The position numbers and the translations under genes were made by a program. The notes under the pieces are model-generated. The model ran no database searches. It was not told the origin of the DNA and saw nothing but the letters and a program-made list of their open reading frames with translations. A stretch of DNA of 64,000 nucleotides from Caenorhabditis remanei (Eukaryota > Nematoda > Chromadorea > Rhabditida > Rhabditidae), in assembly GCF_010183535.1 (NCBI RefSeq), contig NW_026526158.1, forward strand, positions 1 through 64,000, given 5' to 3'. Positions 1 through 64,000 of this stretch are shown in pieces; within the stretch, counting starts at the first letter, position 1; each line of letters starts with the position of its first letter.

Positions 1-560
1 GATGAGTCCTTTCTCTTTCCCGGATATGGGGCGTATATCTCCCCCGAGACCAATGGTTCCATTTTTTCTTTCTTCGCGAGGTTTTTCCGGCCTGGTCTCG
101 TCGTGGAAATATGCGTTTACTAAATAATATTCTCTATGAATTGGGACCTATTCGTGTGTCACTTACACACCGGCCTTATGAGGTTACCCTCTATTATACA
201 GTTCCTTCCCCTTCCGTGAGTTTTGTGTTGCTTTGTTCTTATCATGAGTTTCTTTATTTTTTCAGGCCATCTCAACTATACTTCTACTGTAGATCAAGAC
301 AGGAATGGAGGAGCGTAAGCTGATCATTTCGCAATCCGGTGGAGGGTTGGAGTGCCCCCAGAGGCTAGTTGCTGCGTCTACATGTTTGGCCGACCACAGC
401 AATTATTTCCATTGGAAGTAGTACAAGTGGAGGCACCTGACGTCTCGCAACGGATGGTTCTACCACATCACATTTGGTAGTGGAGTCACTCTTCTCTCAT
501 TTTAGTCTGGTGTTTTTCTGATAACGTATTCATTTGTAATAAATTGGTGTTTGTAGAAAT
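1..560 (+). other. Left-edge region, possible 3' exon of a plus-strand transcript
   Basis: No recognisable protein is encoded here. Visible signals are a T-rich stretch ending in TTTTTTCAG near 264, which fits a plus-strand splice acceptor, and AATAAATTGGT at about 538-548, which fits a plus-strand polyadenylation signal. Together they could be the last exon of a gene entering from the left. The stretch is also where the 3' LTR of the minus-strand BEL element would be expected, but no similarity to the right-hand region 10,330-10,835 was seen by eye. Host exon, LTR and unrelated repeat all remain possible. Confidence 0.2.
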
Positions 561-636
561 GAGTTTCGTTTATATACTGTTTAGACAAAAACATATTTTC
601 ATATATATAGGAATTATCTGGAGACAACAGAATTAA

Positions 637-1086
637 TTATAATCCAAACTTTCGTCTTGTCTCATTGGTTCCGCGAGTGGTGACAAATTTGGAGACACTG
701 CGCTCTCCAATGGGCAAATTGAAGCGTGGTGGAAAGAATAGTTTTTCCCACAGATTTGTTGTTGCATAGATTCTTAGTGAAATTAAGGGTTTTGCAGTGG
801 ATCGGCAAGTGTTGTCCTTTGTCAGGCAGAGTAGGCACATCTTCTTCTGTTTGAGGATGTCAATCTTTTCTTTCACTGGTCGGTTGCACTCGCGTGCAAA
901 ATGATTCTGGCGGCAGATGCCGCATTTCGGAGGTGGTTTGCTTGCTTGGATCATTTCTCTTTGCTTGTGGTGTCTTGCTGCGTCGAGCATCTCTTTGCAC
1001 TGATACGTTGTAGCCATTCGTTTGGCTTCTTGCATCATTTCCTCCATTTCCTGGGCGTTGAACGCTGGGGCTGGACGTTTTGACAT
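637..1086 (-). CDS. Zinc-knuckle ORF downstream of the BEL envelope
   Basis: A 149-aa ORF counted from the in-frame ATG at 1086. It has a charged, Met-rich helical N-terminus and then a retroviral-type zinc knuckle, CGICRQNHFAREC. A second partial Cys cluster follows (KKMCLLC then a Cys), resembling the first half of a Pao-gag second knuckle but without its His/Cys partner, so the tail may be frameshifted or spliced. It lies between the envelope stop (1258) and the left edge of the element, on the same strand. It could be an accessory protein, a captured gag fragment of another Pao element, or remnant DNA. Its sequence differs from the knuckles in this element's own gag. Confidence 0.4.
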   Translation of the reverse strand: MSKRPAPAFNAQEMEEMMQEAKRMATTYQCKEMLDAARHHKQREMIQASKPPPKCGICRQNHFARECNRPVKEKIDILKQKKMCLLCLTKDNTCRSTAKPLISLRIYATTNLWEKLFFPPRFNLPIGERSVSKFVTTRGTNETRRKFGL

Positions 1087-1257
1087 TTTTGGACAATGAG
1101 TTGGTTTGTTGATTTCTGGAATTTTCGTAATATTGCTAAGTGGAACTTTTGTAAGTGTTGACGAGTAAATGTACGGATTGTATAAGGGTTTCAAAGTTTG
1201 TAAAAATTTGTAAAGCTTCGTCTGAGATCGAGGGGTATTATCATCTTGGTTGGACTT

Positions 1258-2816
1258 CTAACGCCGGATATGGCGTCTTCTGCTACTTAAGCATGCTGTG
1301 ACAGCTGGGATGCAGCATAAGTATATCAGGATTGATGAAATGATCATCCCTGCGATCGCGAGGACGATAGGGATAAGTCCCTTAGTGATATTGTTCCATA
1401 GTGTCCATACATCAGGGATGTGCCACGGATGGATTTCTGAAATACTTTTTTCGGAGTGAAGTACTTGGTTCAGATATTCAAATAATGATGTATGGGATAC
1501 ATATGTCAGTGTTCCTTCTATTTTGTAAGAATTATTTTTAGTTCCACAAGTAACTGCGCAGACGCCAGTTAGGATAGATTTTGAAAATTTTCTATGAATT
1601 TCATTTACGATTCCGTTTTTATCGCAGGTCAAAATGTCTACGAATTCTCCGTTATCGCAGCTAATTTTAGCGTGTGTCGGTTCTTTAGATTTGCACGTGA
1701 CGTTTTGGCTGGCGCCCTTGAAACAATTATAACAGCCTGTATACGGGGTAGTCTCTCAATACTACAGTCAATTTTTGATTCAGTCACGGTAACATTATAA
1801 CTTTGTTCCATAATTACTTGAATATGGAAATTACTATGTTTTGTCCTAAGAGTAGGAATATTATCAGGAGTGGTACCTAGGTGATATCTTTCGGTTATCA
1901 CAGGTAGATTATGATCAATGTCATCTAAAATTTTGTATAGATCAGGGACTTTGCAAACACAAAGTGCTTCTGCTTCTCCTAGGTTGCATGAACAAGTTTC
2001 TCTATAGTTACATGCACCAGTTTCAAAACATTCCAAAGGAAAAATTTCGTTCGAAATCGAAGCTAAAGCAATTTTTTCCTTATTTTGGATGAACTTTTTG
2101 CCTAAAATACTTAAGCCAGTTTCTTCTGTGATTGTCAGTAATCTCAATTTGATGTCAATTTCTTGGTCCTTATTTTGACCATATTTAAAATTGATTTGGT
2201 AGTCGTCACCTTCTTGAATTAGAAAGACTTGTTCAATTTTTTGATTGTCGAGGGTCAGTTCTGCTTGAAAATTTATAGCATTTGACCAAGCTTCACAAGA
2301 ATAGATTTGGAACTTATCATCAGTCGTAGGGACTGCATAAGTTCTATAGAAAAGACATCCTTCAGTTGGTAATAAGCATTTGCACCATAAGCCTCCACAA
2401 CTGCTAGAACAGTAGGTATGCCCTGGATACTTATTTCCTTCTGGGAATTCACTGAGTTTGGAGTTAGGTCCTACATCTAGGCATTTCCTATCTACACATT
2501 CTCCCATACCGTGGCATCTTTTAGCGCTATCGGCATGTACAGTAACGTTTTTAGTAAACAAGATTGGGCCTTTATGGCATTTCCGAAAGTGGTGATCGAC
2601 TGTTAATTTGAACTTCAAAATAACGTTCTTTTGAGATACGACTTGTAGACAGATAGTTTTGGTTTGCGGTGTAAAGAAGATATCTTCTGTTTTCTCAATA
2701 CGACAAATGCCATGGTCATTGCACGTGGTTTCCTCGTGTGTGATAGGGAAAGTTTCGTCACACACGTCTGCCGCCGCCGGGGCGATTAAAAGGCAGATAG
2801 TTGCAATGGCTAACAT
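1258..2816 (-). pseudogene. env: Phlebovirus-Gc-like envelope glycoprotein, frameshifted
   Basis: This is the fusion-type envelope glycoprotein module of the BEL element. It starts with a signal-peptide-like hydrophobic stretch (MLAIATICLLIAPAAA), followed by a cysteine-dense ectodomain whose spacing, including SSCGGLWCKC, matches the phlebovirus G2/Gc family found in nematode Pao elements. A C-terminal transmembrane segment (about 1290-1370) precedes a basic tail. The frame is open 2816-1638, but the Gc-like cysteine pattern moves to another frame around 1740-1755 and resumes as the ORF 1632-1258, so a 1-nt indel separates ectodomain from stem and anchor. In related elements the protein is class II fusion-like and would be made from a spliced RNA; that is inference here. 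Confidence 0.75.
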
Positions 2817-2832
2817 AGAGGGGGACGGTGTC

Positions 2833-3621
2833 CTAGATGCGGTTTTTTTGAATTTTCAAAACTTCTACACCATTTTCTACAACAGTACTTATTTCAAAAA
2901 GTTGCTTTCTTGGTTGAGCGGAAGTTGTATAACTTCTTTTCATAGTCTTAGTACTAGGTTCAGATCTGGAATAGTTTCCATTTCTTCTAAATTTATGTCT
3001 CCAATTTCTAACATTATTTAGTCTTTGAGTCACTGTTGGTTTCCTTAATGGAACCATTTCTATTTCCTCTATTTCGAGAATCTCGTCTCTTTTCTTTGCA
3101 GAAAAGAATCTACTAATTTTTCCACAAAAATTGCACCAGCAACACATAAGTATGAATAGTTTCCATAATTTCTTTCTATGCCAAAAGAGTGAAATTATTT
3201 TCATTATAATTGCAATCAAAAGGATTACTACACTTATGGTTGTTTTTGGGTGACATTGGGGATTGAATAGAAATCTTGTGCAGAAAATGCAATCGAAATG
3301 TTTCAATGCTTTCCAGCAGTAGTCCGTTGGTGGACAAGTTTTCTCAATAATTATGTACTGGGTTCCTATCGATTTTTTCCAAACTACTCTATGCTTATGC
3401 AAAGTAAATTCAGGAGGGATCAAAACTTCAGTAATTTTCTTTTTAGTCGAAACTGTGTGATCACACCAATTTTCGGTACACACTGAATTAGAGTGGTTGG
3501 TCATGTTTTCTTCGTCTATTAGATTTACACCATATTTAGTACAATCTACACGAGACTTACTGTCGTGAATTTCTTGGAGAGTCTTCATAAGTGAGCTTTC
3601 TGGTGGGCTGGTTGTAGACAC
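2833..3621 (-). pseudogene. Envelope N-terminal (Gn-like) region
   Basis: Cys-containing ectodomain followed by a strong hydrophobic segment (TISVVILLIAIIMKIISLFW) and a basic cytoplasmic-type region rich in Arg/Lys. It lies directly upstream of the Gc-like ORF on the same strand and probably forms the preceding part of one envelope polyprotein. Both edges look frame-broken. On the 5' side, the Thr/Ser-rich reading continues in this frame upstream of 3621 while the pol-frame ORF runs out at 3557. On the 3' side, the frame closes at 2833 just after a run of seven A residues (minus strand). I recognise no specific Gn family. Confidence 0.5.
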
Positions 3622-6600
3622 TGTGGTCGTGATCTTCTTCGTCCGTAGGGACAGTAGTAGGTCTTGTTGCAGGGACCGTAGTGAGTTGTGTTGGAGGCGC
3701 AGTAGTGGTTACTGATCTTCGCTGTCCTTCTGGTTTTGGTCTAATTCCATCTACAATTTTTTCCAAAATTGGAGCAGGAGTAGTTGTGGTTTGAAAAACG
3801 GTTGTCGTAGGGGACGGTGTCGTGGTGGACAGACTGGTCGTCTCAGTTGTGGTACTCTGAGTAGTTGAAGGGGTTGTTCTGGTTGTAAGCTTTCGAGTTG
3901 TCACCGTAGTCGGTAGGGTTGTTGTTGTTGTTGTTACCGTAGTCGACGGAGTTGTTACCGTAGTCGACGGAGTTGTTACCGTAGTCGACGGAGTTGTTAC
4001 CGTAGTCGACGGAGTTGTTACCGTAGTCGACGGGGTTGTTTTCACAGTAGTTTTTGTAGTAATTTTCTTCCGAGTCGTAGTCACTTCGATAGTGGTGGTA
4101 ACGATCGGTGAGGTAGTTGATGTTGGTGGGACCATTTCCGTGGTTGGTGTCGGTAAGGTCGTAGTGTATTCATTACTATGCTGGTTTGGACTCAGGTTTT
4201 GTAGCATATTTGCTGATGCTGTCGTTGCAAGGATGCACATCATGAGGAGGATGGTCCATATATTCCAAAGACTGAACTTTGGTCTTCTTTGGAGATTTTT
4301 TCTGAAATCTTCGTTTTGAGTTTCGATAACTGGGCGAAACATTCGTTTCTCAGTTTGCTTAAATTTTGGCTCTTTTATTCTAGCCAGATTTACAGTTACG
4401 GTTTTTGTTTCAATTTTTTCGTCCTCTTCTTTTGGTTGAGGTCTCAATTCTAACGGAATGACTAATCGCAACGGACGCGTTATCTCTTGAATCTTGAAAG
4501 GTTTGTAAGGGAGAGTGCCATCTCTCTTCTTACGTTTTTGCGTAGTACGGACGCGAACAGATCGTATCTCTCCGTCTCTACCTTTTAGTAATTCAGTTAT
4601 AATTCCCATTTTCCATTTCCCGCGGGGGACGTTTTCATCTACGAGAAGAACTACTTCTCCTAAAATGGGTTTTATCAAATTCGAATGAGCTCGGTTTGGT
4701 TGAGCGACTGATTGAAAATTTTTGGTTTGTTTAAGATAATCTCTTATGAAAATGTTCCAAAAACGTTTGATATGTTTTTGAACTTCTCTAAAATTTTGAG
4801 TATATTCGTAGTACTCATCTCTTAAACCGTTATCATCAAAAATTGAAAAATACAATCCTGGAGTGATAATGTCTATAGGTCTCAAGACTTTACAGTCTTC
4901 ACTATCTTCGTCGATGTAAGTTAAAGGTCGTCTATTTACTAAACTTTCACATTCAGCCATAATAGTTTCGAGGTCTTTAACTCTATGTTGGCTTTCGCCT
5001 AAACTATGTTTTAGTGCTTTTTTAACAACTCCTACGAGTCGTTCATAAAAGCCTCCTTGCCAAGGAGCTAATGCGGTATTAAAGTACCATTTGATACCTT
5101 CTTTCGTCATTTCTTTTTCTAAAACATTAGTTTTCAATTGTTCAATTTTTTCGAAAGCTAGTTCTGCTAAGAAATTGTCTTCCTTTTCGGAATGTCTATC
5201 TAATATCTCCGCCGTCAATTTAAATGTTGCGGCGTTATCGGATGTTATCGAATCAGGGTATCCTCTTCTACTCATAAAACGAGAGAGTGCGAGAAGAAAT
5301 TCGTCGGTAGACAGGTTTGGTACACGTTCAAGATGTACTAGCCTAGTAGTCGTACAAGTGAAAAGTGCGATATGACATTTTTCAATATCATTCGAATTTC
5401 TTATGTAAGTTTTAAATGGACCCATAAAATCTACACCTATGTGTTGGAAGGGTCGACTTTCAGTAGTACGTCTTTCTGGAAGGTTTCCAGGTGGAGCTTC
5501 TCTAAATGGATGATTGTTAGATTTTCTACAAATAGAACAATTATCCAAAACTTTCTTTACAGCTGCTCTCCAACGAGTGCCAGCGTAAGATTCAAGAACA
5601 ATTCCTAATGTAGTCATTGGACCTACATGTAGGTTTTCTCTATGAATTTTTTGAATTATTAGATTTGCTAATCTAGATTTGGTTTCTATTATTGGTAATT
5701 TGTTTTTACCAATGATTCGATTGTGTTGATATACAATCTGATCAGAAGGTGAATTGACATTATCTTTGTCTAAGAATTGGTTTTCCTTAGGATTTTCTTC
5801 AATTTTATAAACTAATTGATTGTTTCGAATCAAAAGTTTCATGGCTAAATTTAATTCTTCTAGTTTCACCACTCCGCAAAATTCATTCGGAAGGTGTTTG
5901 AGTTCTGGAAAGTTACGTTCTAGCTTTGTTTTGCTAGGTTTACTCAATTTTTTATAGATTCTATTTTTCAAAAACCGTAGTACGTACGACATGATTCGTT
6001 TAGTTTTCTCAAGGTTGTTGATTTTCTCTAGAGGAATAATTCTATTCTCTATTTCGGCAAGATTTTTGACTTGGATAGTCATAACATTCAATTCTACTGG
6101 AGTTGGTTTATCAATGATCAAACGATTATCTTCCTTTTTACAAGGATGATCAGGATGGTTATCGTTCTGCAACCAATCTGGTCCAAAAAACCAATTAGTT
6201 CTTCTCAATTCTTCTTCGGAATCGCAACCACGTGTTATGTGGTCTGCGGGGTTTTGATCTGTCGGAACATGTGAAAGTGAAATTTCCGTTTGATCGTTCT
6301 TTGATTTAATGTTTTGAAGGGTTTTCCAAATTTCTAAACATCTATTATCTACAAATTGAGCGTGTTTTTCGCCTTTTGTAGTCGGATGGTTTTTGATCTG
6401 AGCGAGAGCTATGGTTGAGTCCGAAAATAACTCAATTTTCTCAATATTCAAATTCATTTCTCTAATGGTATAGTCAAGAAGTCTTACGCCTATTAGTATA
6501 CCTAATAGTTCCAATCTAGGGATTGTAAGAGTTTTTGTTTTTGGTGCGATTCTTTGTTTTGCAATAAGTAAATGGATGTCAAACTGACCTTTCAAATCAG

Positions 6601-6730
6601 GTTTTTCTATCTTCAAATAGATACATGCGCCGTAGGTATGTTCCGAGGCGTCCGTGAAGACGACAAGTTGAACCGGTTTACGGCTGTTGAGATTCGGGAT
6701 GTTACGTCTAAATTTTAATGTTGAATTCTC
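3557..6730 (-). pseudogene. pol: BEL pol C-terminal half: RNase H, integrase, then in-frame mucin-like domain
   Basis: Reading 5' to 3' on the minus strand. RNase H comes first (VFTDASEHTYGAC, then ELFSDSTIAL). The integrase has an H/C zinc-binding region ending in CSIC, a DDE core (GVDFMGPF, SDNAATF, GGFYERLVG) and a C-terminal domain (VPRGKWKMGIITELLKG). The same frame then continues into a hydrophobic segment (LWNIWTILLMMCILATTASA, about 4200-4290) and roughly 200 residues of Thr/Pro/Ser repeats. Thus a signal- or anchor-like sequence and an O-glycosylated-type stalk are joined to the pol frame. The ORF enters by frameshift from the RT frame near 6,725 and leaves its Thr-rich frame near 3,640, so it is a broken copy or carries indel errors. 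Confidence 0.8.
3937..4041 (-). repeat. 21-bp coding VNTR in the mucin-like domain
   Basis: About five near-identical 21-bp units (accgtagtcgacggagttgtt on the plus strand) in direct tandem, encoding a TTPSTTV heptad on the minus strand. Units keep the reading frame because 21 is divisible by 3, so copy number can vary without breaking the Thr-rich stalk. Confidence 0.8.
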
Positions 6731-7545
6731 GATTTTTGTCTATATGAAATTATCTGTTCGACTATATTGTCGCTTACGTAATCTAACCATTTTATAGTAT
6801 GGTCAGAAATTTGTCTAAGAATATTTTTTCCTTGTAAATACAAGGGTGCAAAATATTGAGTAGGGTCAAAAATCATCGTGATTTCTCCTACTGCTTTTTT
6901 CTTATTCATACGAGGAATTTCTTTTCCGTTTATGACTAGTTTAGGTTTTCTAACTTCGAAAGTATCATTTTCTAGGTCATAGATATAACCTAACATTTTT
7001 ATATTTTCAAGATTTTGGGCTTTATCTTCTTCCTTTATGAAGTTTACTGGGTGATTTACACAAAATTCTCTGATATTCATACCAATGCTACCAAAAAATT
7101 CTTTCAAAAGGTTATAAAATTTTGGTAATTCATTGAAGTCATCTGTTAGCATGAATACGTTATCTACGTAACACATTGATTCAATAGCTTTGACTATGTT
7201 TTCGGGAACATTAGCTTGTCTTACTGCGTACAAAATTGACATAGACAGTAAAAACGGTGAACAGTTTACTCCAAATGGGAGGTTTCTGAATCTCATTAGT
7301 CTAATGTTATCTGGGTGGAGTGGCCTTTCTGGGTCTCTCACTCTAATAAATCTTAGTGCATCTCTGTCTTTTTCGTTGACTTCGATGGCGTGAAAAGCTT
7401 TTTCTATATCCCCGGCTAGGAGATATTTACCTTGTCTTAATCTTAACAAAATTCCTTGAAGATCAGGAATAAGTGATGGTCCTTGATGAAGAGCGTTATT
7501 TAAACTAATCTCTCCTCGTTTTTTGCTAGATGCGTCAAAACGGTT
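6715..7545 (-). pseudogene. pol: BEL reverse transcriptase palm/thumb fragment
   Basis: Contains RT palm motifs of the Pao type: YLLAGDIEKAFHAIEV (first catalytic Asp), LPFGVNCSPFLLSMSI, and CYVDNVFMLTDD at the position of the YxDD box. The last Asp of the box is Asn in this copy; whether this is a lineage variant or a lesion cannot be decided from one copy. The frame is entered by a 1-nt shift near 7,545 (a T-run) and left near 6,725 (an A-run), so it is not continuous with its neighbours. Confidence 0.75.
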
Positions 7546-8210
7546 CTTACTTTGGTTGTATTACTACTTTTGTTGAATACTAGGCCGTAAGGGATGTAAT
7601 ACCCTAAATTGGGGTCATTATCAATTTCTTCGATAATACCGGTTTTTTCCATGGTATCAAAATTTTCTTCAAGTTTCTGCCATGCCTCTGTTCCTTTAGA
7701 GGTGCGTACTAGTTGTCTAGCTCTACAGATTGCCACATCGTAGTTGTTAGCTAACTTTTCTCTTTGACCCTCTTTCCATGTAAGGGGTGCTATAATTCTT
7801 TTCGTTTCTGAGTTAGTTTCTACCTTATTTTCAAATTCCAAAATGATTTCCTCATTAGTTGGATCGAAAACTTTATCGGTGATACCTATGTTGCTTATCT
7901 CGAAATATTCTTGGAAGTCATTTTCAGTAAAATGTTCTTCCTGGGACTCTTTAATTCTTGCAATTAATGCATGCATACTAGAAGTGGATCTTTCAGTTTT
8001 TCCGCATACTAAAGGTCCAATATGTGTTGGAATGATAAATTTACCCGATGGTAATTTTTTCTTGCCTTCATCAGTGATGAGGTCCCAAAATACATCTAAT
8101 CCTAAGAGCGCTACTGCTTTCTCAGGTCTGGTGATATTAACGGTTTTCTCGTTAACGTTCTCAAGATATTTTTTATCTTCATGCGTTAGGTTGATCGGTT
8201 CAAAAGATCT
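7500..8210 (-). pseudogene. pol: BEL pol N-terminal fragment (protease-RT connection, RT fingers)
   Basis: Open in one frame from about 8,210 to the stop at 7,500. It contains a Pao-type connection region after the protease (GLDVFWDLITD, HIGPLVCGKTE) and the RT fingers (LEENFDTMEKTGIIEEI, YYIPYGLVFN). It would normally be fused to the gag-protease ORF upstream and the RT palm downstream. Both joins here are out of frame by one base, at about 8,200-8,215 and about 7,545. Confidence 0.7.
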
Positions 8211-10144
8211 GTTATATCTGGTACTGTCAAGGCTTTTACTTTAATTACTGAATCATCGTTCGTAATTATTTCAAATTTGACTACATTCGAAATTATTGAG
8301 GTTGGGTCTTTGCCGAACACACAAAGGTCAATTTCTACGTTTCTTTCTAGAACTTCCATTTTTGCCTTTTCTGCAAAACTGGACAAAATGAATGATTGGT
8401 CTGCTCCTGTATCAAGGAGTACCGGAATTTTCTCAATTTCCTCACCTACTACGATTGGTGCGTTCACTACCATCAGTGACGTCTTATTTGCATTTACTTG
8501 GTAATTTCTAGTTTTTAAACTTTTCTGGGGTGCTGACTGACCTTGGTTTCTCTTGTTGTATCCGTTGTTGGATTGGTTTCCATTGGTTTGGTTTCCATTG
8601 TTTTGCATTCTCTGATTCACTGGTTGCGACTGATTTCGCTGCTGATACCCTTGTCCTTGGGTTCCTTGGTTTCTTTGCTGGTACGCAGCGGCATTGCTGG
8701 ACTGGTGACCATTGTTCTGGTTGCTGAAATTATTTCTTCTATAATTTTCATTCTGGGATTTGTAGGTGGGAGGATTTTTCTGAAAGTTGTTTTTTCTAAC
8801 AACGTTTGGGTTTCTGTGGCATATTGCCTGATTGTGTTTCACTTGACACTTTCTACATTCTGAAGATTTGCATTCGCTTAGTCTATGTCCGCTATTTAAA
8901 CAATTGAAGCATAGGTTATTCATTTTTATGAACTCTCTTCTATCTTCTAGCGACGCGACTGTTTTACACTCAGCTGATGTGTGATTTGTTCTCTGACAGA
9001 ATCGACACTTTTTGTTCTGCTGTGGTTTTCTCACGGAGAAGACATTTCTATCTTCTTTTTCATTCCCTTTCATTTCCGACCGCTGCGCTGATTCTTCAAT
9101 CGTGATGATGATATCTAGCGCTTCCAAAATAGCGGAGGTATCTTTAGGTTTTGTCCTAAGGACTTCAATCAAAATGTTTCTTGGAATTTTCGATTTAATA
9201 ACCGATTGGAAATTTTGAGTTTCGATACTACCATGTTTACTTAAACTATTAATTATCGCATGGAGCTCGTTATGTAAGATTCTCAAACTTCTAGGGCTAT
9301 CCCGTGCCATTGGGACTTCACTTAGCCTATTCCAAAGATAGTCATATTGTTTTTCTTTTGAGCCGTACATGGCTTCTAGTCGCTTAACTGCTGTGGCAAG
9401 TTGCGTGCCATCTGGATCGTACGCTCTAATCAAGTCAGCTGGTTCATTCACTAAATGGTTTCTTAAGATGTTATGTTTTTCAACATCTGTGTATTCGTCG
9501 TTTTCTAAAACGGTAGGTTTGAAAATCATATAGAATGCTGACCATTCTGATATGTTGCCGTTAAAAGTTGGTAGCTTTACATGCTTATACTGAAGCATGG
9601 TTGGTCTTGTTTCGGTTGTAAAACTACTTACTTGAAGATTGTTTCCTGGTGGCCGAATGAAGTCAGTCTTCAGTTCGACGTTGGTTTGTGACCTTCTTGG
9701 GCGGATACTGTACGAAGTATCCGCTAGTCCTTTCACCTTGTGGGTTGCTGCAAGTGTGTTTAAATGTTCATGCCTTTTGTCCATTCTAGCTTCAATATCA
9801 CCTACCAATTTTGTGATCTCTCGATCTTTCTTGTTGATTTTTATGGATGCTTGTTTGGCGGTCTCTGTTAGGAGAGTTCCTACAGGAGTCATGTGGATGT
9901 TTTCTAGGACTGTCGCAAGTTGTGTCTTGTACAGCTGGTCCTTTGGCTTAATGGTCTCTACTTCAGAGGCCATGAATACGGCATAGCCTGCAAGAAAATC
10001 TTGAACTGGGGTTTGTGGCTCTGTAGTTGGGTTTGGAACGGCTTTCAAAGCTTGGAAAGATGCTTTCAAGAATTTTTCATAATCTTCCTGGTGAGTCGAT
10101 ATAATCTCCTCCCAGTTTTTAATATCATCATGAGTGATGCTCAT
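8186..10144 (-). CDS. gag: BEL/Pao Gag-protease polyprotein
   Basis: A 652-aa ORF starting at ATG 10,144, just after a splice acceptor at 10,161-10,162. An N-terminal helical region is followed by a Pao-type gag core (about residues 190-340, LPTFNGNISEWSAFYMIF; DUF1759-like). Three zinc knuckles follow around residues 380-440 (CRFC..H..C, CFNC..H..C, CRKC..H), then a Gln/Asn-rich linker. The retroviral aspartic protease has its active-site motif LLDTGADQSF near residue 575. The protein would package element RNA and cleave the polyprotein. The frame ends soon after the protease (TVPDITDLLNRS) because of a 1-nt shift near 8,200; in intact relatives it runs on into RT. Confidence 0.85.
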   Translation of the reverse strand: MSITHDDIKNWEEIISTHQEDYEKFLKASFQALKAVPNPTTEPQTPVQDFLAGYAVFMASEVETIKPKDQLYKTQLATVLENIHMTPVGTLLTETAKQASIKINKKDREITKLVGDIEARMDKRHEHLNTLAATHKVKGLADTSYSIRPRRSQTNVELKTDFIRPPGNNLQVSSFTTETRPTMLQYKHVKLPTFNGNISEWSAFYMIFKPTVLENDEYTDVEKHNILRNHLVNEPADLIRAYDPDGTQLATAVKRLEAMYGSKEKQYDYLWNRLSEVPMARDSPRSLRILHNELHAIINSLSKHGSIETQNFQSVIKSKIPRNILIEVLRTKPKDTSAILEALDIIITIEESAQRSEMKGNEKEDRNVFSVRKPQQNKKCRFCQRTNHTSAECKTVASLEDRREFIKMNNLCFNCLNSGHRLSECKSSECRKCQVKHNQAICHRNPNVVRKNNFQKNPPTYKSQNENYRRNNFSNQNNGHQSSNAAAYQQRNQGTQGQGYQQRNQSQPVNQRMQNNGNQTNGNQSNNGYNKRNQGQSAPQKSLKTRNYQVNANKTSLMVVNAPIVVGEEIEKIPVLLDTGADQSFILSSFAEKAKMEVLERNVEIDLCVFGKDPTSIISNVVKFEIITNDDSVIKVKALTVPDITDLLNRST

Positions 10145-10160
10145 TGTGAACGTTTTATAA

Positions 10161-10324
10161 CTAGGAAATAAATTTCCTGGTTATTAATCTCAATTTAGCT
10201 ACTGGAGCTGATTAGAGATGTCTTGGGAATGGAAGCAGTGCTGAGTGACGAATCACTAGCGGGTTCGCTTTGGAAGCAGTACTAAGTGACGAGTCACTAG
10301 TGGGTTCGCTTGTTTGGGACTTAC
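10161..10324 (-). other. Leader intron of the BEL element
   Basis: On the minus strand the donor AAG|GTAAGT lies at 10,324 and an acceptor TTTCCTAG at 10,161, 16 nt upstream of the gag ATG. The intron therefore sits in the 5' leader and would give either unspliced genomic RNA or a spliced leader. It contains two adjacent 41-bp repeats (10,230-10,270 and 10,271-10,311). No direct transcript evidence is available. Confidence 0.5.
10230..10311. repeat. Tandem 41-bp duplication
   Basis: Two adjacent copies of a 41-bp unit beginning tggaagcagt and ending gggttcgctt, differing at four positions. Each has an internal inverted pair (agtgac / gtcact) separated by 2 nt, so each can form a small hairpin. 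It lies inside the BEL leader intron. Confidence 0.85.
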
Positions 10325-10835
10325 CTTACAATTTGCACCGTTCGGTCGATGCACCATAAAGAGACTACAATCCGGGTGGACTATAGTAATCGGTATGGCT
10401 AGACGGTTCAGTGGTAGATATTTATTCGGATGCAAAATATAAGTAATATAAGTCAGATACAGCTAACGGGGTTACAGGTAAATATAGTGGGGAATATAGA
10501 TGAGAGTACGGTAGATGGGATGGCAGACGGGGGCAGCAGACGATGGGCAGCAGGTGAAGGTGATTGACGGAGGAGACGGTGATTCTCCTTCCCCAGAAGA
10601 GGGTGTAGATGAGGCGGCAGGTGTTCTTATATAGTGTTCCGCTTATCCAGTATTCCAGTTTTGCCGGTCGTTAAATGCTTCGGTAGGTTGGGTAAGAGGC
10701 ATTGAAGTGGATTGTCGATCAATTAAGCACAGGTATTCGCCATAGAAAGGGAAACACGGCTTGTTCCTTTGTGGGAGATGACGGTGACGTAATCGTGTTC
10801 TGGTGATCAGTAATCGCGAGTAATTCCTGGTCGCG
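10325..10835 (-). other. BEL 5' leader / putative 5' LTR remnant
   Basis: About 510 bp without a coding frame between the leader-intron donor and the start of the minisatellite. It contains the TATA-like box at 10,626-10,634. The transition into the 20-bp repeat is abrupt (ttcctggtcgcgatacttgg), suggesting array growth into, or recombination with, the element's end. I found no clear primer-binding site. Confidence 0.35.
10626..10634 (-). promoter_or_regulatory. TATA-like box for the BEL transcript
   Basis: The minus strand reads CTATATAAG about 300 bp upstream of the leader-intron donor, which is the expected place for a 5' LTR promoter. The surrounding 10,330-10,835 would then be the 5' LTR/leader, cut on its upstream side by the minisatellite. 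No matching 3' LTR was found at the left end of the window, so LTR status is unproven. Confidence 0.4.
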
Positions 10836-13800
10836 ATACTTGGTTTATATTTTGGATACTTGGTTTATCTTTTGGATACTTGGTTTGAATTTTGGATACT
10901 TGGCTTAATTTTTGGATACTTGGTTTATATTTTGGATACTTGGTTTATATTTTGGATACTTGGTTTAATTTTTGGATACTTGGCTTAATTTTTGGATACT
11001 TGGTTCAATTTTTGGATACTTGGTTCAATTTTTGGATACTTGGTTTAAATTTTGGATACTTGGTTTATATTTTGGATACTTGGTTTATATTTTGGATACT
11101 TGGTTATATTTTGGATACTTGGTTTAATTTTTGAATACTTGGTTTAAATTTTGGATACTTGGTTTATATTTTGGATACTTGGTTTATATTTTGGATACTT
11201 GGTTTATATTTTGGATACTTGGTTTAATTTTGGATACTTGGTTTAAATTTTGGATACTTGGTTTAATTTTTGGATACTTGGTTTAAATTTTGGATACTTG
11301 GTTTATATTTTGGATACTTGGTTTATATTTTGGATACTTGGTTTATCTTTTGGATACTTGGTTTGAATTTTGGATACTTGGCTTAATTTTTGGATACTTG
11401 GTTTATATTTTGGATACTTGGTTTATATTTTGGATACTTGGTTTAATTTTTGGATACTTGGCTTAATTTTTGGATACTTGGTTCAATTTTTGGATACTTG
11501 GTTCAATTTTTGGATACTTGGTTTAAATTTTGGATACTTGGTTTATATTTGGATACTTGGTTTATATTTTGGATACTTGGTTTATATTTTGGATACTTGG
11601 TTTATATTTGGATACTTGGTTTAATTTTGGATACTTGGTTTAAATTTTGGATACTTGGTTTATATTTGGATACTTGGTTTATATTTTGGATACTTGGTTT
11701 ATCTTTTGGATACTTGGTTTAATTTTTGGATACTTGGTTTAAATTTTGGATACTTGGTTTATATTTTGGATACTTGGTTTATATTTTGGATACTTGGTTT
11801 ATATTTTGGATACTTGGTTTAATTTTTGGATACTTGGTTTAAATTTTGGATACTTGGTTTATATTTTGGATACTTGGTTTATATTTTGGATACTTGGTTT
11901 AATTTTTGGATACTTGGCTTAATTTTTGGATACTTGGTTTATCTTTTGGATACTTGGTTTATCTTTTGGATACTTGGTTTATATTTTGGATACTTGGTTT
12001 ATATTTTGGATACTTGGTTTATATTTTGGATACTTGGCTTAATTTTTGGATACTTGGCTTAATTTTTGGATACTTGGTTTAAATTTTGGATACTTGGTTT
12101 ATATTTTGGATACTTGGTTTATATTTTGGATACTTGGTTTAAATTTTGGATACTTGGTTTATATTTTGGATACTTGGTTTATATTTTGGATACTTGGTTT
12201 ATATTTTGGATACTTGGTTTATATTTTGGATACTTGGTTTATCTTTTGGATACTTGGTTTAATTTTTGGATACTTGGTATAATTTTTGGATACTTGGTTT
12301 ATATTTTGGATACTTGGTTTATATTTTGGATACTTGGTTTATATTTTGGATACTTGGTTTAATTTTTGGATACTTGGTTTAAATTTTGGATACTTGGTTC
12401 AATTATCGGATACTTGGTTTAAATTTTGGATACTTGGTTTATATTTTGGATACTTGGTTTATATTTTGGATACTTGGTTTAATTTTTGGATACTTGGTTT
12501 AAATTTTGGATACTTGGTTTAATTTTTGGATACTTGGTTTAAATTTTGGATACTTGGTTTATATTTTGGATACTTGGTTTATATTTTGGATACTTGGTTT
12601 ATCTTTTGGATACTTGGTTTGAATTTTGGATACTTGGCTTAATTTTTGGATACTTGGTTTATATTTTGGATACTTGGTTTATATTTTGGATACTTGGTTT
12701 AATTTTTGGATACTTGGCTTAATTTTTGGATACTTGGTTCAATTTTTGGATACTTGGTTCAATTTTTGGATACTTGGTTTAAATTTTGGATACTTGGTTT
12801 ATATTTTGGATACTTGGTTTATATTTTGGATACTTGGTTTATATTTTGGATACTTGGTTTAATTTTTGGATACTTGGTTTAAATTTTGGATACTTGGTTT
12901 ATATTTTGGATACTTGGTTTATATTTTGGATACTTGGTTTATCTTTTGGATACTTGGTTTAATTTTTGGATACTTGGTTTAAATTTTGGATACTTGGTTT
13001 ATATTTTGGATACTTGGTTTATATTTTGGATACTTGGTTTATATTTTGGATACTTGGTTTAATTTTTGGATACTTGGTTTAAATTTTGGATACTTGGTTT
13101 ATATTTGGATACTTGGTTTATATTTTGGATACTTGGTTTAATTTTTGGATACTTGGCTTAATTTTTGGATACTTGGTTTATCTTTTGGATACTTGGTTTA
13201 TCTTTTGGATACTTGGTTTATATTTTGGATACTTGGTTTATATTTTGGATACTTGGTTTATATTTTGGATACTTGGCTTAATTTTTGGATACTTGGCTTA
13301 ATTTTTGGATACTTGGTTTAAATTTTGGATACTTGGTTTATATTTTGGATACTTGGTTTATATTTTGGATACTTGGTTTAAATTTTGGATACTTGGTTTA
13401 TATTTTGGATACTTGGTTTATATTTTGGATACTTGGTTTATATTTTGGATACTTGGTTATATTTTGGATACTTGGTTTATCTTTTGGATACTTGGTTTAA
13501 TTTTGGATACTTGGTATAATTTTTGGATACTTGGTTTATATTTTGGATACTTGGTTTATATTTTGGATACTTGGTTTATATTTTGGATACTTGGTTTAAT
13601 TTTTGGATACTTGGTTTAAATTTTGGATACTTGGTTTATATTTTGGATACTTGGTTTATATTTTGGATACTTGGTTTATCTTTTGGATACTTGGTTTGAA
13701 TTTTGGATACTTGGCTTAATTTTTGGATACTTGGTTTATATTTGGATACTTGGTTTATATTTTGGATACTTGGTTTAATTTTTGGATACTTGGCTTAATT

Positions 13801-16312
13801 TTTGGATACTTGGTTCAATTTTTGGATACTTGGTTCAATTTTTGGATACTTGGTTTAAATTTTGGATACTTGGTTTATATTTTGGATACTTGGTTTATAT
13901 TTTGGATACTTGGTTTATCTTTTGGATACTTGGTTTGAATTTTGGATACTTGGCTTAATTTTTGGATACTTGGTTTATATTTTGGATACTTGGTTTATAT
14001 TTTGGATACTTGGTTTAATTTTTGGATACTTGGCTTAATTTTTGGATACTTGGTTCAATTTTTGGATACTTGATTTAAATTTTGGATACTTGGTTTATAT
14101 TTTGGATACTTGGTTTATATTTGGATACTTGGTTTATATTTTGGATACTTGGTTTATCTTTTGGATACTTGGTTTGAATTTTGGATACTTGGTTTATCTT
14201 TTGGATACTTGGTTTATATTTTGGATACTTGGCTTAATTTTTGGATACTTGGTTCAATTTTTGGATACTTGGTTTAAATTTTGGATACTTGGTTTATATT
14301 TTGGATACTTGGCTTATCTTTTGGATACTTGGTTTATATTTTGGATACTTGGTTTATCGTTTGGATACTTGGTTTATATTTTGGATACTTGGCTTAATTT
14401 TTGGATACTTGGTTCAATTTTTGGATACTTGGTTTATCTTTTGGATACTTGGTTTATATTTTGGATACTTGGCTTAATTTTTGGATACTTGGTTCAATTT
14501 TTGGATACTTGGTTTATCGTTTGGATACTTGGTTTATATTTTGGATACTTGGTTTATATTTTGGATACTTGGTTTATCTTTTGGATACTTGGCTTATCTT
14601 TTGGATACTTGGTTTATATTTTGGATACTTGGTTTATCGTTTGGATACTTGGTTTATATTTTGGATACTTGGTTTATCTTTTGGATACTTGGTTTATCTT
14701 TTGGATACTTGGCTTAATTTTTGGATACTTGGTTCAATTTTTGGATACTTGGTTTAAATTTTGGATACTTGGTTTATATTTTGGATACTTGGCTTATCTT
14801 TTGGATACTTGGTTTATATTTTGGATACTTGGTTTATCGTTTGGATACTTGGTTTATATTTTGGATACTTGGTTTATCGTTTGGATACTTGGTTTATATT
14901 TTGGATACTTGGTTTATCTTTTGGATACTTGGTTTATCTTTTGGATACTTGGCTTAATTTTTGGATACTTGGTTCAATTTTTGGATACTTGGTTTATCGT
15001 TTGGATACTTGGTTTATATTTTGGATACTTGGTTTATATTTTGGATACTTGGCTTAATTTTTGGATACTTGGTTCAATTTTTGGATACTTGGTTTAAATT
15101 TTGGATACTTGGTTTATCTTTTGGATACTTGGTTTATATTTTGGATACTTGGTTTATATTTTGGATACTTGGTTTATCTTTTGGATACTTGGTTTATATT
15201 TTGGATACTTGGCTTAATTTTTGGATACTTGGTTCAATTTTTGGATACTTGGTTTAAATTTTGGATACTTGGTTTATCTTTTGGATACTTGGTTTATATT
15301 TTGGATACTTGGTTTATATTTTGGATACTTGGTTTATCTTTTGGATACTTGGTTTATATTTTGGATACTTGGCTTAATTTTTGGATACTTGGTTCAATTT
15401 TTGGATACTTGGTTTAAATTTTGGATACTTGGTTTATCTTTTGGATACTTGGTTTATATTTTGGATACTTGGTTTATATTTTGGATACTTGGTTTATCTT
15501 TTGGATACTTGGTTTATATTTTGGATACTTGGTTTATATTTTGGATACTTGGTTTATATTTTGGATACTTGGCTTAATTTTTGGATACTTGGCTTAATTT
15601 TTGGATACTTGGTTCAATTTTTGGATACTTGGTTTAAATTTTGGATACTTGGTTTATATTTTGGATACTTGGTTTATATTTTGGATACTTGGTTTATATT
15701 TTGGATACTTGGTTTATATTTTGGATACTTGGCTTAATTTTTGGATACTTGGTTCAATTTTTGGATACTTGGTTTAAATTTTGGATACTTGGTTTATATT
15801 TTGGATACTTGGTTTATATTTTGGATACTTGGTTTATCTTTTGGATACTTGGTTTGAATTTTGGATACTTGGCTTAATTTTTGGATACTTGGTTTATATT
15901 TTGGATACTTGCTTTATATTTTGGATACTTGGCTTAATTTTTGGATACTTGGCTTAATTTTTGGATACTTGGTTCAATTTTTGGATACTTGGTTTTAAAT
16001 TTTGGATACTTGGTTTATATTTGGATACTTGGTTTATATTTTGGATACTTGGTTTATATTTTGGATACTTGGTTATATTTTGGATACTTGGCTTAATTTT
16101 TGGATACTTGGTTCAATTTTTGGATACTTGGTTTAAATTTTGGATACTTGGTTTATATTTTGGATACTTGGTTTATATTTTGGATACTTGGTTTATCTTT
16201 TGGATACTTGGTTTGAATTTTGGATACTTGGCTTAATTTTTGGATACTTGGTTTATATTTTGGATACTTGGTTTATATTTTGGATACTTGGTTTAATTTT
16301 TGGATACTTGGC
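10836..16312. repeat. 20-bp minisatellite array A
   Basis: About 5.48 kb of head-to-tail 20-bp units with consensus ttttggatacttggtttata, around 270 copies. Unit variants differ mainly in the last bases (gtttatat, gtttaaat, gcttaatt, gttcaatt, gtttatct, gtttgaat, gtttatcg). Groups of variants recur as higher-order blocks, for example a 160-bp (8-unit) block repeated from 15,061, 15,221 and 15,381, and longer blocks recurring about 1.24 kb apart (12,046 and 13,285). Because 20 is not a multiple of 3 and no unit variant creates a stop, all three plus frames stay open for long runs. The resulting ORFs are a by-product and not genes. Confidence 0.95.
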
Positions 16313-16751
16313 TAGAGAAATGGGGAAGGTATCTGGAACACAGTTTGTAGTTTGTAGTCTAGCTGTGCTCACACCCCTGCCAGTACTATTTTGACACCCC
16401 CTATGGGGGGTATCTGGAACACAGTTTGTAGTCTAGCTTTGTGACCTGTAGACTAGTTTTGTGACTTGATGACGTCATCAATTTCAAAAATCCATATTTA
16501 TTTATTTATTTTTGCATATTTTTGCATATTTATTGATTTTGAAGATTTTCATTAATTTATTGAAAAAAGCTCATTTTGATTAATTTCAAGCAATTTTATC
16601 ATTTTTGATCAATTCCGGGATGGCGTCACTGGTTCAGTATTCATATAGTAGCGCGAGACATAAAGTTGGGAAAACGCGCTCCATCGCACATCAGCTGGCA
16701 CGATGCCAGACATTTTTTACAAATTTTTATTCATTCTCTATTTTATTCCAT
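16313..16751. other. AT-rich junction DNA between minisatellite and LTR-like repeat
   Basis: No gene seen. It holds two direct copies of a roughly 30-bp motif (ggtatctggaacacagtttg..., at about 16,327 and 16,409). It also holds a perfect 16-bp palindrome with a TGACGTCA core (16,466-16,481) and T-rich stretches with repeated ttattta and tttgcata words. It resembles low-copy nematode repeat DNA. Confidence 0.6.
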
Positions 16752-17106
16752 TGTCCGGTTTCTACCGGTTTTTTATCTCTAAAAAGTCTATAAAGTCACT
16801 CCAAGTCTTAGACTTGCCTTCATAACTCGCGGACTCAATGCAGTTGCGCTCTAGCGCATTGTATCTACTCTCCGGCGCGAACATGTAAAAGTGAAGAGAA
16901 AAGGAGAATTGTAATCATTCTTGAGCTTGGGGTCACCTAGAGTTAGGTGATTTTTACCCGTTTCAGTCAAGTTTCGCCCCGTTTATACTTTTTGGGTGGT
17001 TTTTGTCACCTTTTTTCTATTGTTTTAATTGTCTAGTAGGGATTAGGTTTTATTCATTTCCCAACCTTTTTTGTGTAGCAATTGTCTTGTTGGCAATTGC
17101 ATAATT
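16752..17106 (+). repeat. LTR-like repeat, left copy, fused into gag
   Basis: A stretch of about 353 bp starting TGTCCGGTTTC and ending near GGCAATTGCATAA. It is matched almost perfectly at 26,576-26,929 (one C-run difference) and, inverted, near 41,914-42,267. It begins with TG and has a possible TATAAAG. At about 17,106/17,107 it is joined directly to the interior of a gag ORF, at the point equivalent to roughly 20,866 in the next copy. All leader and N-terminal gag sequence is therefore missing. TG...CA ends and its position downstream of gag in the other copy argue for an LTR; no target-site duplication was found. Confidence 0.6.
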
Positions 17107-18469
17107 TAGTTATCAATCTAATTCGGGAGCTGAGTCGAGCAGCAATCAATGCACATCAACTACTGGTCAACAACAAAATTTCAGTACAAGCAATGATTTG
17201 AATAATCAATGTGCTCCGAAAGGTTACATGTACAATGAGAAAAGTCCGGAATGTTGGAAGAATGTAGTCCATAGTTCTGATTCTGCTAATAACGCGTCGA
17301 GTAGTGCGTTGGGGTTTCGCAAATGTAGTGAGTGTAGTCTGACAGGTTGTCATGCACCTACATGTTCGAGAGCGCCTGGGTCAAATACATCAAAAGTGAA
17401 AAGTAATTCAACTATTGTTTGTTTCAGATGCGATCAGCAAGGACATATCGCTTCGAAGTGTCCGATACGGAATGCTTCGATACAAGAAGTTCGAGTAGCT
17501 CCGGAAATTCAGTCGACAGTGGAAAATCAGAAGTTCAAAATGAAGTCTGATACAAAATGTTCAAGTGATAAGGAATCAGAAAGGGAACTGATTGATCACG
17601 AAATGGAAACGAGAAATCTGTGTGAAGGGCAGAGTGTTGCTGCTAGTGTTTTCAAGAAAGATATGGTTATTGATGTGGACAGAGTGCCAATTAAAAGCAT
17701 CAATTCCATAGAATTTTCTGTTATGAGTTCCGATGAGATGTTGCGTAGTGGGGATACAAAGGATGATGGACTTCAGACCTCCTGCACAAAACACGCGCAT
17801 ACAAAGGACAATAGTGGTGGTGTGAACAGGGAGTTCACAGAAGCCAATAGTCAGAAAAACGGATATTGTGATGAAGAGCATAAATCTGAAAGGGATCAGA
17901 GATTATGTAGTATTTCATTGACGAAAACTAAGAAGCAAAGTGTCCAACAGAAGAAAGTTTCTGATGTGATTTCAAGTTTTGGAGATCTGAAGAGAGATCA
18001 GAAAGAACATAATGTTCAGAAAAATATAGTGAACTATGAGTCGACGCAGTCGTACATGTCTTCAGAAGATGGAGATGGAAAGAAAAAGAGGAATACAGTG
18101 GACCAGAAAGCTGTCGACAATGTTATGTGTCAAGGTCCCCCACTGAATTTCATAGAAAATTCTTCAAGTCTCAATCAATATGATAATGTGGATGCTAACG
18201 AAGCAACAGATATTGTGAAGATAAACACATCAAAATCAAAGTTTCTCAATCAAAAGTGCCCCAAAAAGCCTGGACTACAAAAAACGGGAGATGACACCTG
18301 CGGTGGTAATTTTCCAAAGAAATCCAAACGGCGTAACAAGGAGGAAACCAGTCCGAGAACGGATCCACCAGTAATACTTCGTTTTGATTCGGATCTATGG
18401 TTGCATGATACCTCACCGGGATCATTGGATTCTGACAATGACGATCAACTCGATTCCTATCAAAAATGA
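17107..18469 (+). pseudogene. 5'-truncated gag copy 1 (tandem unit 1)
   Basis: C-terminal part of the same Gag as at 19,205-22,228, identical by eye and offset by 3,759 bp. It keeps the Cys-rich segment CSECSLTGCHAPTC, the zinc knuckle CFRCDQQGHIASKC and the charged tail. It lacks the start, coiled coil and capsid-like region because the LTR-like repeat is fused in front. It ends with the same junction stop TGA as copy 2. Confidence 0.85.
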
Positions 18470-19204
18470 CTTGGGGGCCGAACGCCGTTGTTTGACCTCT
18501 CGTTACCGAAATCTTCTTCGGAAGACGAGAATTGTTCATTTCGTTGGTTCTTCTTACACGTGGACCCGGAAAGAAAGGCTAGCGAAGTGACAAGAACTCT
18601 GTTTTTTGCTTACACGTGGACCCGGAAAGCAAAAATCAGTTTTCGTTGCCTCTAGTATAAGAATTGTCTGTTGCTACACGTGAACCCGGAAGCACAGTCA
18701 GTTTTTATTTGTCTCTTGTTGGAAATTGTGTGTGCTACACGTGAACCCGGAAGCACATTCAGTTTTCTCTGCCTCGTGTTACAAAAATTAAGTGTTGCTA
18801 AACGTGAACCCGGAAGCACACTCAATTTTTGTCAGTTTTACTGATTTCGGCACATAATTTTCAACGGAAACGTCGATTTTCCGGGAAAATTATTGATTTT
18901 TTTCGTCGGAAATTAATTTTCGGTGAAAATTTCGTGCTGAAACAGTAAAATTTTTCGAAAAGGCTAATATTTGAATTAAAATTTGGCAAAAACATTGCGA
19001 ATTTCTAAAATTCAAGTATTTTCTTGTCGGAAAATTCAAATTGTTCGCAGAGAATAACTGTGTGTGAATTCTTCGGAGAAGCTGTTTCATTTCTTCGAAA
19101 TAATCGTCATTTCATCGTGAATTTACTTCTTTTTCGTCAATATAGCCTTGCGAAATTGAATAATCAAGTATAATTTCCAGGGTAAACTCTATCATTGCGA
19201 GAAG
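18470..19204 (+). promoter_or_regulatory. Gag leader with PBS-like start and CACGTG repeats
   Basis: A 735-bp non-coding leader preceding gag. It begins with TGGGGGCCGAACGCC (18,472-18,486), which has the form of a tRNA primer-binding site: it starts TGG and its complement ends in CCA. Five spaced copies of a ctACACGTGRACCCGGAA motif follow at about 18,554, 18,611, 18,675, 18,736 and 18,799. Four contain the perfect E-box CACGTG, and spacing is 57-64 bp. A splice-acceptor-like TTTCCAG lies about 25 bp before the ATG. The same leader recurs at 22,229-22,963 and inverted at 45,880-46,614. Confidence 0.6.
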
Positions 19205-22200
19205 ATGGCGGACATCGACGAAGACGAAGCGACGAGAAGGGCTGAAGAAGAGGCGAATCGATTGGCTGAGGACGAAAGAATTCGACTGGAAAACGAATTG
19301 TTGGCAGAAGAACCAATGGAGGAAGGAGACGAAGAGAAACGAGTCCAGGAGGTGAGATTAGAGGAAATTGAAAAGGCTATCAATGAAACCTGCACTGACA
19401 TCAAAAACCAGACAAAATTCAGCACGAAACAGTGTAGAGTATTGTTGTCGCCACTCATTGGTAAAGTTCTAGAAGTAGAAGAACAATTCCGTGGGAAAAA
19501 GAAAGAAAGTGAATTCTGGGAAAAGATGAATGTCAAAATGAATGAAACTGTTTTGTCATTGCAGAATGAATTGGAGAGAAAAAGTCAACAGCAGCCGCCG
19601 ACGTCACTCGAGGAGCCAACAGCAACAAGTGTATTTTCCGGTCAATCGATACAAGGAAATCAAGAAAGAACGAAGATGGTGAGTTTGCTAGAAGCAAATG
19701 AGATTCATACCGAAGAGGAATTGAACAAGTTGTTTGAGAAATACGAACAACTGGAGTATGAATTGAGCGTCAAAGTGGAATATTTGCAGCGCTCTCAACG
19801 TCAAACGGACTCGTTTCGTTCGGAACTATGTCGATTGAAGGTCAAGTGCGATCAACAACAACAGAAGCTTCTCGCCGAAGAGGAAAAAGCAAAGAAGATG
19901 TCGGAAGAGTTGAAAACGAAGTATTCTAATCTTCGTGCAAATTCGTCGACTCGTTTCGGTGAGTGTAACCAGCAAACGGGGGAGCGAAAAGAAAGTACGC
20001 GTTACTATAATGCAGAAACTTCCGAAATCATTGACACTATTCCTCTGCAAGAATCGCGTGATTCTGGGAGAAATTGGAATCAAAGGATCGTTGAACAAAA
20101 TGCTCAAAGAAGCATTATTGTTCATAATGAACATGAAATGTCAAACATGAATGCGCAATGGAGAATGGCACAAGCTCTGCCAGATCCTCCAGTATTCTCT
20201 GCAGGAAAAAATTCTGTTAATGCTGAAACTTTTGAGAGGGCATTCTACATGAAATACAGATTCTTCGATATTGAGGCTCAGAAAAACTTTCTTGAAACGA
20301 AATTCCTGTCTGGAAACGCGTTGACCGTGTATAAAGGGTTACCGGAGTCGGATAAAAATTCGGTTTCGCGTATTCTCGATGCCATCAAACGTCGGTTGAG
20401 TCAGTCGGAACCAGAAGAGTCGCGTCGTGCGAAAAGCAAATTTCAAGCGTTGAAATTGCACAAAGAGCAAACTGTTCAAGACTTTTGTCTTGTTATGGAC
20501 GAAGTTGTTCGCATTGGTTACAAAGGAGTGCCTGAATACCAAATTTCGTCAATGAAAACAACAAAGTTGCTTGATGAAATGAGAGAGCACACTGTTTTTG
20601 AAGTTTTGCTTCAAATTCTGTGCTCACAGCTGAGAAATTGTCCTGTTGAGGAACAATATGAGTTGTGCCGAGTAGAAGCAACAATGTTTGATGAAGAATG
20701 GAGAAGTGGGAAAAAGAAAGCATCGCAAAATGAGATGAGAATGAACCGAGGGCAGTCGAATCAATATTCTAATAACGTGCAGCGCACAGGTTTTACACAA
20801 AACAATGCATCCGCCCCACAACAGTCCTCCAGAGTCAACAGATATACTCCGAACAGTCAATCGAATAGTTATCAATCTAATTCGGGAGCTGAGTCGAGCA
20901 GCAATCAATGCACATCAACTACTGGTCAACAACAAAATTTCAGTACAAGCAATGATTTGAATAATCAATGTGCTCCGAAAGGTTACATGTACAATGAGAA
21001 AAGTCCGGAATGTTGGAAGAATGTAGTCCATAGTTCTGATTCTGCTAATAACGCGTCGAGTAGTGCGTTGGGGTTTCGCAAATGTAGTGAGTGTAGTCTG
21101 ACAGGTTGTCATGCACCTACATGTTCGAGAGCGCCTGGGTCAAATACATCAAAAGTGAAAAGTAATTCAACTATTGTTTGTTTCAGATGCGATCAGCAAG
21201 GACATATCGCTTCGAAGTGTCCGATACGGAATGCTTCGATACAAGAAGTTCGAGTAGCTCCGGAAATTCAGTCGACAGTGGAAAATCAGAAGTTCAAAAT
21301 GAAGTCTGATACAAAATGTTCAAGTGATAAGGAATCAGAAAGGGAACTGATTGATCACGAAATGGAAACGAGAAATCTGTGTGAAGGGCAGAGTGTTGCT
21401 GCTAGTGTTTTCAAGAAAGATATGGTTATTGATGTGGACAGAGTGCCAATTAAAAGCATCAATTCCATAGAATTTTCTGTTATGAGTTCCGATGAGATGT
21501 TGCGTAGTGGGGATACAAAGGATGATGGACTTCAGACCTCCTGCACAAAACACGCGCATACAAAGGACAATAGTGGTGGTGTGAACAGGGAGTTCACAGA
21601 AGCCAATAGTCAGAAAAACGGATATTGTGATGAAGAGCATAAATCTGAAAGGGATCAGAGATTATGTAGTATTTCATTGACGAAAACTAAGAAGCAAAGT
21701 GTCCAACAGAAGAAAGTTTCTGATGTGATTTCAAGTTTTGGAGATCTGAAGAGAGATCAGAAAGAACATAATGTTCAGAAAAATATAGTGAACTATGAGT
21801 CGACGCAGTCGTACATGTCTTCAGAAGATGGAGATGGAAAGAAAAAGAGGAATACAGTGGACCAGAAAGCTGTCGACAATGTTATGTGTCAAGGTCCCCC
21901 ACTGAATTTCATAGAAAATTCTTCAAGTCTCAATCAATATGATAATGTGGATGCTAACGAAGCAACAGATATTGTGAAGATAAACACATCAAAATCAAAG
22001 TTTCTCAATCAAAAGTGCCCCAAAAAGCCTGGACTACAAAAAACGGGAGATGACACCTGCGGTGGTAATTTTCCAAAGAAATCCAAACGGCGTAACAAGG
22101 AGGAAACCAGTCCGAGAACGGATCCACCAGTAATACTTCGTTTTGATTCGGATCTATGGTTGCATGATACCTCACCGGGATCATTGGATTCTGACAATGA

Positions 22201-22228
22201 CGATCAACTCGATTCCTATCAAAAATGA
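19205..22228 (+). CDS. Retrotransposon-type Gag, copy 2 (C-terminally truncated)
   Basis: A 1,007-aa ORF. The acidic, coiled-coil-rich N-terminus covers about residues 1-250. A gag capsid-like helical region follows (about 330-510, FERAFYMKYRFFDIEAQKNF, with the usual retrotransposon-gag layout), then a Gln/Ser/Asn-rich linker, a CSEC/CHAPTC cysteine cluster (about 628-641) and one CCHC knuckle (from about 659). The basic, low-complexity tail ends at TATCAAAAATGA, where the stop is created by the junction with the next leader. No protease or RT follows, so this is a gag-only, non-autonomous unit or a gag-derived gene. The family is likely Ty3-like, but I cannot name it. Confidence 0.75.
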   Translation: MADIDEDEATRRAEEEANRLAEDERIRLENELLAEEPMEEGDEEKRVQEVRLEEIEKAINETCTDIKNQTKFSTKQCRVLLSPLIGKVLEVEEQFRGKKKESEFWEKMNVKMNETVLSLQNELERKSQQQPPTSLEEPTATSVFSGQSIQGNQERTKMVSLLEANEIHTEEELNKLFEKYEQLEYELSVKVEYLQRSQRQTDSFRSELCRLKVKCDQQQQKLLAEEEKAKKMSEELKTKYSNLRANSSTRFGECNQQTGERKESTRYYNAETSEIIDTIPLQESRDSGRNWNQRIVEQNAQRSIIVHNEHEMSNMNAQWRMAQALPDPPVFSAGKNSVNAETFERAFYMKYRFFDIEAQKNFLETKFLSGNALTVYKGLPESDKNSVSRILDAIKRRLSQSEPEESRRAKSKFQALKLHKEQTVQDFCLVMDEVVRIGYKGVPEYQISSMKTTKLLDEMREHTVFEVLLQILCSQLRNCPVEEQYELCRVEATMFDEEWRSGKKKASQNEMRMNRGQSNQYSNNVQRTGFTQNNASAPQQSSRVNRYTPNSQSNSYQSNSGAESSSNQCTSTTGQQQNFSTSNDLNNQCAPKGYMYNEKSPECWKNVVHSSDSANNASSSALGFRKCSECSLTGCHAPTCSRAPGSNTSKVKSNSTIVCFRCDQQGHIASKCPIRNASIQEVRVAPEIQSTVENQKFKMKSDTKCSSDKESERELIDHEMETRNLCEGQSVAASVFKKDMVIDVDRVPIKSINSIEFSVMSSDEMLRSGDTKDDGLQTSCTKHAHTKDNSGGVNREFTEANSQKNGYCDEEHKSERDQRLCSISLTKTKKQSVQQKKVSDVISSFGDLKRDQKEHNVQKNIVNYESTQSYMSSEDGDGKKKRNTVDQKAVDNVMCQGPPLNFIENSSSLNQYDNVDANEATDIVKINTSKSKFLNQKCPKKPGLQKTGDDTCGGNFPKKSKRRNKEETSPRTDPPVILRFDSDLWLHDTSPGSLDSDNDDQLDSYQK

Positions 22229-22963
22229 CTTGGGGGCCGAACGCCGTTGTTTGACCTCTCGTTACCGAAATCTTCTTCGGAAGACGAGAATTGTTCATTT
22301 CGTTGGTTCTTCTTACACGTGGACCCGGAAAGAAAGGCTAGCGAAGTGACAAGAACTCTGTTTTTTGCTTACACGTGGACCCGGAAAGCAAAAATCAGTT
22401 TTCGTTGCCTCTAGTATAAGAATTGTCTGTTGCTACACGTGAACCCGGAAGCACAGTCAGTTTTTATTTGTCTCTTGTTGGAAATTGTGTGTGCTACACG
22501 TGAACCCGGAAGCACATTCAGTTTTCTCTGCCTCGTGTTACAAAAATTAAGTGTTGCTAAACGTGAACCCGGAAGCACACTCAATTTTTGTCAGTTTTAC
22601 TGATTTCGGCACATAATTTTCAACGGAAACGTCGATTTTCCGGGAAAATTATTGATTTTTTTCGTCGGAAATTAATTTTCGGTGAAAATTTCGTGCTGAA
22701 ACAGTAAAATTTTTCGAAAAGGCTAATATTTGAATTAAAATTTGGCAAAAACATTGCGAATTTCTAAAATTCAAGTATTTTCTTGTCGGAAAATTCAAAT
22801 TGTTCGCAGAGAATAACTGTGTGTGAATTCTTCGGAGAAGCTGTTTCATTTCTTCGAAATAATCGTCATTTCATCGTGAATTTACTTCTTTTTCGTCAAT
22901 ATAGCCTTGCGAAATTGAATAATCAAGTATAATTTCCAGGGTAAACTCTATCATTGCGAGAAG
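22229..22963 (+). promoter_or_regulatory. Gag leader, second copy
   Basis: A 735-bp copy of 18,470-19,204, identical by eye, with the PBS-like start at 22,231 and the CACGTG series at about 22,313-22,560. It directly follows the junction-made stop of gag copy 2, with no LTR between the tandem units. Confidence 0.7.
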
Positions 22964-25900
22964 ATGGCGGACATCGACGAAGACGAAGCGACGAGAAGGG
23001 CTGAAGAAGAGGCGAATCGATTGGCTGAGGACGAAAGAATTCGACTGGAAAACGAATTGTTGGCAGAAGAACCAATGGAGGAAGGAGACGAAGAGAAACG
23101 AGTCCAGGAGGTGAGATTAGAGGAAATTGAAAAGGCTATCAATGAAACCTGCACTGACATCAAAAACCAGACAAAATTCAGCACGAAACAGTGTAGAGTA
23201 TTGTTGTCGCCACTCATTGGTAAAGTTCTAGAAGTAGAAGAACAATTCCGTGGGAAAAAGAAAGAAAGTGAATTCTGGGAAAAGATGAATGTCAAAATGA
23301 ATGAAACTGTTTTGTCATTGCAGAATGAATTGGAGAGAAAAAGTCAACAGCAGCCGCCGACGTCACTCGAGGAGCCAACAGCAACAAGTGTATTTTCCGG
23401 TCAATCGATACAAGGAAATCAAGAAAGAACGAAGATGGTGAGTTTGCTAGAAGCAAATGAGATTCATACCGAAGAGGAATTGAACAAGTTGTTTGAGAAA
23501 TACGAACAACTGGAGTATGAATTGAGCGTCAAAGTGGAATATTTGCAGCGCTCTCAACGTCAAACGGACTCGTTTCGTTCGGAACTATGTCGATTGAAGG
23601 TCAAGTGCGATCAACAACAACAGAAGCTTCTCGCCGAAGAGGAAAAAGCAAAGAAGATGTCGGAAGAGTTGAAAACGAAGTATTCTAATCTTCGTGCAAA
23701 TTCGTCGACTCGTTTCGGTGAGTGTAACCAGCAAACGGGGGAGCGAAAAGAAAGTACGCGTTACTATAATGCAGAAACTTCCGAAATCATTGACACTATT
23801 CCTCTGCAAGAATCGCGTGATTCTGGGAGAAATTGGAATCAAAGGATCGTTGAACAAAATGCTCAAAGAAGCATTATTGTTCATAATGAACATGAAATGT
23901 CAAACATGAATGCGCAATGGAGAATGGCACAAGCTCTGCCAGATCCTCCAGTATTCTCTGCAGGAAAAAATTCTGTTAATGCTGAAACTTTTGAGAGGGC
24001 ATTCTACATGAAATACAGATTCTTCGATATTGAGGCTCAGAAAAACTTTCTTGAAACGAAATTCCTGTCTGGAAACGCGTTGACCGTGTATAAAGGGTTA
24101 CCGGAGTCGGATAAAAATTCGGTTTCGCGTATTCTCGATGCCATCAAACGTCGGTTGAGTCAGTCGGAACCAGAAGAGTCGCGTCGTGCGAAAAGCAAAT
24201 TTCAAGCGTTGAAATTGCACAAAGAGCAAACTGTTCAAGACTTTTGTCTTGTTATGGACGAAGTTGTTCGCATTGGTTACAAAGGAGTGCCTGAATACCA
24301 AATTTCGTCAATGAAAACAACAAAGTTGCTTGATGAAATGAGAGAGCACACTGTTTTTGAAGTTTTGCTTCAAATTCTGTGCTCACAGCTGAGAAATTGT
24401 CCTGTTGAGGAACAATATGAGTTGTGCCGAGTAGAAGCAACAATGTTTGATGAAGAATGGAGAAGTGGGAAAAAGAAAGCATCGCAAAATGAGATGAGAA
24501 TGAACCGAGGGCAGTCGAATCAATATTCTAATAACGTGCAGCGCACAGGTTTTACACAAAACAATGCATCCGCCCCACAACAGTCCTCCAGAGTCAACAG
24601 ATATACTCCGAACAGTCAATCGAATAGTTATCAATCTAATTCGGGAGCTGAGTCGAGCAGCAATCAATGCACATCAACTACTGGTCAACAACAAAATTTC
24701 AGTACAAGCAATGATTTGAATAATCAATGTGCTCCGAAAGGTTACATGTACAATGAGAAAAGTCCGGAATGTTGGAAGAATGTAGTCCATAGTTCTGATT
24801 CTGCTAATAACGCGTCGAGTAGTGCGTTGGGGTTTCGCAAATGTAGTGAGTGTAGTCTGACAGGTTGTCATGCATCTACATGTTCGAGAGCGCCTGGGTC
24901 AAATACATCAAAAGTGAAAAGTAATTCAACTATTGTTTGTTTCAGATGCGATCAGCAAGGACATATCGCTTCGAAGTGTCCGATACGGAATGCTTCGATA
25001 CAAGAAGTTCGAGTAGCTCCGGAAATTCAGTCGACAGTGGAAAATCAGAAGTTCAAAATGAAGTCTGATACAAAATGTTCAAGTGATAAGGAATCAGAAA
25101 GGGAACTGATTGATCACGAAATGGAAACGAGAAATCTGTGTGAAGGGCAGAGTGTTGCTGCTAGTGTTTTCAAGAAAGATATGGTTATTGATGTGGACAG
25201 AGTGCCAATTAAAAGCATCAATTCCATAGAATTTTCTGTTATGAGTTCCGATGAGATGTTGCGTAGTGGGGATACAAAGGATGATGGACTTCAGACCTCC
25301 TGCACAAAACACGCGCATACAAAGGACAATAGTGGTGGTGTGAACAGGGAGTTCACAGAAGCCAATAGTCAGAAAAACGGATATTGTGATGAAGAGCATA
25401 AATCTGAAAGGGATCAGAGATTATGTAGTATTTCATTGACGAAAACTAAGAAGCAAAGTGTCCAACAGAAGAAAGTTTCTGATGTGATTTCAAGTTTTGG
25501 AGATCTGAAGAGAGATCAGAAAGAACATAATGTTCAGAAAAATATAGTGAACTATGAGTCGACGCAGTCGTACATGTCTTCAGAAGATGGAGATGGAAAG
25601 AAAAAGAGGAATACAGTGGACCAGAAAGCTGTCGACAATGTTATGTGTCAAGGTCCCCCACTGAATTTCATAGAAAATTCTTCAAGTCTCAATCAATATG
25701 ATAATGTGGATGCTAACGAAGCAACAGATATTGTGAAGATAAACACATCAAAATCAAAGTTTCTCAATCAAAAGTGCCCCAAAAAGCCTGGACTACAAAA
25801 AACGGGAGATGACACCTGCGGTGGTAATTTTCCAAAGAAATCCAAACGGCGTAACAAGGAGGAAACCAGTCCGAGAACGGATCCACCAGTAATACTTCGT

Positions 25901-26293
25901 TTTGATTCGGATCTATGGTTGCATGATACCTCACCGGGATCATTGGATTCTGACAATGACGATCAACTCGATTCCTATCAAAAATGGAAAAGAGCTGTTC
26001 CAAAGATGTTCAAATCCCAAGTGGTGCCTCGTCCTCTGAAGGATCCACCAACTTCAACAAATCAATCGACTTGGAGTGACACCAAGTTCGAATCTGCCAA
26101 GGAGTCACCTCGTCCACTCAATGATCCACCGGATTCATGGATGGAGGATGTCAATTGGAGACGCATGCAGGAGGAGTATCGCCCTCGAAAGGACCCACCG
26201 AGCCCATATTGTCAACATGGTCATAGGAACCTACTTGGATGTCTTCAGTCTACGCAGTTCTTGCCGACTCCGATGTCTACGGTCAGCAGCTAG
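22964..26293 (+). CDS. Retrotransposon-type Gag, copy 3 (full length)
   Basis: A 1,109-aa ORF, identical to copy 2 over 1,006 residues except Pro to Ser in the cysteine cluster (C to T at 24,875). It then continues for about 102 residues with three repeats of an R-P-x-x-D-P-P motif (RPLKDPP, RPLNDPP, RPRKDPP). This tail shows that copies 1 and 2 were cut at the tandem junction. A 3' UTR of about 280 bp and then the LTR-like repeat follow. The segment from 21,950 onward is mirrored on the opposite strand at 42,550-46,893. Confidence 0.8.
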   Translation: MADIDEDEATRRAEEEANRLAEDERIRLENELLAEEPMEEGDEEKRVQEVRLEEIEKAINETCTDIKNQTKFSTKQCRVLLSPLIGKVLEVEEQFRGKKKESEFWEKMNVKMNETVLSLQNELERKSQQQPPTSLEEPTATSVFSGQSIQGNQERTKMVSLLEANEIHTEEELNKLFEKYEQLEYELSVKVEYLQRSQRQTDSFRSELCRLKVKCDQQQQKLLAEEEKAKKMSEELKTKYSNLRANSSTRFGECNQQTGERKESTRYYNAETSEIIDTIPLQESRDSGRNWNQRIVEQNAQRSIIVHNEHEMSNMNAQWRMAQALPDPPVFSAGKNSVNAETFERAFYMKYRFFDIEAQKNFLETKFLSGNALTVYKGLPESDKNSVSRILDAIKRRLSQSEPEESRRAKSKFQALKLHKEQTVQDFCLVMDEVVRIGYKGVPEYQISSMKTTKLLDEMREHTVFEVLLQILCSQLRNCPVEEQYELCRVEATMFDEEWRSGKKKASQNEMRMNRGQSNQYSNNVQRTGFTQNNASAPQQSSRVNRYTPNSQSNSYQSNSGAESSSNQCTSTTGQQQNFSTSNDLNNQCAPKGYMYNEKSPECWKNVVHSSDSANNASSSALGFRKCSECSLTGCHASTCSRAPGSNTSKVKSNSTIVCFRCDQQGHIASKCPIRNASIQEVRVAPEIQSTVENQKFKMKSDTKCSSDKESERELIDHEMETRNLCEGQSVAASVFKKDMVIDVDRVPIKSINSIEFSVMSSDEMLRSGDTKDDGLQTSCTKHAHTKDNSGGVNREFTEANSQKNGYCDEEHKSERDQRLCSISLTKTKKQSVQQKKVSDVISSFGDLKRDQKEHNVQKNIVNYESTQSYMSSEDGDGKKKRNTVDQKAVDNVMCQGPPLNFIENSSSLNQYDNVDANEATDIVKINTSKSKFLNQKCPKKPGLQKTGDDTCGGNFPKKSKRRNKEETSPRTDPPVILRFDSDLWLHDTSPGSLDSDNDDQLDSYQKWKRAVPKMFKSQVVPRPLKDPPTSTNQSTWSDTKFESAKESPRPLNDPPDSWMEDVNWRRMQEEYRPRKDPPSPYCQHGHRNLLGCLQSTQFLPTPMSTVSS

Positions 26294-26575
26294 ATTCTCT
26301 TCACTACCGGAGTTCTAATATAATAATCCTTTTATCTTTCTTATTTATTTATTTTTAGTCTATAGTTTTATTCCCCCCTTTCCAACGACGATATTATCCC
26401 CCATGTCCTTATCATTTTCTATAACTCTTTATCTACTTTTTATCATATTCTATATTTCTATAGTGTTTAAGTTAAACCCAAAAAAGCTCAATCTTTTGTA
26501 TCTCCTAGTATCTTCACGAGTGTTCCGTGTCATTCATTAAAGCCACGGGAGAAGGGACTTGAAAGGACCCCGAGA
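26294..26575 (+). other. 3' untranslated region of gag copy 3
   Basis: No ORF. A T-rich stretch lies between the gag stop and the LTR-like repeat, where pol would be in an autonomous element. The absence of any RT, protease or integrase trace supports a gag-only unit. Confidence 0.6.
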
Positions 26576-26929
26576 TGTCCGGTTTCTACCGGTTTTTTAT
26601 CTCTAAAAAGTCTATAAAGTCACTCCAAGTCTTAGACTTGCCTTCATAACTCGCGGACTCAATGCAGTTGCGCTCTAGCGCATTGTATCTACTCTCCGGC
26701 GCGAACATGTAAAAGTGAAGAGAAAAGGAGAATTGTAATCATTCTTGAGCTTGGGGTCACCTAGAGTTAGGTGATTTTTACCCGTTTCAGTCAAGTTTCG
26801 CCCGTTTATACTTTTTGGGTGGTTTTTGTCACCTTTTTTCTATTGTTTTAATTGTCTAGTAGGGATTAGGTTTTATTCATTTCCCAACCTTTTTTGTGTA
26901 GCAATTGTCTTGTTGGCAATTGCATAAAT
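26576..26929 (+). repeat. LTR-like repeat, right copy
   Basis: Nearly identical to 16,752-17,106; one base of a C-run (gtttcgccc versus gtttcgcccc) differs. It starts TGTCCGG and ends near CAATTGCATAA. It lies downstream of gag, as a 3' LTR would, and is followed at once by Maverick-side DNA containing AATAAAA. Confidence 0.6.
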
Positions 26930-27396
26930 TGAGATCAATAAAATAGTAGTTGACTCGAAAACTTGTGTTTATTGATTTTCTTGTCTTTTCGCTCATTGTC
27001 TGTTTACCAGAAGCTAGCGTGACACCGTTGTCACGTCTAACTTTCTGACTCCATTTTGTTCATTTTTGTTCATTTTTATTGAAAATTTAAATATTCTAAT
27101 GTATTTATTCAACGGCTAAACTTGGAAGAGGTGGACGAATTATGATGGCCTAACTTTCGAAATATGAATAGATCAGTATTTCCCGCGGAGAATACACGAG
27201 AAAGTATATATGTCATGTGACTTTCAACATTTTGTAAAAAAAAAAAAGGCCTAGACTGTAGTGCGTGCGGAGACAACGTAAAGTTTTCCCTTTTTGTTTT
27301 TGGATGACGTCATCCATGTAGCAACAAGAGAAGAAAGAAGTAGGAGTACTATTCAACAACCAATTTATTTTGAAAAAAAAAAAGACGGTTTAAGTA
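26930..27396. other. Non-coding segment between LTR-like repeat and RING gene (left arm)
   Basis: No gene seen. It includes AATAAAA soon after the LTR-like repeat, an A12 run near 27,238, a perfect 16-bp palindrome TGGATGACGTCATCCA (27,301-27,316) and a polyadenylation signal for the RING gene on the minus strand. The Maverick terminal inverted repeat should lie hereabouts, but I could not define one. Mirrored at 41,447-41,913. Confidence 0.5.
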
Positions 27397-28563
27397 TCAG
27401 AGCTGAAGATGTGGTGGTGGTGGTGGAATGTAGCCGGGGATCATGCTTATCGACGTTGGGAATCCCGCCACAGCCGAGACAAAGTGCCAACGCCGGCATT
27501 CGGTACACACCGCAAAGGAGTCCTCTCGGTGCTTGACCGTGATTCGACCGACACACTCCTCACAACACGAATGGCCACAGCCTGAAAAGTACAGATGTTT
27601 TTGAACAGTTTTAAAAATGTGATATTTCTTACGTAGTGTTTTGGGCAGAACATCGGAATCGTATGGCCGAAGACACAGCATGCACTGCCTACTTGCTTCT
27701 CTTGCCGCAATATCTGCCCTAAACCATTCCAGCTGTTCTTGCTGCGTTCGAATTGTGTGCCGCAAGCCGGCATTCTGGACCATCACCGTCTAAATAAAAC
27801 AGACTTTCTATTTTTAAGTTCAAAGTTGTTCGCTTACCCCCAGGCTTCTTTCCATGGCTGTTCTCTTCCTTTCCATGACTCTTTGCTTTTCTTTCAACGA
27901 TGCCACCTCTCTCTCGTATCCCCGTTTGAAGGTGGCGCACTCTCTCGTCAAAACCTCCACCCGCTTTTCCAAAGCAGTCATTCTTTTCTTTGAAATGGCA
28001 GCTTTCTCCACGTCGGACAACACGCGCTGAGAAAGTGAAAATTATGTTCAAGATAACTATCAAAAAGTTTCTATTCGCCTCCCAGTTTCATTTTTCTTGA
28101 CAATCAAAACCTCAAATTTTGCCACAAATCAGAGAAATTCTACAGGAAAAGTTCTGACAACTTTTCATGATCATGTAAAATACCAAGAAGAGTTTTGCCA
28201 CTTGACAAGATATTCCTATTCTATGTTCCAAAATAAACTCATTTTTCATTGAAATCAATTGAGGGACCATTTAGGAGAACTTTCTGATCTATCTGCCTAA
28301 GTTTCATTGAACAGTTCAGTACAAAAAACGTCACATTCGACTACAAGCAAACACACACTCAGAGTTGCGGAGTGTTGTTAGTGAAAGTAACGGGAAACAG
28401 TAAAAGAGAATACTATATTCTATTCATTGTTTTTCAGTAAGAAACCATAATTTGATATTCAAACCTCAAACATACTGTTTTTTTTAAACTTTCTGGTCCT
28501 AATTTTATATAATTTCTAACTAACCTTCGGTTGATTTGGAGTTTGGCGGACAGTCGACGGCAT
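27397..28563 (-). CDS. RING-finger protein, left-arm copy
   Basis: Mirror copy of the four-exon RING gene at 40,280-41,446, with the same splice sites and no visible coding change. See that entry for domains. Its TATA-like box (TATAAAAAG on the minus strand) lies at about 28,636-28,644. The first intron (about 500 bp) is much longer than the others and holds one base difference between arms (near 28,270). Confidence 0.7.
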
Positions 28564-28855
28564 TCTAGACAATCAAAAGCTTCAAGACAGCAATAGGCTT
28601 GTAATAGGCTTGTAATAAGGGGTAGATAGAGAGCTCTTTTTATAGCAGCAATGTGGGCGGAGACAGAGTTTACACTTATTTTTGGAACCCTGATAATTAA
28701 TCATCAGCACCATTTTTGGATTGTTACAACGCACAGCGATGATTTAGGAATGAGTGTACGGACATGTATCTCTCGTCGAAAAAACCAAACGTGTACAATT
28801 GTGAAGAATACTGTAGAAAATTAGCAGGTTTGACATATTTTTGAGAAATTAAGCA

Positions 28856-29113
28856 TTATCCAGACGCAACATGATATTTGGAATGAGCATCTTTGTAAAT
28901 CTTGACGGTTCCAATAAGAGTCATTGTTTTGAAGGCATCTTCCAATAGCGGTAGCATATTTGGATGAGAAACATATTGAGGAAGAGGGGTGTAGATAGGA
29001 GTTTGGTTCATAACCGTAGGTTGAGGAGCCTGTTGATTGGGAATATCCGGTTCTGGAATTTGGGGTTCCAGGGAGCCGGGTGGAAGGGGCACCTCTTCTG
29101 GCTGGTCAAACAT
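28856..29113 (-). CDS. Pro-rich 85-aa protein, left-arm copy
   Basis: Mirror of 39,729-39,986: a short protein with a Pro-rich N-terminal half and a more ordered C-terminal segment. It begins 1 nt after the protease stop. Function unknown. Confidence 0.55.
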   Translation of the reverse strand: MFDQPEEVPLPPGSLEPQIPEPDIPNQQAPQPTVMNQTPIYTPLPQYVSHPNMLPLLEDAFKTMTLIGTVKIYKDAHSKYHVASG

Positions 29114-29114
29114 G

Positions 29115-29630
29115 TTAAAATGACAGCGGAGAAAATTTTTGAGAGTGGAAGGGCTTGAATATTTTGCTTTCACAGGACTTTAGGTGGTTTTTGACCCACT
29201 TTACCACAAATTCATCATTTTTGGCCAAATTTCTGGAAAATGGACTTCTGATTCCCTTGTTGCCATGTTTTCTTGTTTTTCTAAGTAGAAAATAAATACA
29301 ATGATAGCCGCACACATTGGAGAGAAGGCCTTGAATCGGGAACTGAATCACTTTCGTCCATTTGACACAATTTTTCGTAAAAAAGTCCAAAAACTCGGTT
29401 TGAGGGTCACAACCACTACTATCAAAGAAATATCCATAATTACGATCGTCAATCCACAAAGCAACCCAATGTTCACCTTTTTCGGTACTTGGTGCTGTAT
29501 TCCAAATAAACGAACAAGGTCTCCTTGAAATGATGGGATGGTGGTCACTCGGAAAAACACCACCAAAACTTTCTCTAGTTTGTCGGCATGTGCTTAGAAA
29601 TTTCTCTAGTTGGATAGTGGAAAGAGACAT
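29115..29630 (-). CDS. Adenain-type cysteine protease, left-arm copy
   Basis: Mirror of 39,212-39,727, 171 aa, intact, with the same catalytic residues (His54, Asp70, Gln100, Cys107). In Mavericks this protease is expected to process capsid precursors. Confidence 0.85.
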   Translation of the reverse strand: MSLSTIQLEKFLSTCRQTRESFGGVFPSDHHPIISRRPCSFIWNTAPSTEKGEHWVALWIDDRNYGYFFDSSGCDPQTEFLDFFTKNCVKWTKVIQFPIQGLLSNVCGYHCIYFLLRKTRKHGNKGIRSPFSRNLAKNDEFVVKWVKNHLKSCESKIFKPFHSQKFSPLSF

Positions 29631-29660
29631 TTTGTGACAACAGTTTATTGAAAGAAAAAG

Positions 29661-30284
29661 TTAGAAAAGACAGATACGGATCCAAATTGCTTCAACCGGA
29701 TACAAACGGCCTACTGAATCACGCAAAAGTGGAGAATTGGGTTGATTTAGAGATATTTCGTATTTTTCTTCAAAATAGCGTTGAACACACACAAATCGTC
29801 TTTTAGCCGGTGGTTTAGGAATGATCATATTCACAAAATAATGATTTCTTGGGGTAGCGTCTCTGAAAATACTACTTTTATAGAATATTGTGCAATTTTC
29901 AACTTACAGACTAAGTTCCGACGTAAGATCGACAGACAGCCCATTACAACCATTCCACATTTTAAGAATATTCAAGTCGAGGAGGTGATAATTCATGGTA
30001 CGTGTTTGATTGGGAGTAGAAAATGCAAGACGTCCAAACTTTTCCATTAGATGATTTGCCAAGTTCACATCGACACACTGAAAATTTGCAAAAGTTGTAT
30101 ATTTTCCGCCCCAAAAACAACATAACAACATCACCCCTTATTGAAAGCATGCCAAAGGGTCACAACAAGTGACCTGGAGGCAAAGCGTATTCAATATGCT
30201 TATACTTAAAATTGCACTTACCCCAACAGCTGGTGGCACATAGTCGGTGGGAATAACAATTGGACGATTTGTTCCCGGAAGCAT
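29661..30284 (-). CDS. 144-aa spliced late protein, left-arm copy
   Basis: Mirror of 38,558-39,181, three exons, no coding change seen. It lies between protease and major capsid genes on the same strand. Confidence 0.55.
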
Positions 30285-30323
30285 GATACGACCACCCACC
30301 GTGTCACAACAAACGAAATGAAC

Positions 30324-31580
30324 TTAACGAGGACCAGTCACGACCACGTTTCTGAACCCATCGACTTCATAAGATGCATCAAATTGTGACAAAACTATCG
30401 CATTTAGGCCACCTTTGGGTGTTTTTTGCGAAAAACGCATTTTCAGCTGTGTACTTCCACTTTTTTGAAGTTCCCAAGCATTTGAAGTATCAATTGGAGA
30501 AATGTTAAAAACAAAGAAAGTATAGCCTGTTCGGAACATTTTGTAGGAAATCTTGGGACACGACTTGTTTGAAACACAACCAAGTTCTTCGTACATTCGG
30601 GTGAACGCTTCGGCATAGTTTTTGTTCGAAAAGTCACAGTTGATAGGTTGAGGAGGGTACATAACACCTCCCGCGTCAAGTTGAATTTCCGAAACATGGT
30701 AGTGGTCTAAATTTAGAGAATCTTTTGTGACAGAATTTTCCGGGTTGAGCAAGCCAATGATAACGCGTCTTGGAATTATATCGTGATAAATGGTGTTGAA
30801 TGGCAAATCTAGACGCCCTTCAGGAATTGAAATAATTTTGACTTTGGAAATAGTAAAAGGGTACAAGGCGGGTGTTGTTCTAAGACGATTTTCCAAAGCT
30901 ATGGCAGCTGATGAAACTACATCGATAGCCCGCATGTGAAGTTTCAAGTCAGAAATTTCCAATTGGGCTTTAGTGGCCTTTGCAGCTTCAAGACAAAATT
31001 CGTCAGAGTTCCGATAGAATGTCAATGTAATATTCACATGAGGAACCAATAGTTTTTCTGTTTGGAATACTTCCAAAAGTACAGGAGCGCACACATCCAG
31101 TTCTTTTGTAGAACTGAGAATTCGCCCATCTTGAGATCCGTCAGGATCACACCAGCCAGCAGCGGTCAACAATCCTCCTTTTGTGTCCCCATTTTCTCCG
31201 AATAGTGTATGTATATAACTCTTATAGTCATAATTATTTGAATCATATACTATCACATTGTTGAAAAAAAGTTTCACTTGGTTGAAGAAGGTTGCACCAA
31301 TAAAATTTGTGTGGGAAATAACGTTTGCGTCCACACCATTTGTAGCGGCTTCAACATTTTTCAGAGAAAGTTTGAAACTCACATAAGTCTTGTTGAGTTG
31401 GAAGAAGTGAGCACTGTCATGAACATTAAAAGTATAGGAAATTCCGGAATCCACTGGATTTGTCGGGGTATAAGTCATCCATTGTCCTTTGTTGAATGCG
31501 ACCTGACTAGGTGGGGTATCAAAAATACAAAGATTTGAAGGAGCACTCGGTGCGCTTTTGTTACTCATCAATTTGGCCAT
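30324..31580 (-). CDS. MCP: Maverick major capsid protein, intact copy
   Basis: A 418-aa ORF with the features of the double jelly-roll major capsid of Mavericks: a strand-rich first half (YTFNVHDSAHFFQLNKTYVS), the loop NNYDYKSYIHTLFGENGDTKGG, and a C-terminal region ending RNVVVTGPR. It overlaps the pVI-like gene by 13 nt (ATGGCCAAATTGA serves as start of one and end of the other). This is the intact copy; the right-arm copy has an extra A in an A-run. One further residue differs between arms (Ile versus Thr in the DSG-SYTF stretch). The family assignment rests on motif pattern, size and neighbours. Confidence 0.8.
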   Translation of the reverse strand: MAKLMSNKSAPSAPSNLCIFDTPPSQVAFNKGQWMTYTPTNPVDSGISYTFNVHDSAHFFQLNKTYVSFKLSLKNVEAATNGVDANVISHTNFIGATFFNQVKLFFNNVIVYDSNNYDYKSYIHTLFGENGDTKGGLLTAAGWCDPDGSQDGRILSSTKELDVCAPVLLEVFQTEKLLVPHVNITLTFYRNSDEFCLEAAKATKAQLEISDLKLHMRAIDVVSSAAIALENRLRTTPALYPFTISKVKIISIPEGRLDLPFNTIYHDIIPRRVIIGLLNPENSVTKDSLNLDHYHVSEIQLDAGGVMYPPQPINCDFSNKNYAEAFTRMYEELGCVSNKSCPKISYKMFRTGYTFFVFNISPIDTSNAWELQKSGSTQLKMRFSQKTPKGGLNAIVLSQFDASYEVDGFRNVVVTGPR

Positions 31581-32089
31581 TTTCCAAAAATATCAGTTTT
31601 CCGCGAAGATGATTTTGGCAGAGATCGTTTTTTGGTGTTTGTTCGTTTTCTTGCCACTTTCGAAGATTTTCGCTTTCTTCCTCCCTTTTTCACTTTTCGC
31701 GTCTTTTTGATACTTTTGCGGGTATGACGGATATTTTTTCTCTTTATACGTCCACCAGACTGTTCCAACTTGTTGATTGCACGATTGACAAGAGAATTAT
31801 AAGAATCAGAAGCGTTTTTAGACAAAGACTGTTTGAAAGAATCACCAGCCACTACGTCGTTTGCAACACGAAGTGATGAATCCATAACTTCACGACCCAT
31901 GGAGACTCCTATTCGTTTTAGCAAGGGAACAGCGGAAATGAAGAGTTTTCCGAGTAATTGAGAGAAAGGGCCGTTTCCACGCTGGTAAAGACTTCCGGCA
32001 CGAAATCCACCAGAACCGGTCTGATCGAGGTCATTTTCAAAGAAATGGACCCAATCAACAGAATTGTCAGGATCAAAGTAAATAAGCAT
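31568..32089 (-). CDS. pVI-like basic virion protein, left-arm copy
   Basis: Mirror of 36,752-37,273, 173 aa, intact. Start and stop overlap patterns with the major capsid gene are the same as on the right arm. Confidence 0.65.
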   Translation of the reverse strand: MLIYFDPDNSVDWVHFFENDLDQTGSGGFRAGSLYQRGNGPFSQLLGKLFISAVPLLKRIGVSMGREVMDSSLRVANDVVAGDSFKQSLSKNASDSYNSLVNRAINKLEQSGGRIKRKNIRHTRKSIKKTRKVKKGGRKRKSSKVARKRTNTKKRSLPKSSSRKTDIFGKWPN

Positions 32090-32134
32090 TTGTAAACTCG
32101 AGAATTGCAGAAATTATACGGTCTCACGTTTGTT

Positions 32135-32908
32135 TCAACCATCAAAAGATAAACTGATAGGACGAAAGTGAAGAACGATCACAATCTTCCCAGAGTTAAA
32201 TGGAATGAAATGATTACGATCGTTTTTGATTTGAATGCCAATCTGGTTCATCTCTTTGCAACGTACTGGCACATATAGTGGGGTTATGAACGATTGTTCA
32301 ACATTTCCCACGTTTTGCGAACTTATGCTGATAATCTTCAAAAGTGGTACTTTCATGTGACTAACAGTCTGCGGCTCCACTAATCCTTCAGAATAGATAT
32401 ACATCAAGTCGGAACCAGAAAACATTGAATATTGTCCATGTTTAGGGAATTTGTCACAAATTTTATCAATTCCCAGGAAATAACTGAGACGATCCGAAAA
32501 CTCCACTTTTGACACTTTTTCCGTTTTTTCGCACGTCACTCGCTTGAATGTTTGATCATAGGTAAATAAAAAGGCATCAGGTTTTGAGGCATTTGTTAGA
32601 GTTTTCAAAGATTTGTTCAGTGTTTGATTCAAAATATCGATAAGTTCGGAAGGTGATGTAAAAGAACAATTTGGAACTTTGCACTTGACAACCTTCTTTT
32701 CGTACCAAACCAGGAACTCATTTTCGTAATTTCCATTTGATTCCAAGTTTTTTCATATCAAATCATGTGATGTCGGATAAATTATGGAAGTCAAAGCAAC
32801 TTCATAAGGTTTGTTGAAATTGATAGAAGATGGAAGACTTGTCTTGAAATTGGAAATTGTAGACTCGATTTGAGCATTACTGACCAAAGTGATATAAAAG
32901 TCAGTCAT
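32135..32908 (-). pseudogene. mCP: Minor capsid protein, left-arm copy with nonsense codon
   Basis: Mirror of the 257-aa minor capsid gene at 35,933-36,706. A single base difference (C at 32,754 on the plus strand) turns Ser codon 52 from TCA into TGA, leaving a 51-residue peptide. The rest of the frame is open and unchanged, so the lesion is recent or a sequencing error. Confidence 0.75.
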
Positions 32909-33111
32909 TCTTTGATTTTTGGGTTAGGTAGCAAATATCCGATACAAGATCCAAGAATAATTAGCCACTGTTGGTGTTGGGGATAGTCAAGAGTACAAAT
33001 TTTATATAAAGCAACAAGAGTGACAATGTAAATTATTAACACTTGTGACACAAATACAAGCAATGCTTTGGAACAATGAGTGTTTCCACAAGACCACTTC
33101 GGCCCGTCCAT
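32905..33111 (-). CDS. Small two-helix membrane protein, left-arm copy
   Basis: Mirror of 35,730-35,936, 68 aa, intact, with two hydrophobic segments and the same 4-nt ATGA overlap with the minor capsid start. Confidence 0.55.
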   Translation of the reverse strand: MDGPKWSCGNTHCSKALLVFVSQVLIIYIVTLVALYKICTLDYPQHQQWLIILGSCIGYLLPNPKIKE

Positions 33112-33194
33112 AAATGAGAAATGAACAAACAGAGAAACAAAATATTCAAAATCCCAGAAAAACTCCAATTATCTTGATATTTTCCAAAATATCA

Positions 33195-34126
33195 CTAATC
33201 ATCTGGTTTTCTGTACAACACCATCTCTTCTTCATACCATATGCCATCTACTTCGTTTTCCTCCACATCTGCCAAAATGTAAACAGGAATGTCGTATTCG
33301 ATTATTCTGACAACTTTGAACACTTCACTAGTCCATTTTGCCCTTGTACCTTTCGCAAAGGGAGAATTTTCCAAAAGTACTCTAACAGGATCACCAATTT
33401 TATACTTTGGAGAACGAGATTGAACAGTTCCGTATAGACGGTTCCAAATCTTTTGTGAATTATTGCTTGTGACTTTATTGGGACTTGTTCCAATTGAGTC
33501 CATGTAAGTATCGTTCAAACCATCAACAACATCACTTAACACTCTTGTCCATTCAAAACTATCTGTAGCAGTAAACCACTTTTCCAACTTGTTCTTTATT
33601 CTCATAATTGCATTTTCAGCATAACATGCCTTCACATTTGTATTTTTCGGGTTCATGTGACAAATTCCTAGTGATCGAACAAATTTTTGAAATGTTTTCC
33701 CCATAAATTCGGTACCTGAAATGAAAATAGCAAATTTCAATAGTTTTCAAAATACGATTACCTTTATCAGTATATAAACGTGCGGGAATTCTCCAACTGG
33801 AATGCAAAATGTCTTCATAAGCCGTAGTGACGGTTGAACATTCTTTGTTTTTTAGAGATCGCGCAAATACATACCGACTAAAAACATCAACAACCACCAG
33901 TATGTAACAAAATCCCTTGTTATATCTTTTGAGAGTGGGTAACATTGCGAGATCGGCCATATGGTGACTGTCGGGACCTGTGGCCACCCAAGGATTGTGT
34001 TGAATATGTCTCGCTTTTGGAAAGTGTCGAGTGTAAGCATTGTTTGTATGAAGATAGGCAACAACTTCTTTTCGAGTAATTCGACGATCAACTTTTCTGG
34101 CAGCTGCGAGTAAATTTGAAACACCA
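33195..34126 (-). pseudogene. int: Integrase, left-arm copy, N-terminally truncated at palindrome centre
   Basis: Mirror of the right-arm integrase but ending at the palindrome junction, so the ATG and about 21 N-terminal residues are missing. The DD35E residues, the intron (mirror of 35,080-35,125) and the C-terminal domain are retained. The reading beyond 34,126 enters loop DNA. Confidence 0.8.
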
Positions 34127-34148
34127 TTGTTTTAAATTTGAAACACCA
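34111..34148. repeat. 16-bp direct repeat at the palindrome 1 loop base
   Basis: taaatttgaaacacca occurs at 34,111-34,126 (the arm end) and again at 34,133-34,148 (inside the loop), 6 nt apart. Its inverse complement is 34,715-34,730. The loop end therefore carries a perfect 16-nt inverted match to the arm start, as expected for a snap-back priming site. Confidence 0.9.
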
Positions 34149-34161
34149 ATTGAAACACCCT

Positions 34162-34665
34162 ATGTTACCTCAAAATGAAGAAACACCCTCTTTTCTGCAA
34201 AATTTGCCAAGTGTTGAGACAGCAGGTGTTGAAGAAGAAAAGGAGGAAGAAATGCTAAACGATGATGTATTTCTTCCAGCCACACCGATAACTCCAAAAA
34301 GACCTATAACTATAAGAACGTCAACAGGTTCAAGAACACCAAGGTCTCCAAAACCAATTAGTGGATCCGAGGCAAAAGCGGAATTACTAGAACATTTGAA
34401 AACAAACCCACAAATTTTTCGATTTCAGGACACTTCATCGCTTTTATATGTGAATGACACAAAAATTCCAACTTTCACTCTAAACCGTATTCTGAATGAT
34501 TTTTCGAGCATTACTCCTCTTCCCGGTGCTTGTCCCAACTTTCCTATTTTAACTCAAGCTCTCAAACAATCAGGATTTCCTGAGAAATTCATTCTCAATC
34601 CGCGACGCAAGTACCCAACCCGTTCCAGTCTAAGAAGTTTTTCTGTTAAAGCATGGAGACATTAA
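34162..34665 (+). pseudogene. C-terminal half of a conserved Maverick protein (split gene)
   Basis: An open frame crosses the palindrome junction; the first ATG is at 34,162 (167 aa). An acidic, Thr/Pro-rich part is followed by a conserved-looking domain: AELLEHLKTNPQIFRF, then IPTFTLNRIL, LPGACPNF and GFPEKFILNPRRKYPTRS. From memory of Maverick proteins, this pattern (Leu-rich, N-P, I-P, L-P-G, P-x-x-x-I-x-N) is the C-terminal half of a protein whose N-terminus begins with a KYVLL-type strand. That N-terminal half is found at 50,427-50,643. The ORF overlaps the integrase start by 13 nt, so the two genes were already adjacent in the ancestor. Function unknown. Confidence 0.6.
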
Positions 34666-35646
34666 ATACAAAATTATTGGAGAAGTTATATAATGATCCG
34701 AAAAAAGGTTTCCGTGGTGTTTCAAATTTACTCGCAGCTGCCAGAAAAGTTGATCGTCGAATTACTCGAAAAGAAGTTGTTGCCTATCTTCATACAAACA
34801 ATGCTTACACTCGACACTTTCCAAAAGCGAGACATATTCAACACAATCCTTGGGTGGCCACAGGTCCCGACAGTCACCATATGGCCGATCTCGCAATGTT
34901 ACCCACTCTCAAAAGATATAACAAGGGATTTTGTTACATACTGGTGGTTGTTGATGTTTTTAGTCGGTATGTATTTGCGCGATCTCTAAAAAACAAAGAA
35001 TGTTCAACCGTCACTACGGCTTATGAAGACATTTTGCATTCCAGTTGGAGAATTCCCGCACGTTTATATACTGATAAAGGTAATCGTATTTTGAAAACTA
35101 TTGAAATTTGCTATTTTCATTTCAGGTACCGAATTTATGGGGAAAACATTTCAAAAATTTGTTCGATCACTAGGAATTTGTCACATGAACCCGAAAAATA
35201 CAAATGTGAAGGCATGTTATGCTGAAAATGCAATTATGAGAATAAAGAACAAGTTGGAAAAGTGGTTTACTGCTACAGATAGTTTTGAATGGACAAGAGT
35301 GTTAAGTGATGTTGTTGATGGTTTGAACGATACTTACATGGACTCAATTGGAACAAGTCCCAATAAAGTCACAAGCAATAATTCACAAAAGATTTGGAAC
35401 CGTCTATACGGAACTGTTCAATCTCGTTCTCCAAAGTATAAAATTGGTGATCCTGTTAGAGTACTTTTGGAAAATTCTCCCTTTGCGAAAGGTACAAGGG
35501 CAAAATGGACTAGTGAAGTGTTCAAAGTTGTCAGAATAATCGAATACGACATTCCTGTTTACATTTTGGCAGATGTGGAGGAAAACGAAGTAGATGGCAT
35601 ATGGTATGAAGAAGAGATGGTGTTGTACAGAAAACCAGATGATTAG
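34653..35646 (+). CDS. int: Maverick retroviral-like integrase, intact copy
   Basis: Two exons (34,653-35,079 and 35,126-35,646; intron 46 bp with donor GGTAATC and acceptor TTTCAG), 315 aa. The core has catalytic Asp79 (MADLAML), Asp141 (LYTDKG) and Glu176 (YAENAIM), an exact DD35E spacing. The C-terminal 60 residues (TSEVFKVVRII...IWYEEEMVLY) resemble the chromodomain-like tail of Maverick integrases. It would insert the linear element DNA. The start overlaps the preceding gene by 13 nt. This is the only copy with its N-terminus; the left copy is cut by the palindrome. Confidence 0.9.
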
Positions 35647-35729
35647 TGATATTTTGGAAAATATCAAGATAATTGGAGTTTTTCTGGGATTTTGAATATT
35701 TTGTTTCTCTGTTTGTTCATTTCTCATTT

Positions 35730-35936
35730 ATGGACGGGCCGAAGTGGTCTTGTGGAAACACTCATTGTTCCAAAGCATTGCTTGTATTTGTGTCACAAGT
35801 GTTAATAATTTACATTGTCACTCTTGTTGCTTTATATAAAATTTGTACTCTTGACTATCCCCAACACCAACAGTGGCTAATTATTCTTGGATCTTGTATC
35901 GGATATTTGCTACCTAACCCAAAAATCAAAGAATGA
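35730..35936 (+). CDS. Small two-helix membrane protein
   Basis: 68 aa from ATG 35,730. It has a Cys-containing N-terminus (KWSCGNTHCSK), a long hydrophobic segment (LLVFVSQVLIIYIVTLVALY) and a second shorter one (WLIILGSCIGYLL). The stop overlaps the minor capsid start as ATGA. Its position between integrase and capsid genes suggests a virion or assembly membrane protein; I recognise no family. Confidence 0.55.
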   Translation: MDGPKWSCGNTHCSKALLVFVSQVLIIYIVTLVALYKICTLDYPQHQQWLIILGSCIGYLLPNPKIKE

Positions 35937-36706
35937 CTGACTTTTATATCACTTTGGTCAGTAATGCTCAAATCGAGTCTACAATTTCCAATTTCAAGAC
36001 AAGTCTTCCATCTTCTATCAATTTCAACAAACCTTATGAAGTTGCTTTGACTTCCATAATTTATCCGACATCACATGATTTGATATCAAAAAACTTGGAA
36101 TCAAATGGAAATTACGAAAATGAGTTCCTGGTTTGGTACGAAAAGAAGGTTGTCAAGTGCAAAGTTCCAAATTGTTCTTTTACATCACCTTCCGAACTTA
36201 TCGATATTTTGAATCAAACACTGAACAAATCTTTGAAAACTCTAACAAATGCCTCAAAACCTGATGCCTTTTTATTTACCTATGATCAAACATTCAAGCG
36301 AGTGACGTGCGAAAAAACGGAAAAAGTGTCAAAAGTGGAGTTTTCGGATCGTCTCAGTTATTTCCTGGGAATTGATAAAATTTGTGACAAATTCCCTAAA
36401 CATGGACAATATTCAATGTTTTCTGGTTCCGACTTGATGTATATCTATTCTGAAGGATTAGTGGAGCCGCAGACTGTTAGTCACATGAAAGTACCACTTT
36501 TGAAGATTATCAGCATAAGTTCGCAAAACGTGGGAAATGTTGAACAATCGTTCATAACCCCACTATATGTGCCAGTACGTTGCAAAGAGATGAACCAGAT
36601 TGGCATTCAAATCAAAAACGATCGTAATCATTTCATTCCATTTAACTCTGGGAAGATTGTGATCGTTCTTCACTTTCGTCCTATCAGTTTATCTTTTGAT
36701 GGTTGA
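35933..36706 (+). CDS. mCP: Maverick minor capsid (penton-like) protein, intact copy
   Basis: A 257-aa single-exon ORF. It opens with FYITLVSNAQ and continues with FKTSLPSSINFNKPYEVALTS, the start typical of the single jelly-roll minor capsid (penton base) of Mavericks: a short strand, then a V-A-L-x-x-I-x-Y-P pattern. The strand-rich C-terminus ends in IVIVLHFRPI. It sits upstream of the pVI-like and major capsid genes, the usual capsid block. The left-arm copy has a nonsense codon, so this is the functional candidate. Confidence 0.75.
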   Translation: MTDFYITLVSNAQIESTISNFKTSLPSSINFNKPYEVALTSIIYPTSHDLISKNLESNGNYENEFLVWYEKKVVKCKVPNCSFTSPSELIDILNQTLNKSLKTLTNASKPDAFLFTYDQTFKRVTCEKTEKVSKVEFSDRLSYFLGIDKICDKFPKHGQYSMFSGSDLMYIYSEGLVEPQTVSHMKVPLLKIISISSQNVGNVEQSFITPLYVPVRCKEMNQIGIQIKNDRNHFIPFNSGKIVIVLHFRPISLSFDG

Positions 36707-36751
36707 AACAAACGTGAGACCGTATAATTTCTGCAATTCTCGAGTTTACAA

Positions 36752-37273
36752 ATGCTTATTTACTTTGATCCTGACAATTCTGTTGATTGGGTCCATTTCT
36801 TTGAAAATGACCTCGATCAGACCGGTTCTGGTGGATTTCGTGCCGGAAGTCTTTACCAGCGTGGAAACGGCCCTTTCTCTCAATTACTCGGAAAACTCTT
36901 CATTTCCGCTGTTCCCTTGCTAAAACGAATAGGAGTCTCCATGGGTCGTGAAGTTATGGATTCATCACTTCGTGTTGCAAACGACGTAGTGGCTGGTGAT
37001 TCTTTCAAACAGTCTTTGTCTAAAAACGCTTCTGATTCTTATAATTCTCTTGTCAATCGTGCAATCAACAAGTTGGAACAGTCTGGTGGACGTATAAAGA
37101 GAAAAAATATCCGTCATACCCGCAAAAGTATCAAAAAGACGCGAAAAGTGAAAAAGGGAGGAAGAAAGCGAAAATCTTCGAAAGTGGCAAGAAAACGAAC
37201 AAACACCAAAAAACGATCTCTGCCAAAATCATCTTCGCGGAAAACTGATATTTTTGGAAAATGGCCAAATTGA
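36752..37273 (+). CDS. pVI-like basic virion protein
   Basis: 173 aa. The N-terminal half has the recurrent Maverick pattern of a Gly-rich start (GSGGFRAGSLYQRGNGPF), LLGKLFISAVPLLKRIG and amphipathic helices (GREVMDSSLRVANDVVAG). The C-terminal third is strongly basic (about 20 Lys/Arg in 50, e.g. KKTRKVKKGGRKRKSSK). That combination is reminiscent of adenovirus pVI/core proteins and suggests a membrane-active or DNA-binding virion component. The last 13 nt overlap the major capsid start. Confidence 0.65.
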   Translation: MLIYFDPDNSVDWVHFFENDLDQTGSGGFRAGSLYQRGNGPFSQLLGKLFISAVPLLKRIGVSMGREVMDSSLRVANDVVAGDSFKQSLSKNASDSYNSLVNRAINKLEQSGGRIKRKNIRHTRKSIKKTRKVKKGGRKRKSSKVARKRTNTKKRSLPKSSSRKTDIFGKWPN

Positions 37274-38518
37274 TGAGTAACAAAAGCGCACCGAGTGCTC
37301 CTTCAAATCTTTGTATTTTTGATACCCCACCTAGTCAGGTCGCATTCAACAAAGGACAATGGATGACTTATACCCCGACAAATCCAGTGGATTCCGGAAC
37401 TTCCTATACTTTTAATGTTCATGACAGTGCTCACTTCTTCCAACTCAACAAGACTTATGTGAGTTTCAAACTTTCTCTGAAAAATGTTGAAGCCGCTACA
37501 AATGGTGTGGACGCAAACGTTATTTCCCACACAAATTTTATTGGTGCAACCTTCTTCAACCAAGTGAAACTTTTTTTCAACAATGTGATAGTATATGATT
37601 CAAATAATTATGACTATAAGAGTTATATACATACACTATTCGGAGAAAATGGGGACACAAAAGGAGGATTGTTGACCGCTGCTGGCTGGTGTGATCCTGA
37701 CGGATCTCAAGATGGGCGAATTCTCAGTTCTACAAAAGAACTGGATGTGTGCGCTCCTGTACTTTTGGAAGTATTCCAAACAGAAAAACTATTGGTTCCT
37801 CATGTGAATATTACATTGACATTCTATCGGAACTCTGACGAATTTTGTCTTGAAGCTGCAAAGGCCACTAAAGCCCAATTGGAAATTTCTGACTTGAAAC
37901 TTCACATGCGGGCTATCGATGTAGTTTCATCAGCTGCCATAGCTTTGGAAAATCGTCTTAGAACAACACCCGCCTTGTACCCTTTTACTATTTCCAAAGT
38001 CAAAATTATTTCAATTCCTGAAGGGCGTCTAGATTTGCCATTCAACACCATTTATCACGATATAATTCCAAGACGCGTTATCATTGGCTTGCTCAACCCG
38101 GAAAATTCTGTCACAAAAGATTCTCTAAATTTAGACCACTACCATGTTTCGGAAATTCAACTTGACGCGGGAGGTGTTATGTACCCTCCTCAACCTATCA
38201 ACTGTGACTTTTCGAACAAAAACTATGCCGAAGCGTTCACCCGAATGTACGAAGAACTTGGTTGTGTTTCAAACAAGTCGTGTCCCAAGATTTCCTACAA
38301 AATGTTCCGAACAGGCTATACTTTCTTTGTTTTTAACATTTCTCCAATTGATACTTCAAATGCTTGGGAACTTCAAAAAAGTGGAAGTACACAGCTGAAA
38401 ATGCGTTTTTCGCAAAAAAACACCCAAAGGTGGCCTAAATGCGATAGTTTTGTCACAATTTGATGCATCTTATGAAGTCGATGGGTTCAGAAACGTGGTC
38501 GTGACTGGTCCTCGTTAA
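37261..38518 (+). pseudogene. MCP: Major capsid protein, right-arm copy, frameshifted
   Basis: Same gene as 30,324-31,580. An A-run at 38,414-38,420 has seven A (six in the left copy), shifting the frame after FSQK and ending it at 38,463. About 30 C-terminal residues of the normal protein are lost; the normal stop would be 38,516-38,518. The homopolymer context makes a sequencing error plausible. Confidence 0.8.
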
Positions 38519-38557
38519 GTTCATTTCGTTTGTTGTGACACGGTGGGTGGTCGTATC

Positions 38558-39181
38558 ATGCTTCCGGGAACAAATCGTCCAATTGTTATTCCCACCGACT
38601 ATGTGCCACCAGCTGTTGGGGTAAGTGCAATTTTAAGTATAAGCATATTGAATACGCTTTGCCTCCAGGTCACTTGTTGTGACCCTTTGGCATGCTTTCA
38701 ATAAGGGGTGATGTTGTTATGTTGTTTTTGGGGCGGAAAATATACAACTTTTGCAAATTTTCAGTGTGTCGATGTGAACTTGGCAAATCATCTAATGGAA
38801 AAGTTTGGACGTCTTGCATTTTCTACTCCCAATCAAACACGTACCATGAATTATCACCTCCTCGACTTGAATATTCTTAAAATGTGGAATGGTTGTAATG
38901 GGCTGTCTGTCGATCTTACGTCGGAACTTAGTCTGTAAGTTGAAAATTGCACAATATTCTATAAAAGTAGTATTTTCAGAGACGCTACCCCAAGAAATCA
39001 TTATTTTGTGAATATGATCATTCCTAAACCACCGGCTAAAAGACGATTTGTGTGTGTTCAACGCTATTTTGAAGAAAAATACGAAATATCTCTAAATCAA
39101 CCCAATTCTCCACTTTTGCGTGATTCAGTAGGCCGTTTGTATCCGGTTGAAGCAATTTGGATCCGTATCTGTCTTTTCTAA
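38558..39181 (+). CDS. 144-aa spliced late protein of unknown function
   Basis: Three exons: 38,558-38,620, 38,765-38,934 and 38,980-39,181, with GTAAGT donors and TTTTCAG acceptors; the joined frame is open and ends TAA. The product starts MLPGTNRPIVIPTDYVPPAV and has a compact central region (LANHLMEKFGRLAF, LKMWNGCNGLSVDL) and a Pro/Lys segment. The first intron (144 bp) holds a GGTCAC-TTGTT-GTGACC hairpin and shares about 90 bp with the region upstream of the ATPase gene. It lies between major capsid and protease. No family recognised. Confidence 0.6.
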
Positions 39182-39211
39182 CTTTTTCTTTCAATAAACT
39201 GTTGTCACAAA

Positions 39212-39727
39212 ATGTCTCTTTCCACTATCCAACTAGAGAAATTTCTAAGCACATGCCGACAAACTAGAGAAAGTTTTGGTGGTGTTTTTCCGAGTGACCA
39301 CCATCCCATCATTTCAAGGAGACCTTGTTCGTTTATTTGGAATACAGCACCAAGTACCGAAAAAGGTGAACATTGGGTTGCTTTGTGGATTGACGATCGT
39401 AATTATGGATATTTCTTTGATAGTAGTGGTTGTGACCCTCAAACCGAGTTTTTGGACTTTTTTACGAAAAATTGTGTCAAATGGACGAAAGTGATTCAGT
39501 TCCCGATTCAAGGCCTTCTCTCCAATGTGTGCGGCTATCATTGTATTTATTTTCTACTTAGAAAAACAAGAAAACATGGCAACAAGGGAATCAGAAGTCC
39601 ATTTTCCAGAAATTTGGCCAAAAATGATGAATTTGTGGTAAAGTGGGTCAAAAACCACCTAAAGTCCTGTGAAAGCAAAATATTCAAGCCCTTCCACTCT
39701 CAAAAATTTTCTCCGCTGTCATTTTAA
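39212..39727 (+). CDS. Adenain-type cysteine protease
   Basis: 171 aa, single exon. The catalytic pattern matches adenovirus-type (C5/Ulp1-like) proteases: His54 (EHWVALW), acidic Asp70 (YFFDSSG), Gln100 (FPIQGLL, oxyanion hole) and Cys107 (NVCGYHCIYFL). His54 falls at the same number as in adenain. The N-terminal Arg/Pro segment supports the substrate cleft. In Mavericks it is thought to mature capsid precursors. It lies in the late-gene block; the next ORF starts 1 nt after its stop. Confidence 0.88.
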   Translation: MSLSTIQLEKFLSTCRQTRESFGGVFPSDHHPIISRRPCSFIWNTAPSTEKGEHWVALWIDDRNYGYFFDSSGCDPQTEFLDFFTKNCVKWTKVIQFPIQGLLSNVCGYHCIYFLLRKTRKHGNKGIRSPFSRNLAKNDEFVVKWVKNHLKSCESKIFKPFHSQKFSPLSF

Positions 39728-39728
39728 C

Positions 39729-39986
39729 ATGTTTGACCAGCCAGAAGAGGTGCCCCTTCCACCCGGCTCCCTGGAACCCCAAATTCCAGAACCGGATATT
39801 CCCAATCAACAGGCTCCTCAACCTACGGTTATGAACCAAACTCCTATCTACACCCCTCTTCCTCAATATGTTTCTCATCCAAATATGCTACCGCTATTGG
39901 AAGATGCCTTCAAAACAATGACTCTTATTGGAACCGTCAAGATTTACAAAGATGCTCATTCCAAATATCATGTTGCGTCTGGATAA
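39729..39986 (+). CDS. Pro-rich 85-aa protein
   Basis: ATG at 39,729, 1 nt after the protease stop. The first ~45 residues are Pro/Gln/Asn-rich (PLPPGSLEPQIPEPDIP), then comes a more ordered segment (LLEDAFKTMTLIGTVKIY). No motif recognised. The tight coupling suggests expression with the protease. Confidence 0.55.
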   Translation: MFDQPEEVPLPPGSLEPQIPEPDIPNQQAPQPTVMNQTPIYTPLPQYVSHPNMLPLLEDAFKTMTLIGTVKIYKDAHSKYHVASG

Positions 39987-40198
39987 TGCTTAATTTCTCA
40001 AAAATATGTCAAACCTGCTAATTTTCTACAGTATTCTTCACAATTGTACACGTTTGGTTTTTTCGACGAGAGATACATGTCCGTACACTCATTCCTAAAT
40101 CATCGCTGTGCGTTGTAACAATCCAAAAATGGTGCTGATGATTAATTATCAGGGTTCCAAAAAATAAGTGTAAACTCTGTCTCCGCCCACATTGCTGC

Positions 40199-40207
40199 TA
40201 TAAAAAG
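40199..40207 (+). promoter_or_regulatory. TATA box of the RING gene
   Basis: TATAAAAAG lies 73 bp upstream of the RING-gene ATG, after a GC-richer stretch (ctccgcccac). The mirror copy is at about 28,636-28,644. The RING gene thus appears to have its own promoter, unlike the tightly packed late genes. Confidence 0.55.
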
Positions 40208-40279
40208 AGCTCTCTATCTACCCCTTATTACAAGCCTATTACAAGCCTATTGCTGTCTTGAAGCTTTTGATTGTCTAGA

Positions 40280-41446
40280 ATGCCGTCGACTGTCCGCCAA
40301 ACTCCAAATCAACCGAAGGTTAGTTAGAAATTATATAAAATTAGGACCAGAAAGTTTAAAAAAAACAGTATGTTTGAGGTTTGAATATCAAATTATGGTT
40401 TCTTACTGAAAAACAATGAATAGAATATAGTATTCTCTTTTACTGTTTCCCGTTACTTTCACTAACAACACTCCGCAACTCTGAGTGTGTGTTTGCTTGT
40501 AGTCGAATGTGACGTTTTTTGTACTGAACTGTTCAATGAAACTTAGGCAGATAGATCAGAAAGTTCTCCTAGATGGTCCCTCAATTGATTTCAATGAAAA
40601 ATGAGTTTATTTTGGAACATAGAATAGGAATATCTTGTCAAGTGGCAAAACTCTTCTTGGTATTTTACATGATCATGAAAAGTTGTCAGAACTTTTCCTG
40701 TAGAATTTCTCTGATTTGTGGCAAAATTTGAGGTTTTGATTGTCAAGAAAAATGAAACTGGGAGGCGAATAGAAACTTTTTGATAGTTATCTTGAACATA
40801 ATTTTCACTTTCTCAGCGCGTGTTGTCCGACGTGGAGAAAGCTGCCATTTCAAAGAAAAGAATGACTGCTTTGGAAAAGCGGGTGGAGGTTTTGACGAGA
40901 GAGTGCGCCACCTTCAAACGGGGATACGAGAGAGAGGTGGCATCGTTGAAAGAAAAGCAAAGAGTCATGGAAAGGAAGAGAACAGCCATGGAAAGAAGCC
41001 TGGGGGTAAGCGAACAACTTTGAACTTAAAAATAGAAAGTCTGTTTTATTTAGACGGTGATGGTCCAGAATGCCGGCTTGCGGCACACAATTCGAACGCA
41101 GCAAGAACAGCTGGAATGGTTTAGGGCAGATATTGCGGCAAGAGAAGCAAGTAGGCAGTGCATGCTGTGTCTTCGGCCATACGATTCCGATGTTCTGCCC
41201 AAAACACTACGTAAGAAATATCACATTTTTAAAACTGTTCAAAAACATCTGTACTTTTCAGGCTGTGGCCATTCGTGTTGTGAGGAGTGTGTCGGTCGAA
41301 TCACGGTCAAGCACCGAGAGGACTCCTTTGCGGTGTGTACCGAATGCCGGCGTTGGCACTTTGTCTCGGCTGTGGCGGGATTCCCAACGTCGATAAGCAT
41401 GATCCCCGGCTACATTCCACCACCACCACCACATCTTCAGCTCTGA
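40280..41446 (+). CDS. Coiled-coil RING-finger protein carried by the Maverick
   Basis: Four exons: 40,280-40,318, 40,817-41,005, 41,054-41,210 and 41,262-41,446; 189 aa with an open joined frame. Residues ~20-105 form a charged coiled coil (KRMTALEKRVEVLTREC). The C3HC4 RING uses Cys112, Cys115, Cys130, His132, Cys135, Cys138, Cys154 and Cys157, spaced as a canonical RING. The C-terminal tail is hydrophobic then poly-Pro (GYIPPPPPHLQL). The likely activity is E3 ubiquitin ligase; substrate unknown. RING proteins are not part of the core Maverick set, so it may be captured and used against a host factor (inference). An AATAAATTGGT signal follows at 41,474. Confidence 0.75.
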
Positions 41447-42549
41447 TACTTAAACCGTCTTTTTTTTTTTCAAAATAAATTGGTTGTTGAATAGTACTCC
41501 TACTTCTTTCTTCTCTTGTTGCTACATGGATGACGTCATCCAAAAACAAAAAGGGAAAACTTTACGTTGTCTCCGCACGCACTACAGTCTAGGCCTTTTT
41601 TTTTTTTACAAAATGTTGAAAGTCACATGACATATATACTTTCTCGTGTATTCTCCGCGGGAAATACTGATCTATTCATATTTCGAAAGTTAGGCCATCA
41701 TAATTCGTCCACCTCTTCCAAGTTTAGCCGTTGAATAAATACATTAGAATATTTAAATTTTCAATAAAAATGAACAAAAATGAACAAAATGGAGTCAGAA
41801 AGTTAGACGTGACAACGGTGTCACGCTAGCTTCTGGTAAACAGACAATGAGCGAAAAGACAAGAAAATCAATAAACACAAGTTTTCGAGTCAACTACTAT
41901 TTTATTGATCTCAATTTATGCAATTGCCAACAAGACAATTGCTACACAAAAAAGGTTGGGAAATGAATAAAACCTAATCCCTACTAGACAATTAAAACAA
42001 TAGAAAAAAGGTGACAAAAACCACCCAAAAAGTATAAACGGGCGAAACTTGACTGAAACGGGTAAAAATCACCTAACTCTAGGTGACCCCAAGCTCAAGA
42101 ATGATTACAATTCTCCTTTTCTCTTCACTTTTACATGTTCGCGCCGGAGAGTAGATACAATGCGCTAGAGCGCAACTGCATTGAGTCCGCGAGTTATGAA
42201 GGCAAGTCTAAGACTTGGAGTGACTTTATAGACTTTTTAGAGATAAAAAACCGGTAGAAACCGGACATCTCGGGGTCCTTTCAAGTTCCTTCTCCCGTGG
42301 CTTTAATGAATGACACGGAACACTCGTGAAGATACTAGGAGATACAAAAGATTGAGCTTTTTTGGGTTTAACTTAAACACTATAGAAATATAGAATATGA
42401 TAAAAAGTAGATAAAGAGTTATAGAAAATGATAAGGACATGGGGGATAATATCGTCGTTGGAAAGGGGGGAATAAAACTATAGACTAAAAATAAATAAAT
42501 AAGAAAGATAAAAGGATTATTATATTAGAACTCCGGTAGTGAAGAGAAT
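41447..42549. other. Non-coding right-arm segment: RING 3' end, TGACGTCA palindrome, inverted LTR-like repeat, gag 3' UTR
   Basis: Mirror of 26,294-27,396. It includes AATAAATTGGT (41,474-41,484), the perfect 16-bp palindrome TGGATGACGTCATCCA (41,527-41,542), the LTR-like repeat inverted at about 41,914-42,267 and the gag 3' UTR. No extra gene seen. Confidence 0.6.
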
Positions 42550-45500
42550 CTAGCTGCTGACCGTAGACATCGGAGTCGGCAAGAACTGCGTAGACTGAAG
42601 ACATCCAAGTAGGTTCCTATGACCATGTTGACAATATGGGCTCGGTGGGTCCTTTCGAGGGCGATACTCCTCCTGCATGCGTCTCCAATTGACATCCTCC
42701 ATCCATGAATCCGGTGGATCATTGAGTGGACGAGGTGACTCCTTGGCAGATTCGAACTTGGTGTCACTCCAAGTCGATTGATTTGTTGAAGTTGGTGGAT
42801 CCTTCAGAGGACGAGGCACCACTTGGGATTTGAACATCTTTGGAACAGCTCTTTTCCATTTTTGATAGGAATCGAGTTGATCGTCATTGTCAGAATCCAA
42901 TGATCCCGGTGAGGTATCATGCAACCATAGATCCGAATCAAAACGAAGTATTACTGGTGGATCCGTTCTCGGACTGGTTTCCTCCTTGTTACGCCGTTTG
43001 GATTTCTTTGGAAAATTACCACCGCAGGTGTCATCTCCCGTTTTTTGTAGTCCAGGCTTTTTGGGGCACTTTTGATTGAGAAACTTTGATTTTGATGTGT
43101 TTATCTTCACAATATCTGTTGCTTCGTTAGCATCCACATTATCATATTGATTGAGACTTGAAGAATTTTCTATGAAATTCAGTGGGGGACCTTGACACAT
43201 AACATTGTCGACAGCTTTCTGGTCCACTGTATTCCTCTTTTTCTTTCCATCTCCATCTTCTGAAGACATGTACGACTGCGTCGACTCATAGTTCACTATA
43301 TTTTTCTGAACATTATGTTCTTTCTGATCTCTCTTCAGATCTCCAAAACTTGAAATCACATCAGAAACTTTCTTCTGTTGGACACTTTGCTTCTTAGTTT
43401 TCGTCAATGAAATACTACATAATCTCTGATCCCTTTCAGATTTATGCTCTTCATCACAATATCCGTTTTTCTGACTATTGGCTTCTGTGAACTCCCTGTT
43501 CACACCACCACTATTGTCCTTTGTATGCGCGTGTTTTGTGCAGGAGGTCTGAAGTCCATCATCCTTTGTATCCCCACTACGCAACATCTCATCGGAACTC
43601 ATAACAGAAAATTCTATGGAATTGATGCTTTTAATTGGCACTCTGTCCACATCAATAACCATATCTTTCTTGAAAACACTAGCAGCAACACTCTGCCCTT
43701 CACACAGATTTCTCGTTTCCATTTCGTGATCAATCAGTTCCCTTTCTGATTCCTTATCACTTGAACATTTTGTATCAGACTTCATTTTGAACTTCTGATT
43801 TTCCACTGTCGACTGAATTTCCGGAGCTACTCGAACTTCTTGTATCGAAGCATTCCGTATCGGACACTTCGAAGCGATATGTCCTTGCTGATCGCATCTG
43901 AAACAAACAATAGTTGAATTACTTTTCACTTTTGATGTATTTGACCCAGGCGCTCTCGAACATGTAGGTGCATGACAACCTGTCAGACTACACTCACTAC
44001 ATTTGCGAAACCCCAACGCACTACTCGACGCGTTATTAGCAGAATCAGAACTATGGACTACATTCTTCCAACATTCCGGACTTTTCTCATTGTACATGTA
44101 ACCTTTCGGAGCACATTGATTATTCAAATCATTGCTTGTACTGAAATTTTGTTGTTGACCAGTAGTTGATGTGCATTGATTGCTGCTCGACTCAGCTCCC
44201 GAATTAGATTGATAACTATTCGATTGACTGTTCGGAGTATATCTGTTGACTCTGGAGGACTGTTGTGGGGCGGATGCATTGTTTTGTGTAAAACCTGTGC
44301 GCTGCACGTTATTAGAATATTGATTCGACTGCCCTCGGTTCATTCTCATCTCATTTTGCGATGCTTTCTTTTTCCCACTTCTCCATTCTTCATCAAACAT
44401 TGTTGCTTCTACTCGGCACAACTCATATTGTTCCTCAACAGGACAATTTCTCAGCTGTGAGCACAGAATTTGAAGCAAAACTTCAAAAACAGTGTGCTCT
44501 CTCATTTCATCAAGCAACTTTGTTGTTTTCATTGACGAAATTTGGTATTCAGGCACTCCTTTGTAACCAATGCGAACAACTTCGTCCATAACAAGACAAA
44601 AGTCTTGAACAGTTTGCTCTTTGTGCAATTTCAACGCTTGAAATTTGCTTTTCGCACGACGCGACTCTTCTGGTTCCGACTGACTCAACCGACGTTTGAT
44701 GGCATCGAGAATACGCGAAACCGAATTTTTATCCGACTCCGGTAACCCTTTATACACGGTCAACGCGTTTCCAGACAGGAATTTCGTTTCAAGAAAGTTT
44801 TTCTGAGCCTCAATATCGAAGAATCTGTATTTCATGTAGAATGCCCTCTCAAAAGTTTCAGCATTAACAGAATTTTTTCCTGCAGAGAATACTGGAGGAT
44901 CTGGCAGAGCTTGTGCCATTCTCCATTGCGCATTCATGTTTGACATTTCATGTTCATTATGAACAATAATGCTTCTTTGAGCATTTTGTTCAACGATCCT
45001 TTGATTCCAATTTCTCCCAGAATCACGCGATTCTTGCAGAGGAATAGTGTCAATGATTTCGGAAGTTTCTGCATTATAGTAACGCGTACTTTCTTTTCGC
45101 TCCCCCGTTTGCTGGTTACACTCACCGAAACGAGTCGACGAATTTGCACGAAGATTAGAATACTTCGTTTTCAACTCTTCCGACATCTTCTTTGCTTTTT
45201 CCTCTTCGGCGAGAAGCTTCTGTTGTTGTTGATCGCACTTGACCTTCAATCGACATAGTTCCGAACGAAACGAGTCCGTTTGACGTTGAGAGCGCTGCAA
45301 ATATTCCACTTTGACGCTCAATTCATACTCCAGTTGTTCGTATTTCTCAAACAACTTGTTCAATTCCTCTTCGGTATGAATCTCATTTGCTTCTAGCAAA
45401 CTCACCATCTTCGTTCTTTCTTGATTTCCTTGTATCGATTGACCGGAAAATACACTTGTTGCTGTTGGCTCCTCGAGTGACGTCGGCGGCTGCTGTTGAC

Positions 45501-45879
45501 TTTTTCTCTCCAATTCATTCTGCAATGACAAAACAGTTTCATTCATTTTGACATTCATCTTTTCCCAGAATTCACTTTCTTTCTTTTTCCCACGGAATTG
45601 TTCTTCTACTTCTAGAACTTTACCAATGAGTGGCGACAACAATACTCTACACTGTTTCGTGCTGAATTTTGTCTGGTTTTTGATGTCAGTGCAGGTTTCA
45701 TTGATAGCCTTTTCAATTTCCTCTAATCTCACCTCCTGGACTCGTTTCTCTTCGTCTCCTTCCTCCATTGGTTCTTCTGCCAACAATTCGTTTTCCAGTC
45801 GAATTCTTTCGTCCTCAGCCAATCGATTCGCCTCTTCTTCAGCCCTTCTCGTCGCTTCGTCTTCGTCGATGTCCGCCAT
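42550..45879 (-). CDS. Retrotransposon-type Gag, inverted right-arm copy
   Basis: 1,109-aa full-length copy matching gag copy 3 but with Pro, not Ser, in the cysteine cluster, as in copies 1 and 2. Domain order as in the entry at 19,205, plus the R-P-x-x-D-P-P repeat tail. It faces the RING gene tail-to-tail. Confidence 0.8.
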   Translation of the reverse strand: MADIDEDEATRRAEEEANRLAEDERIRLENELLAEEPMEEGDEEKRVQEVRLEEIEKAINETCTDIKNQTKFSTKQCRVLLSPLIGKVLEVEEQFRGKKKESEFWEKMNVKMNETVLSLQNELERKSQQQPPTSLEEPTATSVFSGQSIQGNQERTKMVSLLEANEIHTEEELNKLFEKYEQLEYELSVKVEYLQRSQRQTDSFRSELCRLKVKCDQQQQKLLAEEEKAKKMSEELKTKYSNLRANSSTRFGECNQQTGERKESTRYYNAETSEIIDTIPLQESRDSGRNWNQRIVEQNAQRSIIVHNEHEMSNMNAQWRMAQALPDPPVFSAGKNSVNAETFERAFYMKYRFFDIEAQKNFLETKFLSGNALTVYKGLPESDKNSVSRILDAIKRRLSQSEPEESRRAKSKFQALKLHKEQTVQDFCLVMDEVVRIGYKGVPEYQISSMKTTKLLDEMREHTVFEVLLQILCSQLRNCPVEEQYELCRVEATMFDEEWRSGKKKASQNEMRMNRGQSNQYSNNVQRTGFTQNNASAPQQSSRVNRYTPNSQSNSYQSNSGAESSSNQCTSTTGQQQNFSTSNDLNNQCAPKGYMYNEKSPECWKNVVHSSDSANNASSSALGFRKCSECSLTGCHAPTCSRAPGSNTSKVKSNSTIVCFRCDQQGHIASKCPIRNASIQEVRVAPEIQSTVENQKFKMKSDTKCSSDKESERELIDHEMETRNLCEGQSVAASVFKKDMVIDVDRVPIKSINSIEFSVMSSDEMLRSGDTKDDGLQTSCTKHAHTKDNSGGVNREFTEANSQKNGYCDEEHKSERDQRLCSISLTKTKKQSVQQKKVSDVISSFGDLKRDQKEHNVQKNIVNYESTQSYMSSEDGDGKKKRNTVDQKAVDNVMCQGPPLNFIENSSSLNQYDNVDANEATDIVKINTSKSKFLNQKCPKKPGLQKTGDDTCGGNFPKKSKRRNKEETSPRTDPPVILRFDSDLWLHDTSPGSLDSDNDDQLDSYQKWKRAVPKMFKSQVVPRPLKDPPTSTNQSTWSDTKFESAKESPRPLNDPPDSWMEDVNWRRMQEEYRPRKDPPSPYCQHGHRNLLGCLQSTQFLPTPMSTVSS

Positions 45880-46614
45880 CTTCTCGCAATGATAGAGTTT
45901 ACCCTGGAAATTATACTTGATTATTCAATTTCGCAAGGCTATATTGACGAAAAAGAAGTAAATTCACGATGAAATGACGATTATTTCGAAGAAATGAAAC
46001 AGCTTCTCCGAAGAATTCACACACAGTTATTCTCTGCGAACAATTTGAATTTTCCGACAAGAAAATACTTGAATTTTAGAAATTCGCAATGTTTTTGCCA
46101 AATTTTAATTCAAATATTAGCCTTTTCGAAAAATTTTACTGTTTCAGCACGAAATTTTCACCGAAAATTAATTTCCGACGAAAAAAATCAATAATTTTCC
46201 CGGAAAATCGACGTTTCCGTTGAAAATTATGTGCCGAAATCAGTAAAACTGACAAAAATTGAGTGTGCTTCCGGGTTCACGTTTAGCAACACTTAATTTT
46301 TGTAACACGAGGCAGAGAAAACTGAATGTGCTTCCGGGTTCACGTGTAGCACACACAATTTCCAACAAGAGACAAATAAAAACTGACTGTGCTTCCGGGT
46401 TCACGTGTAGCAACAGACAATTCTTATACTAGAGGCAACGAAAACTGATTTTTGCTTTCCGGGTCCACGTGTAAGCAAAAAACAGAGTTCTTGTCACTTC
46501 GCTAGCCTTTCTTTCCGGGTCCACGTGTAAGAAGAACCAACGAAATGAACAATTCTCGTCTTCCGAAGAAGATTTCGGTAACGAGAGGTCAAACAACGGC
46601 GTTCGGCCCCCAAG
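45880..46614 (-). promoter_or_regulatory. Gag leader, inverted copy
   Basis: Mirror of 22,229-22,963 with the five CACGTG-type motifs and the PBS-like TGGGGGCCGAACGCC at its far end (about 46,598-46,612). It precedes the minus-strand gag copy. Confidence 0.65.
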
Positions 46615-46893
46615 TCATTTTTGATAGGAATCGAGTTGATCGTCATTGTCAGAATCCAATGATCCCGGTGAGGTATCATGCAACCATAGATCCGAATCAA
46701 AACGAAGTATTACTGGTGGATCCGTTCTCGGACTGGTTTCCTCCTTGTTACGCCGTTTGGATTTCTTTGGAAAATTACCACCGCAGGTGTCATCTCCCGT
46801 TTTTTGTAGTCCAGGCTTTTTGGGGCACTTTTGATTGAGAAACTTTGATTTTGATGTGTTTATCTTCACAATATCTGTTGCTTCGTTAGCATC
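46615..46893 (-). pseudogene. Gag tail fragment cut by the palindrome 1 / palindrome 2 junction
   Basis: Last ~92 residues of the truncated gag unit, ending in the junction stop. The upstream part is replaced at 46,893/46,894 by polB sequence in antisense. Confidence 0.85.
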
Positions 46894-47972
46894 GATGTTT
46901 TTCCTTTGCAAGTGTGAGTTTTTCTTTCCATTTTCACAAATTTTCTCTCAATTTTAGTGTGCGCAAAGGAAGGAAATCAGGAGAAATGCACACATTCCGA
47001 CGAAGAACGGTCTTTCACCGGAACCTTCACCACCGTGGAGCTGAAAAAAGCATTGAGTCTCGGATACAAGATCGTCGAGGTGTACCATGGAATCAAGTAT
47101 GAGAAGTGGGTCAAGAATGATGCCAGTGGAAAAGGCGGGCTTTTCACTTCTTATATTGATACGATGATGAAGGCGAAGATTGTAAGTTTTTCCGACGAAA
47201 TAATATTTCGTAATTTTGAAAATTTTTCAGTATAGCAGTGGATGGCCCTCCGATGTGGTCACCGATGCAGAAAAATTGGAATTCTGCCGGGGGTACATGG
47301 AGAAGGAGAACATTGAACTGCTAGAAAGTCTCTTCGAGGGGAACGCTGGAATGAGAGCAGTGGCAAAATTATTGCTCAATGCCTTGGTGAGTATTTCAAT
47401 ATTGAAACTTTATAAAAAATGTATTTTCAGTGGGGAAAATTCGCACAGCGAGCCGACCGAGTCAATACAGAGATCATCCTGGATCCAGGAAAATTTTGGC
47501 AGATTGTCCACGACACTGCCCTGGATCTTCTGGATGTGAGGCCGGTAAACGATGTGCTGATTGTTCAATACAGGCAAAGAGAAGAAACTCTCTCAAGTTT
47601 GAAGACGAGTGCTGTTCATCTGGCTGCATATGTCACAGCATATGCAAGACTCCGTCTCTATAGTCTGATGGAAGCCGTTGGCCCCGACAACATTGTCTAT
47701 ACAGGTAAATATTATAAATTATCGTCAAAAGTTCTATTTTTCTATTTTCAGACACGGACTCAATCATCTTCAAACTCCCACATGGCACACCGAATCCCTT
47801 GGAAGATAAGATGGGATCGTACCTTGGTCAACTGACGAATGAACTCAAAGGGACCATGAAAGAATTTGTTAGCCTTGGTCCCAAAACGTATTCTTACAAA
47901 GAACAGTTGGCCAATGGCGAGGAGAAGGTGGCAATCAAGGCGAAGGGCATAACCTTTGGTTATTTTGAATAA
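46894..47972 (+). pseudogene. polB: PolB 3' fragment (left arm of palindrome 2)
   Basis: Mirror of 53,235-54,313. It keeps the end of exon 9 and exons 10-13, including motif B (LLLNALWGK) and motif C (YTDTDS). It lacks the N-terminal domain, the whole 3'-5' exonuclease and motif A, plus any promoter. The TAA stop overlaps an AATAAATTGGT signal. Confidence 0.85.
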
Positions 47973-47997
47973 TAAATTGGTTATAAAAAACTTTTCT

Positions 47998-48105
47998 TTT
48001 TGGGGAGGAATGGGGACTATGCGGGAAAAAATGAGGGGAGGAGGAAGGGAGGGGGAATGGGGGAGGAGGCCTGCGGGAAAAAAGGGGGGAAGAGAGAGGT
48101 CATTT
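47998..48105 (+). other. Purine-rich G-run tract
   Basis: Downstream of the polB stop the plus strand carries many runs of 3-6 G separated by A (aggggaggagg, agggaggggg, aatgggggagg, aaggggggaag). This is potential G-quadruplex or polypurine triplex DNA. The mirror is a C/T-rich tract at about 53,102-53,209. No ORF is supported here. Confidence 0.6.
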
Positions 48106-48277
48106 CCCGCACTTGGTTTTTGTGGTCAACTATCTCCCACAACATTAACACTTTTTCAGAACCTGACCAATGAGCCGCTCCGGTGAGGAGTGGTGAAGGG
48201 AAGGATAGGCAATTTGCTAGCACTTCTACTCCAGCTCGCTTGTTATCTATTGGAAGTTGGTTTCAAAAATATATGTT

Positions 48278-48827
48278 TTATTTCAAACAATTTAAGTACA
48301 ACAATATCCAAAGGTGTCGATCAATAATGTTAACTTGAACTCCTTCTTTTTGACTGAACCATGTGAGATATTTTTGACTGACTACCGAACTGTTGACAGA
48401 AGCAGATGGTTTTACATCCAAGACAATTGGTTTTTCTGAATGCAACTTCTCACTAGAAGTTGGGATGAGCATATTCAGTTGTCCTGCAATATTTACATTT
48501 ATAAGAAACTTCCCTCGTCTTGATATAAACTCACTTTTCAGTTGAATCTTCAGTTCTTCGTTATCTCCTTCATAATCTGGGTGACTTTCTCGAGTCGGAG
48601 AAGCGTTTCATTCTCATCTTGAATTAACTTCTCGTTGATTTCGATAAATATGTGTTCAGGTTTTATGAACAAAACAGGAAAATCTCTGGAAAATGACATA
48701 TTGTTCTAGTTAGAAGAATTATCACTCACCCTTTGACTGAGTCGATTTCAAAAGACTTTCCCATAGCTGCAAGACTCATTGTCAAAAACTTCATAGAATC
48801 CAACAATCTTACACCATTATGCTCCAT
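48278..48827 (-). pseudogene. PolB-derived mini-gene, left-arm copy
   Basis: Mirror of 52,380-52,929; see that entry. Its TATA-like TATAAATA is at 48,964-48,971 on the minus strand. Confidence 0.6.
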
Positions 48828-49390
48828 GAATATCAGTTTTGTGCCATCCAGTATAAGATGAGACGCTGCTTCAACACTCAGAAAAAATCAGATTTAAATA
48901 GAGATAGGACATCACTGGCGTCCAAAAATGATATAGAATGAGGGAAACGCTGCAATGAGGCGCTATTTATACCACCCAAACGGCTGTTTGTCAAGGACAA
49001 ATGGGATGAGTCATCACAGAGCACACCAAAAGTTCCGGTAGGAGTTGGCATCGTGCCAACTTTTAGAGGTTATTTCAACATTCACAATGCATGGAAATTC
49101 CCAATACTTTGGAATGGAATCTCTCACAACACAAACTCCTTTTCAGAACCTGACCAATGAACCGCTCCGGTGAGGAGTGGTGAAGGGAAGGTTGAGCCTT
49201 TGGCTTACGCTTCATCTCCAGGTCACTTGTTGTGACCCTCCGACTTGCTTTTCTTGGTGGTTATGTTGTTATATGGGAAAGAGGGGACGACAAACAAAAC
49301 ATTTCTCTCTCTCGCGTCCGCTTCGATGACGTCATGTTGGAATCTTGCCAACTAGAGAAAAGTTGTCCGTAACTTCGAAAATGTTACGGA

Positions 49391-49522
49391 AAGTATAATT
49401 TCTTGACAAAAAGTATAATTTCTTGACAAAAAGTATAATTTCTTGACAAAAAGTATAATTTCTTGACAAAAAGTATAATTTCTTGACAAAAAGTATAATT
49501 TCTTGACAAAAAGTATAATTTC
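49391..49522. repeat. 20-bp tandem repeat upstream of ATPase
   Basis: Six perfect copies plus a partial copy of aagtataatttcttgacaaa. It ends about 85 bp before the ATPase ATG, so it may be a promoter-proximal repeat. The mirror is at 51,685-51,816. Confidence 0.9.
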
Positions 49523-49607
49523 GATAAAAAATACAAAGATGGTCCATTTTCTTGTTATATTCGAAACTTGGAAATGGTGATAAAGACGCAAAAATAATTC
49601 ATTCAAC

Positions 49608-50237
49608 ATGGTTAAGTTGTCTTGGCAGAGTACTATTCTGATTGTCGGTCCCAGTGGCCAAGGAAAAAGCACTTTGGCTCGTCAAATTGTGGAGAAGCGG
49701 AACACTATTTTTGATGTGGACAGCAAAATTTGCTTTTGGTATTACGATACTTTTGAAAGCGTACCCGACTCGATGAAGAATCGGCCTGATATCATGTTAC
49801 GGGAAGGATTGCCGAACTTGGAAGAATTGAAGAAATACAAAAAAGATCAAGTATTGGTGGTTATAGACGATTTAATGACGAAAATTGACCAAAACTCTGG
49901 AATGGAACGACTTGTTTCGGTTTTGGCCCACCACTACGATATGACTGTTATTTTCTTACTTCACACTATTTTTTACTCAAAAGTTATCAGAAACCTTCGT
50001 CTTCAGGCAAGTTATATCATTTTGTTCAAAAACAACGCGGACAAGTCAAGTGTGCGGTGTTTGGGATCTCAACTTATGCCTGGTGCTTGTAACACTTTCT
50101 TGGCCATTTATAACGACGCTACAAGTCAACCTTACACGTATTTACTTATCGATCTTCACAAAAATTGTCCCGACGAGATTCGATATCGTGACAATATTCT
50201 TCCTGGCCGAATAACACATGTCTTCATCCCAAAATAA
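49608..50237 (+). CDS. FtsK/HerA-type genome-packaging ATPase, left-arm copy
   Basis: Identical by eye to 50,970-51,599 on the opposite strand; see that entry. Intact, with its own ATG. The stop region overlaps the next ORF by 20 nt. Confidence 0.88.
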   Translation: MVKLSWQSTILIVGPSGQGKSTLARQIVEKRNTIFDVDSKICFWYYDTFESVPDSMKNRPDIMLREGLPNLEELKKYKKDQVLVVIDDLMTKIDQNSGMERLVSVLAHHYDMTVIFLLHTIFYSKVIRNLRLQASYIILFKNNADKSSVRCLGSQLMPGACNTFLAIYNDATSQPYTYLLIDLHKNCPDEIRYRDNILPGRITHVFIPK

Positions 50238-50556
50238 CTGTTCCCAATGGGATTTGGACACTTTTCACAAAATTCTCGCTTTGTCTTCAAATTTGTCAGA
50301 AAGTGATAGAATCTCGGAATTGAAAGATATTCCGGATAATGTGCTGATTTGTCTTGTGGAACTCGTTTTCAACATAATAAACGGTACAATCAAGATTTCC
50401 CCTCGTTCAGTCCAAAAGTTGAAACCTCGCATGTTTGGCCTTTTTTCGATCATCTTCTTCAATTTCGTTATTATTCAACCTTTTGTTCACAATATTGGTC
50501 AAATGACTTTTAATGTGTGCAAGTTTGACATCACTTTCCATGGGAGTATTGAGTAA
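50218..50556 (+). pseudogene. 119-aa protein, left-arm copy, C-terminus replaced at palindrome junction
   Basis: The first 69 residues match the protein at 50,630-50,989. After the Lys-Pro at 50,426 the frame runs into loop DNA and ends with an unrelated 43-residue tail. The conserved QSGG...LLPVL C-terminus is absent. Confidence 0.75.
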
Positions 50557-50643
50557 ATTGCCAATAGGATCAACTTCTTTCCGATTTGCGATTAAATCTG
50601 CATGTTCTTCGATCGAAAGCAAGACATATTTACCGTAGGACAT
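50427..50643 (-). pseudogene. N-terminal half of the split conserved Maverick protein
   Basis: The ORF begins at ATG 50,643, overlapping the end of the 119-aa gene by 14 nt. Its product opens MSYGKYVLLSIEEHADLIAN, then helical segments (HIKSHLTNIVNKRL) and a charged stretch cut at the palindrome junction (50,427/50,426); a few junk residues follow. The KYVLL-type start is that of a Maverick protein whose C-terminal half resembles the ORF at 34,162-34,665. Joining the two halves at the two loop edges would keep the reading frame. Function unknown. Confidence 0.6.
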
Positions 50644-50989
50644 GTTCGAGAATACTGGATGCAGCAGAAATCAAAACGGGTAATAGAATAGGGAGGGGAC
50701 TACCACCAGATTGAATGAGAAATTCACGAGTTTCGTCAATGTCCCGGATATTGGACAAATGTCTCAAAGATTCAGAGTAAGGTTTCAACTTTTGGACTGA
50801 ACGAGGGGAAATCTTGATTGTACCGTTTATTATGTTGAAAACGAGTTCCACAAGACAAATCAGCACATTATCCGGAATATCTTTCAATTCCGAGATTCTA
50901 TCACTTTCTGACAAATTTGAAGACAAAGCGAGAATTTTGTGAAAAGTGTCCAAATCCCATTGGGAACAGTTATTTTGGGATGAAGACAT
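50630..50989 (-). CDS. Conserved small Maverick protein, 119 aa, intact copy
   Basis: Helical N-terminal part (TFHKILALSSNLSESDRI, CLVELVFNIINGTI). The C-terminus is REFLIQSGGSPLPILLPVL, a pattern (R-x-x-L-x-x-x-G-G followed by a hydrophobic helix) that recurs in small Maverick and adenovirus-like virion proteins. It overlaps the ATPase end by 20 nt and the split gene start by 14 nt, so three genes are chained by overlaps. Role unknown, probably virion-associated. Confidence 0.6.
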   Translation of the reverse strand: MSSSQNNCSQWDLDTFHKILALSSNLSESDRISELKDIPDNVLICLVELVFNIINGTIKISPRSVQKLKPYSESLRHLSNIRDIDETREFLIQSGGSPLPILLPVLISAASSILEHVLR

Positions 50990-51599
50990 GTGTTATTCGG
51001 CCAGGAAGAATATTGTCACGATATCGAATCTCGTCGGGACAATTTTTGTGAAGATCGATAAGTAAATACGTGTAAGGTTGACTTGTAGCGTCGTTATAAA
51101 TGGCCAAGAAAGTGTTACAAGCACCAGGCATAAGTTGAGATCCCAAACACCGCACACTTGACTTGTCCGCGTTGTTTTTGAACAAAATGATATAACTTGC
51201 CTGAAGACGAAGGTTTCTGATAACTTTTGAGTAAAAAATAGTGTGAAGTAAGAAAATAACAGTCATATCGTAGTGGTGGGCCAAAACCGAAACAAGTCGT
51301 TCCATTCCAGAGTTTTGGTCAATTTTCGTCATTAAATCGTCTATAACCACCAATACTTGATCTTTTTTGTATTTCTTCAATTCTTCCAAGTTCGGCAATC
51401 CTTCCCGTAACATGATATCAGGCCGATTCTTCATCGAGTCGGGTACGCTTTCAAAAGTATCGTAATACCAAAAGCAAATTTTGCTGTCCACATCAAAAAT
51501 AGTGTTCCGCTTCTCCACAATTTGACGAGCCAAAGTGCTTTTTCCTTGGCCACTGGGACCGACAATCAGAATAGTACTCTGCCAAGACAACTTAACCAT
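50970..51599 (-). CDS. FtsK/HerA-type genome-packaging ATPase
   Basis: 209 aa, single exon. Walker A GPSGQGKST at residues 14-22, Walker B VLVVIDD at 82-88, then a sensor-like HHYDMTVIFLLHT and an Arg-containing RNLRLQASYIILF. The size and layout match the A32-like packaging ATPase of Mavericks, which would drive element DNA into the capsid. It is preceded by a 20-bp tandem repeat (51,685-51,816) and followed by overlapping small genes on the same strand. Confidence 0.88.
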   Translation of the reverse strand: MVKLSWQSTILIVGPSGQGKSTLARQIVEKRNTIFDVDSKICFWYYDTFESVPDSMKNRPDIMLREGLPNLEELKKYKKDQVLVVIDDLMTKIDQNSGMERLVSVLAHHYDMTVIFLLHTIFYSKVIRNLRLQASYIILFKNNADKSSVRCLGSQLMPGACNTFLAIYNDATSQPYTYLLIDLHKNCPDEIRYRDNILPGRITHVFIPK

Positions 51600-51684
51600 G
51601 TTGAATGAATTATTTTTGCGTCTTTATCACCATTTCCAAGTTTCGAATATAACAAGAAAATGGACCATCTTTGTATTTTTTATC

Positions 51685-51816
51685 GAAATTATACTTTTTG
51701 TCAAGAAATTATACTTTTTGTCAAGAAATTATACTTTTTGTCAAGAAATTATACTTTTTGTCAAGAAATTATACTTTTTGTCAAGAAATTATACTTTTTG
51801 TCAAGAAATTATACTT
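51685..51816. repeat. 20-bp tandem repeat upstream of ATPase, right-arm copy
   Basis: Mirror of 49,391-49,522; same unit and copy number. Confidence 0.9.
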
Positions 51817-52235
51817 TCCGTAACATTTTCGAAGTTACGGACAACTTTTCTCTAGTTGGCAAGATTCCAACATGACGTCATCGAAGCGGACGCGAGAGAG
51901 AGAAATGTTTTGTTTGTCGTCCCCTCTTTCCCATATAACAACATAACCACCAAGAAAAGCAAGTCGGAGGGTCACAACAAGTGACCTGGAGATGAAGCGT
52001 AAGCCAAAGGCTCAACCTTCCCTTCACCACTCCTCACCGGAGCGGCTCATTGGTCAGGTTCTGAAAAGGAGTTTGTGTTGTGAGAGATTCCATTCCAAAG
52101 TATTGGGAATTTCCATGCATTGTGAATGTTGAAATAACCTCTAAAAGTTGGCACGATGCCAACTCCTACCGGAACTTTTGGTGTGCTCTGTGATGACTCA
52201 TCCCATTTGTCCTTGACAAACAGCCGTTTGGGTGG
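51817..52235. other. Intergenic region between ATPase and polB-derived mini-gene
   Basis: No ORF. It holds an ATGACGTCAT palindrome (51,872-51,881), the hairpin GGGTCACAACAAGTGACC (also in the first intron of the 144-aa gene), and a ~45-bp segment centred on ctcaccggagcggctcattgg that recurs at about 53,010-53,050. Mirror at 48,972-49,390. Confidence 0.6.
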
Positions 52236-52243
52236 TATAAATA
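52236..52243 (+). promoter_or_regulatory. TATA box of the polB-derived mini-gene
   Basis: TATAAATA, about 144 bp before the first in-frame ATG of the polB-like ORF, on the strand opposite to polB. It suggests the fragment is transcribed on its own. Confidence 0.5.
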
Positions 52244-52379
52244 GCGCCTCATTGCAGCGTTTCCCTCATTCTATATCATTTTTGGACGCCAGTGATGTCC
52301 TATCTCTATTTAAATCTGATTTTTTCTGAGTGTTGAAGCAGCGTCTCATCTTATACTGGATGGCACAAAACTGATATTC

Positions 52380-52929
52380 ATGGAGCATAATGGTGTAAGA
52401 TTGTTGGATTCTATGAAGTTTTTGACAATGAGTCTTGCAGCTATGGGAAAGTCTTTTGAAATCGACTCAGTCAAAGGGTGAGTGATAATTCTTCTAACTA
52501 GAACAATATGTCATTTTCCAGAGATTTTCCTGTTTTGTTCATAAAACCTGAACACATATTTATCGAAATCAACGAGAAGTTAATTCAAGATGAGAATGAA
52601 ACGCTTCTCCGACTCGAGAAAGTCACCCAGATTATGAAGGAGATAACGAAGAACTGAAGATTCAACTGAAAAGTGAGTTTATATCAAGACGAGGGAAGTT
52701 TCTTATAAATGTAAATATTGCAGGACAACTGAATATGCTCATCCCAACTTCTAGTGAGAAGTTGCATTCAGAAAAACCAATTGTCTTGGATGTAAAACCA
52801 TCTGCTTCTGTCAACAGTTCGGTAGTCAGTCAAAAATATCTCACATGGTTCAGTCAAAAAGAAGGAGTTCAAGTTAACATTATTGATCGACACCTTTGGA
52901 TATTGTTGTACTTAAATTGTTTGAAATAA
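52380..52929 (+). pseudogene. PolB-exonuclease-derived mini-gene
   Basis: The segment is homologous to, but clearly diverged from, polB exon 7-8 regions: GVRLLDSMKFLTMSLAAMGK here versus GVRLIDSLKYLTMSLSMVGK in polB, and later KPIVLDVKPSASVNSSVVSQ versus MPIVLDAKPSVSMNNSILSQ. A conserved intron (52,478-52,521) at the VKG-D junction suggests splicing. Exons 52,380-52,477 plus 52,522-52,657 give an open 77-aa frame ending in a predicted helix; the second polB-like segment (52,733-52,929) is out of frame with it but open. It lacks the catalytic exonuclease residues. It may be a decayed duplication, a small regulatory protein, or an RNA antisense to related polB sequence. Confidence 0.55.
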
Positions 52930-53234
52930 AACATATATTTTTGAAACCAACTTCCAATAGATAACAAGCGAGCTGGAGTAGAAGTGCTAGCAAATTGCCT
53001 ATCCTTCCCTTCACCACTCCTCACCGGAGCGGCTCATTGGTCAGGTTCTGAAAAAGTGTTAATGTTGTGGGAGATAGTTGACCACAAAAACCAAGTGCGG
53101 GAAATGACCTCTCTCTTCCCCCCTTTTTTCCCGCAGGCCTCCTCCCCCATTCCCCCTCCCTTCCTCCTCCCCTCATTTTTTCCCGCATAGTCCCCATTCC
53201 TCCCCAAAAAGAAAAGTTTTTTATAACCAATTTA

Positions 53235-56200
53235 TTATTCAAAATAACCAAAGGTTATGCCCTTCGCCTTGATTGCCACCTTCTCTTCGCCATTGGCCAA
53301 CTGTTCTTTGTAAGAATACGTTTTGGGACCAAGGCTAACAAATTCTTTCATGGTCCCTTTGAGTTCATTCGTCAGTTGACCAAGGTACGATCCCATCTTA
53401 TCTTCCAAGGGATTCGGTGTGCCATGTGGGAGTTTGAAGATGATTGAGTCCGTGTCTGAAAATAGAAAAATAGAACTTTTGACGATAATTTATAATATTT
53501 ACCTGTATAGACAATGTTGTCGGGGCCAACGGCTTCCATCAGACTATAGAGACGGAGTCTTGCATATGCTGTGACATATGCAGCCAGATGAACAGCACTC
53601 GTCTTCAAACTTGAGAGAGTTTCTTCTCTTTGCCTGTATTGAACAATCAGCACATCGTTTACCGGCCTCACATCCAGAAGATCCAGGGCAGTGTCGTGGA
53701 CAATCTGCCAAAATTTTCCTGGATCCAGGATGATCTCTGTATTGACTCGGTCGGCTCGCTGTGCGAATTTTCCCCACTGAAAATACATTTTTTATAAAGT
53801 TTCAATATTGAAATACTCACCAAGGCATTGAGCAATAATTTTGCCACTGCTCTCATTCCAGCGTTCCCCTCGAAGAGACTTTCTAGCAGTTCAATGTTCT
53901 CCTTCTCCATGTACCCCCGGCAGAATTCCAATTTTTCTGCATCGGTGACCACATCGGAGGGCCATCCACTGCTATACTGAAAAATTTTCAAAATTACGAA
54001 ATATTATTTCGTCGGAAAAACTTACAATCTTCGCCTTCATCATCGTATCAATATAAGAAGTGAAAAGCCCGCCTTTTCCACTGGCATCATTCTTGACCCA
54101 CTTCTCATACTTGATTCCATGGTACACCTCGACGATCTTGTATCCGAGACTCAATGCTTTTTTCAGCTCCACGGTGGTGAAGGTTCCGGTGAAAGACCGT
54201 TCTTCGTCGGAATGTGTGCATTTCTCCTGATTTCCTTCCTTTGCGCACACTAAAATTGAGAGAAAATTTGTGAAAATGGAAAGAAAAACTCACACTTGCA
54301 AAGGAAAAACATCAGTCTTCCAGAGACTTTTCCAGCGATGACTGGAAGCCTTAAATCCCTCGGAGCCTGCAGCTTGCAGCTCATGAAACCTTCAAAGGGA
54401 ATTCCATCAGGAGAAACGATCGGGAGGGCGAACGTGCTTCTTTGAACATTTTCCGGCGCTCCAATCGGAAAAGCTTCGTGCTTCATGACGGTGGGGTACA
54501 GACTGACCACGTCTACATAGTACCCCGTACCGTCCTTGCAGTCCACGTACACGCGGAAGACTTCAGTACGTCCTCCAACAAGGGCCCGTTGACACTGAAG
54601 CACATCGACGGCTTCGTAGCTGTCAAAGAAGTCTGACATTTCCCGATTGGACCGAAGTTCAGCCTTCACATCACATTCATATACGACACGGACAGGACAT
54701 TTTCCGGATTCTTTCAGAGTTTTGATTCTCTCCTCATCCGCCTTCCAAATGTCCCGGGCACTCTTCTCACCAATAACTGACTCTTCCGAATAAGTACAAG
54801 TATGACCATGATAGTAGCACCCCTGAATTTAGAAATACTCAACTGAAATATAAAGAAAAACTCACAAAAAATTCAATTATTTGGCCGTCAGGGTACTTCT
54901 CACATGGTGGAATATAACCATCCACTCGATGGTTTCCAATTTTTTCTTCACCATATGTTGTGGACATATTCACTTGTACTTTCTCGGATTCACAAATCCA
55001 CGCCAAGAATTTTTGACTCAGGATGGAATTGTTCATGGAGACGGAAGGTTTGGCATCCAACACAATTGGCATTTTCGGGTCCAGATGATTTCGGCGGAAG
55101 ACGAGGGCAGCAGCTGATGCGGCAGTCGTGGTCTCCTGAAGAGATTCAGAGTGTGAGAGTGAAAGAACGTACCCCCACTATAGAGAAATAGACGAAAAAG
55201 TTACCTCGAAGAGACACACATTCGTCATCTTTTCGAATGCGCCCTCGAATTGTGTCATTGAAGTCGCCAGAATGTAGACGTCATTGTAGCAATATCTCAG
55301 CAACTCGTCATAAAAGTTGAACACTTTTCCATCGGCCCTTTCCTTCTCGAGGAAACTTTCCAATTGTTTCCTGTGCTCTGCGGTCTTGTTTTCCAGAGCA
55401 TAGTACTTATTCTCCGGAATTGATCCATTGTATTGGAAATTTTCCTTCCGAATAAAATGGACTGGAAAGTCCCCCTTGAGGGAGTCCACCTTGAAGGTCT
55501 TCCCCACCATCGATAGACTCATGGTGAGGTATTTCAACGAGTCAATGAGTCGCACTCCATTGTATTCCAGATAGACCAATTTGGTCCCATCCAGACAAAC
55601 AGTAGGGGCGGCTTTGTTGCTTGCAATCAGAGCTTCCAGAATGAACTGACCATCGAAGCTAAAAAATTCAGAATAAAATTTAAAAATTTCAAGATTAAAA
55701 TTACCCAGAGGCATTGTGCGCCACAAATGTGAAGCCTCGATGTTTGTCTCCAAACATCCATTCGGTGAATTGCGCCCCGACGTCGATGCCTTCGTCCTTA
55801 ATCTCATCGATGACTTTCAGACGCCCGTCCGGAGAACAGTTCGAACACTTTGAGTCTTCACCCTCCTCAGTAGTCTTCGGAATGTCACTCGAGCATTTGG
55901 GACAACATTTGACACAAGTGAAGAGAGTTGGAATCTGCCTTTTTGTGGTCTCACAAACACGGGTCTAAAAATACAACTATAATTTTTAAATTATTATTGA
56001 AAAAAGTACCTCAACATCAAAAAATCCACGCTTCCGAGTCAACTTCTTTTCGTTTTTGATGGAAGGCATCATTGTGCAAGTATGGCCGGCTTGCTTCTTC
56101 TCTTGACATCTGTGGCAATAAGACTCTCCGCATTCATGTTTTCCAGTCCTCTTGTTGGTATAATAAGACTTTGAACACTTTTGACAATATTTGGTGTAGT

Positions 56201-57669
56201 CACAGCGACTTTTTCCACCATTTGGGCCTAGAAATAACGGTTTAAATAGTTTCAGACACTCAGAAACTAACCTTTCTGCAGATGATTCTTATAGCACGTC
56301 TCCGTCTCAAAAGTGACACAACAGACTGGACATCTTTTTGCCACGTCATTTTCAGTTTTTGGAGGGCAGTTGGGCTTTCCGCAAAAGCGATGAAGAAGGC
56401 GACAAGCATAGTGGGATTCAGCAGCCCTACTTCTTGAGAAACACAAAAAGCAATAATACGAAGTTTTTAGAAGACTGGCTACACTCCTCAATCCACAATA
56501 ATGCCCATCAGCTAGATATAACACAATCTGCTTTCCTTTTCCAACATAGGGACCAGAATAATAAGGAAGAGTGGAGTTTTTGACAAAGACAATCAGTTGA
56601 AGCTGACCCGCAAAGCATTTTTCTTGGAACACAGAACAATCAACACTATCGAAGTCGTACATTTTGGTGATTCCCGCTTTCTGAGAACAAACAAAATGTA
56701 ATTTTAGAACAAATTCTTTATTTTAAACCAACCTTTTTCAACTCATTGACCTCTTGGAAAACATCAAGGTAGCCTTCACGAACTTCATTCTTCAACAAAC
56801 TTCTTCGATATCGGTTGTGTTTTTTCTTGTTGTCCTTGTCTTGCTTCCATTCTCGGTGACGAAGAGATTGTACTATGGCATGGACGAGGCAATTACGGGA
56901 AACTGAAAAAAAAAAACAAATTTTAGAAAATTTCGATTTCGACCAACCTTTGTTAGGCATGAGATGATGTCGTTTTGGCAAAACCTCTTCAAGAATCTCG
57001 ACATTGTCCAAGTCACCCAAATCTTCTTCATCACTCTCACTTCCTTCTTCTTCTTCCTCTCTTTGCTTTTTTGTTGAAGGGAGGCCCAGAATATCTTCAA
57101 TACCAAAACTTTTCCTTTTTCCTCCACTCTTTTTCGCTGGCGTGGCGACTTCACCTCCTTTGTTGGAGGCTTCTTCTCCACTGCCAGAAGGTGTGTTGAG
57201 GTAGGTGATGTGAATTGTGATACTGGGTTCCTCAAGCTCGAGCAAATTTTTGTTTGACTGAGCCATATCCTCCATACAGTCGGCGATGTCCCGTGGCAAA
57301 ACATTTGCCAACTTCTTGAATGAGAGACCCACACTCTCCACGAGTTCGTCTGATTCGAACTTGACCCCGACTTTCAAATTAGCTGGGGTCATACCGGCGG
57401 GGATGTGGGAGTCGATCAACTTCACGACAGCCTCCGAGAAAAGGTCCGGACCATTGGGGGAAGCGGTGAAGACCGTGGGAATATCCACATCTAGACTAAC
57501 AGTTTCCACACTATTCTTAAAACGTCCACCAGACTTAGCAACGAATACCCTTCTCACTTTCAGCAAAGCCCCGCCCACTTGGACCTATAAAAAGACTATA
57601 AAAATTGAAACACCCTCATTCACTCACGTTTTCAACCTCCTGTCCGGTGACCTCTTCGATTCCGCTCAT
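53235..57669 (-). CDS. polB: Protein-primed family B DNA polymerase, intact 13-exon gene
   Basis: Exons: 57,628-57,669; 56,948-57,584; 56,733-56,902; 56,272-56,680; 56,010-56,227; 55,705-55,964; 55,205-55,658; 54,866-55,135; 54,294-54,822; 54,026-54,249; 53,821-53,976; 53,503-53,776; 53,235-53,455. Joined phases agree and give 1,287 aa. The N-terminal Maverick-specific part has an acidic stretch and Cys/His-rich zinc regions (FCGKPNCPP, CPVCCVTFE). The 3'-5' exonuclease has FFDVE (near 490), NASGFD (near 577) and YCYND. Next come FFGCYYHGHTC, palm motif A DVVSLYP (near 920), motif B LLLNALWGK (near 1,120) and motif C YTDTDS (near 1,215). It would replicate the element from its protein-capped termini. 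Its ATG is 22 bp from the divergent 70-aa gene. Confidence 0.92.
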
Positions 57670-57691
57670 TTTTCAGCTTTCTACTCTGAAA
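57670..57691. promoter_or_regulatory. 22-bp divergent intergenic region with trans-splice-like acceptor
   Basis: Only 22 bp separate the ATGs of polB (minus) and the 70-aa gene (plus). On the plus strand it reads TTTTTCAGCTTTC..., a perfect nematode splice-acceptor consensus 15 bp before the ATG. The plus gene may receive a spliced leader here, with the promoter lying inside the polB 5' region. Confidence 0.45.
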
Positions 57692-57949
57692 ATGTCAATT
57701 CATCCACAAATTATTCCAAAGAAAGAAATCAACCAGTCTGGAACGGCTTACGTCATTCCGACCCAAACTGACTATTTCGATAATACGACGGTAAGGAGAA
57801 AGGAAAACTATTCAAAAATAAAAAACCACTTTCAGATACAAGAACAGCCATTCTTTGTAAATCCAGTGAAAACTGAGAAAAAGCCGGATACGTACACCTT
57901 CCATTTTGCGAAAGGATCCGCACCGGTCATCACCATCCAAAATCAATAA
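57692..57949 (+). CDS. 70-aa spliced small protein of unknown function
   Basis: Exons 57,692-57,790 and 57,836-57,949 (intron 45 bp, GTAAGG...TTTCAG). The joined frame is open and ends TAA. The product is polar with scattered Pro/Thr (GTAYVIPTQTDYFDNTT, KPDTYTFHFAKGSAPVITIQ). No motif recognised. Divergent from polB, so possibly an early gene. Confidence 0.5.
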   Translation: MSIHPQIIPKKEINQSGTAYVIPTQTDYFDNTTVRRKENYSKIKNHFQIQEQPFFVNPVKTEKKPDTYTFHFAKGSAPVITIQNQ

Positions 57950-58380
57950 TGATAATGGAAGCTCGGCTCCCAGAAGGAAGCCCCGCCCACTTTACACTTT
58001 TATCAATTTGCCCCCTTTTCCACCAAAATGGCCCCCTCCCGATGATGACTCACCCCATTTCCAATCAGTTTTGCACCATTTTGCTCAATTTCGTCTCCTC
58101 CTCGGATGAGTCATCGCGTCCATATCGCCTCCATGTCCCCCTTTCTTCAACTTACAAACCACTTCCCTCATTTTTCCTCATTTCCTGCATTTTCCAACTT
58201 TCCCCTCATTTCACCCATTTTTTCAACTTTTTCCTCATTTTCTACATTTTTCTGTAAAAATTGCCAGGTTCAGTTTCCCTATATAAAGAAAATTGAATCT
58301 TTCATTCCGTCTTCATTCGTCTCTTTGAGTATGCGTGTTTTCCTTTCTCTCTCTTTAAAAAGCCTGTTTCCGTTATAGAA
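57950..58380. other. C/T-rich intergenic region with promoter of the 155-aa gene
   Basis: No ORF supported. A long pyrimidine-rich stretch on the plus strand is followed by TATATAAAG at about 58,279-58,287, roughly 95 bp before the next ATG. Confidence 0.55.
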
Positions 58381-58895
58381 ATGGCCATCACCCGTTGGGA
58401 CATGTCCAAAGCTTCCGAATCCGAGAAGAAAAGCTCTGTAAATGACGATTCAATGACTTTGAACAAAATCGTCAACGATTTGGCCAAGAAGAATCCATTC
58501 TTGAAGTCCCCTATGAAGCGTCGTCGTGAAGAGAAAGAAGAAGTTTCCGCTGGAGAAAAACGCCTGGTAAATTTAATATTTGAAACAATTTTGATTTAAG
58601 TATTAAATTTAAGGAATGGTTGAAAGAAAAGGCCAAGAAGGCAGTGATTCCAACGGAGCAAGTATCGACCTTGAAGCCGGAGCACATTTTCTTGGAGAAT
58701 GGCCCCCTCATCATCCACATGTGTCTGGAATGCAAGAAGTTCAACTCCACACGCACCGTCACAAACCTTGGAGAGGGGAAAATTCAACTTCCACTCGGAC
58801 TCTGTACCATCTGCCGCTCCCACATTAATCGTCAACGTGCCGTCAAATTCTTTGAACACGAACTCCCGTCGATCAAGAAGGCATATGACCTCTAA
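58381..58895 (+). CDS. 155-aa basic protein with two CxxC pairs
   Basis: Exons 58,381-58,566 and 58,614-58,895, intron 47 bp, open joined frame. The N-terminal 60 residues are charged with an NLS-like MKRRREEKEE. The second exon has CLECKKF and, 32 residues later, CTICRSHINRQR, a four-Cys arrangement compatible with a zinc ribbon. It has its own TATA box and an AATAAATTGGT signal at 59,014. It may be a nuclear DNA- or RNA-binding factor of the element; no family recognised. Confidence 0.6.
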
Positions 58896-59445
58896 TTATT
58901 TTTGTAAGTATTTTTCTATTTGTTTCCGATTCTTCTCCTTTTTATTTGTTTCAACTTTCCAATTTTTCATCTTGCCTCTTTCTTCACTTTGTTTCATTTT
59001 TCTATTTTCCAACAATAAATTGGTGGTAAAATAGAAATGTGTTCTCCATTTAAACCACATACACACTACATCTTCCGTAAGCCTCTTTCGCTTTTTGGTT
59101 AACAGCTTTGTCTCCCAAAAATCAGATCCAGGATCGAACCTTCTTAGTGAAGGTTCTCTTTTTTATTTTTTGTTGTTGTATACAAACTCTCAAAATTATA
59201 ACTTTTCAAAATTCTGAAGCATACGCCATCTTCCCAAGCCCCCAAAATTCTGAAGCAATTACTCACAATAAAACAAAAATCACTCAAAATATGCAAAAAT
59301 GCAAAAATAATGGTAACAAATTATGAAATATCGCTTCGAGACCCAAAAATTCAAAATCTACGCAAAAATCCGGTCTAGAAAAATACTATTTCAATAATTT
59401 TCAGAAAAAAAAAATTTATGGATGCGCTGGGTACTGTAAGGATGG
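58896..59445. other. Right-edge Maverick flank
   Basis: No ORF. It contains AATAAATTGGT (59,014-59,024), a hairpin at 59,136-59,156 and AT-rich DNA running into the minisatellite. No similarity to the left edge at 16,313-16,751 was seen, so no terminal inverted repeat can be defined. Confidence 0.5.
59136..59156. other. Perfect 8-bp stem-loop
   Basis: GAACCTTC-TTAGT-GAAGGTTC, a perfect 8-bp stem with a 5-nt loop, followed by a T-rich run. It sits about 110 bp after the polyadenylation signal of the 155-aa gene. It could be a transcript-end structure or part of a degraded repeat. Confidence 0.55.
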
Positions 59446-62400
59446 TTTGAATTTTGGATACTTGGCTTAATTTTTGGATACTTGGCTTAATTTTTGGATA
59501 CTTGGTTTATATTTTGGATACTTGGCTTAATTTTTGGATACTTGGTTCAATTTTTGGATACTTGGTTTAAATTTTGGATACTTGGTTTAAATTTTGGATA
59601 CTTGGTTTATATTTTGGATACTTGGTTTATATTTTGGATACTTGGCTTAATTTTTGGATACTTGGTTCAATTTTTGGATACTTGGTTTAAATTTTGGATA
59701 CTTGGTTTATATTTTGGATACTTGGTTTATATTTTGGATACTTGGTTTATCTTTTGGATACTTGGTTTGAATTTTGGATACTTGGCTTAATTTTTGGATA
59801 CTTGGTTTATATTTTGGATACTTGGTTTATATTTTGGATACTTGGTTTAATTTTGGATACTTGGTTTATATTTGGATACTGGTTTATATTTGGATACTTG
59901 GTTTATATTTTGGATACTTGGTTTATATTTTGGATACTTGGTTTATATTTTGGATACTTGGTTTAATTTTGGATACTTGGTTTGAATTTTGGATACTTGG
60001 CTTAATTTTGGATACTTGGTTTATATTTTGGATACTTGGTTTATATTTGGATACTTGGTTTAGATTTTGGATACTTGGTTGATATTTTGGGATACTTGGT
60101 TTATATTTTGGATACTTGGTTTTTCTTTGGATACTTGGTTGAATTTTGGATACTTGGCTTAATTTTTGGATACTTGGTTTATATTTTTGGATACTTGGTT
60201 TATATTTTGGATACTTGGTTTAATTTTTGGATACTGGCTTAATTTTTGGATACTTGGTTCAATTTTTGATACTTGGTTGAAATTTGGATACTTGGTTTAT
60301 ATTTTTGATACTTGGTTTATATTTGGATACTTGGTTTATATTTTGGATACTTGGTTTGAATTTTGGATACTTGGCTTAATTTTTGGATACTTGGTTTATA
60401 TTTTTGGATACTTGGCTTAATTTTTGGATACTTGGTTTAATTTTTGGATACTTGGTTTAAATTTTGGATACTTGGTTTATATTTTGGATACTTGGTTTAT
60501 CTTTTGGATACTTGGTTTATATTTTGGATACTTCGCTTAATTTTTGGATACTTGGTTCAATTTTTGGATACTTGGTTTATCTTTTGGATACTCGGTTTAT
60601 ATTTTGGATACTTGGCTTAATTTTTGGATACTTGGTTCAATTTTTGGATACTTGGTTAAATTTTTGAATACTTGGTTTATATTTTGGATACTTGGTTTAT
60701 ATTTTGGATACTTGGTTTATCTTTTGGATACTTGGTTTATATTTTGGATACTTGGCTTAATTTTTGGATACTTGGTTCAATTTTTGGATACTTGGTTTAT
60801 CTTTTGGATACTCGGTTTATATTTTGGATACTTGGCTTAATTTTTGGATACTTGGTTCAATTTTTGGATACTTGGTTAAATTTTTGAATACTTGGTTTAT
60901 CTTTTGTATACTTGGTTTATATTTGGATACTTGGTTTATATTTTGGATACTTGGTTTATATTTTGGATACTTGGTTTATATTTTGGATACTTGGCTTAAT
61001 TTTTGGATACTTGGTTTAATTTTGGATACTTGGTTTAAATTTTGGATACTTGGTTTATATTTTGGATACTTGGTTTATCTTTTGGATACTTGGTTTATAT
61101 TTTGGATACTTGGCTTAATTTTTGGATACTTGGTTCAATTTTTGGATACTTGGTTTATATTTTGGATACTTGGTTTATCTTTTGGATACTTGGTTCAATT
61201 TTTGGATACTTGGTTTATCTTTTGGATACTCGGTTTATATTTTGGATACTTGGCTTAATTTTTGGATACTTGGTTCAATTTTTGGATACTTGGTTAAATT
61301 TTTGAATACTTGGTTTATCTTTTGGATACTTGGTTTATCTTTTGGATACTTGGTTTATATTTTGGATACTTGGCTTAATTTTTGGATACTTGGTTTAATT
61401 TTTGGATACTTGGTTTAAATTTTGGATACTTGGTTTATATTTTGGATACTTGGTTTATCTTTTGGATACTTGGTTTATATTTTGGATACTTGGCTTAATT
61501 TTTGGATACTTGGTTCAATTTTTGGATACTTGGTTTAAATTTTGGATACTTGGTTTATATTTTGGATACTTGGCTTAATTTTTGGATACTTGGTTCAATT
61601 TTTGGATACTTGGTTTATCTTTTGGATACTCGGTTTATATTTTGGATACTTGGCTTAATTTTTGGATACTTGGTTCAATTTTTGGATACTTGGTTAAATT
61701 TTTGAATACTTGGTTTATATTTTGGATACTTGGTTTATATTTTGGATACTTGGTTTAATTTTTGGATACTTGGCTTAATTTTTGGATACTTGGTTCAATT
61801 TTTGGATACTTGGTTCAATTTTTGGATACTTGGTTTAAATTTTGGATACTTGGTTTATATTTTGGATACTTGGTTTATATTTTGGATACTTGTTTATCTT
61901 TGGATACTTGGCTTAATTTTTGGATACTTGGTTTAAATTTTGGATACTTGGTTTATATTTTGGATACTTGGTTTAAATTTTGGATACTTGGTTTATATTT
62001 GGATACTTGGTTTATATTTTGGATACTTGGTTTATATTTGGATACTTGGTTTATATTTTGGATACTTGGCTTAATTTCTGGATACTTGGTTCAATTTTTG
62101 GATACTTGGTTTAAATTTTGGATACTTGGTTTATATTTTGGATACTTGGTTTATGTTTTGGGATACTTGGTTTATCTTTTGGATACTTGGTTTGAATTTT
62201 GGATACTTGGCTTAATTTTTGGATACTTGGTTTATATTTTGGATACTTGGTTTATATTTTGGATACTTGGCTTAATTTTTGGATACTTGGTTCAATTTTT
62301 GGATACTTGGTTTAAATTTGGATACTTGGTTCATTTTTGGATACTTGTTTATCTTTTGGATACTCGGTTTATATTTTGGATACTTGGCTTAATTTTTGGA

Positions 62401-64000
62401 TACTTGGTTTCAATTTTTGGATACTTGGTTAAATTTTGAATACTTGGTTAATCTTTTGGATACTTGGTTTATTTTGGATACTTGGTTTATATTTTGGATA
62501 CTTGGTTTATATTTTGGATACTTGGCTTAATTTTTGGATACTTGGTTTAATTTTTGGATACTTGGTTTAAATTTTGGATACTTGGTTTATATTTTGGATA
62601 CTTGGTTTATCTTTTGGATACTTGGTTTATATTTTGGATACTTGGCTTAATTTTTGGATACTTGGTTCAATTTTTGGATACTTGGTTTATCTTTTGGATA
62701 CTCGGTTTATATTTTGGATACTTGGCTTAATTTTTGGATACTTGGTTCAATTTTTGGATACTTGGTTTATCTTTTGGATACTCGGTTTATATTTTGGATA
62801 CTTGGCTTAATTTTTGGATACTTGGTTCAATTTTTGGATACTTGGTTAAATTTTTGAATACTTGGTTTATCTTTTGGATACTTGGTTTATATTTTGGATA
62901 CTTGGTTTATATTTTGGATACTTGGTTTATATTTTGGATACTTGGCTTAATTTTTGGATACTTGGTTTAATTTTTGGATACTTGGCTTAATTTTTGGATA
63001 CTTGGTTTATCTTTTGGATACTTGGTTTATATTTTGGATACTTGGTTTATATTTTGGATACTTGGCTTAATTTTTGGATACTTGGTTCAATTTTTGGATA
63101 CTTGGTTAAATTTTTGAATACTTGGTTCAATTTTTGGATACTTGGTTAAATTTTTGAATACTTGGTTTATATTTTGGATACTTGGTTTATATTTTGGATA
63201 CTTGGCTTAATTTTTGGATACTTGGTTTAATTTTTGGATACTTGGCTTAATTTTTGGATACTTGGTTTATATTTGGATACTTGGTTTATCTTTTGGATAC
63301 TTGGTTTATATTTTGGATACTTGGCTTAATTTTGGATACTTGGTTCAATTTTTGGATACTTGGTTTATCTTTTGGATACTCGGTTTATATTTTGGATACT
63401 TGGCTTAATTTTGGATACTTGGTTCAATTTTTGGATACTTGGTTAAATTTTTGAATACTTGGTTTATCTTTTGGATACTTGGTTTATATTTTGGATACTT
63501 GGTTTATATTTTGGATACTTGGTTTATAATTTTGGATACTTGGCTTAATTTTGGATACTTGGTTTAATTTTTGGATACTTGGTTTAAATTTTGGATACTT
63601 GGTTTATATTTTGGATACTTGGTTTATCTTTTGGATACTTGGTTTATATTTTGGATACTTGGCTTAATTTTTGGATACTTGGTTCAATTTTTGGATACTT
63701 GGTTTAAATTTTGGATACTTGGTTTATATTTTGGATACTTGGCTTAATTTTTGGATACTTGGTTCAATTTTTGGATACTTGGTTAAATTTTTGAATACTT
63801 GGTTTATCTTTTGGATACTTGGTTTATATTTTGGATACTTGGTTTATCTTTTGGATACTTGGTTTATATTTTGGATACTTGGTTTATCTTTTGGATACTT
63901 GGTTTATATTTGGATACTTGGCTTAATTTTCGGATACTTGGTTTATATTTTGGATACTTGGTTTATATTTTGGATACTTGGCTTAATTTTGGATACTTGG
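59446..64000. repeat. 20-bp minisatellite array B
   Basis: About 4.55 kb, around 228 copies of the array A unit in the same orientation, running off the window. It is more diverged: many 19- and 21-bp units from single-base loss or gain, gatactcgg variants, and units with tttttgaatacttgg. A ~220-bp block containing the ctcgg unit recurs (60,544, 60,764). Long stop-free plus frames are by-products. Confidence 0.95.

Follow-up and report, generated by a model that had tools for sequence, protein, structure and literature searches.

Reciprocal foldbacks arising from one break have been described, and 23 instances were counted in cancer genomes (PMC12807874). The Caenorhabditis remanei locus analysed here resembles them in its foldback junctions, which face each other across one ancestral break, and in its predicted staggered sister ends. 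It differs in lying inside a transposon in a nematode assembly, with loops of 556 and 349 bp resolved to the base and with the two dimers rejoined together. The scars left by polymerase theta in Caenorhabditis elegans are similar in that repeated priming copied sequence from one flank into the join, but they are deletions with small inserts, whereas the present locus holds a 12-kb inverted repeat (PMC5068794, PMC4490562). In the polymerase theta-dependent tandem duplications of helq-1 animals, extended break ends are likewise joined into a duplication. Those duplications are direct repeats of about 0.1-10 kb, with no inverted product noted in the accessible part of that report, whereas the repeats here are inverted (PMC8654963). 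Foldback inversions in yeast also place an inverted duplication beside a break, but in the cited sections they centre on short inverted repeats and mostly have small loops, in contrast to loops of hundreds of bases (PMC7467729, PMC10622511).

The window, i.e. the whole 64,000-nucleotide stretch of DNA that was analysed, contains a Maverick at 16314-59442, which holds two palindromes and is set within a 20-bp satellite. The sequence-only reading had described a rearranged Maverick spanning 21950-54313; the rearranged Maverick stands, but the element is larger than that interval. Satellite arrays found by TRF form its left flank (10835-16311, plus strand) and its right flank (59443-64000, plus strand), the latter continuing to position 68,538, where the contig ends. 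This small contig (68.5 kb) is unplaced and terminates in satellite. The terminal inverted repeat of the X end (16314-16347, plus strand) abuts the satellite and is identical over 34/34 bp to the outermost part of the other terminus in the chromosome C2 copy. The element's own Y-end terminus is missing in the window, and the remainder of the Y half (54314-59442, plus strand, by comparison with other copies) is joined to satellite at its truncated edge; other copies extend about 210-240 bp beyond this point to their terminal repeat. The Maverick/Polinton hallmarks of DNA polymerase B, a retroviral-type integrase and a terminal inverted repeat are present. Two polymerase B ORFs on the minus strand match Pfam PF03175, one at 54250-54828 (E 1.5e-10), which contains the outer end of palindrome 2, and one at 55178-55816 (E 3.4e-16). 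The integrase core (rve) ORF at 34650-35225 (plus strand) matches PF00665 with an E-value of 7e-8, only just over the curated cut-off (33.1 versus 32.6 bits). P-loop NTPase-like ORFs at 49584-50237 (plus strand) and, as a second copy, at 50970-51623 (minus strand) provide a packaging-ATPase candidate through weak P-loop matches (Pfam; PDB, E 2.9e-4), and for capsid and protease there are below-cut-off matches to the double jelly roll domain and the adenovirus protease. The sole PDB match of a 422-residue ORF has an E-value of 0.053. Rfam gave no matches at the gathering threshold, and ARAGORN gave no genes with the bacterial code.

An internally rearranged LTR retrotransposon (16752-27049, plus strand) is nested in the X end of the Maverick. 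Its insertion site is empty in the C6 Maverick copy, and an apparent 5-bp target duplication, identified by eye, flanks it here. The rearrangement consists of a 3,759-bp unit in 2.36 tandem copies (17107-25986), with 2-bp microhomology at the unit junction as judged by eye; 7/7 other fetched copies of the retrotransposon have a single unit. The retrotransposon is partly included in the arms of palindrome 1. An extension of the arms beyond the Maverick into host DNA was considered and rejected, because the C6 copy places both the retrotransposon and 27051-28756 inside the X end.

In self-BLAST, the left arm of palindrome 1 (21950-34126, plus strand), composed of the 3' part of the retrotransposon and the X half of the Maverick, is 99.943% identical to the right arm (34715-46893, minus strand). 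The arms differ by five substitutions and two one-base indels, the latter in T runs, and enclose a loop of 588 bp (34127-34714). The arms of palindrome 2 (46894-50427, minus strand, a Y copy, and 50780-54313, plus strand) are also 99.943% identical, with two substitutions, and enclose a loop of 352 bp (50428-50779). Chance matching cannot account for arms of kilobase length with 99.9% identity. These values agree with the previously noted arms of 12.2 and 3.5 kb, the 588-bp loop and an identity of about 99.95% by eye, whereas a second loop given as 354 bp is shortened to 352 bp. Both palindromes are present in the assembled sequence and meet at 46893/46894, back to back as had been proposed, and the two foldback junctions have opposite orientation according to self-BLAST and junction comparison.

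The loops were compared with other Maverick copies in this genome, omitting the window's own loci (L001, L006 and L007) from copy counts and BLAST matches of at most 100 bases (loop-edge comparison) or at most 150 bases (other copy comparisons). Loop 1 consists of 32 filler bases (34127-34158), which lack a counterpart in the other copies and hence are not native, and 556 bp of single-copy Maverick (34159-34714, plus strand). Loop 2 consists of a 3-bp insertion at foldback junction J2 (50428-50430) and 349 bp of single-copy sequence (50431-50779, plus strand). The loop edges at 34159 and 50431 lie only 3 bp apart in 4/4 other Maverick copies, all of which are uninterrupted across the point where both loops start. 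Thus, both inverted repeats begin at one break site, b, which lies inside an ORF adjoining the integrase core. The left arm of palindrome 1 stops 556 bp before b, that of palindrome 2 begins 349 bp from its opposite side, and the 905 bp absent from the second copy span exactly b. The chance of two independent foldbacks sharing a site is about 1 in 1,000 by a rough estimate over about 16.6 kb. By comparison with the 4/4 other copies, the breakpoints trace to a single ancestral break, which supports the suggestion that one Maverick broke and that both of its halves became inverted dimers.

The rearrangement has three unique junctions, J1 to J3. Two stretches of the filler, of 16 and 10 bp, are copies of the end of the neighbouring arm, so that the insertion is templated from its immediate flank. 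Read from the break end, these copies each restart at an almost identical base, and by eye the restarts at J1 show short overlaps. Of 3,000 fillers generated from a dinucleotide model, none matched the flank at 16 bp, the longest match being 13. A first null, which used 32-mers sampled from the element, was dropped because it included pieces overlapping the flank (20/3,000 reached at least 17). J3 (46893/46894) is a blunt joint between an X copy, in a zinc-knuckle (gag-like) ORF on the left, and a Y copy, in a DNA_pol_B_2 ORF on the right, in line with the gag-to-polB joint read from the sequence earlier. Among the best 23 matches scored in the 130.5-Mb genome one spans J3, and the other 22 listed cover one side only and run at most 6 bases past the junction. 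No microhomology was seen by eye at J2 or J3. Seeding of the palindromes by inverted repeats was rejected; around loop 2 there are none of at least 10 bp except the arms themselves. Around loop 1 there are nine inverted-repeat pairs; two perfect pairs and one imperfect pair involve the filler, and the other six are native and imperfect (10-19 nt, 84-90% identity). One of these six, an imperfect 19-nt palindrome that may or may not have played a part, lies close to the arm edge at 34722-34753. Seeding by a G-quadruplex at b was also rejected, as the 908-base stretch scanned there holds no G3 motif and only one weak G2 motif.

The structure looks like a host DNA-repair scar and not like a novelty made by the transposon. 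Its best explanation, with a probability of roughly 0.6, would be a single break followed by sister-end fusion on both sides and rejoining. One double-strand break would have struck the resident chromosomal Maverick at b, and resection would have left overhangs of about 556 nt on the X side and about 349 nt on the Y side. Replication of the resected ends would give two sister ends per break end, differing by the overhang. The X sister ends would then fuse together, and the Y sister ends likewise, by polymerase theta-type end joining, so that the products would be two foldback palindromes with the former overhangs as loops. Each inverted dimer would be cut again on its outer side, one in the nested retrotransposon and one in polB, and the two would be joined end to end at 46893/46894, closing the chromosome again. 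In a variant, each end would fold back and copy its own strand outwards for 12.2 or 3.5 kb before the new ends were joined. The sequence itself shows the common break site, the loop lengths, the filler copied from one flank and the three unique junctions, whereas the steps of resection, replication and sister fusion, the sequence in which they occurred and the enzyme involved are inferred. The copies of the arm end within the filler point to polymerase theta end joining with repeated priming, and a polymerase theta-like gene is present in this genome. In C. elegans, polymerase theta primes reiteratively, and one flank served as template in 16/17 complex cases (PMC5068794). A fuller claim, put tentatively at somewhat under even odds, is that the locus is a heritable, natural germ-line reciprocal foldback, with its ends resected, replicated and sister-fused by polymerase theta and the dimers rejoined in the locus. 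Nematode chromosomes are holocentric, which is perhaps a reason why the rearrangement was tolerated.

Several observations weigh against a single break with sister-end fusion. J3 requires extra breaks, which have left no independent trace, and the 3-bp insertion at J2 and the blunt J3 are weak for polymerase theta. Snap-back copying yields an identical final sequence; it accounts for a minor part of such scars according to a figure legend in PMC5068794. The nature of the contig also counts against it, and since the 12-kb arms may outrun many reads, loop 1 may be wrongly oriented with respect to the outer flanks. Finally, tandem duplication also happens at this locus, as the nested retrotransposon shows. 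This suits a two-step alternative, in which the stretch between the retrotransposon and polB would first be duplicated directly in tandem, creating junction J3. The middle copy would then be inverted, with one copy broken at b and the other losing 905 bp around b. Three junctions give the identical final order, and tandem duplications with polymerase theta junctions build up in helq-1 C. elegans (PMC8654963). However, both inversion breaks must coincide in the two copies (about 5% as an estimate, 905 bp of 16.6 kb), and the nematode duplications of that report measure about 0.1-10 kb versus about 16.6 kb here. This alternative is unlikely, though of some weight.

An artefact, either fold-back chimeric reads from missed adapters or amplification or a repeat misassembly, appears improbable. 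The near-perfect inverted repeats and the small, satellite-ended contig would suit it, and foldback read artefacts are known, some with a long unaligned fold sequence (PMC12870357, PMC6218980). Yet both foldbacks use one break site within 3 bp, and the arms carry seven substitutions, six of them transitions; derived states, private to single arms, occur in at least two of the arms. A fold-back artefact would read one stretch of DNA twice, so that its arms should match except for errors. It is these separate derived substitutions and the templated filler that disfavour a fold-back read artefact, including the chimera allowed for in the sequence-only reading. At 556 and 349 bp, the single-copy loops also exceed the default 200-bp foldback threshold of a study that describes foldbacks as virtually absent from its own PacBio HiFi data (PMC12870357). 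The inverted copy could also have been made in one pass by three template switches during replication, through fork stalling or microhomology-mediated break-induced replication. This fits inverted duplicates, a templated insertion and gaps of short single-copy sequence, but it does not predict a common break site, and J2 and J3 lack microhomology; it is rated very unlikely.

The polymerase B of Mavericks belongs to the protein-primed type, and polB is found in this element. Even so, the new route of rearrangement suggested earlier, in which protein-primed, strand-displacement replication would have yielded an inverted multimer that then integrated, was rejected as highly improbable, because the axes are internal, about 7-9 kb of Maverick sequence away from the termini, a nested LTR retrotransposon lies inside the arms, satellite directly borders the left terminus, 0/4 other copies have such dimers within the pieces fetched, and the junctions resemble host end joining.

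If the germ-line reading is true, the locus would preserve, at single-base resolution, the trace of a process known to date chiefly from human disease genomes and cell models. If the structure is real, one sequence would record the position of the break, both resection lengths and the stutter of the repair enzyme, and models of inverted duplication would become testable at base level outside cancer. It would also show how one break can make twin palindromes from a 16-kb virus-like transposon without the element's own replication taking part.

Self-comparison of the window placed both palindromes where the sequence-only reading had put them, palindrome 1 with arms at 21950-34126 and 34715-46893 and palindrome 2 with arms at 46894-50427 and 50780-54313. 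The second loop was likewise present, but measured 352 bp rather than the proposed 354 bp. Between the arms of palindrome 1 there are five substitutions and two one-base indels, the latter in T runs, and between those of palindrome 2 two substitutions. Because an LTR retrotransposon sits in the X end of the Maverick, the arms of palindrome 1 hold both elements; palindrome 2 arms are Maverick only and carry a 20-bp minisatellite, repeated perfectly 6.7 times, at 49390-49522 and 51685-51817. Among the scored genome matches, each of the three joins is spanned once. The first foldback join, with a filler at 34127-34158, is spanned by one of six scored matches, the second (50428-50430) by one of ten, and the junction between the palindromes (46893/46894) by one of 23.

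Four close Maverick copies on other contigs (C2, C4, C5 and C6), fetched in pieces, were used for comparison. In all four, loop 1 from 34159, 3 bp and loop 2 from 50431 are contiguous, and the order of the window halves was therefore read relative to one site. The X half stops 556 bp before this site and is followed by the filler, the reversed X half from the site, and the 46893/46894 junction. After the junction come the reversed Y half, which stops 349 bp away from the site, then 3 bp, and the Y half from the site. The 905 bp around the break site are single copy and the flanks of that stretch are double, as expected of overhangs, end replication and sister fusion: one break in the Maverick would leave two overhangs, each break end would be replicated, and the sister ends would be fused to each other. 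A duplication combined with an inversion ranks second as an explanation and is unlikely. In the C4 copy the break site lies within a 248-aa open frame overlapping the start of another frame, the one that matches the window's integrase-core ORF.

The Maverick parts of the fetched pieces are collinear with the window in a single order and contain no inverted dimers; one C4 piece does have inverted repeats, but these are different, diverged ones lying beyond the part that matches the Maverick. In the X half of the C6 copy, ~12 kb of extra DNA (~21,082,425 to ~21,094,561) is apparent between matches to 29825 and 29819. The window Maverick starts with its terminal repeat at 16314, immediately adjoining satellite. 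At the Y end (59440-59450) the terminal repeat is missing; the element is truncated at 59442 and joined directly to satellite, a loss of ~210-240 bp relative to the terminal repeat of other copies. On the Maverick ORFs, polymerase B and the integrase core scored above the Pfam cut-off; weak matches of capsid-like and protease-like type fell below it.

The nested LTR retrotransposon (16752-27049), within the Maverick X end, has a 5-bp target duplication by eye and an empty site in the C6 copy. It contains a 3,759-bp unit in 2.36 tandem copies, where all seven other copies fetched have a single unit. Its first LTR is clipped, and the unit junction shows a 2-bp microhomology. The three ORFs tested yielded a zinc-knuckle domain only, and no reverse transcriptase was found in them.

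The analysed genome, which we take to be Caenorhabditis remanei PX506, comprises 130,466,896 bases in 186 contigs, the longest seen being 25.8 Mb; the contig whose bases 1-64000 form the window is 68,538 bp and ends in a 20-bp satellite. According to two papers, the PX506 assembly combines PacBio sequencing with chromatin capture, and PX506 is an inbred line (PMC9650304, PMC10461856). The Maverick is flanked by two long 20-bp satellite arrays of matching orientation (10835-16311, and 59443-64000 on to contig base 68538). The minus strand at 1638-10180 holds BEL/Pao-type retrotransposon ORFs with Peptidase_A17, RVT_1 and DUF1759. The ORFs after them match glycoproteins of phlebovirus, G2 with E 6e-77 and G1 below cut-off. 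This element is of LTR type and carries an envelope-like gene.

Polarity of the seven arm substitutions was read from other copies, the two indels not being used. They indicate a derived state in the left X arm at 24875 (7/7 outgroup rows), at 28271 (a single outgroup only), and at 31441 and 32754 (4/4 loci each), and in the right X arm at the base paired with 26556 (7/7). In the Y half, they indicate a derived state in the right arm at the partner of 47921 (4/4) and in the left at 49161 (3/4 loci). Six of the seven are transitions. Nematode mutation rates are 1.8-2.7e-9; at these rates, seven substitutions over 15,711 aligned bases correspond at face value to ~80,000-120,000 generations (wide limits, 33,000-255,000), an estimate that would be shifted by gene conversion between arms or by polishing errors. 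That the palindromes are an artefact is improbable: although the orientation of loop 1 is uncertain with arms of 12 kb, both foldbacks have a common break site, the filler is templated, and derived states are specific to arms.

The 32-bp filler is absent from other Maverick copies. Within it the end of the neighbouring arm is copied twice, first as an exact 16-bp stretch and then as one of 10 bp, and in the direction away from the break end both copies restart at almost one and the same base. None of 3,000 dinucleotide-model fillers matched the flank over 16 bases, the longest match being 13. Reiterated priming by Pol theta has been reported, and in 16 of 17 complex cases a single flank had served as the template (PMC5068794). 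A Pol-theta-like polymerase is encoded on contig C3 (its top PDB hit is DNA polymerase theta, E 7.7e-27). By eye, the second foldback join has a 3-bp insertion and the 46893/46894 junction is blunt; neither shows microhomology, a point against assigning these two joins to Pol theta.

Open-access literature was searched for Mavericks or Polintons with palindromes, foldbacks or inverted dimers, and for foldbacks with reciprocal breaks; among the papers listed, no title or abstract opening described such a structure in a Maverick. A breakage-replication/fusion study counted 23 reciprocal foldbacks in cancer genomes (PMC12807874). The best reading of the rearranged Maverick is a repair scar made by the host, with a probability of about 0.6.
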